Shown: one piece after another, positions 1 to 64,000 of the stretch
Layout: the number at the start of each line of letters is the position of its first letter
Numbering within the stretch: position 1 is the stretch's first letter
Origin: Xestospongia muta
Lineage: Eukaryota > Porifera > Demospongiae > Haplosclerida > Petrosiidae
Direction: 5' to 3'
Length of the DNA stretch: 64,000 bases
Assembly (NCBI GenBank): GCA_963693285.1
Contig: OY848917.1
Coordinates: 33,181,245 to 33,245,244, forward strand
Notes under the pieces: model-generated
The model's database searches: none
The model's input: the letters and a program-made list of their open reading frames with translations, nothing else
Told to the model about the DNA's origin: nothing
Position numbers and translations under genes: made by a program

Positions 1-343
1 AACAAACAGGTTAGTAAAAACTCTGTTATCAAAGTGTAAGCAATAGAGTATGTCAACAGTTATTGCAAGTCATGTTCAGTTACATACATACTACTATACT
101 TCATTTTCTTTTTGGCATTATTGTGTAAAAATTGTCAAAATGACAAACACTTTACTTGTGTAGGCATTCTTATCATTAATTTAAAAATAATAATGAATCA
201 TAATTTATAATAATGAATAATAATCCACACCAATATGAATAATTAATTACATCCTAAATTATTGTGTATGCTCTACTTTTGCCTTTTATATTTTATTTTC
301 TAGTGAATAATGATGAATTGTATGAACTAATGATATATCTTAC
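1..343 (-). other. Intron of gene A downstream of the SMB exon
   Basis: AT-rich, with no exon found. It matches the sequence that follows SMB exons elsewhere (about 14105-14430, 15175-15490, 24305-24635), starting with the shared block near base 1. In gene B that block is followed by a further Pro/Thr exon, so gene A probably has more modules left of the window. Confidence 0.55.
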
Positions 344-3300
344 TAGGTATATTAGTTGAAGTAGGTGTTGGATAGCAACCAATATCATCAATATCACTAC
401 AACAATCATTCCAATAGTGACAGTACTCATCACAATAACATCCTTTATGGGAACATGCAGGTGATCGTGACAATTTACAACATCCAGTATAATTGAGATT
501 AAGTGCCAGACATGAACCTAAAATAAACATATAAACAACATGAATTAATTTGTAGTACTCATTTACCAAGTGGAGTAATAGTTGGTGTAGTTGATGGTGT
601 GGTTGTTGTGTCTGCTGGAGTAGCAGCAGTTGGTGTAGTTGATGATGTGATTGCTGTGTCTGCTGGAGTAGCGACAGTTGGTCTAGCTGATGGTTTGATT
701 GCTGTGTCTGCTGGAGTAGCGACAGTTGGTCTAGCTGATGGTTTGATTGCTGTGTCAGCTGGAGTAGCGACAGTTGGTCTAGTTGATGGTTTGATTGCTG
801 TGTCTGCTGGAGTAGGAACAGTTGGTCTAGCTGATGGTTTGATTTCTGTGTCTGCTGGAGTAGGAACAGTTGGTCTAGCTGATGGGTTGATTGCTGTGTC
901 TGCTGGAGTAGCAAGAGTTGGTCTAGCTGATGGGTTGATTGCTGTGTCTGCTGGAGTAGGAACAGTTGGTCTAGCTGATGGGTTGATTGCTGTGTCTGCT
1001 GGAGTAGGAACAGTTGGTCTAGCTGATGGGTTGATTTCTGTGTCTGCTGGAGTAGGAACAGTTGGTCTAGCTGATGGGTTGATTGCTGTGTCTGCTGGAG
1101 TAGGAACAGTTGGTCTAGCTGATGGTTTGATTGCTGTGTCTGCTGGAGTAGCAAGAGTTGGTCTAGCTGATGGTTTGATTGCTGTGTCTGCTGGAGTAGC
1201 AAGAGTTGGTCTAGCTGATGGTTTGATTGCTGTGTCTGCTGGAGTAGGAACAGTTGGTCTAGCTGATGGTTTGATTGCTGTGTCTGCTGGAGTAGCAAGA
1301 GTTGGTCTAGCTGATGGGTTGATTGCTGTGTCTGCTGGAGTAGGAACAGTTGGTCTAGCTGATGGGTTGATTGCTGTGTCTGCTGGAGTAGCAAGAGTTG
1401 GTCTAGCTGATGGGTTGATTGCTGTGTCTGCTGGAGTAGGAACAGTTGGTCTAGCTGATGGTTTGATTGCTGTGTCTGCTGGAGTAGCAAGAGTTGGTCT
1501 AGCTGATGGTTTGATTGCTGTGTCTGCTGGAGTAGCAAGAGTTGGTCTAGCTGATGGTTTGATTGCTGTGTCTGCTGGAGTAGCAAGAGTTGGTCTAGCT
1601 GATGGTTTGATTGCTGTGTCTGCTGGAGTAGCAAGAGTTGGTCTAGCTGATGGTTTGATTGCTGTGTCTGCTGGAGTAGGAACAGTTGGTCTAGCTGATG
1701 GTTTGATTGCTGTGTCTGCTGGAGTAGGAACAGTTGGTCTAGCTGATGGTTTGATTGCTGTGTCTGCTGGAGTAGGAACAGTTGGTCTAGCTGATGGTTT
1801 GATTGCTGTGTCTGCTGGAGTAGCAAGAGTTGGTCTAGCTGATGGTTTGATTGCTGTGTCTGCTGGAGTAGCAAGAGTTGGTCTAGCTGATGGTTTGATT
1901 GCTGTGTCTGCTGGAGTAGCAAGAGTTGGTCTAGCTGATGGTTTGATTGCTGTGTCTGCTGGAGTAGCAAGAGTTGGTCTAGCTGATGGGTTGATTGCTG
2001 TGTCTGCTGGAGTAGGAACAGTTGGTCTAGCTGATGGGTTGATTGCTGTGTCTGCTGGAGTAGGAACAGTTGGTGTAGCTGATGGGTTGATTGCTGTGTC
2101 TGCTGGAGTAGGAACAGTTGGTGTAGCTGATGGTTTGATTGCTGTGTCTGCTGGAGTAGGAACAGTTGGTGTAGCTGATGGTTTGATTGCTGTGTCTGCT
2201 GGAGTAGGAACAGTTGGTGTAGCTGATGGTTTGATTGCTGTGTCTGCTGGAGTAGGAACAGTTGTTGTAGCTGATGGTTTGATTGCTGTGTCTGCTGGAG
2301 TAGGAACAGTTGTTGTAGCTGATGGTTTGATTGCTGTGTCTGCTGGAGTAGGAACAGTTGGTGTAGCTGATGGTTTGATTGCTGTGTCTGCTGGAGTAGA
2401 AACAGTTGGTGTAGCTGATGGTTTGATTGCTGTGTCTGCTGGAGTAGGAACAGTTGGTCTAGCTGATGGTTTGATTGCTGTGTCTGCTGGAGTAGGAACA
2501 GTTGGTCTAGCTGATGGTTTGATTGCTGTGTCTGCTGGAGTAGGAACAGTTGGTCTAGCTGATGGTTTGATTGCTGTGTCTGCTGGAGTAGGAACAGTTG
2601 GTGTAGTTGATGGTTTGATTGTTATGTCTACATTGGAATGATAATAAAAATTAATGAAAATTGTTATATCATGCAAACTATTAATTATTATCACATCAAT
2701 AATTGTATATTATTACTAACTAATATATATATACTCCTAAAAAAATTTACAAATCAGAAATATCAACCATTATAATGCCATTAAAACACTAAATTATATT
2801 TGCTGTTGATAATGACTTCAAATCATTTCTTGAAGTTTTCATGTGGTGGCAAACTAACATCACTTAGCTACCTTGCTAAATCAGAATTATTTCAAAGCAA
2901 GAAACTTAGGATTTTGTTTTCATTTGAATTTCTGCTTTGTTTTGAACAATCATTATCAGTAGATAATTTTGTAACAACCAAAAGTATTATTGAATGGGAA
3001 TAGCATGTACTCTAAGATTCTCTCTACCTCCTAGATAAAAGCCAAACACTGTAAAAATTGATTGGTTGTATTAACTAATACATGGCTATACAGGTTGTAT
3101 ATGAAAAATGTAAACATAATACTATATTTGATTACTGATGTACTATGAGATTAATGGTTTTAATACAAACAGGAGGAGATGATGTATCTGAAGTAACAAA
3201 GTCAATTAAGTCAAAATAACACCTTTTTATACCTTCATATCCATAGGGAATCATGCTCAGTCCTCCAGTATATGTATAGCCAACAAAAAATAATGAACCA

Positions 3301-5661
3301 AATATCAGTGGACAGAGTCTGGCATTTAGATCTTCATAATTGATATTGTAAATATTACTTGAAAGGGAATAACCAGCCAATACATAACCAACTACACTAC
3401 TACCATTGTCACTATTAATTGTAGTCCATGTTTCAGAACCAAGTGATACACCGTTTAATAGTACTTGGGAAGAATTGAAGTCTGACGAAATAACAGCTAA
3501 GTTCATATATTTTGTAGACGACAAAATATTGATAGCAGGAAATACAGTACTAGTCACATAATGTTGGAATGGAGGAACAATCACTACAGCAGGATCACTA
3601 GCAATAAAACCTCCAACCAGATTAAAAAGTTGTCCCAAAGAAAACTGTGCTACAAGAATGGGATTATTTGCATAAATATGACAAATCTTTCGACCATTGA
3701 TCAGTTGTGATGCTGTTGCATCTTTCTGTAGTGATGATATCTTATATTTGATCTTTGATTGACAAGATATAATTATGTTAGTATTTTGTTGAGAGCTGAC
3801 AAACTTCAATAGATAGCCTGACTTATAAGTAGAGAAAGGACTTATAAGGAATGAATTACCCCAAGATGCTGATGGAGGTATCTGCTCACCAAGAAAGTCA
3901 GCACCAGCTGTTCCTTGTGTTGGTATTTCACCACATGTGTGTCCTGAGTAGACAGCAATTGGTTTGTTTGAAACAACTTTTGAACCAGTTAGATCATTTG
4001 TTGAGTCAATTAAAAATGTTTGGAGATAGCCCAGTTGAATAGTTACAGAATTTCCTCCTGTTATCGTGATATTAGTTCCAGTGGGGCTCAGATCATAAGG
4101 GATAGTTATGTTAACTGTAGGAGTTATAGTAATAATAGTATCATTGTTGGCAGATACAAGGAGGAGAGTACTAAATGAATCAACAATATTACTACCAGTG
4201 GAAATGGCATAGTAAACATATTCATTGACAGGATATCCCCAGGTAGGATAACTCTGATAGACACCTGCTGTTTGACTACCACCACCATTACCAACAACAA
4301 AGACTGATATTTTGCTACATGATCCTGTAGACACTATGATACCTTTCTCTCGGTCGGTCCTATGATCAACAGTATTACTCAAATCTAAAATGACAGTTGT
4401 TGACGTATTAGAAGTAACTGATCCACTTGATATAATTCCTGCTAAGTTTTTGACTGTAAAATTGACTGGTTCATTTTCTGTAGTAGTAATAATAAGTGAA
4501 AGATTCTTTTTGTCTTTAAAAGGTAATGCTCCAATAATATGAGAACTTGCTGATGTACTCCAGCCATCTAAGTATGATATTATGCCATTACTTATAATTA
4601 TTTTATTATAACCTACATTAATTACTAGATAATTAAATGCAAATTATAGTTGAGAATATAATTTTAAGGTTATTCAAAGTCACAATACAATATGTGTATA
4701 TGAGGTCATATTAGGAAATATACTGTACAGTGAAAACATACAAGTACTTCAATACTTAGTGTATACAGTAATGTTATTATATAGTAGTCACTGGGCAGTG
4801 GTTACTACTGTTGATGTTATGTTAGGTCACTATCATCTAATCAATTCATATTCTACTATAGACGCATGTTTTAAAGTTGCTATAGTAGCATTAAATAGTA
4901 TTAGTGGTCAATGTTAATAGTATTATTGTTATAATAGTAGTAGATAATATACTATAAGCTATCATTTCTGACTACCATAGCTTTTTTAGAGATCACATGA
5001 TCTATGTAGGCCAGTACATAATTTTTTTACAATCATTTTATATGATATTATTGCCAGACTGGAAATAGGTCAAGTTATGTTTTGTTTATCAATAAATTTT
5101 ATGAGAGAATTTATACCTAACAAGATAAAAATAAAATTCTATTATTGTATTATCTTTAATAAGAGTCACAGCACCTACTTCAACTATAATACTTATGTCA
5201 AAATGTAACACCACCCATTTTTATTACCTATCATTTGTTTACTTATGTATTAATTGGTATACATTTAGTTATAACCAGGTATATCTACCTTCAACTGTTA
5301 TGAGAATACTTGAGTTCTCAGTTGCTGAGTTGGTATAGATTACTTTACAGATATATGTTCCACTGTCAGACTGAGTCACTTTAGTTAAATTCAATAGTAG
5401 AGGACTTGAATTTGAAGTAGATATAACAGCTCCATTAATATCTAACCATTGATAGGAGAGAACATTACCACTACCTTCACATTTAGCTAATAGATCATTG
5501 CCGTGTAATACTATAACTGATCCTGATGGTGTTATCACTGGACGACCTAGTACAAATGATAATCCAGTTATAATAATAATAATAGTAATAATTGTATTAC
5601 CTTGTGTTGTTACTAATGTAGACAACAAAACGAGAACTAAGACAACAACAGAGAGAGACAT
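344..5661 (-). CDS. Gene A: secreted Ig / IgGFc-binding-like / mucin / SMB protein (3' end outside window)
   Basis: Four exons join in phase 1: 5661-5289, 4612-3233, 2627-567 and 517-344. Exon 1 encodes a hydrophobic signal peptide (residues about 1-20) and one Ig-like domain with the usual first Cys, Trp (YQWLD) and DSGTYIC motif. Exon 2 (460 codons) resembles the IgGFc-binding N-terminal domain: VVSNKPIAVYSGHTCGEIP, VPPFQHYVTS and a closing YTYTGGLSMIPYGYEG. Exon 3 is a Pro/Thr/Ser-rich mucin-like array of about 687 codons. Exon 4 is a somatomedin B-like domain with the CYCDEYCHYWNDCCSD core. Each internal exon is a multiple of three, and the last ends at a GTAAGA donor, so coding continues left of base 1. 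The product is probably an extracellular, O-glycosylated adhesive or mucus protein. If exon 2 were not spliced at 3233 it would reach a stop at 3132. Domain families are known; the joined model is my inference. Confidence 0.72.
567..2627 (-). repeat. 48-bp coding minisatellite, about 43 units (mucin-like exon of gene A)
   Basis: Units of 48 bp encode the 16-residue repeat PTVPTPADTAIKPSAR. Variants include LATPADTAIKPSAR, TEINPSAR and TAINPSAR. Because 48 is divisible by three, several frames on both strands stay open across the array. The real frame is fixed by phase-1 splicing to the IgGFc-like exon (join at 3233/2627) and to the SMB exon (join at 567/517). The variants are mosaic rather than random along the array, as expected from unequal exchange and gene conversion. 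The repeat is Thr/Ser/Pro-rich, typical of O-glycosylated stalks. Confidence 0.9.
2628..3232 (-). other. Intron of gene A, made of family-wide intron repeats
   Basis: No exon is needed here. Bases about 2800-3000 (gataatgacttcaaatcatt onward, with a following block rich in ttgtaacaaccaaaagtatt) recur upstream of the Pro/Thr exons of genes C, D, E and F (about 25.3, 33.45-34.25, 42.85 and 48.25 kb). Bases about 3050-3140 are a partial copy of the ACTGTAAAAATTGATTGGTT inverted-repeat element. Confidence 0.6.
4613..5288. other. AT-rich intron 1 of gene A
   Basis: This lies between the Ig exon and the IgGFc-like exon. I see no further exon and no known repeat in it. Confidence 0.5.
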
Positions 5662-6589
5662 ATGGCTTGTTTACAGTACTTGTCTAATCGACTAAAGAAA
5701 ATATAAAGCCTTACAAGACCATTAGTTTATTAATAATGTAGAGTGACTAGTTATTAATTTTAATGATGTGGACCACACGTTGACCAATAGCCCAGTTATT
5801 TGTCTTTAAAAATAAAGACGCTACAAGAACGATATGACTCATTAAAGCAATTAACTGAATAAAAGGGCAAAAGTTTACTTTATTAGATTAATAACAGTTT
5901 AACAATTTTGTTATAAAGTGTCAAGGTCAAACCAGTTCATCTAGGAATTAAACAATGAAAAGAGTGATACACTTCTCTTGAAAACAACTGTGGCTAGTCC
6001 TCCTCCTACATTTGTATTGTAATAATGATAACATCTTATTTATACTCATCAATTTAATCAATTCATAGAGATTTGGTTGCATGTATCCCTACAACATGTA
6101 TCATTTTGTTTAATAATATAATTGCATATAATTGACAATTTATGTAATTCAACAAATGATTTAGGTAAGTACAGTGTGTATATAAGGTATGATGCATTCC
6201 ACGCAAACGGTCTTAGCCCAGCATTATATTTTGTCGAAGATTAAACAAAGTCCTTACAATTCCAACAATTAGTTACATATGAACAGTCAATTCTATAGTA
6301 TATTATAATTATCAATCTAAACAATATGGTCATTTCTTTGTATCAAATACTTTTGCCACATGTAACCTTTAGATTTACACAGACCATTTTGTATAAATTA
6401 GTTAAATAAATCAGTTTTACAATAATTAAATATTAATTGTAAATCAATACTACTACCAGTAAAACAATATGTTCAACTAAAGTTTGTAAAATACTAGCTA
6501 CTTCAAATTGCTACAAATAACAATATATAACAATATATATATTATGAAAACAAGACAATACTATAAAAACTGATCAATTTCGGCATGTT
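5662..6589. other. Intergenic, upstream of gene A
   Basis: Strongly AT-rich, without a supported gene. It contains the presumed promoter of gene A, but no motif there is distinctive enough to annotate. Confidence 0.5.
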
Positions 6590-7275
6590 AACTAAAATAG
6601 CTAAACTAATTTTTTTTTCATTGATTCTGTTCCTCTTTCTTTCGTTGCAGTTTTTCCTTAATATCATCAGGAAAGAACTTAGCGAATGTTGTCTCGGATA
6701 ATGTGCCACTTTTCATCATCTATTCTCTACAATCAAGACATCTACAGGAGAGCTTGGAGACTTTTGTTTAGAATATTAAAGAAATTCACTATTGTGAAAA
6801 CTGGATTTTTCCAAAGAAGTTCCTCCAGAATTATCTGCTCCATCATCACATTGTTCTTTGCTTAGGAGAAAATTTTGATAAAGAAAATTGACTGACATTT
6901 TTGCCTGTGACATTAAGAACCCAATGTTTCCAAGTGCTTTTTACACGAAGACAGTGCATTATAAAAATAAAAAGACCATGAAAGGAAGTGATGATCACAA
7001 ACAATGCAGCAAACAAGTCTCATACTGTCTTATTAGTATAGATATCTTGAGTAGCAAACAGTCCAATACTCCATCCAAAACCAAAAAATATTGACAATGT
7101 TGTAAATATAACAAGCTGTTGGCAAACAAAAGATTTTTTGCCTTTATCATCCTTAGATTTAACATCCTTTCAATTATAGAGTAAACGTTTTTATATGAGA
7201 GAAAGAAATATGATGGTAAACACCACCCAATTAAAGATATAGATGATCAGAAATGGCACTACCATACCAACATAA
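6590..7275 (-). pseudogene. Adhesion GPCR remnant (TM5-TM7 and tail), copy 1
   Basis: Read on the minus strand from about 7270 leftwards. The translation gives a TM5-like MVVPFLIIYIFNWVVF, then stops and frameshifts. It then shows DDKGKKSFVCQQLVIFTTLS, GFGWSIGLFATQDI and FAALFVIITSFHGLFIFIMH, followed by CLRVK and WKHWVLNVTGK. This TM6-TM7 pattern, with the FHGLFIFIMHC signature before the tail, is typical of adhesion (class B2) GPCRs. Several in-frame stops make it non-functional as read. The extracellular part and TM1-TM4 are absent. A better-preserved tail lies in the paralogous copy at 8.8-9.5 kb. Confidence 0.72.
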
Positions 7276-7295
7276 TATGGAACATTAAAAGCACT

Positions 7296-7679
7296 TCTAA
7301 TCCAGATAGTTATGATATCAATGGAACCATTGAAGGTAGTACTGAGGAATGTTCCTTTACTGATAGCACAAATTTTTGTGAGTTCGTGTATTTTTTTGGT
7401 TTATCAACTCAACAAAGGGAACAAATCTATGAGGTTTTTGCACCACATAATTGTCTCCTTATACCTGTATGGGCTATTGCACTGTTAGTGTTGGTGGGGT
7501 TGGTGGTTATAGGGATAATCGTCATGGTGATTATCAAACTTCTAATCATGTATCTTGACTATCTAGAATACAAATCATTTCAAAAAGAAGTCAATGAAGC
7601 TGATTTCTCTAAAAACAGTAATCCTATTTACCACGCCCCGACTGTTACTCATAATAATGTGGCATATGGTAATGAGTGA
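7296..7679 (+). pseudogene. Orphan beta-integrin C-terminus with transmembrane helix and NPxY tail
   Basis: Continuous frame of about 127 codons homologous to the end of the integrin-like gene at 52.6 kb, from SNPDSYDINGTIEGSTEECS onward. It has a membrane-proximal stalk, a TM helix (LLIPVWAIALLVLVGLVVIG) and a cytoplasmic tail carrying NPIY and NVAY. These are the membrane-proximal and distal NPxY-type motifs that bind talin and kindlin in true beta integrins. Nothing upstream encodes the PSI, I-like or EGF parts; homology to the 52.6-kb locus starts abruptly at about 7296. It is either a relic or a 3' exon of a gene whose body is elsewhere. It preserves the tail that the 52.6-kb copy has lost. 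Confidence 0.75.
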
Positions 7680-8590
7680 GCTCACAGTTACCATGGTTAC
7701 AACTTGCTTTAAAATAAATTTGTGTAATATAAAAGTGCTTAATATGCATGCATGTAGTAGGATTTTTCATAGATGTATTTTTGTACAAGTAGTTTTTAGT
7801 TTGTATGAGTACTGACAGCAAATTTTTATGAATAAAATTTGACTTAAATAATTTTTGTGTGTTTAAAATTTATTTTCATGCACTTACAACTACAACATAT
7901 GGAAGCCATTTAGAAATATCTATGAGGCTAATGTGACTGTGAACTACTCATACTAGTGATATATGATCCTTGAATTCACAAAGGTAATTCATTATTATAA
8001 ACCACTAATACTATTAACTGTAATGATAATTGCATTACTTACAATAAACCTACTCAACATCTGATTACATGTATACAGACTTCCTTTCAATACCAAAACT
8101 TAATTGAAACTTTATCATCACTTCCTGGTATGAGCAAGCTTCATTTGAGAATACCTTTGGCAAATTAGAAGAGTAACTAGTAGAACTAGTAATGGATTAT
8201 TCTGAGCATGTTATAAATGTGTTAAACAATTCTATCATAGTTCATTGTATTTCTAAATCTTTAGTCAATTCATGAACCAACATTCATTTTCACAAAAATT
8301 TATATGATTAATGAAGATATTGTTTATTTTTAAGAATAATAATTATTGGATTCACTTTCTTAACAACTTTGGGATCATCAAATGATGTGAATAGTCCATA
8401 GTATATGATACTAATGTGATAGATGGAAAAAATCTAAGCAAATTACAAAATGTAATGATCCCATGTTTGAATCAAAAGATTGAGTTATTTCAAAATATTG
8501 CTACTACTCATGCAACTATTATCATTTATGATATCTTATTTGATCCCATTTTTATCTCTCTGCTAGATGTCCTCATTGCTTAGTTATTAT
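7680..8590. repeat. 3' flank of the integrin, duplicated at about 54.78-55.68 kb
   Basis: Diverged but collinear with the sequence after the 52.6-kb integrin, for example the ttaccatggttacaacttgc block and a following polyadenylation-like aataaaattt. It shows that the 7.3-kb tail arose from a segmental copy extending about 0.9 kb past the stop codon. Confidence 0.65.
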
Positions 8591-8823
8591 TAATAAACAC
8601 ATCAAGTTTTTATTAGTTATTAATAGCAAAATTAATAAAAGTGATGATACAACAAGTGGGTGGTAACATGCAGCCATCACTAATTTGCATGAACTTAGAC
8701 TAACAGAGAAATTGTATAATGTACATGGATCAAAATGATTAACTCAAGAAATAAAACCTTATAATAAAGCATTATTGCTGAAGAAACTGATCATAATGTG
8801 AAACTTAGACACATTAAATTGAG

Positions 8824-9510
8824 CTAATTTTTGCTGATTCTGTTCCTCTTCTCTTTGGAGTTGTACTTTTCATCCACATCATCAGGAAAGGACATAGTGA
8901 ACGTTGCTTCAAATAAAGAACCACTTTTACTCTCCACATCTCTATTCTCTACAGTTAAGATTTTTACAGGAAAGCTTGTAGCCTTTTGTTTACCATTGTC
9001 ATTTATAGATTTTCTCAAAACGTGCCTCCAGAATTCTGTTCCAATATTGTATTGCTTTTGGTGCTCAAGACAAAATAATAAATTGATTGATATCTTTGCC
9101 TGTGACATTAAAAACCTATTGTTTCCAAGTGTTTCTTACTTCCTTTGAACAAAGACAGTGCATTACGAAAATGAAAATACCATGAAAGGCAGTGATGATC
9201 ACAAACAATCCAGCAAACAAGTCTCATACTGTCTTATTAGTATAGATATCTTGAGTAACAAACAGTCCAATATATATATTCATCCCAAACCAAAGAAAAT
9301 TGACAATGTTGTAATTGATTATAACAAGCTGTTGTCAAACAAAAGATTTTTTGCCTTTATAATCCTTTGATATGAAATTCTTCAAATTTGATTGCAAGTT
9401 TGTTTGGATTAGAGAAACCAATATGAACAAAATAAGATGGTAAACACCACCCAATTAAAAATATAGGTGATCAGAAATGGTACCACCATACTAACAAAAT
9501 ATGGTACACT
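8824..9510 (-). pseudogene. Adhesion GPCR remnant (TM5-TM7 and cytoplasmic tail), copy 2
   Basis: Paralogue of 6590-7275, read leftwards. It shows a TM5-like VSMVVPFLITYIFNWVVF and a decayed TM6. TM7 (VIITAFHGIFIFVMHC, then LCSKEVR) is interrupted by stops. An open tail of 94 codons follows at 9108-8824 (MSQAKISINLLFCLEHQKQY onward, ending at a stop). The tail is the longest intact segment. It faces the integrin tail in convergent orientation. Confidence 0.66.
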
Positions 9511-11290
9511 AAAGCACGACTACTAATACATGAAGTCGGTTTATCACAGTTCCAACACAGAGCTGGCTCAGATTTCTTCACATACTGAGTACTAAGTTGA
9601 GACAACTCTTCAGAAAATAGCAGAATCTTGGTACATTTACTTCGGTGTGTCCATTTCTGTAGCCAATTCGACTGTTTTCATTTTCTGTGCCAGATTACAA
9701 ACCAATTCCAATGATTTGGGCATTTCTTACATTAGTTGGAGCTGTATGGTCGACATGACTAATTACTTGATGATGCTCATAAGGAGTCCACAAAGCCCTT
9801 TCACCAGAGAATTTCACAAAGAGATGCAGCTGATTCTGTGTGCTCTTTTGTAATGAAACTGTCACTCTAACTCATTATTTTGAGAATCATGTATAGCTAT
9901 ATGTTGGCTTACATCTGGTCACATTCAACTGTGTTTGTTGAAAAGATAAATTCTTGGCTTAATAATAAAGATGATAATGCATATGCTTGTATAGATTTAA
10001 GGAAGTGTATGAATGAAGACATCCCAATTGAGTACCAATAGAAAGAACTATCTATGAACTGATGATACGTTTTTGGTCTGATTATAAAAGAGGGAACAGA
10101 TATAGTAACATTTATATGTGTAATGGAGCCTACTTCTTGTATGGGAAGACTTTGTGGTCTTCAGTCTATAATGTGAGAAATAGTTTCATCAGACTCCCAA
10201 AGTCAGACAAAGGGCTTTAAGTTGTTGAATCTGAATCTCCATTAAAACATATTCAGATCCTACAATCAGAATAATGTTGAGTGGTAGAATTATTATGCAA
10301 GATTGCAGATTGAAACTTTCTAGCCTGTAATAAAGAGTCAACCACAATTTACTATAATAAGGACTTAATTATATTTCTTCATTATTCCAATATGAACTGT
10401 GTTTAACTAACACATACTTTCGTATTAATATGAGGATTGATCAACTTAAACTAGTATGGCTGCACAGCAAAGAAATTGAGAGGCTTAACTTTTTTTACAG
10501 CTGAGTATTTGTTAATATTTCACATGTTGATTTAACATGTGTGTGTTAAAATCAGAACATCCAAACATGTTCATTTTTGCATTTTTTGTTGTAAGAAAAC
10601 AGCAAAGAGTCAAAATTAGGAAAACCTACCAAGATATTCCATCAAATAAAACTTTACATCAGTTTTTGTGCACTCACATATATTTCATAATTCTTTTTCT
10701 AATTATTATATGTTCAACTTACTTTATAGTAATAATTGAGTTTGAAATTGTCATCACCCCTTCTGTTATGTTTCAGTTGATATGTAATTGCCGCAATCTT
10801 ATGTCTGTAATAACAAAACGATTGTTTGTTTTTGCGAACCTTACAATACCCAATAACTTATTGAAACATTGATTGTTGCATGTATTTATATCTCTTACTT
10901 TCTTACTCACACAGTGAAAGCTATTAGAGTCACTATACTACTATACTCAGTTGGTTGTAAGTGACTTTTAGATGCTAAATCTTTGGAAACACTGAGTTTA
11001 TAAGCCATACTCACTAGTTTTGTAAGAAAGATGTATTGCTAATTAAATGCATTTACATTGCTAATTCTATTCTAATTTAGTTTATTGCCTATTATAGTCT
11101 GGAACTCAAAACAATGAAAACACTGGATAAAAGAAGCATCCCATGAGAGTAATGCATGTTTACTGAAGACAAGTCAGAAACACTATATAATTATGAAAAA
11201 AGAAGAGCAATTGCAGGATACTCAATCTATTAATGAAGACATCTTTTATATAATCATTATAATTCTATAAGTAGAAAATACGGAGTATAG
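9511..11290. other. No supported gene
   Basis: AT-rich. Short open stretches exist (for example 10537-10872, plus) but have no recognisable domain, no splice context and no paralogue in the window. Around 9.55-10.25 kb, short readable stretches on either strand could be old transposon or gene debris. I cannot name it. Confidence 0.4.
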
Positions 11291-11299
11291 AAATTAAGG

Positions 11300-12990
11300 C
11301 GTTATAGCAACACTTTCTTGACTTGACTGTGCTATTGTTATGATTTTGTATCAAAAGAGCTTTTTTATAGCAAATTGTTTAACAAAAATATAACAACAAA
11401 TACAAATATTTAGTCACCATAACAATAATAGTTTTGCTGTTTAAACAAATCTATGTTGTAAAAGTAACAACATAAAAGTTGTTGTCAAAAGGCTTAGCAA
11501 AAATCTATAGACCATCTAATACTTCTGGTTTCAAAGAATTAAAACTAAAATTTTACTAAAATAGCACACACATTATTTACTTAATTAATAACACCTACAA
11601 CATAGTACTATATAGTGATAAAGTTAGCACAGTGTATCCTTGTTAAAGGATCAGAGATTCACTCCAAATCTATAGTGAAGATAATATATTAATAAACACT
11701 TGATTAATACATCTTGTAAAGATGATTTATTAACTATGTGTATATACAACTACATACACTAACTATTAAAAAACATACAGAATTATTTGTTATGTCTGGA
11801 CCATATGTGACTAACACAACATGTGCACATGTTTGTGAGTGTCAATTGTCTTTCTATTATACTTTGTAGTTAAGATGAGAGATTGATTGTAGATTAGATT
11901 ATCACGAACAACTGGAAGATAAGAAGCAACATTTTACATGTATCTGTTGCTAAAAGACAATAAATATCTATCTTTACTATCATATATATCACTGTTTAGA
12001 GATATTTATGCATAAACAATTCCAATTATTAAAGCAAAAAGTACAATGTATAATTATTTACATTATTTTTCTAAATATTGTATGTTTTTATTATTTGTGT
12101 CAATGACATATTAAATAAAAGTTATTGTACTCAGTCAATGAGTCATATTATGAGTTATCATGTTATAAAAAGTTATGATTGCATAGAGCAAGCCTCTTAA
12201 ACTAAAAAGTACCTTATAACATTTCAGTTACACACATAGTACTATATGTCTTTGGCTTATCGTCCTTTATTGATTGTCAAAAAGATCCTATATGCATTGT
12301 TGATCATGTCAAAATGCCTTTTTTTCAAAATTGTACAAAAAGACAGTTTGAAAACCAAATCAGATACGATATAGTCTGGTTTTTGGCAAATAAAAGCTGA
12401 AAATGTAGCTTTTAACATTTTCATACCATTATGCATATACATAGCCAATTATTAAGTTTTTTCTAAAAAGCTTTCAAACAAAATAAAGGCAATATTATGT
12501 ATATTAACAATGAGCATATATATTTGTATTGAATTATATAACACATGTAGATATTAGAATTGGCTAAAAGCCATATATGCAAGGATTATGTCCATTGCAA
12601 AATCCTGAGCTGGCTATTTTTTATAATACATAGAAATCAATGACCTATTATATTATATAACATATGATGAGATTCATACTAACCTATTGCTCCATGTGAC
12701 TATCATATATATTATCTTAAAGTTTAAACCCATCAATTATAACTAAACCAATTAAATGTGTATCTATTAGGTTCTATTTTTGTAATATAGACCTGCTAAG
12801 TGGTCTATATGTCTCTCCCATTCAAAATATTATGACAGTGAATCTCATTAAGTGATTAAAATGTACTCTGTAATTATATAACTATACCTTGTTAATGTTA
12901 GAGAAATTTTAAATTATATAAAAATGATATGTGAGTAATATATTGTATTACAATCATTTTAAAGAGATCAATAGCTTTTAAAGATCTCTT
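11300..12990. repeat. Duplicated intergenic block (copy 1 of 3)
   Basis: It starts with cttgacttgactgtgctatt and is collinear with 21001-23200 and 31340-32330. All three lie on the 3' side of a gene of the SMB family (B, C, D), so they mark the boundaries of the roughly 10-kb tandem duplication unit. No gene was seen inside. Confidence 0.75.
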
Positions 12991-13198
12991 GTATCTTTTA
13001 CTACTTGCTGAAGTGGGCAGTCTTTCTTTCTTAAACACATACTTATGCATACATGCTTATCATTAATTAAATAATAATAATAAGCAATGATTGATCACAC
13101 CACTATAAATAATTATTATAGTGCATGTGCTACTTTTACCCTTTTATTTCATTTTCTGGTGAACACTGATATATGTTATTTACTATTCATTTGTCTTA

Positions 13199-16100
13199 CT
13201 ATTTTGAATAGCAACCAATATCAGCAATATCACTACAACAATCATTCCATTTGTGACAGTACTCATCACAATGGCATCCTTTATGGGAACATACAGGTGA
13301 TAGTGACAATTTACAACATCCAGAATAATTTAGATTAAGTGCCAGACATGACCCTATAGTAAACATATAAACAACATGAATTAATTTGTAGTACTCATTT
13401 ACCAAGTGGAGTAATAGTTGGTGTAGTTGATGGTTTGATTGTTGTGTCTATTGGAATAGCAACAGTTTGTGTAGTTGATGGTTTGTTTGTTGTGTCTTTT
13501 GGAGTAGCAACAGTTGGTGTAGTTGATGGTTTCATTGTTGTGTCTGCTGGAGTAGGAACAGTTGGTGTACTTGATGGTTTGATTGTTGTGTCTGCTGGAG
13601 TACGAACAGTTGGTGTAGTTGATGGTTGGATTGTTTTTCCTACATTAGAATGGTAATAAAATTAATGACCATTGTTACATTATGCAAATGATAATTATCA
13701 TCACATCAGTAATTGCATATTATAGTTATTAATGAATTTATTTAACACTAACACTATGTGTCTCACTGATAACGTTTGAATCTTCTCACTAAGGCTCAGT
13801 AATGTTAAGTTACTTTAAAGAAACAATACAGGAGTAATACAAGGACTGCACACTTGTATATACCAATATCAAGAAATATTGAATAACAATTATTAAAGCA
13901 TAAAGTATTTTGTACGTCTACATTATTATATATGTACTTTATAAATATTATTGTCATTGACATGTCAACAAAATGCTACTATATTCTTAACAATGAATCA
14001 AGTTTTAAGTTATCATATTACATGTGAAGCTAGTCATAGCAGGTCAATTATCAGAAATTAAATCACATAGAATAAATTTCCCAAAATGGGAAGTGTCTTA
14101 TAACATAACAAACAGGTTAGTAGAAAATTCTGTTATCAAAGTGTAAGTAATATTGCATGTCAACAGTTAATAAAATTCAGGTTCAGTTACATACAAACTG
14201 CTATACTTTATTTTCTTCTTGCCATTTTTGTGCAAAAATTGTAAAAATGACAGACACTTAACTTGTGTAGGCATTCTTATCATAAATTAAAAAATAATAA
14301 TGAATAATAGTCACCACACCAATATGAATAATTAATTAGATCCTAAATTATTTTGTTTGCTCTACGTTTGCCTTTATATTTCATTTTCTAGTGAACAATG
14401 ATGTATTGTATGAACTAATGAATTATCTTACTAGGTATATCAGTTGAAGTTGGTATTGGATAGCAACTTATATTAGCTATATCACTACAACAATCATTCC
14501 ATTTGTGACAGTATTTATCACAACTGCATTCTTCATTGGAACATACAGTTGACAATGACCAATCACAACATCCAGTATAACCAAGATTAAGTGCCAGACA
14601 TGAGCCTAAAATAGACATATAAACAATTTGATTTAGTTTGTAGCACTTATTTACCATGTGCAATAACAGTTGGTGTAGTTGATGGTGTGATTGTAGTGCC
14701 TACATTAGAATGATAATATAAATTAATGACAATTGTTATATTATGCAAGTTATAATTATCATCACATCAGTAATTGCATATTATAACTATCAATAAATTT
14801 CTTTAACTCTAACAGAAATCACTATGATTATGTGTTTCAATGATAATGTTTGAATCTTCTTACTAAAGCTCAGTAAAGTTAAGTTACTTTAAAGAAACAA
14901 TACAGGAGTAATACAAGGACTGCACACTTGTAGCAATATCAAGAAATATTGAATAACAATTAGTAAAGCATAAAGTATTATGTATATCTACATTATTATA
15001 TATGTACTTTATAAATATTATTGTCATTGACATGTCAAAAAATGCTACTATATTCTTAACAATGAGTCAAGATTTGAGTTATCATATTACATGTGAAGCT
15101 ACTCATAGGTCACTTATCAGAAATTATATCACATAGAATAAATTTGCCAAATTAGGAAGTGTCTTATAACATAACAAACAGGTTAGTAGAAAACTCTGTT
15201 ATAAAAGTGTAAGCAATATTGCATGTCAACAGTTAATAAAAGTCATGTTCAGTTACATACAAACTGCTATACTTTATTTTCTTCTTGGTCTTATTGTGCA
15301 AAAATTGTCAAAATGACAGACATTTTGCTTGTTTAGGCATTCTTATCATAAATTAAAAATAATAATGAATAATAATCACCACACCAATATGAATAATTAA
15401 TTAGATCCTAAATTATTGTGTATACTCTATTTTTGCCATTTATATTTTATTTTCTAGCGAACAATGATGTATTGTATGAACTAATGATTTGTCATACTAG
15501 GTATTGGATAGCAACTTATATTAGCTATATCACTACAACAATCATTCCATTTGTGACAGTATATATCACAACTGCATTCTTTATTGGAGCATACAGGTGA
15601 CAATGACCAATCACAACATCCACTATAACCAAGATTAAGTGCCAGACATGAACCTAAAATGAACATATAAACAACTTGATTTAGTTTGTAGCACTTATTT
15701 ACCATGTGCAATAACAGTTGGTGTAGTTGATGGTTTCATTGTTATGTCTGTTGGAGTAACAGTTGTTGTAGTTGATGGTTTGATTGGTGTGTCTGTTGGT
15801 GTAGCAACAGTTGGTGTAGTTGATGGTTTCGTTGTTGTGTCTGCTGGAGTAACAGTTGTTGTAGTTGATGGTTTGATTGGTGTGACTGTTGGAGTAGCAA
15901 CAGTTAATGTAGTTGATGGATTGAATGTTGGGTCTAATATACGAATAGTAAAAAAATAATATAAAGAGATAATTATCACTTCAGTAATTGTATATTTTCA
16001 CTACTTAATTATATAAAGTCATAGAAAAATTTTCTAAATCAGAATTGTCTGAACTAAAGTTCATATTGTGCTACTACAATAAATAGGAAACGACTCACTA

Positions 16101-17437
16101 GTTACTACACTATTTGAGACCAATCATCTCTCAAAAGATGATACAACTTACTTTTGTGGTCTGTCTTTAACAGAAATTACTAGTTTTTGTGACCTTTTTC
16201 AGAAAATTTTGAGCTTTATGTGATTATTATCGTACAGTTCATACTTCAAACTTTCAATTAGTATATGCATAAAAATAATAAATGGTACTGCAGAGGAGTC
16301 ACAATATTAGAAACATTGAGCTTTTCTTCATTGAATTCTATAGTAAACTGTTTAACAATAAGACTGGAAGGTACACATGAAAAGGTCTATTAGACTATAT
16401 ATCACATTAATAAAACTATATTAACCTAGGTTTGGTTAAAACTATATGAATTTTTAAATCTACATCTAGTATTATTGTTATTAAGTATTATTGCAATGTA
16501 AATCATTGTTTTAATTGAGAATATCTCTAACACTTTACTAGCTTAGTAGTAACAATTGCAAAGAAAAGTATATGTAGTAATATAGACAACTTACCAGTAC
16601 AATTAGTACCCATATATCTAGTACCACTGCAATTACATATGTAATTATCAGGGGTAGATAACAATATACATGTTCCTTCATTCTGACAAGGTTTATCTTG
16701 TAGACAGATATCAATTAGATTACATCCATTACATGTAGTATTAGCGACTTCACCAGGACCACAGGTATAGTTACATTCTATATATTATAGGATCAATGTA
16801 TTAACTACATATATTACTTTACTTACCACATGTAAAGTTGGTATTAGCACTAGCAACATAGTTAGTTGGACATAATGTAGTACACATATTATCAAGATCA
16901 AAAAATGGACAACAGTCATTACTAGATGATACACAACTTCCTTGTCCCATATTCCTGCAGGTTGCACTACACTCTATTTATATGTTATTAATAATATCAA
17001 TAATAATATCCCATTAACTTACCTGAACAATGGTGAGAATCACCAAGAAGATTTTCAGGTACACAAGTAAAACAATCTCTTCTTTCCGTTGAATTGAAGG
17101 GAGGAGTATCAAAACCATTATTAGTTACTGCACTCCATGTACCACTTGAACACTCTAACTGAAAGTGTTGTGTTTGTTGAGGTTGTCCACTGTTAGGAGT
17201 AAATGTAGCTATAATAGATACTCTACGATAAGTATCTTTAGTTGATCCTTGAGCAAGACAAGTATACTGATATGATGATATATTAGGAGCATATGATCCT
17301 GCTCCATCTGCTATATCAAGTAATGGATCCAACTCCCTCTCTATATCAGCTATTGTAGGGAGAGAACATGATTGTCCAGTAGCTAATGGCAGTATTACTA
17401 TCAGTACAACTGTTAAGAACAGAGGTATCTTCATCAC
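13199..17437 (-). CDS. Gene B: secreted Cys-rich / EGF / (Pro-Thr stalk - SMB) x3 protein, 580 residues
   Basis: Nine exons: 17437-17023, 16973-16827, 16777-16595, 15933-15703, 15653-15498, 14699-14655, 14605-14432, 13639-13403 and 13353-13199. They sum to 1743 nt, a complete frame. Exon 1 gives a signal peptide (MMKIPLFLTVVLIVILPLA) and a domain I do not recognise, ending RRDCFTCVPENLLGDSHHC. Exon 2 is Cys-rich (NDCC, then CPTNY, then NFTC). Exon 3 is an EGF-like module (DICLQDKPCQNEGTC, then NCT). Then come three pairs of Pro/Thr-rich linker (77, 15 and 79 codons) and SMB domain with the CDxYCHKWNDCCSD core. The last SMB exon ends CYSK-stop. All internal exons are phase 1-1. It is probably an extracellular multi-SMB adhesive protein. 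Upstream sequence shared with the paralogues is split by a MITE at 17580. Confidence 0.78.
15704..16594 (-). other. Gene B intron 3 and start of the Pro/Thr exon
   Basis: The intron is about 660 nt between the EGF exon and the first Pro/Thr exon (15933-15703). Unlike genes C-F, it lacks the small hydrophobic reading-frame repeat described at 48806-48994. No other exon was seen. Confidence 0.5.
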
Positions 17438-17573
17438 TCTGCTTGATTGAAAAGCACTAAGTTTAAAGTAAAGAACCTCGATAAAAAGATTTTATTAGTT
17501 ATTATTCAGTTATTAATAATAACTAAACTGCTGATACAGCAAGTAGGTATGGTCACTTGCAGAAGACTATGTA
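17438..17573 (-). promoter_or_regulatory. Conserved upstream block of gene B
   Basis: The block just upstream of the start codon (caaagcactaagtttaaa, gaacctcg, cagcaagtaggtatggtcac on the plus strand) is shared with genes C, D, E and F (about 28240-28400, 37462-37640, 45149-45330 and 50676-50860). Conservation outside coding sequence across five paralogues fits a core promoter and 5' UTR, though recent duplication alone could explain it. In gene B it is cut by the element at 17580-17814. Confidence 0.45.
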
Positions 17574-17579
17574 ATTGCT

Positions 17580-17814
17580 ACAGGGAAGCCGAAGGCGGGC
17601 ATCCATTTCTACTTCGAATTTCATATACTCTACTTTGTAGTTTTCCAAAAATATTCCAATTCCAACTCTATTTTCCATCCTTCGATGGAATATTAAAATC
17701 CTATAGCCCCACCCTAACCGGAAACATGTCGCTTCGCTCCATTCGCTACTTGCTTCACTTCATTTATCGATAGAAAGTAGAATTGGAATTGGATGTCCGC
17801 CTTCGGCTTCTGTA
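17580..17814. mobile_element. hAT-like MITE with 7-bp duplicated flank
   Basis: Terminal inverted repeats: left ACAGGGAAGCCGAAGGCGGG, right complement ACAGAAGCCGAAGGCGGACA. The interior is about 230 bp and non-coding. AATTGCT flanks both sides (17573-17579 and 17815-17821), suggesting a 7-8 bp target-site duplication, as for hAT elements. The paralogous upstream regions of genes C-F lack it. A related element lies at 30183-30530. Confidence 0.72.
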
Positions 17815-18180
17815 AATTGCTTATTAACTAATAATGTAGATCTATGTGAAATTGGCTGTAATGTTAGTCTGAGGGATACCTTTTGCTGCCGAAAAAATCT
17901 AGAGGATACAGTATATATTTTAATTTGATTGATAGAAGGCATGGTCCTAGCACTAAGATATGACTTTTTGGTAGAACCATTTTTATAATGAGATGTCTCA
18001 AGAGCATTAGTTAGTCTACTAACTGACTCATAGTTCCCACAAAGTTAGTATTAAAACTCTCATACTGGTTAGTAATAGACATATCGATAGTTTCCATTCA
18101 TTCAATTATCCATCTATATATCATTCTATTATAACCTCAATAACTCATCCAAATAGCCAGATTTATCAGTCATAAGTCAC

Positions 18181-18535
18181 AAGCAAATATTCCTGGTGTA
18201 GGTGCTTCACCACATGTGTGTCCAGAATAGACAGCAATTGGTTTGTTTGAAATGACTTTTGAGCCTGTTAGATCATTTGGTAAATCAATCGAAAATGTTT
18301 GGAGATAGTTCAGTTGAATTTTTTGCAGAATTCCACATTTATCATGATATGAATACCAGTGAGGCTCAGATCATGAGGGATAGTTATATTAACTGTAAGA
18401 GTTATAGTAATAATAGTAGCATTGTTGGCAGATTCAATGATGAGAGTACTAGAAGAACCAGCAGTATTACTTCCTGTGGAAATGGCATAGTAAACATATT
18501 CATTGACAGGATATCCCCAGGTATATGGAATCCTA
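18181..18535 (-). pseudogene. Fragment of the gene-A IgGFc-binding-like exon
   Basis: The minus strand matches about 120 codons of gene A exon 2 (region 3900-4240): GYPVNEYVYYAISTG, then NITIPHDLSPTGIHI, then DLTGSKVISNKPIAVYSGHT and CGEAPTPG. There are frameshifts, and no start, splice site or flanking exon. Similar pieces lie at 28.4, 29.8, 37.8, 42.1, 47.5 and 51.1-51.6 kb, always upstream of a family head exon. Confidence 0.75.
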
Positions 18536-18559
18536 GGACAGTGTCATAGCAATTTTTGT

Positions 18560-18812
18560 CCTGCCGAAAGTTTGTCTTAGGATAAAAATTATCTGTTATT
18601 TTTTATCCCATTAGATAAAATTTATCAAATAATTTTTATCCTAGGACAAAAAATATCAGAATTTTTTTATACTACTGACAACAAATTTATCCTAGGACAT
18701 AAATAACTTGCTGTGAGTTTTTTATCCTAGGATAAAACTTCTCAAGCAATTTTTTATCCTAGGATAAAATTTGTCATAATACTTTTTAACCTAGGATAAA
18801 ATTTCTCAAGAT
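18560..18812. repeat. Tandem array of TTTATCCTAGGATAAA palindromes
   Basis: Five CCTAGG-centred sites at 18640, 18691, 18726, 18759 and 18790, spaced 31-51 bp, plus degenerate ones at about 18575 and 18605. Each can form a short hairpin. It adjoins the Ginger-like element and may be its terminal or subterminal region, or an independent satellite. Confidence 0.8.
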
Positions 18813-18954
18813 AACTATAGTCGAATAATGTAAATTTCTCTTAAGTTAAGAAGATATTCTGAATACATTTTGTCTTAAAGTAGTAACACAACTATTACAA
18901 AGAAAATAAAGTCCACAGAAACTGTTCAAAAATAACTAGGACAAAAAAATAAGG

Positions 18955-19200
18955 GTTGCAACTGTTGCAATACCAATGTGCAAATTTATTGTCACACATT
19001 ACAATTGGTACATTCACACATAAATCCATATGATACCAGTCTTCACATTTGATCATTTCTCCTAATTCAGGCATTCTGCACAAACAATATATGGAATATA
19101 TAAATGTAGCTGAGACTTTAGTGATTTTTCTTCCAATCCTTCTAGTTGGAAAGTCTTTAAACCTGTCTTCGGACAGATATAAATGCAAATAACTTCTCAT
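18955..19200 (-). pseudogene. PHD-finger fragment of the Ginger-like element
   Basis: The translation contains YCLCRMPELGEMIKCEDWYH, then a Cys-poor stretch with FAHWYC and CNPYF. The C-x-C, Cys-(3)-WYH and WYC-x-x-C pattern is that of a PHD finger, a histone-tail reader. The stretch lies in frame 19200-18895 with a stop at its end. One Cys pair is unclear, so it may be decayed. Confidence 0.6.
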
Positions 19201-19224
19201 TTTCTTTGGTCAAAGATGTATCAA

Positions 19225-19865
19225 CTAGGATCATCTTCCTTGGCTAGAATTGAGATAAATGCGAGAGCAAACAGCCCACAATTAGCTAATTCCAGCTTGC
19301 GATTGACAATAACAATACCTATATAAGTAAACAACAAAATCAATAATAAGTAACCGTGCAAATGTTCATACTTGAGAGTGACTTCTTTCTTTTGTATTGG
19401 AAGACACAAAATGGCAGATATTTGTCTTTTTATAAGACTCTCAGTTAGAGCAGGCCTCATACTATCATAAACATTGGCCTCACCTAACTTACAACCAATA
19501 GTTGAACTAGCAACACAATGGCCACGTCCATTATGTAAGACCTGATGTTATTAATTGAAAGCCAATGTCAGGCCTAAATTTGTATTTTGAAAGCCACAGA
19601 CGTGTGGATGACCTTGAAGTATTAGGTTTTGGGCTGCGTTCACAAGCTTGTCATTTAGCCAGTCTCCACTTGTCAGAATATGCTCATCATATTTAGACAA
19701 TCCATCCACCCATTCCTCTTGTGTATGTGGAGTAGACAGAAGAACTTCTAAATCCACAATTTCATCTGTGAAAGTTGGTAATTCAGATGTTTGTTTCTCT
19801 CGTCGCTTAGTCCTTAATTTACAAGATAGCCCTTTGGCGAAGACATTGACTTTTGAAGGGAGCAC
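19225..19865 (-). pseudogene. Ulp1-like (C48-type) cysteine protease fragment
   Basis: 19865-19551 encodes SGDWLNDKLVNAAQNLILQG, the WLND-type N-terminal motif of Ulp1-like proteases found in transposons. The next stretch (19549-19380) reads LHNGRGHCVASSTIGCKLGE then ANVYDS, giving the catalytic His and Asp. 19300-19221 carries NCGLFALAFISILAK, the catalytic Cys motif. A frame change is needed just before the Cys motif, where QSQAGI is readable in another frame. All three catalytic regions are recognisable, but the frame is broken or needs introns. Confidence 0.65.
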
Positions 19866-20533
19866 TGTTTAAATCAGAGAAACACAATGTAAGATGCTTT
19901 ATATTTTGTTACTTAAACTTAACAGGTTCAGAGCCCAGAGCTGAATTGATACAATTTGGATCAGGATCAGGATGAGGCCTTTTTCTTGAGAAGAGGAGGA
20001 GCTGTTTGAATACTTTCATGTGCAGAATGTGTCAGCTAAACTTGAGATAGATTTAGCTTTTTTATTGGAGAAAGAGAATGACATCCAATTGGAATGAAAA
20101 CAGGATTAAAACCAGCTTCTTCATTCATTGAGCTATAGAATAAGACTTCAGTATTATGGAACTGGATGAAGGCTTTGTTAAATTCAGGGAAGACTTGTGA
20201 ATTTTGTTGACTATCAATTACAGTTTGAGGGGAAGACTAATAATAGCATAATAGGAGACAGGACATTGACGTCAAAAAAAAGACATAATAGGTGATTCGG
20301 AGCGATGGAAGTTTCCATGAAAGTGTAATAACTTGACAGTCGATTAGGAAACAACAATAAAACTATCTTTAGAAATAAATATACAGATATAGATATAACC
20401 ACAAAGCAAAGGAATCCAACCAACAATAACGAAAGATAACAACAAAACTCTAACTGAACAATAGTACATGAGACCACTGCTTAAATATGAAATATGTCAC
20501 AAATTAATAAACCATGACATTATAATATAGTTA

Positions 20534-21000
20534 TTACAGAAAGGATGAAGACTGGACATAACAAGAAGATAAGGACTGCAAATGTTGTGAGTTACCATCC
20601 TTTAATAGACACTGAGGTTGTTGTGAATGATCATCTCTACTTGATGGAGACTGAGATTGTTGTGGCGTACTGTGATTTGATGACTTAAGTGAAGATTGAA
20701 GCTTTGAATTGTTGTCAGAAGACACAAGATAAGGCTTTAAATGGATACCATGGATTCGTGTTATTAGTTTCCCATCTACCAGGTTCTTCAAGGAAAAGAA
20801 ACCTTTGCCAGCATCTTTAGTAACTTCAAAAGGACCAAGAGTCTAAACACCCTCCTGCTCGTTGTTTTCTTCAAAAATCTTTCTTAAGAACCTTTGTTCC
20901 AATATGAAACTTTGGTGGATTGCTATGTTTTCTGTCGTAAATATTTTTCTGCTTCTCCTGTGCTATTTTGATGTTTTCTGTTACATTTTCAAGCACTACC
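20534..21000 (-). pseudogene. Integrase C-terminal (GPY/F) fragment
   Basis: Minus strand: NIKIAQEKQKNIYDRKHSNP then PKFHIGTKVL, a stop and frameshift, then LGPFEVTKDAGKGFFSLKN (20838-20780) and RIHGIHLKPYLVSS. The GPF motif and the HLKPY ending are characteristic of Ty3/gypsy and Ginger integrase C-termini. A Ser/Gln-rich tail follows to 20534. Confidence 0.7.
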
Positions 21001-23200
21001 TTGACTTAACTGTGCTATTGCTATGATTTTGTATCAAAACACCATTTCAACAGCAAGTTGTTAAAAAAACACAATAATAAGAAATACAAAACAATTAATT
21101 ACTATAACAAAATAATAGTTTTGCTGTTGTCAAAAGCAAAAAATGTTAGCATCATTTATCTATAATACTTCTAATTTCAAAAATGTAAAAAAATATTTTA
21201 CTAAAAATAGCACACACATTATTTACATAATTAATAACACCTACAACACAGTACTACATAGTGATGAAACTAGGACAGTGTATCACTTGTTAGAAGGATT
21301 GGAGATTCACTCCAAATCTATAGTGAAAATAACATATTAATAAACACTTGATAATTAATATATCTTGTGAAGATGATTCATTATCTATGTGTATATAAAA
21401 CTATTTCATACACTGACTATTAGAAAAACACTGTTAATTCAAATACAAATATATTTGTTATTGACTATACTATATGTGACTAACACAACATGTGCACATG
21501 TTTGTGACATTTTGTAAGTGTCAAATTTCTTTCTACTATACTTCATAGTTACTATATATTTTGTTCATTGATACAGTATAAAAAGAATTCAACATACAAA
21601 GTGTTAAATCTTCAAAAGAACTTAAATATTAACTGATAAAAGCAAACATTACACATGTTAGTTGCTGGATTAGATTTTAAGTTCTAATAAAAGTTTTTAA
21701 AAACTAGTATCATCTCAAACTGATAGATTATTATAATGGTTCACACAAAAGTTAAAACCATGTTAAAGAGTTTCCCACCTTTGAAGAATAAAATGATTTT
21801 ACTATTTTACTGTTTGCCTACAAATAAATTTCTCAAACAGCCAATTCTTTTTTTGAATTGCTATATAGAATAAAATTACATTTACTTGCTAGGGAAACTA
21901 TACTAATCAAAGTAATAAAAGTTGTATGTAATGGTAATATAAGGATATCTCAAGGAAATGTCAGAGATAGTTGTGAGAATCTGACAAAACATCAGAGCAA
22001 ATGGCAAGCCTGATACAATAATGATGCATAATTTCAAAATTTAAAAATAAACACGAACTTTAAACTTTATTTTGGCTTAGCAAGAATAATGAAAAATGGT
22101 GAGGATAATATCTATGTTAGAGCAAAAATATTATCAACTATGAGACTATCATGAACAACTGGAAGGTAAAAAGTAATATTTTATATGTATACGTTACTAA
22201 AAGACAATAAATATCTATATTTGCAATCATATATATCATTGTTTAGAGGTATTTATGCATAAATAACACACGCCAATGAGAAAATGAGTAGAAGATAACC
22301 TCCAGACAACTAACTATATGCCCTAAGTTGTATCCCTTTTAAAAACTTGAATTGGTAAGTTTTAATCATGCATATAGAATAATGATCTGTGATAGATTAT
22401 AGAACCTGTTATGATATTCATGATAACCTACTCCTTCACATGTCCACCATGCAATGTTCTTTATAAATGTTTTGCAGGTTTATATTGCCCATGGGCCATC
22501 AATAATGACAAAAAATATTTGACTTATACAAGCTAACAATAAATTAAATTAATCCAAACAGCAAGTGCTGTAATGATGAGCAGGACTAATAACGCTCGAA
22601 GCTTCTTGCTAAAGCTAAATAATGCTACATTTTTGTAAAGGACCAATACAGGACTAATACAAGGGCAACAATGAGCAACAAGATCATTCAATATTGAACA
22701 AAAAGTAGTACATTTACTAAAGCACATAAAGTACAATTTATATTTACATTATTTTCTAAATAATGTGCTTTTTTGATATTAGTGTCAATGACATATTAAA
22801 TGAAAGTTGTTGTACTCAGTCAATGAATCATGTTATAAATGAAGCCAGTCACTTTATTGTATGTATTGTTTTAAAATCTCATTTATATCATTAGGTCACT
22901 TATTAGAAGTTATGATTGCATAGGGCATGTTTCTTTGAACTAAGAAGTTTAAATTCAAAAGGTTTGGACTGTGAATCTTATTAAGTGATTACAAATGTAC
23001 TCTATAATTATAAAACTATACCTTGTGAATTGCTAGAAAAATTTTAAATTATGTAAAATGGTATGTGAATAATATATTGTATTATAATCATTTTAAAAGA
23101 ATCAGTAGCTTTTGAAGTTCTCATGACTTCTTTGCTACTTGCTGAAGTGGGTAGTGTTTCTTTTTTAGACACATACTTGTGTATGCATGCTTATCATTAA
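21001..23200. repeat. Duplicated intergenic block (copy 2 of 3)
   Basis: Collinear with 11300-12990 and 31340-32330. It lies between the Ginger-like element and gene C. Bases 22960-23400 repeat parts of 12840-13100, and a second internal copy lies at 23240-23400. No supported gene. Confidence 0.7.
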
Positions 23201-23409
23201 TTAAATAATAATAATAAGCAATGATTGATTATGCCACTATAAATAATTGATTAGATTCTATGTTCAATGGCTTTTGAAGTTCTCTTGTATGTTTTGCTAC
23301 TTGCTGAAGTGGGCAGTCTTTCCTTTTTAGATACATACTTATGGATGCATCCTTATCATAAATTAAATAATAATAAAAAACAATGATTGATCATACCACT
23401 ATGAAAACT

Positions 23410-23466
23410 ATTTAGATCTAAGCATCTAATTAATTATTAATTAATTATTAATTAATTATTAATATA
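23410..23466. repeat. ATTAATTA simple repeat
   Basis: Short ATTAATTATTAATTAATTATT tract just 3' of gene C. Confidence 0.85.
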
Positions 23467-23547
23467 GTGCATGTGCTACTTTTGCCCTTTTATTTCATTT
23501 TCTAGTGAACACAGATGTATTTCATTAACTACTGATTAATCTTACCA

Positions 23548-26500
23548 TTATGGATAGCAACTAATATCAGCTATATCACTACAACAATCTTTCCATATGT
23601 AACAGTATTTGTCACAATAACATCCTTTATGGGAACATACAGGTGATAGAAAAGATTGACAACATCCAGTATAATTGAGATTAAGTGCCAGACATGACCC
23701 TAAAATAAACATATAAACAACATGAATTAATTTGTAGTACTCATTTACCAGGTGGAGTGATAGTTGGTGTAGTTGATGGTTTGATTGTAGTGTCTGCTGG
23801 AGTAGCAACAGTTGTTGTGTCTGCTGGAGTAACAACAGTTGATGTAGTTGATGGTTCAATTGTTGTGCCTAGATTAGAATGATAATAAAATTAATGACGA
23901 TTGTTATATCATACAAACTATAATTATCATCATGTCAGTAATTGCATAGTATAGCTATCAATGAATTTATTTAACTCTAACAGTAGTCACTATGATTATG
24001 TATCTGACTGATAAGGTTTGAATCTTCTCACTAAGGCTCAGTTAAGTTAAGTTACTTTAAAAAACCAATAAAGGAGTAATACAAGGACTGCACATTTGTA
24101 GCAATATCATGAAATATTGAATAACAGTTATTAAAGCATATGTACTTTATAAATATTATTGTCATTGACATGTCAACTAAAATGCTATTGTACTCTTAAC
24201 AATGAGTCAAGATTTGAATTATCGTATTACATGTGAAGCCAGTCATAGCAGTTCACTTATTAGAAATTAGAATAAATTTGCTAAAATAGGAAGTGTCTTA
24301 TAACATAACAAAACAGGTTAATAGAAACCCCTGTTATCAAAGTGTAAGCAATAGGGCATATTAACAGTTAATGCAAGTCAGATTCAGTTACATACATACC
24401 ACTATAACTTTATTTTCTTCTTGTCATTATTGTGCAAAAATTGTCAAAATGACAAACAGTGTGTAGGCTTCTTATCATAAATTTAATGAATCATAATTTA
24501 TAATAATGAATAATAATTGCCACACAAATATGAATAATTAATTATATCCTAAATTATTGTGTATGCTCTACTTTTGTCCTTTATATTTCATTTTCTAGTG
24601 AACAATGATGTATTGTATTAACTAATGATATATCTTACTAGGTATATTAGTTGAAGTAGGTATTGGATAGCAACCAATATCAGCTATATCACTACAACAA
24701 TCATTCCATATGTGACAGTATTTATCACAATAACATCCTTTACGGGAACATACAGGTGATAGTGACAATTTACAACATCCAGGATAATTGAGATTAAGTG
24801 CCAGACATGACCCTATAGTAAACATATAAACAACATGAATTAATTTGTAGTACTCATTTACCAAGTGGAGTAATAGTTGGTGTAGTTGATGGTTTGATTG
24901 TAGTGTCTGTTGGAATAGGAACAGTTGGTGTAGTTGATCGTTTAGTTGTTGTTTTTGTTGGAGTAGCAACAGTTGGTGTAGTCGATCGTTTCGTTGTTGT
25001 GTCTGTTGGAGTAGTAACAGTTGGTGTAGTCGATGGTTTCATTGTTGTGTCTGTTGGAGTAGCAACAGTTGGTATAGTTGATGGTTTGATTTTAATGTCT
25101 ACATTAGAATGATAATAAAAATTAATGACGATTGTTATATCATGCAAACTATAATTATCATCACATCAATAATTCTATATTATTACTACTTAATTAATAT
25201 ATGTACTCGTAGAAAAAATTTCTAAATCAGAAAAAATATACCATTATTATGCCATTAAAAACACACGGGATTTGATCACTCGCAAGGTGAACTCATTGTG
25301 AACTGCATTGCCTCTTATATGTGGTGGCAAACTAACATCATTTAGCTACCTCTTGAGCAAGGGTTCTACAAATGAATACAATGGTGCTTTTAATGGCATT
25401 GCTATCACTGTAAAAATTGATTTGTTAATTTAACCAATATATTGCTATACATGTATGATGAAAAAGTAAACACAACACTTTTTTATTACTGATGTGCTAC
25501 TGTTTATGTAGTTAGTAGTACGTTAGTAATCAAAACAGTGTTATGTTTACTTTTACATCGTATTTAGTACATGCAACTTGTATAACAATATATTGGTTAA
25601 ATCAACAAATCATTTTGACAGTTTAATCGTAATTATTTCAAAACAAGAAAGTGAAGATTTTGTTTCCATTTGAGTTTCTTTGTTTTAACAATCATTACCA
25701 GTAGATAATTTTGTAACAACCAAAAGTATTATTGAAAGAAAATAGCACATCGAACTGTACTCTAGGATTCTATTTACCACCTAGATAAAATCCAAACACT
25801 GAATTAACTAATACATGTTATACAGGTTGCATAGGAAAAATGTAAACATAATACTATACTTGATTACTAATGTACTAAGAGATTGATAGTTTTGTAGCTA
25901 CATAAACAGTTGTACATTAGTAATAAAAACAGTTTTGTGATTGCTTTTTTAACAAAATTAAGTTTGCAATTGCAACCTGTATAACCAAATGATGATTAAA
26001 TCAACCATCATTTTTTACAGTGAGGATCTTTGTTTAACTATTATATATCAAATAAAGTAAATTCTTCATCACTCTATTGACAGCTATAGTTACTATAGTT
26101 TTGACAATTACTGATAATTTCTAAAAAAAGGGAATATAAAGGCTGTGTCATAACAATAAAAATAGCAACTGTTGTAACAATGTTACACCTAAAACATAAC
26201 CATCTGTCAAAACTTTTTGTCTAAATAGTGAGATCATAAAGAGAATCTTAATAGGTCTGATAATTAACAATAAGCTATCTAGTATAATCACTGTAATAAA
26301 GCATGGCATGAACCTATAGGTTGGATATATTTCATAATGTCATACTGGTTGTATTAATTATATTGGAGAGGTTGTAACTTCACTTGTCTTGATAATGAAT
26401 ATGCCAAAAACAAAATAAACTGTTATGATTAGTACTCACTACTGACTAGTGAGTCATCTCTTTTTCATCAAAATAGAGCTGACTGAACATGATATTCCTA

Positions 26501-28239
26501 GTAGTGTTATAAATAAACCACTTCAAAGTGCCTCTGTAGCTGCTTTAAGATGGTGGCTTGTCTGAACTAAGTTAATACACTGTAAAAATGATGGTTGATT
26601 TAACCATCATTTGGTTATACAAGTTGCAATTGCAAACTTATTTTTGGTAAAAAATGTAAACAAAGTTGTTTTCATTACTAACATACTACTGTTTATCTAG
26701 CTACAAAACCATCAATCATACATCGGTAATCAAAATAGTATTTTGCTTACATTTTACATTACAACCTGTATAATCATGTATTAGTTAAATCAACCAATCA
26801 ATTTTTATAATGTATTGTGCTATTATGATAAAAAGGAGATAACTCACTAGTCACTACACTATTTGTTAAGCAATTATCTCTGAAATGATAATACAACAAA
26901 CGTTTGTGGCTTGCTTTTAAACAGAAATGATTATTTTTTGTGACCTTTTCAGGAAACTTGAGCTTTATGTAAATATTGTTGTATAGTTCAATCTTCAAAC
27001 TTTAATTGGTATATGTGTAAAAACAAAAAATAGTACTGTATAGGAGTCATAATATCAGAAACATTGAGCTTTTCTTCATTGACTTCATAGTAAACTGTTA
27101 AAAAATAGGACTGGAATGTATCCCGGAAATCACATCACATTATTAGTGAATATTAAATTCCTCAGACCTTTACATGAAAAGATCTATTAGACTACATATC
27201 ACATTAATGAAACTATGTTAACCAAAGTTTGGTTGAAACTATGTTTTTAATTCTACACATAGATTTATTGTTATTAAGTATTATTACAATGTGAGTTGTT
27301 CTTTTAATTTTGAATACCTCAAACTTCCTGGCTTATTTAAATAGCTTAGTAATAACAAATGCAAAGAAAAGTATATGTAGTAATATAGACAACTTACCAG
27401 TACAATTAGTACCCATATATCCAGTACCACTACAATTACATATGTAATTATCAGGGGGAGATAACAATATACATGATCCTCCATTTTGACAAGGTTTATC
27501 TCGTAGACAGATATCAATCAGATTACATCCATTACATGTAGCATTAGGAACTTCACCAGGACCACAGGTATAGTTACATTCTATATAGTATAGGATCAAT
27601 GTATTAACTACAAAATTAGTTTACTTACCACATGTAAAGTTGGTATTAGCATTGGCAGCATAGTTAGTTGGACATGATGTAGTGCACATATTATCAAAAC
27701 CAAAGAATGGACAACAGTCATTACTAGATGATACACAACTTCCTTGTCCCATATTCCTGCAGGTTGCACTACACTCTATTTATGTGTTATTAATAATATC
27801 AACAATAATATTATGTTAACTTACCTGAACAATGGTTAGAATCACCAAGAAGATTTTCAGGTACACAAGTAAAACAATCTCTTCTTTTCCTTGGATTTGA
27901 GGGAGGAGTTTCAAGACCATCATTAGTTACTGCACTCCATGTACCACTTGAACACTGTAGCTGAAAGTGTTGTGTTTGTTGTGGTTGTCCACTGTTAGGA
28001 GTGAATGTAGCTATAATAGATACTCTACGATAATTATCTTTAGTTGATCCTTGAGCAAGACAAGTATAATTATGTGATGATACAGTTGGATCATATGGTG
28101 CTCCTCCTGCATCTGCATTTTGAAGTAGATCTGCCAATTCACTCTCTATATCAGCTACTGTAGGGAGAAGACATTGTCCAGTAGCTAATGGCAGTATTAC
28201 TATCAGTACAACTGTTAAGAACAGAGGTATCTTCATCAC
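23548..28239 (-). CDS. Gene C: secreted Cys-rich / EGF / (Pro-Thr stalk - SMB) x2 protein, 475 residues
   Basis: Seven exons: 28239-27825, 27775-27629, 27580-27398, 25098-24862, 24812-24639, 23868-23749 and 23699-23548. They total 1428 nt in one frame. The head exons are 415, 147 and 183 nt, identical in length to genes B, D and E. Signal peptide MMKIPLFLTVVLIVILPLAT; Cys-rich exon with NDCCPFFGFDNMCTTSCPTN; EGF-like exon with ICLRDKPCQNGGSC and GYMGTNCTG. The stalks are 79 and 40 codons of Pro/Thr repeats such as PTVATPTDTTMKPSTT. The two SMB domains have CDKYCHIWNDCCSD and CDKYCYIWKDCCSD cores. The last ends CYP-stop just before a would-be donor, so the gene ends here. Predicted secreted; function unknown. 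Confidence 0.78.
25406..25622. mobile_element. ACTGTAAAAATTG foldback MITE, copy 1
   Basis: The left arm CACTGTAAAAATTGATTTGT is inverted at the right end (caacaaatcattttgacagt). The element has nearly full-length inverted arms around a short spacer, in the intron of gene C. Confidence 0.65.
26576..26814. mobile_element. ACTGTAAAAATTG foldback MITE, copy 2
   Basis: TACACTGTAAAAATGATGGT at the left; the right end TTTTTATAATGTA is its degenerate inverse. TA dinucleotides at both ends suggest a TA target. Same family as 33735-33990 and 35786-36026. Confidence 0.7.
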
Positions 28240-28400
28240 TCTGCTTGATTTAAAGCGCTAAGTTTAAAATAAAGAACCTCGCTGAAACGTTTTGTTACAA
28301 TTATTAATTTTATTAATAATAACTAAACTGCTGATACAGCAAGTAGGTATGGTCAATTGTAGAAGACTATATAGTGTCTTATTATCTTTGAATTAATAAT
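28240..28400 (-). promoter_or_regulatory. Conserved upstream block of gene C
   Basis: Shared with the four paralogues, including gaacctcgctgaaacgtttt and ctgatacagcaagtaggtat. Intact here, whereas in gene B it is split by a MITE. Confidence 0.45.
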
Positions 28401-28409
28401 ATAGATCTA

Positions 28410-28575
28410 AATTGTTTGGTGGGTCAATTAAAATGTTCAGAGATAGTCCAGTTGAATATTTTACAGAATTCCACTTGTTATAATGATATCAATACCAGTA
28501 GGGATAGTTATATTAACTATAAGAGTTATAGTTATAATAGCATCATTGTTGGAAGATACAATGAGGAGGGTACTA
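28410..28575 (-). pseudogene. IgGFc-like exon fragment
   Basis: Matches the 3960-4160 part of gene A exon 2 in reverse, with stops and small deletions. It lies just upstream of gene C. Confidence 0.6.
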
Positions 28576-28614
28576 TAAACCAATAGTATCAATATGTACT
28601 AGTTACCCAAGGAC

Positions 28615-28755
28615 CCAAGGGATTTTGATATAATTATAACATGTGATAACGCACACACATCCTTGGATGCCTCCCAGGTGGCACACAAACAGACAGATTT
28701 TAACTACATGTGGGTCATCCCACATAAATTGTAGATTCCATGGTAACCTATCTGA
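28615..28755. repeat. Dispersed repeat, copies at 28.6, 47.0, 51.3 and 55.85 kb
   Basis: Shared core gattttgatataattataa, then tgcctcccaggtggcacaca, then cagattttaactacatgtgg and gtcatcccaca. Three copies precede or flank integrin pieces; one (55.83-55.92 kb) is just upstream of RUNDC1. Confidence 0.65.
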
Positions 28756-28837
28756 TGTTAACTACAAATTAATTAATAACTATAAACATTTTATAGTTTA
28801 GATATAGACAAGAGCATCGATTTCACTCTGTCCTCCA

Positions 28838-29046
28838 TGGCTCAACAAGTACTATTATATTTTATACTACTAGCTTCATTAGTCACCTTTGGAGCACCTC
28901 AGGTTATCAACTGTACTACTCTCATCACTTGTTCACAATGTATTTCAACTTCTTCTTGTGTCTAGTGTTCCACTCCTGATAGTGCTCAATGTCTATCTCA
29001 AGATAATACTAACAGTTGCAGGAAAGATGGTTTACTTCAATATGCA
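28838..29046 (+). pseudogene. Beta-integrin N-terminal fragment (signal peptide and PSI)
   Basis: Starts MAQQVLLYFILLASLVTFGA and continues into the PSI domain (INCTTLITCSQCISTSSC), then a TAG replaces the expected Trp codon. Homology ends at about 29046, where gene-family intron sequence begins. A dead fragment. Confidence 0.82.
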
Positions 29047-29294
29047 TAAAAAGAATAAATAGTACTATATAAGAGTCACAATGTTAGGAACATTGAGCTT
29101 TTCTTCATTAAAAGATGTTAAAAGATGGCACAGGAAAGTAGCCTAGAAGTCACATCATGTTATTAGTGAGTATTAAATACCTCAAACTTTTAAATGAAAA
29201 GGTCCATTAGAGACTGCACATCACACAATAGTTACAAGCATAATTACAAGCAATATTAAAGAGATATCTCCAATATATTCTAAAAGTATTGGTA

Positions 29295-29425
29295 ACTTAC
29301 GCAAACAATGACTTGAATCACCACCAAGAGTATTGTCTACACAAATAAAACAGCCAGTTCTCAGAGTAGGATTTGATGGAGGAGTACCAAAATCTTGATA
29401 AGTTACTGCACATGTCAGTCTAAAG
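29295..29425 (-). pseudogene. Orphan fragment of family exon 1
   Basis: The minus strand encodes CAVTYQDFGTPPSNPTLRTG then CFICVDNTLGGDSSHC, matching the end of exon 1 of genes B-F. It has no start or signal peptide. At about 29230-29290 lie traces of the alternative Cys-rich exon 2 seen in gene E. Confidence 0.7.
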
Positions 29426-29819
29426 AAAACCTATGATTAATTGTTTACTCTTATATATGGTCACTTGCACAAGACTATAAAGTTATTAACTTTAAATTAA
29501 TTCTATAGATCTGTGTCGAATCCCTGTCTTGTCAGTCTGAGGGACACATTTGCTACCAAGAAAGGTCTAAAGGATTTACTATAATTTGACTTCTAGAAGT
29601 GCATGGTCCTGGCACTAAGATGACTTTTATGTAGAATCACTTTTGAAAAGACATGTCTCATAGCAATAGTCTACTTACTGACTCGTAATTCTCACAAAGT
29701 TGGTATTAAAACTCTCATACTGGTTAGTAATATACATATCTATAGTTTTCATTCATTCAGTTATTCATCTATATATCATTCTATTATAAACTCAATAACT
29801 CGTCCAAAATAGCTCAGTC

Positions 29820-30185
29820 ATAAGTCACAAGCAAATGTTCCTGGTGTAGGTCCTCCACCACATGTGTGTCCTGAATAGACAGCAATTGGTTTGTTTGAAA
29901 TGACTTTTGAGCCTGTTAGATCATTTGGTAAGTCAATTAAAAATGTTTGGAGAAGTTTATTTGAATTTTTTACAGAATTCCACTTTTTATTATGATATGA
30001 ATACCAGTGGGGCTCAGACCATGAGGGATAGTTATATTACTGTAAGAGTTGTAGTAATAATAGTAGCATTGTTGTAGATACAATGATGAGAGTACTAAAA
30101 GAACCAGCAGTATTACTTCCTGTGGAAATATCATAGTAAACATTTTCATTGACAGGATATCCCCAGGTATATGGAATCCGAGGAC
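29820..30185 (-). pseudogene. IgGFc-like exon fragment
   Basis: Same segment of gene A exon 2 as 18181-18535 (GYPVNENVYYDISTGSN, NITIPHGLSPTGIHI), with frameshifts. It breaks off at the same point as the 18.5-kb fragment, after ggatatccccaggtatatgg. Confidence 0.72.
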
Positions 30186-30530
30186 AGACATTCCAATTCC
30201 TATTTCCTATTCTAAACAAACGGGATTATACAGAGTTAGAATGTCAGTCCTCAGCTTTCGTAAATAACAGTCATACAATATACAACCAAAGTCAAGAACC
30301 CAACCCAACTGGAATCATCTCCCTGATGCTCAATTCTAAGAGACAGCTCATGGTACTCCCACTCTGTGTTTTACTAAGTAACAAAGAAAGCCTAGATGAT
30401 TGTGCACATGCAAGGAATGGAATAAGGAATGAGAAATTGAAAGTTATCAAGGTCATTAATTGCAATTTTAAAATACAGTAGGATGTGATTTAGAAATAGA
30501 AAATAGGAATTGGAATGTTCATTTTCGGCT
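30183..30530. mobile_element. Second hAT-like MITE-like element
   Basis: Inverted arms cattccaattcctatttcc (left) and aaataggaattggaatg (right); the right end reads cggcttccgt, related to the 17580-17814 element. The left terminus is truncated after ACAG. The interior is non-coding. Confidence 0.5.
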
Positions 30531-30534
30531 TCCG

Positions 30535-30645
30535 TAACTACTAGAGAAGTAGGTGTGTGTTTCCTCTTTCTTGATGCTGCTGGGCATGGTTAAGACTTCA
30601 ATCTCTAAGACACAAAGAGTCTCATAGTAAGCCTATAACCCAACT
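30535..30645 (+). repeat. Copy of the RUNDC1 5' region
   Basis: ctagagaagtaggtgtgtgt, then cctc-tttcttgatgctgctggg, then gagtctcatagtaag match 55925-56020, just before the RUNDC1 start codon. The copy stops short of the coding sequence. Confidence 0.7.
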
Positions 30646-30744
30646 GGAAACATCTCGCTAACACACAATTCTAAGAGACGCCTCAAATATGAGAAGATAC
30701 ATGAAAGAAATACCTAGGAAATAGAAATTGGAGTGTCCCTGGGT

Positions 30745-31000
30745 TATTTAACAATCATAATGAAAGAAGAATGCAAAGCTGTATATATAATAAAGCCATA
30801 TAGAGCTTCTGTCACTATTGTTCAGATTTGCCATCAGAATTCTCATGGAATCCCACTGTCCCATATCATATCATTCTACACAATATGGGACTGTTAGATT
30901 ATGGACAGCATAGCAACCTCCTAGAGGTATCCTGAAACCTAAACCCTAAACATGGAACTGTGGGATTATGAACTGTCCTGTAGAATCTTATAGGCAACCT
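30745..31000. repeat. Repeat shared with 39.35-39.55 and 52.40-52.53 kb
   Basis: Shared blocks tagagcttctg and ttgccatcagaattc, then gga-tcccactgtcccat and ggattatggacag-atggcaac. Two of the three copies lie just upstream of integrin copies. Confidence 0.6.
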
Positions 31001-31339
31001 AGCAGTATTCTCATGGCAAAACTTAGACATGAATATGTTAACACTAAACTAGCTCACTAGTATATATGTATTAACTGAGGGATAGTTTATCCAGTTAAGC
31101 ACATGAAGTTGTAGGGTATCAGTTTAGAAACAGCTGGTACATGTACACTGCAGTTTGTTAAATGAAAAGAAAAAAAGATCATTATATTATTTCCCATAAT
31201 GGATCTATTCAAGAGTCATCCCTATTGTCTTTTTGAATTTACTGACAACCTTAAAAGAAGTGCAATCTGTCTTCTGTCTGCAAAAGTGTTACAAGTATAG
31301 AATTTAAAGCGTAAACAATTCCAACTAATCATAACATCA

Positions 31340-32330
31340 TCTTCTTGACTTAACTGTGCTATTGTTATGATTTTGTATCAAAACACCATTTTAATAACAA
31401 GTTGTTAAAGAACCATAATAATAACAAATACAAAACAATTAATTACTACAACAATAATAGTTTTGCTGTTTAAACAAATCTATGCTGTAAAAGTAACAAC
31501 ATAAAGTTGCTGTCAAAAGGCATAGCAACAAGCCAACAATTATCTATATTAATTCTGGTTTCAAAAAATTAAAACTAAAATTTAACTAAAAATAACACAC
31601 ACATTATTTATTTAATTGATAACACCTACAAAACAGTACTACATAGTCATGAAGCTAGGACAGTGTATCACTCATTAAAATTCACATCATATCTATAGTG
31701 AAAATAATATATTAATAAACACTTGATAATTAATATATCTTATAAAGATGATTCGTTAACTATGTGTACATACAACTACTTCATACACTAACGATTAGAA
31801 AAACATCGTTAATTCAATTACAAAATCATTCGTTATTGACTGGACCATATTTGACTAACACATATTATACTTTGTAGTTACTATATACTTTGTTCATTGA
31901 TATAGTATAAAATGAATTCAACAATCACCGACAGAAAAACATTTGACTTATACAAGCTAACAATGAATTAAATTAATCCTAACACAAAGTGCCAAATGAT
32001 GAGCAGGACTGATATTGCTTGAACCTTCTCACTAATGCTAAGTAATACTAAGTTTCTGTAAAGGACCAATACAGGACTAATACAAGGGCAACAATGAGCA
32101 GCAAAATCAGTCAATATTGAACAATAAATAGTACAATTAGTAAAGCATAAAGTAAAATGTATGTTTACATTATGTTTCTAAATAATGTGATTTTTTGATA
32201 TTAGTGTCAATGACATATAAATGAAAGTTATTGTATTCAGTCAATGAGTTTTGTTATGAGTTATTTTATAAATGAAGCCAGTCACTTCATATACATATTG
32301 TTTTAAAAATTCATTTGTATTATTATATAA
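31340..32330. repeat. Duplicated intergenic block (copy 3 of 3)
   Basis: Collinear with 11300-12990 and 21001-23200; shorter because it runs directly into the last SMB exon of gene D. Confidence 0.7.
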
Positions 32331-32370
32331 ACAACATGAATTAATTTGTAGTACTCATTTACCAGGTGGA

Positions 32371-35300
32371 TTACTTGGTGTGGTTGGTGCAATTTATATT
32401 AGCTATATCACTACAACAATCATTCCATTTGTAACAGTACTCATCACAATGGCATCCTTTATGGGAACATACAGGTGATCGTGACAATTTACAACATCCA
32501 GAATAATTGAGATTAAGTGCCAGACATGACCCTAAAATAAACATATAAACAACATGAATTAATTTGTAGTACTCATATACCAGGTGAAGTAGTTGGTGTA
32601 GTTGGTATTGGATAGCAACTTATATTAGCTATATCACTACAACAATCATTCCATTTGTGACAGTATTTATCGCAACTGCAATCTTTGTTGGTACATTGAG
32701 GTGACTTTGACCAATCACAACATCCACTATAACCAAGATTAAGTGCCAGACATGAACCTAAAACGAACATATGGACAACTTGATTTAGTTTGTAGCACTT
32801 ATTTACCAGATGAAGTAATAGTTGGTGTAGTTGATGGTTTCATTGTTGTGTTTGTTGGAGTAAAAGTTGTTGTAGTTGATGGTTCGATTGTTGTGTCTGT
32901 TGGAGTAACAGTTGTTGTAGTTGATGGTTTCATTGTTGTGTCTGTTGTAGTAATAGTTGTTGTAGTTGATGTTTTGATTGTTGTGTCTGTTGGAGTAACA
33001 GTTGTTGTAGTTGATGGTTTCATTGTTGTGTCTGTTGTAGTAATAGTTGTTGTAGTTGATGTTTTGATTGTTGTGTCTGTTGGAGTAACAGTTGTTGTAG
33101 TTGATGGTTTGATTGTTGTGTCTGTTGGAGTAACAGTTGCTGTAGTTAATGGTTTCATTGTTGTGTCTGTTGTAGTAACAGTTGTTGCAGTTGATGTTTT
33201 GATTGTTGTGTCTGTTGGAGTAGTAACAGTTGGTGTAGTTGATGGTTGGATTGTTGGGTCTATATAAGAATAGCAATAAAATAATATAAAAAGATAATTA
33301 TGACATCAGTAATTGTATATTATTGCTACTTAATATATAAAGTCATAGAAAAATTTTCTAAATCAGAATTATCAAATATTATTATGCCATTAAAAACACA
33401 TAGGAATTGATCACTTGCAGAGTGAACTCATTGTGAACTGCATCACCTGTTAATCATTGAGTTATTTTTACTATTGGTAATAACATAGACCATATCTTGT
33501 TTATTAAGTTTTCATGTGGTGGCAAGCTAACATCACTTAGCTACCTCAGGAGCAATGGTTCTACAAACTATACAATGGTGCTTTTTAATGGCATTGCTAT
33601 ATATATAATCATAATTATTTCAAAGCAGGAAACTCCAGATTTTGTCTGAACTAAAGTTCATATTGTGCTACTACAATAATATAAATAGGAAATGATTCAC
33701 TAGTGAACTACATCAACTGTTAGTCATTGAGTTATACACTGTAAAAATTGATTCATTGATTTAACCAATATATTGTTATACAGGTTGTATGTAGCAAACT
33801 TAGTATGATGTAAAAGTAAAGTAAATATAACTCTGTTTTGATTACTTTTGTACTACTGTTTATGTAGCTAATAGTACATCACTAATCAAAGCATAAGCAT
33901 TTACTTTACTTTTACATCATACTAAGTTTGATACATACAACCTGTGTAACAATATATTGGTTAAATCAACGAATCAATTTTTATAGTGTATTTACTGTTG
34001 ATAATGACCTCAGACCATTTCTTGTTTATTAATTTTCACATGATGGCAAAATTGGAAATGCAAGCTAACATTACTTAGCTACTTCTGGAGCAAGGGTTCC
34101 ACAAACTATACAATGGTGCTTTTAATGGCATTACTAATTATAATTATTTCAAACCAAGAAACTCAAGATTTTTTTCCATTTGAGTTTCTACTTTGTTTTA
34201 ACAATCATTATCAGTAGATAATTTGTAACAACCAAAAGTATTATTGAAAGGGAATAGCACATGAATATGTACTATAGGATTCTCTCTAACTCTTAGATAT
34301 AAGCCAAAGATCCTTATGTAAAAATAATTATATATCAAATTAAGTAAATTCTTCATCACTCTATTGCTTTGATAACTATAGTAACTGTTGTTTTGACACT
34401 TACTGATAACTTCTAAAAAAGGAAATATAAAGGCTGTGTCATAACAATAAAAATAACAACTGTTGTAATACTATTACATCTAGAAACATAACCATCTGTC
34501 AAACTACTTTGTCTAGCTAGTGAGATCTTAAAGAGAATCTTAATAGCTCTGATAATTAACAATGAGCTATCAAGTATAATCAATGTAATTAAGCATGACA
34601 TGAACGTATATGTATAATATCATACTAGTTGTATTTATTATAATAGAGTGGTTGTAACATGTTCATAGTCACTTGTCTTGAGAATGAATATGCCATGATG
34701 AAACTATGGTAACCAAGGTTTGGTTGAAACTATATAAAATTTTAAAGTTTACATCTAGTATCATTGTTATTCCATATTATTGCAATGTGAGTTCTTCTTT
34801 TATTTGGAAATATCTATAACACTTTACTAGCTTAGTAGTAACAATTGCAAAGAAAAGTATATGTAGTGATATAGACAACTTACCAGTACAATTAGTACCC
34901 ATATATCCAGTACCACTACAACAATTACATGTGTAATTATCAGGGGGAGATGACAATATACATGATCCTCCATTTTGACAAGGTTTATCTCGTAGACAGA
35001 TATTAATTAGATTACATCCATTACATGTAGTGTTAGCAACTTCACCAGGGCCACAGGTATAATCACATTCAATATAGTATAGGATCAATGTATTATATAC
35101 ATATATAATGCCTTTCATAAACAATCAATTCATAGGACAATAGTAGACAAAACAGTATTACATGTATATGTTTGTAGCAGACAGAAAGTATTCATTAAGC
35201 AAACTGTAAGTAAACATTTTTTTACAGTTTGCTACATGCAACTTTTATAACCATATTTTAGTTTTAATAAAACAACCAGTCAATTCATCACTCTATTGCT

Positions 35301-37461
35301 TTGATAACTATAGTAACTGTTGTTTTGACAATTACTGATAACTTCTAAAAAAGGAAATATAAGGGCTGTGTCATAACAATAAAAATAACAACAGTTGTAA
35401 CACTGTTATATCTAAAAAGATAACCATCTGTCAAACTACTTAGTCTAGCTAGTGAGACTTTAAGAAAAACTTATAGCTCTGATAATTAACAACAAGCTAT
35501 CAAATATAATCAATGTAATTAAGCATGACATGAACTTATAGGTTGGACATGTTTCATAATATCATACTGGTTGTATTAATTATATTAGAGTGGTTGTAAC
35601 TTCACTTGTCTTGAGAATGAATATGCCAAAAACACAATAAACTGTTTTGATTAGTACTCACTAGTAACTAGTGAGTCATCTCTCTTTCATCAAAATAGAA
35701 CTGACTGAGCATGATATTCCTAGTAGTGTTATAAATAAACCCCTTCAAAGTGTCTCTGTAGCTGTGTTGTCTGAACTAAAGTTAATACACTGTAAAAAAT
35801 GATGGTTGATTTAACCATCATTTGGTTATACAAGTTGCAATTCTAAACTTATCTTTGTTAAAAAAGTAATGAAAGTACTGTTTTCATTACTAACATACTA
35901 CTGTTTATCTAGCTACAAAACAATCAATCATACATCAGTAATCAAAATAGTATTTTGTTTACATTTTACATTACAACCTGTATAATCATGTATTAGTTAA
36001 ATCAACCAATCAATATTTACGATGTATTGTGCTACTATGATGAAAAGAAGATAACTCACTAGTCACTGCACTATTTGTTAAGTAATCATCTCTCAAATGA
36101 TAATACAACTAACTTTTGTGGTTTGCTTTTAGCAGAAATGATTATTTTTTGTGACCTTTTTCAGGAAACTTGAGCTTTATGTAAATATTGTTGTATAGTT
36201 CAATCTTCAAACTTTTAATTAGTATATGCATAAAAACAAAAAATAGTACTGTATAGGAGTCACAATATTAGAAACATTGACCTTTTCTTCATTGACTTTT
36301 ATAGTAAACTGTTTAACAATAGGACTGGAAGGTACCCCAGAAATCACATCACATTATTAGTGAATATTAAATACCTCAGACCTTTACTTGAAAAGGTTTA
36401 TTAGACTACATATCACATTAATGAAACTATGGTAACCAAGGTTTGGTTGAAATTATGTTTTTTTAATTCTACACCTAAATTTATTGTTATTAAGCATTAT
36501 TACAATGTGAGTTGTTGTTTTCATTTTGAATACCTCTAAACCTTCCTGGCTTATTTTACTAGCTTAGTAGTAACAAATGCAAAGAAAAAGTTTATGTAGT
36601 AATATAGACAACTTACCAGTACAATTAGTACCCATATATCCAGTACAACTACAATTACATGTGTAATTGTCAGGGGGAGATAACAATATACATGATCCTC
36701 CATTTTGACAAGGTTTATCTCGTAGACAAATATCAGTCAGATTACATCCATTACATGTAGCATTAGCAACTTCACCAGGACCACAGGTATAGTTACATTC
36801 TATATAGTATAGGATCAATGTATTAACTACATATACTAGTTTTAACTTACTACATGTAAAGTTGGTATTAGCACTGGCAGCATAGTTAGTTGGACATGAT
36901 GTAGTACACATATTATCAAGACCAAAGTAAGGACAACAGTCATTACTAGATGATACACAACTTCCTTGTCCCATATTCCTGCAGGTTGCACTACACTCTA
37001 TTTATATGTTATTAATAATATCAACAATAATATCACATTAACTAACCAAAACAATGGTTAGAATCACCCAAAGAATTTTCAGGTACACAAGTAAAACAAT
37101 CTCTTCTTTTCCTTGGATTTGAGGGAGGAGTTTCAAGACCATCATTAGTTATTGCACTCCATGAACCACTTAAACACTCTAGCTGAAAGTGTTGTGTTTG
37201 TTGAGGTTCTCCATTTTTAGGAGTGAATGTAGCTATTATAGATACTCTACGATAATTATCTTTAGTTGATCCTTGAGCAAGACAAGTATAATTATGTGAT
37301 AATACAGTTGGATTATATGGTGCTCCTCCTGAATCTGCATTTTGAAGTAGATCTGTCAATCCTCTCTTTATATCAGCTACTGTAGAGAGAGGACATTGTC
37401 CAATAGCTAATGGCAGTATTACTGTCAGTACAACTGTTAAAAACAGAGGTATCTTCATCAC
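32371..37461 (-). CDS. Gene D: secreted Cys-rich / EGF / long Thr stalk / SMB x2 protein, 511 residues
   Basis: Six exons: 37461-37047, 36997-36851, 36799-36617, 33259-32807, 32757-32581 and 32531-32371, totalling 1536 nt in one frame. The head matches genes B, C and E. The first donor is GTTAGT rather than GTAAGT. The stalk is 151 codons, the longest in the B-F group, built of TTTTVTPTDTTIKPS-type repeats with Ile/Thr variants. Two SMB exons follow: the first has CDKYCHKWNDCCSD, and the second has CDEYCYKWNDCCSD and ends NHTK-stop after a small rearrangement of its linker. An extra EGF-like exon at 35069-34884 is probably skipped because its acceptor is lost. Predicted secreted; function unknown. 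Confidence 0.73.
33735..33990. mobile_element. ACTGTAAAAATTG foldback MITE, best copy
   Basis: Almost the whole element is an inverted repeat: TACACTGTAAAAATTGATTC at the left mirrors GAATCAATTTTTATAGTGTA at the right. Arms of about 120 bp include the ttagtatgatgtaaaagtaa block and its inverse. TA ends suggest a Tc1/mariner-type target. It lies in the intron before the Pro/Thr exon of gene D. Confidence 0.85.
34413..34620 (-). repeat. Small hydrophobic reading-frame repeat (copy in gene D intron)
   Basis: Encodes MSCLITLIILDSSLLIIRAI, a Lys/Arg loop and VVIFIVMTQPLYFLF-stop. Five copies occur, one each in the EGF-to-stalk introns of C, E and F and two in D (35340-35540 and here). See 48806-48994. 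Confidence 0.5.
34884..35069 (-). pseudogene. Extra EGF-like exon inside gene D with lost splice acceptor
   Basis: 186 nt, matching the 183-nt EGF exon (ECDYTCGPGEVANTTCNGC, then KPCQNGGSCILSS). There is an extra Cys codon (CNCCSG), and the acceptor reads TATTG where the paralogues have TATAG. The donor is intact. It is left over from an internal duplication that also copied the small hydrophobic repeat. Confidence 0.75.
35786..36026. mobile_element. ACTGTAAAAATTG foldback MITE, copy 4
   Basis: Closely related to 26576-26814 and at the equivalent intron position, so duplicated together with the gene. Half-size copies lie near 35130-35290 and 39610-39765. Confidence 0.7.
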
Positions 37462-37640
37462 TTTGCTTGATTGAAAAGCGCTAAGTTAAAAATAAAGAAC
37501 CTCTCTGAAACGTTTTGTTAAAATTATTAAGTTTATTAATAATAACAAAACTGCTGATACAGCAAGTAGGTATGGTCACTTACAGACGAGTATATAGTGT
37601 CTTATTAGCTTTGAATTAATAAGATAGATCTTTGTAGAAT
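37462..37640 (-). promoter_or_regulatory. Conserved upstream block of gene D
   Basis: Same block as upstream of genes B, C, E and F, containing gaacctctctgaaacgtttt. Confidence 0.42.
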
Positions 37641-37814
37641 TGCCTGCCATGTCATGTCAGTTTGAGGGACACCTTTTACTGCCAAAAAAGTCTAGAGGAT
37701 CTATTTTAATTTAACTACTTAACGTTCATAGTAAGAAAAGTTTTGGGTAAAACCACTTTGTAATGACATGTCTCAATAGCAATAGTTACTCTACTTTTAC
37801 TGGCTCATAATTCT

Positions 37815-38180
37815 CACAAAGCTCTTTTGAGGCAGTTAAATCGTTTGGTGAGTCAATTAAAATGTTCAAAGATAGTCCAGTTGAATATTTTACAGAATTC
37901 CACTTGTTATAATGATATCAATACCAGTAGGGATAGTTACATTAACTGTAAGAGTTATAGTTATAATAGCATCATTGTTGGAAGATACAATGAGGAGGGT
38001 ACTAAAATTATATCAATACCAGTGGGGATCAGATCATTAGGGATAGTTATATTAACTGTAGAAGTTATAGTAATATTACTATCATTGTTGGGAGGTATAA
38101 TGAGGAGAGCACTAAAAGAACCAGCAGTATTACTTCCAATGGAAATAGCATTGTAAACATATTCATTGACAGGATCTCTC
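37815..38180 (-). pseudogene. Two tandem IgGFc-like exon fragments
   Basis: Bases about 37830-38005 and 38005-38180 are overlapping copies of the same exon segment (NITIPNDLIPTGIDI). The second extends to PVNEYVYNAISIGSNTAGSF. Both are broken by stops and frameshifts. Confidence 0.65.
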
Positions 38181-38339
38181 AACTTTAATTTTGAAACTTT
38201 AGTTTACCTGGGCATCCCTTAAAGGTTTGTATGTGTAATATACACACTCACACTGTTACTAAATATTCAATATTATTATCAACTGTAATAAGTCATAAAT
38301 TGCCAATGCGTCAATTTGTGGGAGCTTAATTGTACTGAG

Positions 38340-39546
38340 CCACTTGATGCTCAATTTGAAAAGTTGTCTGTCACTCCTCCATAACATACAGCTACATTGC
38401 ATAATCATGGAAATACTTAGCATTATTGTAGTATTAAAATGTTATTATTTGTGTCTTTGTTTTATCAAAATAATACATTATAAAATTACTTGTTATCTTA
38501 AGTTTGTCAGACATTATATAATATATAGAGTATGTCAATATAGTCAGTCGTTCAATACTGTACTAGAGCCTTGCTTATATATGATTATTGGTTAGTTACA
38601 AACCCCTTGTTACAATATTATCTATCTCTTGATCATGGCTTCTATTGTTGGGTAATAATTATAAAACCTACTTTTTGAATTGGGTTCATGTACTTAGTTA
38701 CTATATTTTAATTTGTTTTTATGTACTTATTATAATTTGGTTTTGTGGGTGACTCAATTAGATAGCATATCATATTGATGGAACTATGGTAGCCAAAGGT
38801 TTGATTGAAACTATTTAAAGTTATTAAGTGTAACTCTAATATATGAGTATTGCATTTTAAGTCCTTGAAAGTATCTCTAACATTACTTTCTGCCATGTTT
38901 TTCATGCCAGATAGGTTTAAGTCATGTCTCATTAATCTATATATGTACTCTACTCATGTGTCATTTTATTTTATTATTATATGTGACAATTTAATATGAT
39001 GATGTATGAAATTTAATTGTCAATGCACACAGCAAGTAATAAACAATTTTATTGTCTTTATCATGATTGTTATGACAATAGGTGTATTTGTATTCTTTAT
39101 GCTAGTTCTACAAATTAATATCAAAATTCAAAAGCTTCACTGTATTGTTTATTTATAAACCTATATACGGTTACACATTGTATGTATTGAATTATTTGAT
39201 GCAAACTGAAAGTAAACATTATACTATTTTCATTCCTACTGTATTATCAATAAGTAAACAATTTGGAATGTTAAATCAACCAATTACTTTTACAGTGAAC
39301 TAATGTGTGCTAATGAAGGGTAGAGTACTTTATGCTTCTCACTGCTGTACCAGGGACCTCTGAGCTATTGAACAATCATCATGAAAATAGAATGCATAGA
39401 TGTATATGTAATATGACTATGTAGAGCTTCTGGTTGGTGTTGTTCAAATTTGCCATCAGAATTCCAATGGAATTCCACAGTCCCATCTCATATCAATCTA
39501 TATGACATGGAACTATTGGATTATGGACAGAATGGCAACGTCCTAT

Positions 39547-39587
<41 letters not shown>

Positions 39588-40200
39588 AACATTAAACTCA
39601 CAGAACAATAGTAATCAAAACAGTATTATATGCTTATAGCTAACAGAAATAAACATGTAACAAACTGAAAGTAAACATATATGTTTACTTTCAGTTTGCT
39701 ACATGCAACATGTATAACCATATATTAGTTTAATGAATCAACCAGTCAATTTTTACAGTGTAACATTATGAATACTGAAACTATAATCATAATAGGACAT
39801 AGTTGATATATAGCAATATAAGTTATAGATAGTATAAAAAAACATCTGATCTCAGATAAAAGTACTCATCATGTATTATCAAGTATTCCTGTTTTATAAT
39901 CAATCTTACTATAACATTTGTGTCTACAAACATATCAGATATTTCTTATATCAGATAGCTAATGTTCCTTGTATATATACACCATAAAAATGAATGTGTG
40001 ATTTTAGCAACTACTTTGTAGCTTATATTTATAGAACATTTTGGAATCCAGATTTCATGTAAACTATGTATATTTTGTTGCTTAATAATAATACAACCTA
40101 CAAACAAATTAGAGCATTTACATGAATTGTAGAATTCATAGTAACTCAATCATGTCAACTACAATTAAATAATTAATAGCTGAAAAATTTACAGCTTAAA
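38340..40200. repeat. Upstream region of an integrin copy, partly duplicated at 51.69-52.56 kb
   Basis: Blocks such as tactagagccttgcttatat, cttgatcatggcttctatt and ttgccatcagaattcc recur before the 52.6-kb integrin. No gene seen. It includes foldback-element halves near 39210-39300 and 39610-39765. Confidence 0.6.
39549..39590. repeat. (TA)n microsatellite
   Basis: About 16 TA units, then a degenerate TTTATATATAAA end. Confidence 0.9.
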
Positions 40201-40227
40201 CAAGAGCATCGATTTTTCTCTGTCCTC

Positions 40228-41900
40228 CATGGCTCAACAAGTGCTAGTATACATTTTATGCTACTACTTTCAATGGTCACCTTTGGAGCACCTCATTTTA
40301 TCAACTGTACTACTCTCATCTCTTGTTCACAATGTATTTCAACTGCTTTTTGTGTGTGGTGTTTCAGTCCTGGTAGTGCTCAATGCCTATCTCAAGATAA
40401 TACTAACAGCTGCAGAAAAGAAGATGATTTACTTCAACCAGCAATGATTATCATTGACAAACAGGAGATTCCTCTCACTGAGGACAATCAAGTATCTTTA
40501 AAGTCTATTGATTTTAAGCTCAGAGTTAATGAGGCTGTGAGTTTCTCAGTATCCTTAAAGGCTGCAGAAAACTTTCCTCTTGATCTTTATATGTTAATGG
40601 ACTTGTCTGGTAGTATCACACAAGATCTTGAAACAGTCAAAGAGTTAGCTCTACAACTTCCTCTGGCTCTGCAAAATGTATCATCTGATTTCCTTATTGG
40701 CTTTGAGACATTTGTTGATAAACCTTCACTACCATATACTTCATCAATACAATTTAATAAACGTTTGGTGATGTATCTTGTATAAAGCCAATTAACTATG
40801 AACATGTTATCAGTTTTACAAACTCATCTGATCTATTCAATTCATCAGTTCAAGAGACTATTATATCAACTAATGTTGATGATCTTGAAGATCCATTTGG
40901 TGCTATGTTACAGGCAGTGGTATGTAATGACTTGATTGGATGGAGAGAAACTTCTATCAAGATCATTGTAGTTATGACAGATGATGTCCTCCACACAGCA
41001 GGTGATGGACATCTTGCTGGAAATAGTAAAACCTAATGATGGTCAATGTCACACACAATATGATCCACTTTTAAAGAAAACATTGTATATAGAAAGTCTG
41101 ACACAAGATTATCCCAGTATAGAACAAATTAGACAAGGTTTAGAAGATGCCAACGTTGTTGCTGTATTTGCAGTAGCAGATTCCTCTAGCTCATCAATTC
41201 TAATTTTTTACAACAATACAATCAACATGTTACTTGACAGTTCAACAGTACTTTTGTCATCAAATACAGACAATCTTGAAGAAGTCCTAAGAGAAGCACA
41301 TGCTAATAAAATTGCTAATGCTCATCTTAGTTTTAATATTTCCAATTACCTCTCAGCTAATGTTACTGTTAACTATCCTCCTGGATCTACTTACTTACCA
41401 GATTCCAATGAATGTACTGATATTGGTAATGGAACAGTTAACTTTACTATTACATTGACACTTCAGAAATGTACAGAGAGTCTAAGGAATGGAAATAGTG
41501 CAAATACAATTTACTCTTTGACCATTTGGACAATTTGTGGCTAATATTACTGGATTTTGTGACTGTGCTTGTGAGAAGGAGCAAGAATATAACAGCTCTA
41601 AATGTAGAAACAATAGCAACATTACTTATGGTTGATGTTCTTATTTTGATGGATGGGAAGGAAATGACTGTTCTTGCTCTACTGCTGGTTGAACAAATTG
41701 AGCCTATACAAGGAGTCCTCAATCCTTGTGTTGTAGGAGATGTAGTAACTATGAATGTGATACTGGCTACAATGACTGGTATGTAGTGGGCGTGGTAATT
41801 GTACATGTTTGGTTGCTTCTTGGTGTAACTTGACTGACGATGTAAAAACATGTCCTATGATGACATCATTATGTGTCATAGAGTTAAGTTTGGTTTAAAG
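40228..41900 (+). pseudogene. Beta-integrin-like pseudogene with several frameshifts
   Basis: Starts MAQQVLVY, then shifts frame within the signal peptide. PSI, hybrid and the start of the I-like domain are open from 40258 (MIDAS motif in LYMLMDLSGSITQDLETVK). A 1-nt loss at about 40767 and loss of the CGNESLC loop follow. A 1-nt gain at about 41018, a further shift near 41500 and stops in the EGF part complete the damage. Overall collinear with 52592-54151. Not translatable as one protein. Confidence 0.88.
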
Positions 41901-41934
41901 TTTAGATGATGTCATCAATATGATGACATCATTA

Positions 41935-42130
41935 TACTACTCATTGTACTACTCTCATTTCTTGTTCACAATGTATTTCAACTACTTCTTGTGTCTGGTG
42001 TTCTACTCCTGGTAGTGCTCAGTGTCTATCACAAGATAATGCTAACATTTGTAGGAAAAATGATTTACTTCAACTAGCAACTATTATCATTGGCAAACAG
42101 GAGATTCCCCTCACTGAGGACAATCACGTA
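41935..42130 (+). pseudogene. Beta-integrin PSI fragment, joined to an inverted IgGFc fragment
   Basis: Encodes CTTLISCSQCIS-type sequence up to the DNHV position (DNQV in the paralogues), then breaks directly into the IgGFc fragment on the other strand. The same junction recurs at about 47500. Confidence 0.72.
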
Positions 42131-42305
42131 TGGCAGTTGTTGGTGCATTAAAAATAATTGACCAATTTGATATAGTTCCTGCAAAGTTTTTGAATATAAA
42201 ATTGACTGGTTCAATTCTGTAGTAGTAATAACATGCTAAAGACCCTGATTTAGTAGAATAGGCAGTGTTCCAGTAACGTGAGAACTTGTTGATTTTCTCC
42301 AACCA
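42130..42305 (-). pseudogene. IgGFc-like exon fragment (5' part)
   Basis: The minus strand resembles the beginning of gene A exon 2: EPVNFIFKNFAGTISN corresponds to EPVNFTVKNLAGIISS in gene A. No start or splice context. Confidence 0.68.
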
Positions 42306-42334
42306 TCTATGTATTATAATAATGATTTATTTTT

Positions 42335-42505
42335 AAGTTAACTCGAATTGAAAACAATAAAACGTATAATATAAAACAAGAAAACAATAGAAAAAAATTT
42401 GAAAACAATAGAAAAAGTAGAAAACATAAAACAAAAGAGAAGAATGGAAAAAAAGAAAAAAAATTGAAAAAATATAAACAATAGAAAACAAAAAACATAA
42501 AGTCA
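42335..42505. repeat. A-rich AAAACAATAGAAAA low-complexity tract, copy 1
   Basis: Imperfect repeats of gaaaacaatagaaaa. Opposite-strand reading frames here are Phe/Leu-rich artefacts. Duplicated at 47710-47880. Confidence 0.8.
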
Positions 42506-42511
42506 ATTTGT

Positions 42512-45148
42512 TCAACACTCTCTTGCTTGAATAGCTATAGTTACTATAGTTTCAACAGTTACTATCGCTTGGATAGCTATAGTTACTGTAGTTGATGGTT
42601 TGATTGTTGTGACTGTTGGAGTACCAACAGTTGGTGTAGTTGATGGTTTAATTGTTGTGTCTGTTGCAGTAGCAGCAGTTGGTATAGTTGATGGTTTGAT
42701 TGTTGGGTCTATATAAGAATAGTAATAAAATAATATAAAGGAATTATCACATCAGTAATTGTATATTATTACTACTTATTACATAAACAGGTAGAAACAT
42801 TTCTTAATCAAAAATATTAACTACTATTATACTGTGAACTGCATTGCCTTTCAATCATTGAATTATATTAGCTATTGATAATGACTTCAGATCATTTCTT
42901 TTTTATTACATTTTCATGTGGTGGCAAACTAACATCACTTAGCTACTACAGGAGCAAGGGTTGTACAAACTATACAATGGTGCTTTGAATGGCATTGCTA
43001 ATCATAATTATTTCAAAGCAAGGAACTCCAAATTTTGTTTCCATTTGAATTTCTGCTTTGTTTTAATAATTATTATTAGTAAATATTTTTGTAACAACCA
43101 ACAGTATTATAGAAAGGGAATAGCACATAAATGTGTACTTTAAGATTTTCTCTACCTCCTTGCAACAAGTCTTTGTAAAGATGCTTATTTAACAATTATA
43201 ATATCACATAAAGTAAATTCTTTATCATTCTATTGCTTGAATAGCTATAGCTGCTATGGTTTAGACAATTACTATAGTAACTGTTGTTTTGACACTTACT
43301 GATAATTTCTAAAAAAGGAAATATTAGGGCTGTATCATAACAATAAAATAGCAATTGCTGTAACAGTGTTATACCTAAAACATAACCGATCTTAAAGAGA
43401 ATCTTAATAGCTCTGATAACAAGCTATCAAGTATAATCAATGTAATTAAGCATGACATGAACCTATAGGTTGGACAGATTGTATAATATCATACTGGTTG
43501 TATTAATTATATTAGAGTGGTTGTAACTTCACTTGTCTTGAGAATGATTATGCCAAAAACACAATAAACTGTTATGATTAGTACTCACTAGTGACTAGTG
43601 AGTCATCTCTTTTTCATCAAAATAGAACTGACTGAACATAATATTCCTAGTATTATTATAAATAAATCCCTTTAAAGTGTCGCTGTAGCTGCCTTAAAAT
43701 GGTGGCTTGTCTGAACTAAAGTTCATATTGTGCTACTATGATGAAAAGGAGACAACAAACTAGTAACTACACTATTCGTTAAGCAATCGTCTCTCAAATG
43801 ATAATACAACTAACTTTTGTGGTTTGCTTTAAACAGAAATGATTATTTTTTGTGACTTTTTCGAAAAACTTGAGCTTTATGTGATTATCATTGTACAGTT
43901 CATACTTCAAACTTTCAATTAGTATATGCATAAAAACAATATCAGAAACATTGAGCTTTTCTTCATTGACTTCATAGTAAACTGTTTAACAATAGGACTG
44001 GAAGGTACACATGAAAAGGTCTATTAGACTATATATCACATTAATAAAATTATATTAACCTAGGTTTGGTTAGAACTATACAAATTTTTAAGTCTATATC
44101 TAGTATTATTGTTATTAAGTATTATTGCAATGTAAATCATTGTTTTAATTAAGAATATCTCTAACACTTTACTAGCTTAGTAGTAACAATTGCTAAGAGA
44201 AAGTATACGTAGTAATATAGACAACTTACCAGTACAATTAGTACCCATATATCCAGTACCACTACAATCACATGAATAATTATCAGGGGGAGATAACAAT
44301 ATACATGATCCTCCATTTTGACAAGGTTTATCTCGTAGACAGATATCAATCAGATTACATCCATTACATGTAGCATTAGCAACTTCACCAGGACCACAGG
44401 TATAGTTACATTCTATATAGTATAGGATCAATGTATTAACTACATATATTAGTTTACTTACCACATGTAAAGTTGGTATTAGCACTGGCAACATAGTTAG
44501 TTGGACATGATGTAGTACACATATTATCAAGACCAAAGTAAGGACAACAGACTACAGGATAATATGATATACATCTTCCTGATCCATAGTTACAAGCAGA
44601 GTTACAAGCTATATTAAAGAAATATTTCATTAATAGATGATACACAACTTCCTTGTCCCATATTCCTGTAGGTTGCACTACACTCTATTTATATGCTATT
44701 AATAATGTCAACAATAATATTATGCTAACGTACCTAAACAATGGTTAGAATCACCAAAAAGATTGTCAGGTACACAAGTAAAACAATCTCTTCTTTCCAT
44801 TGGATTTGAGGGAGGAGTTTCAAGACCATCATTAGTTACTGCACTCCATGTAGCACTTGAACACTGTAGCTGAAAGTGTTGTGTTTGTTGAGGTTCTCCA
44901 TTTTTAGGAGTAAATATAGCTATAATAGATACTTTACGATAAGTATCTTTAGTTGATCCTTGAGCAAGACAAGTATACTGATGTGATGATAAAGTTGGAT
45001 CATATGGTGCTCCTCCTGTATCTGCATTTTGAAGTAGATCTGCTAATCCACCCTCGATATCAGCTACTGTAGGGAGAGGACATTGTCCAATAGCTAATGG
45101 CAGTATTACTATCAGTACAACTGTTAAGAATAGAGATATCTTCATCAC
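42512..45148 (-). CDS. Gene E: secreted Cys-rich / EGF protein with short stalk and no SMB, 313 residues
   Basis: Exons 45148-44734, 44608-44462, 44412-44230 and 42708-42512 total 942 nt in frame. The signal peptide and exon 1 are as in the paralogues. Exon 2 is a variant: ACNSACNYGSGRCISYYPVV replaces the usual ATCRNMGQGSC half, yet it is also 147 nt. A truncated copy of the usual half lies just upstream (44684-44640). The EGF exon is intact. The stalk exon has three Pro/Thr units, then decays into TIAIQAIVTVETIVTIAIQ and a stop. Whether the gene is still expressed is uncertain. The tail may be a degenerate terminus, or an SMB exon may have been lost through the rearrangement at 42.1-42.5 kb. 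Confidence 0.6.
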
Positions 45149-45330
45149 TCTGCTTGATTGAAAAGCGCTAAGTTTAAAATAGAGAACCTCGCTGAAACGC
45201 TTTGTTAAAATTAATAAGTTTATTAATAATAACTAAACTGCTGATACAGCAAGTAGGTATGGTCACTTACAGATGACTATATAGTGTCTTATTATCTTTG
45301 AATTAATAATATAGATCTTTGTAGAATTGC
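45149..45330 (-). promoter_or_regulatory. Conserved upstream block of gene E
   Basis: Same block as upstream of genes B-D and F. Confidence 0.42.
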
Positions 45331-45551
45331 CTGTCATGTCAGCCTGAGGGATACCCTTTACTGCCAAAAACAGTCTAGAGGATCTATTTTAATTTAACTA
45401 CTTAACGTTCATAGTAAGAAGAGTTTTAGGTAAAAATATTTTGTAATGACATGTCTCAATAGCAATAGTTACTCTACTTTTACTGGCTCATATATTTCAC
45501 AAAGCTCTTTTGAGGCAGTTAAATTGTTTGGTGGGTCAATTAAAATGTTCA

Positions 45552-47025
45552 GAGACTGCTTCTTGTCTCTGGTGTTCCAGTCCTGGTAGTGCTCAATTGC
45601 CTATCTCAAGATAATGCTAACAGCTGCAGAAAAGAAGATGATTTACTTCAACCAGCAACTATTATCATTGACAAACAGGAGATTCCTCTCATTGAGGACA
45701 ATCAAGTATCTTTAAAGTCTATCGGTCTTAAGCTCAGAGTTAATGAGCCAGTGAGTTTCTCAGTATCCTTAAAGGCTGCAGAGAACTTTCCTCTTGATCT
45801 TTATATGTTAATGGACTTGTCTGGTAGTATCACACAAGATCTTGAAACAGTCAGAGTTAGCTCCACAACTTCCTCTGGCTCTGCAAAATGTATCATCTGA
45901 TTTCCTTATTGGCTTTGGGACATTTGTTGATAAGCCTTCACTACCATATACTTCATCAGTGCAACTTAATAAACGTTTTGGTGATGTATCTTGTATAAAG
46001 CCATTTAACTATGAACATGTTATCAGTCTTACAAACTCATCTGATGCCAACATTGTTCCTGTATTTGCAGTAGCAGATTCCTCTAGCTCATCAATTCTAA
46101 TTTTTTACAACAACACAATCAGTATGTTACTTGACAGTTCAACAGTACTTTTGTCATCAAATTCAGACAATCTTGTAGAAGTCCTAAGAGAAGCATATGC
46201 TAATAAAATTGCTAATGCTCATCTTAGTTTTAATAATTTCAATTACCTCTCAGCTAATGTTACTGTTAACTGTCCTCCTGGATCTAGTTGCTTACCAGAT
46301 TCCAATGAATGTACTGGTATTGGTAATGGAACAGTTAACTTTACAATTACACTGACACTTCTGAAATGTACAGAGAGTCTAAGGAATGGAAAAAGTGCAA
46401 ATACAATTTACTCTTTGACCATTTGGACAATTTGTGGCTAATATTACCGGATTTTGTGACTGTGCTTGTGAGAAGGAGCAAGAATATAACAGCACAAATG
46501 TAGTAACAATGGCAACATTACTTGTCGTCGATCTTCTTGTTTTGAAGGATAGGAAGGAAATGACTGTTCTTGCTCTACTGCTGATTGAACAAATTGAGCC
46601 TATAGAAGGAGTCCTCAATCCTTGTGTTGTAGGAGATGCTTGTGAATGTAGTAACTATGAATGTGATACTGGCTCCAATGGACTGGTATGTAGTGGACGT
46701 GGTAATTGTACATGTTTGGTTGCTTCTTGGTGTAACTTGACTGACGATGTAAAAGCATGTCCTATGATGACATCATTATGTGTCATAGAGTTAAGTTTGG
46801 TTTAAAGTTTAGATGATCATTTCATTATGATGTCATCATAGTCAAGTTACACCAAGAACCACCCACATTTACTAATGGTGAATACACATGTGTATGTCAT
46901 ACGTCTACACTTACAGGAATGCCACACACTGGAGAGCGATGTCAATGTTCTCATGATCACTGTATTGATCCTAATGGACATACAGTAGAGATATGTAGTG
47001 GAGAAGGTACTAGTCACCACGAGGA
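45552..47025 (+). pseudogene. Beta-integrin-like pseudogene with internal deletion
   Basis: Begins inside the PSI domain without a start codon. The hybrid domain and first I-like strand are open (LYMLMDLSGSITQDLETV). Frameshift near 45850. About 320 bp of the I-like domain are missing after SLTNSSD. Open again to about 46440, then a frameshift. At 46620-47020 it preserves EGF segments (GDACECSNYECDTGSNG, then GEYTCVCHTSTLTGMPHTGE) that are absent from the 52.6-kb copy. Confidence 0.85.
46726..46858. repeat. Inverted repeat inside the integrin pseudogene
   Basis: cttggtgtaacttgac, then atgatgacatcat at the left are mirrored by atgatgtcatcat then gtcaagttacaccaag at the right, with a spacer of about 50 bp. 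The left half also occurs at 41810-41880 in the sister pseudogene. Confidence 0.75.
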
Positions 47026-47029
47026 ATTT

Positions 47030-47135
47030 TGATATAATTATACTTAATGATAATGCACGTACATCCTCGGATGCCTCCCAGGTGGCACACAAATGGACAG
47101 ATTTTAATTATATGTAGGTCATCCCACATGAATTA
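47030..47135. repeat. Dispersed repeat (copy of 28615-28755)
   Basis: Shares tgcctcccaggtggcacaca and the following cagattttaattatatg block. It abuts the end of the integrin pseudogene at GEGT. Confidence 0.65.
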
Positions 47136-47224
47136 TAGATTCCATAGTAACCTACCTGATGTAACTACAAATTAATTAATAGGTACAAATATCATAGAGT
47201 TTAGAGATAGACATGATCATTTAT

Positions 47225-47500
47225 TTCACACTATCCTCCATAGCTCAACAAGTGCTAGTATAGTTTATACTACTAGCTTCATTGGTCACCTTTGGAGCAT
47301 CTCAAGTTATCAATTGTACTACTCTCATCTCATGTTCACAATGTATTTCAACTGCTTCTTGTGTCTGGTGTTCCACTCCTGGTAGTGCTCAGTGTCTCTC
47401 ACAAGATAATGCTAACAGTTGCAGGAAAGATGATTTACTTCAACCAGCAACTATTATCATTGACAAACAGGAGATTCCCCTCACTGAGGACAATCAAGTA
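47225..47500 (+). pseudogene. Beta-integrin N-terminal fragment
   Basis: The start codon is lost (ATA in place of ATG), with a stop in the signal peptide. The PSI domain to EIPLTEDNQV is open, then a switch to inverted IgGFc sequence. Confidence 0.8.
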
Positions 47501-47675
47501 TGGCAGTTGTTTGTGCATTAGAAATAATTGACCAATTTGATATAGTTCCTGCTAAGTTTTTGAATATAAAATTGACTGGATCATTTCTGTAGTAGTAATA
47601 ACATGCTAAAGACCCTGATTTAGTAGAATAGGCAGTGTTCCAGTAATGCGAGAACTTGTTGATTGTCTCCAACCA
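47500..47675 (-). pseudogene. IgGFc-like exon fragment (5' part), copy 2
   Basis: Near-identical to 42130-42305 (DPVNFIFKNLAGTISN), including the junction with integrin sequence. Confidence 0.68.
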
Positions 47676-47709
47676 TCTATGTATTATAAAAATAATTTAT
47701 TTTTAAGTT

Positions 47710-47880
47710 AACTCGAATTGAAAACAATAAAAAGTATAATGGAAAACAAGAAAACAATAGAAAAAATTTGAAAACAATAGAAAAAGTAGAAAACATAAAA
47801 CAAAAGAGAAAAATGAAAAAAAAAGAAAACAATAGAAAAAATTTTGGAAAAAATAAAAACAAAAGAAACAAAAAACATAA
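47710..47880. repeat. A-rich low-complexity tract, copy 2
   Basis: Near-identical to 42335-42505. Confidence 0.8.
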
Positions 47881-47890
47881 AGTCAATTGT

Positions 47891-50675
47891 TCAACACCCT
47901 CTTGCTTGAATAGCTATAGTTACTATAGTTTCAACAGTTACTATCGCTTGGATAGCTATAGTTACTGTAGTTGATGGTTTGATTGTTGTGACTGTTGGAG
48001 TACCAACAGTTGGTGTAGTTGATGGTTTAATTGTTGTGTCTGTTGCAGTAGCAGCAGTTGGTATAGTTGATGGTTTGATTGTTGGGTCTATATAAGAATA
48101 GTAATAAAATAATATAAAGGAATTATCACATCAGTAATTGTATATTATTACTACTTATTACATAAACAGGTAGAAACATTTCTGAATCAAAAATATTAAC
48201 TACTATTATGCTGTGAATTGCATTGCCTTTTTATTCTTGAATTATATTAGCTATTGATAATGACTTCACATCATTTTTCATGTGGTGGCAAACTAACATC
48301 ACTTAGCTACTACAGGAGCAAAATTTGTACAAACTATACTATGGTGCTTTTTAATGGCATTGCTAATCATAGTTATTTTAAAGCAAGGAACTTAAAATTT
48401 TGTTTCCATTTGAGTTTCTGCTTTGTTTTAATAATTATTATTAGTAAATATTTTGTAACGACCAACAATATTATAGAAAGGGAATAGCACATTAACATGT
48501 ACTTTAGGATTCTCTCTACCTTCTTGCAACAAGTCTTTGTAAAGATGCTTATTTAACTATTATATATCACATAAAGAAAATTCTTCATCATTCTATTACT
48601 TCGATAGCTATAGCTACTATGGTTTAGACAATTACTATAGTAACTGTTGTTTTGACACTTACTGATAATTTCTAAAAAAGGAAATATTAGGGCTGTATTA
48701 TAACAGTACAGTGAATATCTTTATTTAACTATTATATATCACAGAAAGTTAATTCTTCATCACTCTATTGCTATGACAGCTATAGTTACTATAATTTTGA
48801 CACTTCTAAAAAAGGAAAAATAAAGGCTGTGTCATAACAATAAAAATAGCAACTGCTATAACACTGTTACATCTAGACACATAACAATCTGTCAAACTAC
48901 TTTGTCTAGCTAGTGAGATCTTAAAGAGAATCTTATTAGCTCTGATAATTAACGACAAGCTATCAAGTATAATCAATGTAATTAAGCATGACATGAACCT
49001 ATAGGTTGGATATATTTCATAATATCATACTTGTTGTATTAATTATATTAGAGTGGTTGTAACTTCACTTGTCTTGAGAATAAATATGCCAAAAACAAAA
49101 TAAACAGTTATGATTAGTACTCACGAGTAACTAGTGAGTCATCTCTTTTTCATCAAAATAGAACTGACTGAACATGATATTCCTAGTATTGTTATAAATA
49201 AATCCCTTTAAAGTGTCACTGTAGCTGCCTTAAGATGGTGGCTTGTCTGAACTAAAGTTCATTTTGTGCTACTATGATGAAAAGGAGATAACAAACTAGT
49301 AACTACACTATTTGTTAAGCAATCGTCTCTCAAATGATAATATAAGTAACTTTTGTGGTTTGCTTTTAACAGAAATGATTATTTTTTGTGACCTTTTTCA
49401 GGAAACTTAAGCTTTATGTGATTATCATTGTACAGTTCATACTTCAAACTTTCAATTAGTATATGCATGAAAACAATAAATGGTACTGTATACATTGAGC
49501 TTTTCTTAATTGACTTCTATAGTAAACTGTTTAACAATACGACAGGAATGTACACAGAAATCACATCAAATTATTAGTGAATATGAAATACCTCAGACCT
49601 TTATATGAAAAGGTCCATTAGACTACATATCACATTAATGAAACTATGATAACCAAGGTTTGCTTGAAACTATGTTATTAAGTCTACACCTAGATTTATT
49701 GTTATTAAGTATTATTACAATGGGAGTTGTTGTTTTAATTTTGAATACCTCTAAAACTTCCTGGCTTATTTTACTAGCTTAGTAATAACAAATGCAAAGA
49801 AAAAGTGTATGTAGTAATATAGACGACTTACCAGTACAATTAGTACCCATATATCCAGTACCACTACAATTACATGAATAATTATCAGGGTAAGATAACA
49901 ATATACATAATTCTCCATTTTGACAAGGTTTATCTCGTAGACAAATATCAATCAGATTACATCCATTACATGTAGCATTAGCAACTTCACCAGTACCACA
50001 GGTATAATCACATTGAATATAGTATAGGATCAATGTATTAACTCTATATATTAGTTTTAACTTACCACATGTAAAGTTGGTATTAGCATTGGCAGTATAG
50101 TTAGTTGGACATGATGTAGTACACATATTATCAAGACCAAAGTAAGGACAACAGTCACTTCTAGATGATACACAACTTCCTTGTCCCATATTCCTGCAGG
50201 TTGCACTACACTCTATTTATATGTTATTAATAATATCAACAATAATATTATGTTAACTTACCTAAACAATGGTTAGAATCACCAAAAAGATTTTCAGGTA
50301 CACAACTAAAACAATCTCTTCTTTTCTTTGGATTTGAGGGAGGAGTAGCAAAACCATCATTAGTTACTGCATCCCATGTACCACTTGAACACTGTAGCTG
50401 AAAGTGTTGTGCTTGTTGAGGTTGTCCATTTTAGGAGTAAATGTAGCTATAATAGATACTCTATGATAAGTATCTTTAGTTGATCCTTGAGCAAGACAAG
50501 TATAATTATGTGATGATACAGTTGGATTATATGGTGCTCCTTCTGCATCTGCATTTTGAAGTAGATCTGTCAATCCTCTCTCTATATCAGCTACTGTAGG
50601 GAGAGGACATTGTCCAATAGCTAATGGCAGTATTACTATCAGTACAACTGTTAAAAACAGAGGTATCTTCATCAC
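47891..50675 (-). pseudogene. Gene F: family member broken by a frameshift and a lost splice acceptor
   Basis: Exon-like blocks 50675-50262, 50212-50066, 50014-49832 and 48087-47891. Exon 1 is 414 nt rather than 415: one T is missing near 50430 (PKMDNL in place of PKNGEP), which shifts the frame. The EGF exon has lost its acceptor (TATTC where the paralogues have TATAG), although the short intron can be read through in frame. The stalk exon is near-identical to that of gene E and ends in the same stop, with no SMB. Probably a recent duplicate of gene E that has decayed. Confidence 0.78.
48806..48994 (-). repeat. Small hydrophobic reading-frame repeat (clearest copy)
   Basis: 62 codons: MSCLITLIILDSLSLIIRAN, then KILFKISLARQSSLTD, then SVIAVAIFIVMTQPLFFLF-stop. 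Two hydrophobic stretches lie around a basic loop, preceded by an acceptor-like CCTATAG. Related copies: about 26110-26305, 34413-34620, 35340-35540 and 43315-43460, all in the same intron position and some with indels. The frame does not match phase 1 of the EGF exon, so a coding role is doubtful. I do not recognise the sequence. Confidence 0.4.
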
Positions 50676-50860
50676 TCTGCTTGATTGAAAAGCGCTAAGT
50701 TTAAAATAAAGAACTTCGCTGAAACGTTTTTGTTAATAATTATTAAGTTTATTAATAATAACTAAACTGCTGATACAGCAAGTAGGTATGGTCACTTACA
50801 GACGAGTATATAGTGTCTTATTATATTTGAATTAATAATATAGATCTTTGTAGAATTGCC
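50676..50860 (-). promoter_or_regulatory. Conserved upstream block of gene F
   Basis: Same block as upstream of genes B-E. Confidence 0.4.
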
Positions 50861-51059
50861 TGTCATGTCATGTCAGTTTGAGGGACACCTTTTACTGCCA
50901 AAAACAGTCTAGAGGATCTATTTTAATTTGAATAGTAGAAGTGTATGTTCCTGGCACTAAGATGATTACCTTTGAGTAGAACCACATTTGTAATGACATG
51001 TCTCATAGCAATAGTTAGTCTACTTGCTGACTCATAATTATCACAAAATTCTTTTGAGA

Positions 51060-51265
51060 CTGTTAAATCATTTGGTGAGGCAATTAAAATGTTAAGAGAT
51101 AGTCCAGTTGAATATTTTACAGAATTCCACTTGTTATCATGATGTCAATACCAGTAGGGCTCAGATCAGTAGGGGATAGTTTTATTAGCTGTAGGAGTTA
51201 TAGTAATAATAGTATCATTGTTGGAAGATACAATGAGGAAGGTACTAAAAGAACCAATCATATCA
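51060..51265 (-). pseudogene. IgGFc-like exon fragment
   Basis: Matches the 3960-4170 part of gene A exon 2 in reverse (SPTGIDI and TIITITPTA are readable), with stops. Confidence 0.62.
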
Positions 51266-51414
51266 ATATGTACTAGCCACCACAGGGGATTTTGATATAA
51301 TTATAGTATATGATAATGCACATATATCCTCCCATGTGAACAAACAGATTTTAATTATATGTTGATCATTCCACATAAATTGTAGATTTCATAGTACCTA
51401 TCTGATGTTATGTC

Positions 51415-51640
51415 ATTGTTGTAAGGTACAATGAGGAAGGTACTAAAAAAACCAGCAATATTACTTCCAGTGGAAATTACATAGTAAACATATTCATTGA
51501 CAGGATATCCCCAGGTAGGATAACTCTGCTGTATCCTTACCACTACCAGGAGTAATAACAAACTAAAGACCCTGCTTTTATAATATAATAGGCAGTGTTC
51601 CAGTAATATGAGAACTTCCTGATGTACTCCAGCCATCTAT
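51415..51640 (-). pseudogene. IgGFc-like exon fragment with internal deletion
   Basis: QQSYPTWGYPVNEYVYYVIS and a following IAGFFSTFLIVPYNND match gene A. Upstream traces of the DGWSTS start of the exon are joined after a deletion. A dispersed-repeat copy (51290-51400) lies beside it. Confidence 0.68.
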
Positions 51641-51689
51641 GTATGATAATAAATTATTTATTTTTAAGTTTACTTTTAGTCATAAATCA

Positions 51690-52560
51690 CTGGGAATATA
51701 TTTTAAAGACAGTTCAAACTGTATTGTAAGTGTGTAAACAAGCCCTCTAGATTTTAATTTTGAAGTATATAATTAACACAGTATGTCAATATAGTCAATC
51801 ATGTGATAATGTACTAGAGCCTTGCTTATATATGACTATTGGTTAGTTACAGATCCCTTGTTACAATATTATCTATCTCTTGATCATGGCTTCTATTATT
51901 GGGTAATAAACTATATAAAGTACTTTTTGAATCAGCTTCGTGTACTTAGTTACTATACTTTAATTTGTTTTTATGTACTTACAGTAATTTGGTTTTGTGA
52001 TTATCTCAATTAGACTTCACATCATATTGATGGAACCATGATAACCAAGGTTTGATTGAAATTACATAGAGTTTTGTTTTATTAGTATAATTGTTATAGT
52101 AGTATTGCATTGAAAGTCTTTATTTTAACTTGGAAAAACCTCTAGGGTTACTTTCTGGCATGTTTTTCATGCCAAGTAGTCTCTTGTGTTATGAATCTAT
52201 ATATGTATTCATGTGTCATGTTATTTTATTATTCTATGTGACATTTTAAAGTGATGTATGAAATTTAATAGTCAATGCATACAGTAAGTAATAAATGAAT
52301 ATTATACTATTTTCATTTCTACTGAATTATGTTAAATCAACCAATAAATTTTGACAGTGAATTAATGTGTGCTAATGAAAGGTACAATCCTTTTATCCCT
52401 GTCATTACTGTACCAGGGACTCTGAATTATTTAATAATCATGAAGGAAGAATGCATAGATGAATACATAATATGACCCTGTAGAGCTTCTGGTCAGTGTT
52501 GTTCGGATTTGCCATCAGAATTCCTATGGAATCAGATCAAAACATTTATAGCATAGATAT
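51690..52560. repeat. Integrin upstream block (duplicate of 38.3-39.5 kb)
   Basis: Same blocks as at 38340-39550, ending in the ttgccatcagaattcctatg repeat. It presumably contains the promoter of the 52.6-kb gene. No other gene seen. Confidence 0.6.
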
Positions 52561-52591
52561 CGTTGAGATCATCAATTTCAGTCTGTCATCC

Positions 52592-54772
52592 ATGTCTCAA
52601 CAAGTGCTAGTGTATTTTATTCTACTAGCTTCATTGATCACCTATGGAGCACCTCAAGTTATCAACTGTACTACTCTCATCTCTTGTTCACAATGTATTT
52701 CAACTGCTTCTTGTGTCTGGTGTTCCACTCCTGGTAGTGCTCAGTGTCTGTCTCAAGATAATGCTAACAGTTGCAGGAAAGATGATTTACTTCAACCAGC
52801 AACTATTATCATTGACAAACAGGAGATTCCTCTCATTGAGGACAATCAAGTATCTTTAAAGTCTATCAATCTTAAGCTCAGAGTTAGTGAGCCTGTTAGT
52901 TTCTCAGTATCTTTAAAAGCTGCAGAGAACTTTCCACTTGATCTTTATATCTTAATGGACTTGTCTGGTAGTTTCACACAAGATATTGAAACAGTCAAAG
53001 TATTAGCTCCACAACTTCCTCTGGCTCTGCAAAATGTATCATCTGATTTCCTTATTGGCTTTGGGACATTTGTTGATAAACCTTCACTACCATATACTTC
53101 ATCAGCACAACTTAATAAACATTTTATTATTTCAGGACAACCATCTAGCTGTGGTAACGAATCCCTCTGTACAAAGCCATTTAATTATGAACATGTTATC
53201 AGTCTTACATACTCATCTGATCTTTTCAATTCATCAGTTCAAGAGACTATTATATCAACTAATGTTGATGATCCTGAAGATCCATTTGGTGTTATGTTAC
53301 AAGCAGTGGTATGTAAAAACTTGATTGGATGGAGAGAAACTTCTATCAAGATCATTCTAGTTATGACAGATGATGTCCTCCACACAGCAGGTGATGGACA
53401 TCTTGCTGGGATAGTAAAACCTAATGATGGTCAATGTCACACACAATATGATCCACTTTTAAAGAAAACATTGTATACAGAAAGTCTGACACAAGATTAT
53501 CCCAGTATAGAACAAGTCAGACAAGCTTTAGAAGATGCCAACATTGTTCCTGTATTTGCAGTAGCAGATTCCTCTGATTTATCAATTCTAAGTTATTACA
53601 ATAACATAATCAGTATGTTCCTTGACAGTTCAACAGTACTTTTGTCATCAAATTCAGACAATCTTGAAGAAGTCCTAAGTGAAGCACATGCCAATGCAAT
53701 TGCTGATGCTCATCTTACTTTTAATCTTCCCAATTATCTCTCAGCTAATGTTACTGTTAACTGTCCTCCTGGATCTACTTACTCACCAGATTCCAATGAA
53801 TGTATTGGTATTGGTAATGGAAGAGTTAACTTTACAATTAAATTGACACTTCAAAAATGTACAGAGAGTCTAAGGAATGGAAAGAGTGAGCAAATACAAT
53901 TTAATCTTCGACCATTTGGACAATTTGTGGCTAATATTACTGGATTTTGTGCCTATGCTTGTGAGAAAGAACAAGAATATAGCAGCACTAACTGTATTAA
54001 CAATGACAACATTACTTGTGGTCAATGTTCTTGTATTGATGGACGGGAAGGAAACGACTGTTCTTGTTCTACTGCTGATTGTCCTGTAGGTCCAAATAGT
54101 ATCACATGTAGTGGGAGGGGACAATGTGATTGTGGTCAATGTGTATGTTGACAACGAAATGAGCCTATACAAGGAGTCCTCAATCCTCGTGTTGTAGGTG
54201 ATGCTTGTGAATGTCAATGTTCTCGTGACCATTGTATTGATCCTAATAGAGATATGGTACCAATATGTAGTGGACAAGGTACTTGTGACCCATGTAAACC
54301 TCAAGGGAGAGCTTGTACATGTAACATAGGCTTTACTGGTATGTACTGTAAGCAGTCATCAGAAAGAATAGTTGCTGTTTGCAATAATGATGATGTAGTT
54401 AGAGAATGTGTCAAATGCTATGCAAATATAGCTAAAGATGGTGGAAGTCCCACATGTTCTGGGTTTACTTGTACAAACTATTCCATATTGTCATCTTATC
54501 CTTCTAATCCAGATAGTTATGATATCAATGGGACCATTGAAGGTAGTACTGAGGAATGTTCCTTTACTGATAGTACAAATGTTTGTGAGTTTGTATATTT
54601 TGTTGGTTTATCAACTCAACAAAGGGAACAAATCTATGAGGTTCTTGCACCACATGATTGTCTCCTTATACCTGTATGGGCTATTGCACTGATAGTGTTG
54701 GTGGTATTGGTGGTTATAGGGATAATCGTTATGGTGATTATTGAACTTAAAACCATTTATCTTAACCATTAA
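52592..54772 (+). pseudogene. Beta-integrin-like gene, intronless, interrupted by one in-frame TGA
   Basis: One continuous frame of 726 codons except for a TGA at 54149-54151. Start MSQQVLVYFILLASLITYGA (signal peptide) is chosen because MAQQ-type starts align in the other copies; the frame itself opens at 52496. It has a PSI domain (about residues 22-60), a hybrid part and an I-like domain with the MIDAS motif in LDLYILMDLSGSFTQD. A CGNESLC specificity loop follows, then I-EGF repeats. After the TGA come further EGF, the stalk, the TM helix (LLIPVWAIALIVLVVLVVIG) and a short tail EL-KTIYLNH. An EGF segment kept in the 45.5-kb copy is missing after GDACEC. The NPxY tail is lost; the 7.3-kb piece still has it. 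It is either a recent pseudogene or a truncated secreted head; a sequencing error at one base is possible. Confidence 0.85.
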
Positions 54773-55925
54773 GATTTCAAGTCATTTCAAAACAAATCAA
54801 TACATCTATTTTTTAAAAACAGTATAATTATATTTCTATTTACTGTTACCTATATATGATACTGTGGCATATGGTAGTGTGTTTTTACTGTTACCATGGT
54901 TACAACTTGCTGTGTCGAAAAATTTGGTAATATAAAAGTATTTAATGTTCACATAGTAGATATATCTTTGTACAAGTAGTTTCAGCCTGTGTAATATTGT
55001 ATCAGTCATGATGAATTGTTTTCTCATGAATAAAATTTTACTTTAACATTCCTCGTGCGCTTAAATTTATTTTGATAATCTTATGACTACAGGTAGTGTG
55101 CTTATAGGGAAGTCAGTTAGAAATATTTATATAGTTTATGTGAATCTATGTACTACTCATACTAGTGATACATGATTCTTGAATTTCAAAGGATAATTCC
55201 TCATACTATAAATACTATATTAACAGTAATGATAGTTACATCCCTTACTATAAAATTAACTCAATATCTGATTACAACTATATAGACTTTCTTTTAGTAG
55301 TAAATCTTGAAGCTTTATTGTCTTTCCTGATACGAGCAGGCCTCATTTTAGTATAGTTTTGGCAATATTAGAGGAACTAGTAGAACCTTTAGTGGGATGA
55401 ACCTGAATGGTCAATTCATAAGCTAAAGTCATTTTAACAAGAATACATGTAATGAATGAAGATTTCAATTATTTATAATAATTGGATTCACATTATTGTT
55501 AACAGCTTTGGGATTATTAAATCATGTGAGTATTAATAATACTCCTTAGTCTATATATGATATCAATGTGATAAATGGAAAAGATTCAAACAAGTTACAA
55601 AATGCAATAACCCCATATCTGAATAAAAAGATCTGAGTTGTTTAAAATTGGTGTTAGTTCCCAAGCAGCTATTATCATTTATCTCTGTATGTCTCTCTTC
55701 AATACATTCGTTGGTAGGACTCTGGTCAGACTTTCTTATCTCTTATCTACATTCTCTATTTATCCCTTAGTCTCAAAACATCTTTCTGTTTCTTTGTTTA
55801 GTCTTCTCATTGTTTTCTCAAGTGTCTAGATATAATTATAGTATACGATAATGTACGTATATCCTCGGATTCTCCCACGAGGACAGACAACGGCAGATTT
55901 TAACTACGTGTGGGTCGTCCCACAA
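54773..55925. other. 3' flank of the integrin; no gene
   Basis: Homologous to 7680-8590 up to about 55680. It shows how the old tail decayed: FKSFQNK-like codons persist after the new stop, then frameshift. Bases 55830-55920 are a dispersed-repeat copy. Confidence 0.6.
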
Positions 55926-56049
55926 CTAGAGAAGTAGGTGTGTGTTTCCTCTTCCTCGAGGCTGCTGGGCGTGGTAAAGACTTGACAGTCTTCTCTTCTA
56001 AGATACAGAGAGTCTCATAGTAAGTATAGCGGTGAATCAGTGGTATAGT
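55926..56049 (+). promoter_or_regulatory. RUNDC1 5' UTR / promoter region
   Basis: Less AT-rich block just before the RUNDC1 start codon. It is duplicated at 30535-30645. No TATA box recognised. Confidence 0.4.
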
Positions 56050-58685
56050 ATGGCCGAAGAGGAAGGAGACGTATCTCTTATAGCACTGACCTCTCATTTT
56101 GCTCAAGTAAGAGATAATATGTACATGTAACATGTATAATAACATTAGACACAAGTGTATATGTTAATGTATTAGATTGCTATAGCAGGCTGTTAGATGG
56201 ATATATTATAATATATATTACATATATAGGTTCAGTTTCGTCTCAAACAGATCACATCAGCTCCTCCTGAGAAAAGAGAGGTATTGACATGTATATCTTG
56301 TGTAGGATACTATAAGGATAGTATAGTGTTAGACATTATTGTGTTGTTAATGACTATGTTCTGTTTAGTCCTATACTATTATGCACTGTATCTCTGTATT
56401 AAGGATACAAGGATATGGTCTACACTTTAACGTTTTTCCTTCCTATATTTTCAGTTTTTATATTATGGGAGCATGATTTAAATTATTACAATAAACATTG
56501 GAGTGTTGATTCTAGTTTAAAGTATCAACATTTCACTTTTTATTGAGCCCCTAACTATCAGTAGCAATAGAACTATATATAATGCTGTTAACGTAAACTT
56601 AATATTATCTTGTTATTGATAGAGCTTACTGGCTGAACTTGAGGAGTTTGCATTTCAAGGTTGTCCTATTAAACCACAAAGTACATATGATACAATGACG
56701 GAGAGTGAAAAGGTATGAGAAATCATCATGTAGTCTACATCACTATGTCCACAAACTTGTGATAGGATGCTTTATCCATGTATTAAGTTAATAAATACTT
56801 GTGTTTGTAAATTTACTTGGCTCTCTACCAGAATATATATAACTGCACCTCACTATCAAAATATTACAACTTGATTGGTCATTTAGGAGTTGACTAATTC
56901 CTGTAGGAAACTTATTAGAAATCTCTCAATTAATTTGTATTATTTTGGCCATAAATATCTTCTTGATATAGCAAGTATAAAGTGATAATGTTTGTATTGA
57001 GGCATTAACACCAGTACATACAGCAAGCAGCATAAAACAGTAATTATAAGCAGAAACTATAGTAGAAAGTAGCATTAACTTATTATGTCACACAATATGG
57101 TTAGTATTATGTGTTCATAGTTTATGACATTAAACAAGTACAATGTAATACACAATAATTATAATATAGTCATTAATTGAAATAATTATGCTGTGTACTA
57201 TTAGTTTGGAATGAGGGAAATCCAGGAAGTCTATGTCAACAATAACCATATCGTTCAATTGACACCTATAATTACATATACATGTACATGTAATATGACA
57301 GGTTCTTGTTATGTCTGTTTATCAATACTTGTTATGTCTTCTGTTGTCATGTTATGTTATCAATATTCCAGACAAACACAACATGCACATTATCTATTGT
57401 TGTCTTATAGGATTCTACTGAAGAAAGACGTCAACGATATTTATATAATATGTTAGATCAGTTGCAATCACAAATACATGACACCTCCTCTCAGTCAAAA
57501 GAGGCCACACCCATTAGCCCCTCCTCTTATCAGAAAGAAAGTATTATTGTTGATGAACTAAAGTAAGGAACAATATGACATTAGTAATAACTTGATTATT
57601 GGATTTAAATTAATTTAAGGAGACGATTTCATTCTCAGTTTGATGACCTAGACACAATGAGGTAAAGAATATATACATATATCTTTATATACACTATGTC
57701 AAACTCAACATATGTGTTATGTAGTCTCCAGAGGATTGTGGTAGGATGTTTATACATGTATTATATTAATAGATACTTGTATTTGTAAATTTACTTGGCT
57801 CTCTACCAGAAAGTTTATAAGTGCAGCTCACTATCAAAATATTACAACTTTATTGGTCAAGTATGAGTTGTTTAACTCTTGTAGGAAGCTTCTAATAACT
57901 ACTTAGAAATCTATTAATTAATTTGTTTATTTTAATTGTAGTGAGGAAGAAGTGAGAGACAAAGTAGGAACATTACTAAGTGATTCTAGTGAAACTACAA
58001 CAAAGGTACATTGCTAAGAGATAGTATATACCGTATATTGAGAAACTTTCACATCGGGATATTTTTGCGAATTGGTGAAATTGTAGTTTTTCGCGAATAT
58101 AAATTTTGCGATTTATACCATGTTTCCACCCACTTGTAATAATTATTACCGTTGACCACACCCTAAAACGTTTCTCACACCTGGACTTGACAATGAAAGA
58201 GACGTTCGAAATGGACTCCTGTATCAGAAGATACCAAGTTCATAATGAGGTATGGACGTCCAATGGAGAAGAAATCATTTTTACTAACTATTTGTCACAC
58301 GGTCACCCATAATCAAATTTACTGCGTAACCATTTGCCACGCCCATAATTGTAAGAAATTGGCGAGGGATGTTTTTACGGTGGAGTTAAATTCGTGAAAT
58401 TCGCAAAAATTTAGCAACGCGAATGTTTTCCAATATACGGTAGACATTCCTACTGTTATCAACTCCACCCACACACAATTAACACATTCATATTGTTATT
58501 CTCATTGCTAGGATCATTTGGTATGTCAATTAGCCTCTCAAGTACGAGCAATGGAAGACCATATCTCTCAATTACAACATGAGTTAGCAACCTTGTCTCA
58601 TCTGACACCTACAAGCCACACCCCTAATGATGACATTGACATCCACTATAAAGTAAGTCTATATAATCATGTTATACATGTACAG

Positions 58686-58726
<41 letters not shown>

Positions 58727-61027
58727 CAAAATTAATTCAACAATCAAAGGTTTTAACTTTCAGTATGTCCTCAATTTATACATTATACTGATCAAGGCTT
58801 TATCTAAAATACAGGTTCCTTGTCCAAGTTTATATGGTCCCATTTACACTTATATTAGTGACTGAAAACCTGTAGCGTTAAATGTTTTGAAACTAGCCCT
58901 AGCTACTACATATGTAGTATCTTATATACAATATCAACAATATACATGTTACAAGAGAGGTTAACTGATGTACCAAATGATCCTTATAATGAGAATTACA
59001 TATAATGTATTAATTGTGTGTGGGTGGATATTATATTAATGTCCATATATTGTATTGTAGGTGACATTATGTCAGCAAAATAGTCAAGATGAAATGTTAT
59101 CATTACATCATGCATCTAGTGAAGAGTCACTCGTAGGACCACTCTCTTTACCAACCAGAGGACGGAAAAGGGATCCTCAAAATGGAGTGAGAGCATTGAG
59201 AAGAACAATGGCTGTTATGCACATACTAACACTATGGTAGGTATGGTAGGACAATGGCTATTCATTCATTCTATTATGTACATTCTATTAGTATTATCTT
59301 TATTCCTTATTATTGACATGTACATTTCTATGACATTTTCTCTTAGGCAATGTGGTGGAGCATTTTCTTGTCTACCTAAAGCATCATCAAAACTACCTAT
59401 CAATAGCCGCATAAAATTTCCGTAAGCCACACCCATTTCACAAAAACCACATCCATTATTGTCATGTAATAGGTCAGCAGTAAGATCTTTAGAAATATCA
59501 GTTGATAAAATATCTGTATTAGCTACAGCACTAAGTCAACCTGGACAAGATATTACTTCAGTAAGTTAACTAGTTGGATAGTCTCAATATTAAGTACAAG
59601 ACCCAAAAGAGAAAAAAGTCATGTACAATGCAATACATATATAGTCTATTAGTACATGTTTTGTTATCAGTAAATACTAGCATTCATACATATTTAATAT
59701 TTTTCATTTAGTGTGCGGGTTTTGAATGTGATCTCTATGATGCTGTGTCAATGAACTTAGCGGATTCATTAAAAGAACTATTAGAACATGGATGGGAGGG
59801 GTTACTCCCTGGACCCCCTGCATCATGTGTACCTCCTTTGAGTTGGATGAGACCTCTTAAGTTAGAGGGTGATAGTCGAGACTGTAATGCTTGGAAAACT
59901 GTATTATATTATTATAATTTAAAGGTATTTATTAGAGTAATTGTAGGGGTTACCTCGTTATTATACATATCACTTAATTAATAGAAAGGAGCTAAGGTTT
60001 GTGATAAACCTGATCAGAAACTAAGTTCTTCATTTAGTCTACCACTAGACAACAATACTGCTCCTAAAAAGGTACTGGATATAATTACTACATTAAAGTT
60101 AATAAATTAAATAAATGTGAGCTGATTTGTGAAAAGGGACCACTTCTGTTAAAACATCTCAAAAACATACAGTTATTTAAAAATTACTTATGTACATTGT
60201 ACAGGTGAGTGTTTTAATAATTTGATAAAAGTGTTGTTTCACAAATCAGGTCACAATATATTACTATTACGTTACTATAGTAATGTAATGGCATATTAAT
60301 AATACATATTTGTATTGACTCTGAGATCTTGGTTCTCATGTCCTCATTGTACAATTTACATCTAAGGATGTTATGAAATATTTTATTGTATTTGTATGAT
60401 AGTCTAGACACTTCACTGTGTAAATGTAATATAACTTGTACATGATCATAAATACATTTAATATTATCTCAATAGACTTTACTTAATGTTATACATCGGA
60501 CTGAGAAAGGATTTACTGGATGTAAAAATTATTCACCTGATCTCAAATTTAGATCATTTGTCTGTCAAGGATTCAAGTAAGTTGACATAAACTATGACAT
60601 ACATGTATTAACATGGATACACATATCAATACTTTATCATAACATTGTGTAGTTTATATCAGTTGAGTGATTGGATGAAGTTAATAGTAAGTCATCCTAC
60701 ACTTATTGATGACCTGTATCAACCTAACTCCTTCATAGCAACCACCAGTAAGTATAAATACTAAATATAGCAACAACTTACGCAATTACTATTTGTTACT
60801 AAAATTAGCAACAACTATGCATAACTGTTACTAAATATAGAAACACTTAATACATGCTTTGTTACTAAATATAGTAACAACTACTATTTTAAATCTATTT
60901 CTAAATTCCAATAGAATTCCGTCCTGTCATTCAATGCCTTGATCGTTTGTGCAGTGTACCTCATGTCTCCCCAATAGAACTCCCTGCATCTTTTTATAAT
61001 CACACTAATGTATACTCACCACACTAA
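56050..61027 (+). CDS. RUNDC1: RUN domain-containing protein 1 orthologue, 514 residues
   Basis: Fifteen exons: 56050-56106, 56230-56280, 56623-56712, 57411-57562, 57620-57661, 57942-58005, 58512-58652, 59061-59236, 59347-59421, 59473-59560, 59712-59924, 59985-60071, 60476-60576, 60653-60747 and 60915-61027. They sum to 1545 nt and close in one frame. The N-terminus (ALTSHFAQVQFRLKQI, then LLAELEEFAFQGCP) matches the highly conserved start of animal RUNDC1. A coiled-coil region follows (RRQRYLYNMLDQLQSQ; LASQVRAMEDHISQLQHELA). The C-terminal half (about residues 330-514) is the RUN domain, with AVSMNLADSLKELLEHGWEG and WKTVLYYYNLK. RUN domains usually bind small GTPases or motor adaptors; the exact role of RUNDC1 is poorly defined. 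Introns are short and several hold repeats. Confidence 0.9.
56735..57930. repeat. Pair of about 190-bp direct repeats in RUNDC1 introns 3 and 5
   Basis: 56740-56945 and 57725-57930 share tgtaaatttacttggctctc, then taccag and ctcactatcaaaatattaca, in the same orientation. Non-coding; an unnamed dispersed element. Confidence 0.75.
58029..58443. mobile_element. TACCGTATATTG MITE in RUNDC1 intron 6
   Basis: The left end TACCGTATATTGAGAAAC is mirrored by the right end GTTTTCCAATATACGGTA. The subterminal attttgcgaa / ttcgcaaaaat is also inverted. About 415 bp with TA at both ends, typical of Tc1/mariner-type MITEs. No transposase. The 68-codon frame inside (58106-58312) is not supported. Confidence 0.82.
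58689..58723. repeat. (TA)n microsatellite in RUNDC1 intron 7
   Basis: About 17 TA units, 36 bases after the exon 7 end. Confidence 0.9.
60122..60250. repeat. Short inverted repeat in RUNDC1 intron 12
   Basis: ctgatttgtgaaa near 60122 and tttcacaaatcag near 60237 are perfect inverses around a spacer of about 100 bp. It could be a small MITE. Confidence 0.65.
60755..60900. repeat. Degenerate GTTACTAAATATAG(C/T)AACAACT repeats in RUNDC1 intron 14
   Basis: Four or five imperfect 30-45 bp units of taaatatagcaacaactta type. Confidence 0.65.
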
Positions 61028-61129
61028 AGATATAAATAAATTTGTTCTTATATTGTGTTTGTTCTATTTTGTTTTAATAATCATTTTATGTTTTAAAGAA
61101 CAAGACAACATTATACACTAGAACAAACT

Positions 61130-62298
61130 CTACTCGTTCTCTTGTGTACGTATTCTAGCATCTGGATTCAAGACTCGAATATTTAACTGAGCAGCACGTC
61201 TGATGATTGTCTTGCGTTTACGAGCAGATACTCTGTGAGCTATCTCAGCAGCATAACGTCGATTGGACATCATTAATACATCTAGTTCCTACATAAAAAG
61301 GCAATGATGTAATACAGTGTCTGTATATAATAAACTTTGACAATATAATGGACATCAATGTTCTTACATACTCTATTACAATATGCTAGATAAAATAAGG
61401 TCACTGTAACATGGCAGAATGTATATATTATAAAAGCCTGACTATCTGAGTAGTCTTACAAGCCAGACCCATCCCCCTTGTGGTTGAATGATAGAAGGGA
61501 AAGTCTGGGATCATAATAGAACTTGTTCTGAAATAATGAGTTGGACCAAAAATTAGATAACGTTATATGATATTGTGTGATGTTAGAATCAGGAAAATGG
61601 AACTTGTTAAAGACTCAAAGTAATACCTAAGAGTACTGGCTACTATCCAATAAAAGTAAACACTGCAATTAGGGATATTGACTCCACCCCTTGAAATAAC
61701 TTTAACTCTTTCAAGAAATAAATTATGACATGATATTATATGTCTGTAGAACATGTTGCTCTGTTACAATTCCTCAGACCTTTTCTTGTCCACTGTTTAA
61801 TTATAGGAGTTGGATCTGGGTTATTAGACTAACGAAAGGGGCAATTTTGGAACATATAAATGTACTAATGTACTAAACATCAAATGAACACACAAAATTC
61901 AACTATGTCCAATACAATATGTGGATTGTGTTCATTGAGATAGTGTGTAATAAGTTGCATGTACTTACTTTGGCATGATTGACTGTAAATTTGTAGAATC
62001 CACTTGGTAGTACATGTTTAGTCTTCTTGTTAGAGCCATATCCAGCATTGGGCATCTTACGAGCTCCTTTAAATTTACGTCTCACACGATTATCAATACC
62101 CTTTGGTTTACGCCAGCTTGGCTAAAAATAGTAAAACAACTACTAATATCAAGTATTGTTTAAGATGATAACAGTATTTCAGCTAATATTCTATTACAAT
62201 TGTCTCACCTTGACTCGATCAAATCGGTCACTCTGAAATCGAATAAACCTCTTTCTTCTTTTCTTAACAATAGGTATGGTTTTAATGGCGCGCACCAT
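61130..62298 (-). CDS. RPL32: 60S ribosomal protein L32, 133 residues
   Basis: Coding exons 62298-62209, 62121-61969 and 61288-61130 total 402 nt. The protein reads [20 protein letters not shown], then [38 protein letters not shown] and [20 protein letters not shown]. These are the conserved landmarks of eukaryotic L32e, and 133 residues is close to the usual 135. It is a structural component of the large ribosomal subunit. The start ATG lies one base inside exon 2. A noncoding first exon ends at the GTAAGT donor at 62395, as is common for ribosomal protein genes. All sites are canonical. It shares a promoter with the adenylate-kinase-like gene. Confidence 0.95.
61289..61968 (-). other. RPL32 intron 3 (between coding exons 2 and 3)
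   Basis: 680 nt. Ribosomal protein introns often host snoRNAs; I looked for C/D-type boxes and found nothing convincing by eye. Confidence 0.4.
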
Positions 62299-62395
62299 CC
62301 TAGTGAAAAATAAGATATATATTTAAAATAGTAATGCTTAAGTTATCCATGTAGATGTACTGAGAACAACGATCGAAAGAGATTACTGTACTTAC

Positions 62396-62499
62396 TTGAT
62401 CCTCAGTCAACCAAGAGTCCACGTGGAGAGAGAGCGATCACGTGAGGCAGTTTCCATAGAAATAAATCATTAGATTTAGTAGATTAGCAATAAACAAAG
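62396..62499. promoter_or_regulatory. Bidirectional promoter of RPL32 and the adenylate-kinase-like gene, two CACGTG boxes
   Basis: About 100 bp between the RPL32 first-exon donor and the ATG of the plus-strand gene. Two perfect E-boxes CACGTG at 62420-62425 and 62439-62444 flank a minus-strand pyrimidine tract (CGCTCTCTCTCC, 62435-62424). That tract could be the 5' terminal oligopyrimidine start of RPL32 mRNA. Confidence 0.55.
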
Positions 62500-63953
62500 A
62501 TGGGCTGTGGTGGTAGTAAGAATGTAGTTCATGAAACATCTCGCGACGCTCGTAAACAATCTATTTTACCTCCTTTTATTCCAGATATTAAGATTACAGG
62601 AGCAGAAAATGTGTCATTTCTACCTCCACCTGCCATTAAAGTTATTGCTATATTTGGTAAGACATTGACAGTTTGTAATGTGTGATGGACAGAAACCAAG
62701 ACTTTTATATTAGCTGTATGGGAATGTGGCCTTTCAACTGGTACAGTTGTAGTTACTACATAAGTCATCTCTCCCTCTCTCCAACTGTCAAATTGTCCAT
62801 TAAACATTTACTATCTTTATTCATGCATCCATTCATACACACACGATCATTCATTTATCTATTCAGGTGGTCCAGGTTCTGGTAAGGGACGCATTGTAGC
62901 TAGCCTATGTTCAATGTTTGGTGTACGATTGATCTCCATGGAAAGTCTTATCCTACGCTATCTACCAAAGAAAGTACAGCATGCTATGACCATTACTACC
63001 ACTAAAGAAATGGCTGACCTTGTTAAAAAAGACCCAGCTATTGTCCCCCTAGACTGGGTCCTGCGTCTCATACAAAATGCTATAGAAAGTGAACCTAACC
63101 AAATCTTTGTCATTGATTTACTGCCTAACTTGCGCTGGTTATTACGAAACGAATACTTGATTAAGGAGTGTTCTCAAGAGATGAAATCATTTGAGGAAAA
63201 AGTAATGAAGGATGGATGGTTATAATAAAGATTAATTGATGGACAATTTTAAGAGAAAAAGGATAAAATAAATAATTATGTATAACACTTACTCAATTTG
63301 CTGTATACAACATTACATTTAAATTACAAAAATGGACCTAAATATACCACATGGTCCAAAACAATTATAGGACTACATGTGCCAGGCAGTAAAAATCATA
63401 TAGTATTTAATAAACTTGTCCATTCTCTTTTGGTATAGGTTCCTATATCATTTGCTATCCATTTATCAGTGAAGGAAAGTAGTCTGGAAGGGACATTAGA
63501 CTATAGCCATCATAGTTGTACACCACCAGCTGGAGCAACGATATCTGATGATGCAGATAACAGCAGAGCTAAGGTAACATGAGGTATATATAGATATTGA
63601 CATTGTAGTTGATATTATAGCGACGTTTTAAACTTCATGAGACAGCATTGACTCCATTTATTGAGTATTTCAAGTCATCAAATCGTCTTGTGACAGTTGA
63701 TGCATCAAGTGGAGCAACAGAACCAATATGGGACAAAGTCCATGAACTGTTTACTGATAAACAACTCTCAGCATGGAGGCCAGTAGATTCTGTTTTAGTA
63801 TTTGCTACAGGTATATAATATTATACTTCATGGTACATTTATTACATGTTATCTGTAGAGGGTATGACTATAGGAGAGCTGAATCTCACAAATTGTGATA
63901 TGAAAGTTGTAGCATTACAAGATATTGCTCCAAACCCACAGACAGCTCCAATA
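62500..63953 (+). CDS. N-myristoylated adenylate-kinase-like protein (3' end outside window)
   Basis: Exons 62500-62656, 62867-63201, 63439-63573, 63621-63810 and 63859-63953 give 304 codons in frame, and the last donor (GTAAGA) shows that coding continues. It starts MGCGGSK, a classic N-myristoylation signal with a following Cys that could be palmitoylated. The P-loop GGPGSGKG lies at about residues 53-60, followed by an adenylate/UMP-CMP kinase-like layout. A lid-like region, RRFKLHETALTPFIEYFKSS, and then NRLVTVDASSG match the end of the kinase domain. The NMP-binding part is divergent (FVIDLLPNLRW where typical enzymes have a DGFPR motif), so catalytic activity is uncertain. The region after the kinase domain is not recognised. 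Confidence 0.75.
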
Positions 63954-63978
63954 GTAAGACTAAAAAGAAATGTGAATT

Positions 63979-64000
63979 AACTCTCTCTCTCTCTCTCTCC
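63979..64000. repeat. (TC)n microsatellite at right edge
   Basis: CTCTCTCTCT run in the intron after the last visible exon. Confidence 0.85.

Follow-up and report, generated by a model that had tools for sequence, protein, structure and literature searches.

Predicted secreted offshoots of an adhesion-GPCR family in Xestospongia muta, probably formed by joining ectodomain segments to a Pro/Thr-SMB-like tail inside phase-1 introns

The window, i.e. the whole stretch of 64,000 nt of Xestospongia muta DNA analysed here, carries on its minus strand four gene models, A to D, and two incomplete copies, E and F (Table 1). Gene A consists of signal-peptide, Ig and IgGFc exons followed by a mucin-like Pro/Thr-rich (PT) exon and an SMB-like exon, and it carries a 48-bp repeat. 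Genes B, C and D begin with a novel Cys-rich exon (HEAD), a CYS2 exon and an EGF-like exon and continue into homologous PT and SMB-like exons, so that the claim of a sequence-only reading of this DNA that both head types share these exon types is confirmed. Its description of phase-1 junctions and internal exons that are multiples of three is likewise borne out: all junctions assembled for A-D combine AG/GT with a cumulative phase of 1, no frame has an internal stop, and the internal exons measure 258, 1380 and 2061 nt in A (in which a 54-nt intron separates the signal-peptide and Ig exons), 147, 183, 231, 156, 45, 174 and 237 nt in B, 147, 183, 237, 174 and 120 nt in C, and 147, 183, 453 and 177 nt in D. 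The frames of B, C and D close as it had stated, but its sums of 1743, 1428 and 1536 nt were each 3 nt too large. Genes B-D have predicted signal peptides and lack a hydrophobic C-terminal stretch, in agreement with its suggestion that the products are secreted. Gene D contains an additional EGF-like copy (35073-34882) with no AG in front.

Table 1. Positions of genes, exons, intron joins and remnants in the window
Feature	Position	Strand	Remarks
Gene A	327..5661	-	3951 nt, no internal stop, GT/AG, phase 1
Gene A signal-peptide exon	5661-5601	-	
Gene A Ig exon	5546-5289	-	
Gene A IgGFc exon	4612-3233	-	
Gene A Pro/Thr exon	2627-567	-	
Gene A SMB-like exon with stop	517-327	-	latent donor at 344
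Join J1	3159..3232	-	first 74 nt of gene A IgGFc-PT intron match adhesion-GPCR intron after IgGFc
Dispersed-repeat stretch at J1	3033..3158	-	repeat in both orientations elsewhere in window
Broken adhesion-GPCR 7TM/C-tail remnant, upstream of gene A	6624..7292	-	tblastn E 2e-75, 61% identity; 10 stops (genome search)
Second broken adhesion-GPCR 7TM/C-tail remnant	8866..9513	-	tblastn E 3e-33 and 5e-25, stops
Gene B	13199..17434	-	1740 nt open frame, GT/AG, phase 1
Gene B head exons	HEAD 17434-17023, CYS2 16973-16827, EGF-like 16777-16595	-	
Join J2 (gene B)	16534..16594	-	first 61 nt of EGF-PT intron match adhesion-GPCR EGF-Ig intron
Gene B tail unit 1	PT 15933-15703, SMB-like 15653-15498	-	
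Gene B tail unit 2	PT 14699-14655, SMB-like 14605-14432	-	
Gene B tail unit 3	PT 13639-13403, SMB-like 13353-13199	-	
Broken IgGFc remnant, upstream of gene B head	18176..18522	-	
Gene C	23548..28236	-	1425 nt open frame
Gene C head exons	HEAD 28236-27825, CYS2 27775-27629, EGF-like 27580-27398	-	
Gene C tail exons	PT 25098-24862, SMB-like 24812-24639, PT 23868-23749, SMB-like 23699-23548	-	
Gene D	32371..37458	-	1533 nt open frame
Gene D head exons	HEAD 37458-37047, CYS2 36997-36851, EGF-like 36799-36617	-	
Gene D tail exons	PT 33259-32807, SMB-like 32757-32581, SMB-like 32531-32371	-	
Copy E	42500..45145	-	HEAD, altered CYS2, EGF-like, PT
Copy F	47880..50672	-	frameshifted HEAD, CYS2, EGF-like without preceding AG, PT
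Further broken IgGFc remnants	28431-28577, 29824-30168, 37825-38173, 42215-42331, 47493-47683, 51052-51658	-	

The SMB-like exon of A, two of those in B and one in C contain a phase-1 donor that precedes the end of the stop codon by 17 nt, and in D the distance is 8 nt, suggesting that one and the same SMB-like exon could either run on or end the gene. The chained PT-SMB-PT-SMB forms depend on this latent donor, and the short forms that end in an earlier SMB-like exon (the first one in B) are also open, with 1146 nt in B, 1170 nt in C and 1380 nt in D. The exon has at least 150 matches in the genome (150 scored of 497 candidates). The Pfam family Somatomedin_B (PF01033, cut-off 23.1 bits) was not reached by any of the 24 exons scanned (four rows of the initial 28 were left out); 22 of the 24 match it below the cut-off with a best E of 0.046, and the copy in gene A gives E 1.5. 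A genome search with the same family returned six matches, none inside the window. The best match among solved structures is the SMB domain of vitronectin (PDB 1oc0 and others; E 0.015 with a single sequence, 0.011 with a profile), the model predicted to assess the cysteine-knot fold of SMB has a pLDDT of 43.5, too low for use, and the similarity of the cysteine spacing to SMB is by eye.

In the head of gene A, IgGFc_binding (PF17517) is found at 1.1e-43 and 150.1 bits against a cut-off of 25.6, Ig_2 exceeds its cut-off at 4.3e-8, and no vWD-type family is matched (the scan covered the part before PT); the Ig exon has 37 matches genome-wide. The exon order of the B-D heads stands as described. 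The joined HEAD-CYS2-EGF sequence matches no Pfam family at E<=1 and the EGF-like exon by itself none at E<=0.1, so that its label is based on the motif; a database relative, P0101, which covers 29% of the query, has precomputed PF00008/PF12661 assignments. None of the 101 protein database matches to the joined head covers more than 75% of the query. For HEAD, which has 80 matches in the genome, structure prediction gave a pLDDT of 57.5 and a best Foldseek match of E 0.096, neither of them usable. The recurrence of the HEAD, Ig and SMB-like exons across the genome goes beyond chance.

Both heads recur in one type of gene elsewhere in the genome. At two loci, each reconstructed from an overlapping pair of pieces (L025+L068, some 60 kb away from the window on contig C1, and L016+L069 on C5), HEAD, CYS2, EGF, Ig and IgGFc are consecutive exons upstream of Ser/Thr-rich, Ig, GPS and 7TM exons. 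These loci are adhesion GPCRs by the presence of GPS and 7tm_2 above the Pfam cut-offs (GPS in L068, 7.9e-16, 58.8 bits against 22.5; 7tm_2 in L069, 1.2e-6 and 9e-7, 28.4 and 28.8 bits against 20.6). Two of the six Ig-like receptor pieces tested match Ig_3 above its cut-off (1.6e-18 and 2.2e-14), HRM stays below its cut-off, and the piece from the GAIN region matches no GAIN family. What had been read as two unrelated heads are therefore neighbouring segments of one ectodomain. Among the 30 of 80 HEAD matches examined as loci, HEAD-CYS2-EGF is followed by an Ig match at no more than 350 nt in 15, the match being near full length in 10, and these receptor-type heads lie on C1, C5 and C14. In the introns of B-F no receptor piece matches better than E 0.093, and in the whole window, chance-level and Ser/Thr-rich matches aside, receptor pieces are confined to the broken 7TM remnants upstream of gene A. 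A-D are classed here, by sequence homology, as adhesion-GPCR derivatives and not as members of the family.

The introns identify where receptor and tail sequences meet. At J1, the matching piece at the start of the gene A IgGFc-PT intron is 80.5% identical to L068 (E 7e-14); in the window and the loci examined it is found only in A, in a near twin of A (L074/L040) and in L068, so that its match to the receptors concerns this one receptor, and in L069, the other receptor examined that includes this end, the match stops 7 nt beyond the exon. The switch coincides with a dispersed repeat, which leaves the exact crossing point undefined. At J2, the piece in gene B is 87% identical to L025 and 82% to L016, the same switch is present in C, D, E and F (about 61 nt in B-F), and 13 of the 15 receptor-type loci with Ig match it, the exceptions being L017 and L019; about 500 nt of this intron have no clear source. 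At J3, the first 186 nt of the intron in a third form, next to the window, match receptor introns. The far ends of the joined introns match introns upstream of PT exons, including one in a gene on C7 with Ig-like exons (by eye) before PT-SMB. Symmetrical phase-1 exons and joins located in introns characterize these segments as class 1-1 shuffled modules, and the intron comparison backs the earlier proposal of exon shuffling onto a common tail. Tandem multiplication is likewise supported.

Combining the exon order, phases, open frames, receptor homology and intron joins, all of which are observed, we suggest that the cluster probably represents secreted offshoots of the adhesion GPCR family, in which ectodomain segments were joined to a PT-SMB-like tail inside phase-1 introns. 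In this model, a parent receptor with the order HEAD (with signal peptide)-CYS2-EGF-like-Ig-IgGFc-Ser/Thr-rich-several Ig-HRM-like-GPS-7TM would have been part of an array on contig C1, in which recombination in phase-1 introns would have linked varied ectodomain parts to a Pro/Thr-SMB-like tail that appears to belong to other genes elsewhere in the genome. At least three outcomes may be distinguished: (i) HEAD-CYS2-EGF-PT-SMB in genes B-D and in two further copies immediately beyond the window, with E and F representing a HEAD-CYS2-EGF-PT form in which a search for an SMB-like exon found none, (ii) SP-Ig-IgGFc-PT-SMB in gene A and its near twin, and (iii) SP-Ig-PT-SMB in one neighbour of the window. 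A variant in which the HEAD cassette was inserted between IgGFc and PT, prompted by the IgGFc remnants upstream of the heads, was dropped because the L025 receptor also has such remnants.

The introns between heads and tails are 0.66 kb in B, 2.3 kb in C and 3.4 kb in D, and the gene models are predicted from sequence, as would suit PT-SMB exons that form separate genes unjoined to the HEAD-CYS2-EGF exons of B-D. We find this very unlikely: both parts share one strand and a matching phase, their order repeats in B, C, D and in L010+L060 and L011+L053, the two copies beyond the window, and the B-D introns contain no exon of a searched family at E<=0.01 except the EGF-like copy in D that lacks an AG. 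It is barely conceivable that heads of two unrelated origins came to share a single tail by recombination, within a family of allorecognition or mucus genes; such an origin accounts for the common tail and the phase-1 symmetry, but two receptors of the same genome carry both heads in series, which contradicts the view that the heads are unrelated. The joins themselves are symmetrical, and small secreted head proteins might have come first, with their heads captured later by adhesion GPCRs. A tree of 28 HEAD rows, unrooted and with no fixed place for gene B, makes the direction from receptor to secreted protein no more than probable. We nevertheless consider the reverse direction quite unlikely given that receptor-type heads are spread over C1, C5 and C14, whereas heads with a PT-SMB tail occur, among the listed matches, only at C1:33.14-33.23 Mb, and given the broken 7TM remnants beside both gene A and its twin. 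This region is also the only one in which HEAD and SMB-like matches lie within 100 kb of each other (80 HEAD matches and 150 scored SMB-like matches, by eye).

Alternatively, the cluster could be the debris of a decaying receptor array whose joined exons are used rarely or never. Part of the cluster is decaying, as indicated by the missing SMB exon of E, the frameshift in F, which is probably defective, and a frame change in the IgGFc exon of the twin; broken 7TM and IgGFc remnants and HEAD dN/dS values near or above 1 point in the same direction. Against decay of the whole, A-D are open across up to nine exons with their splice sites retained. In B, C, D, E, L010 and L011, HEAD is free of stops, an outcome with a neutral chance of 0.20-0.41 per copy (five copies compared with C, frameshifted F left out; these chances are neither independent nor small). 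In addition, the IgGFc exon of gene A is under purifying selection over most of its length: its first 342 codons differ from the near twin by 16 nonsynonymous and 25 synonymous changes (dN/dS 0.19; p about 8e-8, assuming that 22% of sites are synonymous). For these reasons, we regard debris as an unlikely explanation. For the proposal of an actively diversifying family there is no more than a hint: dN/dS exceeds 1 in 13 of the 15 pairs among six secreted-type HEAD exons (point estimates without a significance test), most of the IgGFc exon of gene A shows purifying selection relative to its near twin, and we do not claim positive selection on HEAD.

Returning to the preferred reading, i.e. offshoots of adhesion GPCRs, direction, splicing and secretion are inferred from the sequence, and the products would probably be soluble or mucus-bound binders. 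They might bind the same ligands as the outer domains of the receptors and be retained in mucus or matrix by the Pro/Thr and Cys-rich tail, acting as soluble decoys, opsonin-like binders or adhesive linkers. More tentatively, the cluster might be a set of dedicated secreted binders, built from parts of an adhesion-GPCR ectodomain and amplifying in tandem, in which three or more different intron joins lead to a single Pro/Thr-SMB-like cassette and a switch between run-on and stop in the SMB exon determines the number of tail units per protein; this we consider possible rather than likely. Exon shuffling is usually deduced from domain order; here, parents and offshoots are both present in one genome, and the introns still mark the boundary between receptor DNA and tail-gene DNA. 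If expressed, these genes would provide a testable animal case of receptor ectodomains turned into secreted ligand-binding proteins.

Several known systems share parts of this organization. The SMB-like exons have the C-x-C-x3-C-x5-CC spacing of the vitronectin somatomedin-B domain (by eye) and differ from it in additional N-terminal cysteines, scores below the Pfam cut-off and the lack of an RGD in A-D. FCGBP-type mucus proteins combine an IgGFc_binding domain with a Pro/Thr-rich stretch, as does gene A, but no vWD-type family was matched in its head. The human EMR4/ADGRE4 remnant is a receptor-family gene without its membrane part; there a single gene lost this part by mutation, whereas in the window ectodomain segments appear fused to another tail and amplified in tandem. 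Our literature searches found nothing that links adhesion GPCRs with IgGFc, in sponges or generally, or that treats adhesion GPCRs, soluble or secreted forms and exon shuffling together. Amphimedon queenslandica has an expanded family of 40 adhesion GPCRs with, as in the parent receptors, long N-termini and EGF, Ig, HRM, GPS and 7tm_2 domains; the legend of the domain figure names neither IgGFc nor SMB, and neither GPS nor 7TM is present in the window genes (PMC4302439). For the pattern-recognition receptor transcripts of the sponge Halichondria panicea, a repertoire-figure legend that includes GPCRs names both somatomedin-B-like and IgGFc-binding domains, and receptors of all classes are described as membrane-bound plus cytosolic and/or secreted; architectures similar to the window genes may already have been drawn there; the accompanying passages leave the carriers of these domains unnamed and describe no secreted offshoots or common tail (PMC8242945). 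Finally, soluble N-terminal fragments of mammalian adhesion GPCRs are, like the products predicted here, ectodomains without 7TM, and arise by splicing or cleavage; in the window, separate genes hold the ectodomain pieces, to which a different tail has been added (PMC6667449).

The window spans C1:33181245-33245244, and its gene content (integrin beta, adhesion GPCR, Ig) identifies it as animal DNA, possibly from a sponge. With tblastn and the exon translations, the window yields on the minus strand one gene A of the form signal peptide-Ig-IgGFc-PT-SMB (PT, Pro/Thr exon; SMB, somatomedin-B-like exon), five copies (B-F) of HEAD-CYS2-EGF, in which HEAD and CYS2 are Cys-rich exons, and PT and SMB-like exons. 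The sequence-only reading had proposed two unrelated heads shuffled at phase 1 onto one mucin-SMB tail, and splice contexts and assembly bear out the junctions, with AG/GT and phase 1 at all internal junctions of A-D. The assembled open frames comprise 3951 (A), 1740 (B), 1425 (C) and 1533 nt (D); the frames of B-D close as claimed, but the earlier sums were 3 too high for each. The Ig exon of gene A is symmetrical (258 nt) because a 54-nt intron (5600-5547) precedes it and separates it from the signal-peptide exon. A phase-1 donor lies 17 nt before the end of the stop codon in the SMB-like exon of A, two of B and one of C, and 8 nt before it in D, so that each such exon could serve as internal or terminal. 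The window search found no SMB-like exon for copy E, and in copy F HEAD is frameshifted and the EGF-like exon is without a preceding AG. Signal peptides are present in the window genes; B-D have no other strongly hydrophobic stretch, and gene A has additional hydrophobic windows, the last at about residue 434 in the IgGFc region. Gene A also carries a 48-bp coding repeat (580-2629; 42.7 copies, 97% matches), likely a mucin-like stretch of variable length.

HEAD has 80 matches in the genome (158 Mb, 28 contigs searched), and the loci around the best 30 of these were laid out. An Ig match, near full length in ten cases and a fragment in five, follows HEAD-CYS2-EGF within 350 nt at 15 of the 30 loci. 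Two of the 15 were extended: L025+L068, some 60 kb away from the window on contig C1, and L016+L069 on C5. Both proved to be adhesion GPCR genes in which HEAD-CYS2-EGF-Ig-IgGFc is followed by exons of Ig-like type, by HRM-like and GAIN-region pieces and by receptor membrane (7TM) exons, with a Ser/Thr-rich exon and GPS motif clearest in L068. Pfam was run on pieces of L069 and on the GPS piece from L068. It scored above cut-off for GPS, for two 7tm_2 pieces and for Ig in two of the six pieces tried; HRM fell below cut-off, and no GAIN family was hit by the piece from the GAIN region. One 7TM exon of this receptor type has 127 matches in the genome. Given this consecutive order in two receptors, the heads of A and of B-D are neighbouring segments of one ectodomain, and the proposal that they are unrelated fails. 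On C5 at 1.201-1.248 Mb (L015, L021, L030, L031, L033, L035, L036), HEAD-CYS2-EGF units recur every ~1.2 kb, often with a short Ig fragment, as if they were one gene with many head modules.

Matches to the SMB-like exon number at least 150 in the genome, a count from the 150 scored out of 497 candidates; many of those listed fall within C1 23.7-26.2 Mb, and C2, C4, C7, C12 and the window region hold others. Somatomedin_B ranks first, below the Pfam cut-off, for 22 of 24 such exons (best E 0.046), and among PDB structures vitronectin scores best (E 0.015; profile 0.011). A run of Ig-like exons, identified by eye, precedes a PT-SMB tail on C7 (L072), and at C1 24 Mb and on C2 the SMB-like exons have a diverged IgGFc exon close by. 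Among the matches listed, HEAD and SMB-like exons lie within 100 kb of each other, judged by eye, only at C1:33.14-33.23 Mb. At L070 (C1 24.15 Mb) and L073 (C2 11.6 Mb) another Cys-rich head and, in L073, Kunitz-like exons (all by eye) accompany a diverged IgGFc-like exon that has SMB-like exons in its vicinity; IgGFc and SMB may have been paired on more than one occasion.

Three intron joins (J1-J3) lead from a receptor-like start to a PT-side end. In gene A (J1), the intron between IgGFc and PT begins with 74 nt that align at 80.5% with the L068 intron following IgGFc; the match to the other receptor, L069, extends only 7 nt beyond the exon. A dispersed repeat lies within nt 75-200, and similarity to the PT-preceding intron on C7 sets in at about nt 189. 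In B-F (J2), the similarity is to the receptor EGF-Ig intron and covers nt 1 to 56-65, with an identical switch point in all five copies; this piece is matched by 13 of the 15 receptor-type loci and is absent from L017 and L019. The next ~500 nt, common within the family, show one weak match to the L025 Ig-IgGFc intron (E 6e-6) and short matches at two other window places, and the final part matches the C7 PT intron. A search of the B-F introns for leftover Ig or IgGFc exons gave nothing better than E 0.97. In a third form (L067, SP-Ig-PT-SMB, ~C1:33.176 Mb; J3; SP, signal peptide), intron nt 1-186/189 match Ig-IgGFc introns from gene A and from four receptor loci, and the remainder matches the PT intron of gene A (96%), as would result from internal deletion of an A-like gene. 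In control searches of the window and collected loci, the J1 piece (nt 1-74) hit A, its near twin (a second A-like copy on C1 outside the window), L068 and nothing else, and the J2 piece (nt 1-61) hit no locus outside the HEAD family. The dispersed repeat could have helped ectopic recombination.

Dispersed repeat and other features of the window
Feature	Positions	Strand	Basis or remark
Dispersed repeat	3033-3158, 25406-25622, 25800-25890, 26719-26826, 33736-33989, 35787-36020, 39590-39761 (approximate)	both orientations	in and near cluster introns
Integrin beta gene or fragment	7185-7679	+	by eye
Integrin beta gene or fragment	28840-28980	+	by eye
Integrin beta gene or fragment	40180-41786	+	Pfam Integrin_beta, 3.8e-18
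Integrin beta gene or fragment	45544-46805	+	Pfam Integrin_beta, 1.1e-5
Integrin beta gene or fragment	52484-54772	+	Pfam Integrin_beta, 3.6e-74
Open frames	18895-20842	-	sub-threshold PHD-finger and Ulp1-type peptidase matches; integrase-like end of retroelement by eye
Open frame	62764-63225	+	adenylate-kinase/AAA-type matches, slightly under Pfam cut-off

The integrin beta pieces stand head to head with the cluster copies on the opposite strand, as if duplicated together as pairs, and the open frames between B and C are perhaps a mobile element.

Gene A has two broken 7TM remnants upstream and its twin (C1:33.146-33.151 Mb) has one, and therefore the locus formerly held receptors. Together with the occurrence of receptor-type heads on C1, C5 and C14, these remnants favour the direction from receptor to secreted form. 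In an unrooted HEAD tree (28 rows, E and F left out) four secreted-type copies group together (98/98) and B is not placed. Between A and its twin, dN/dS in the first part of IgGFc is 0.19 (342 codons, 16 nonsynonymous and 25 synonymous changes) and the second part is nearly identical (4 changes in 118 codons), with a frame change between the two parts in the twin; between A and the two receptors it is 0.61 and 0.64. For HEAD (11 copies, F left out), point estimates of dN/dS exceed 1 in 13 of 15 secreted-type, 2 of 10 receptor and 9 of 30 mixed pairs. Positive selection would fit these values, but relaxed constraint explains them equally well because intron divergence between C and D (~10%) exceeds their HEAD dN (0.075).

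At the DNA level, we consider it well supported that intronic exon shuffling would have given rise to secreted-type offshoots of adhesion GPCRs; we infer that the window proteins may be secreted and may share ligands with the receptors. In mammals, soluble adhesion-GPCR ectodomains are described as arising by splicing and cleavage (PMC6667449), and domain shuffling is presented as an accepted idea for adhesion GPCRs (PMC12716839). One literature collection returned no paper on an adhesion GPCR together with IgGFc. Passages of a transcriptome study of the sponge H. panicea (PMC8242945) do not describe the arrangement of the window genes; its receptor-repertoire figure, however, lists SMB-like and IgGFc-binding domains and secreted receptors are mentioned, so that similar architectures may have been observed before.
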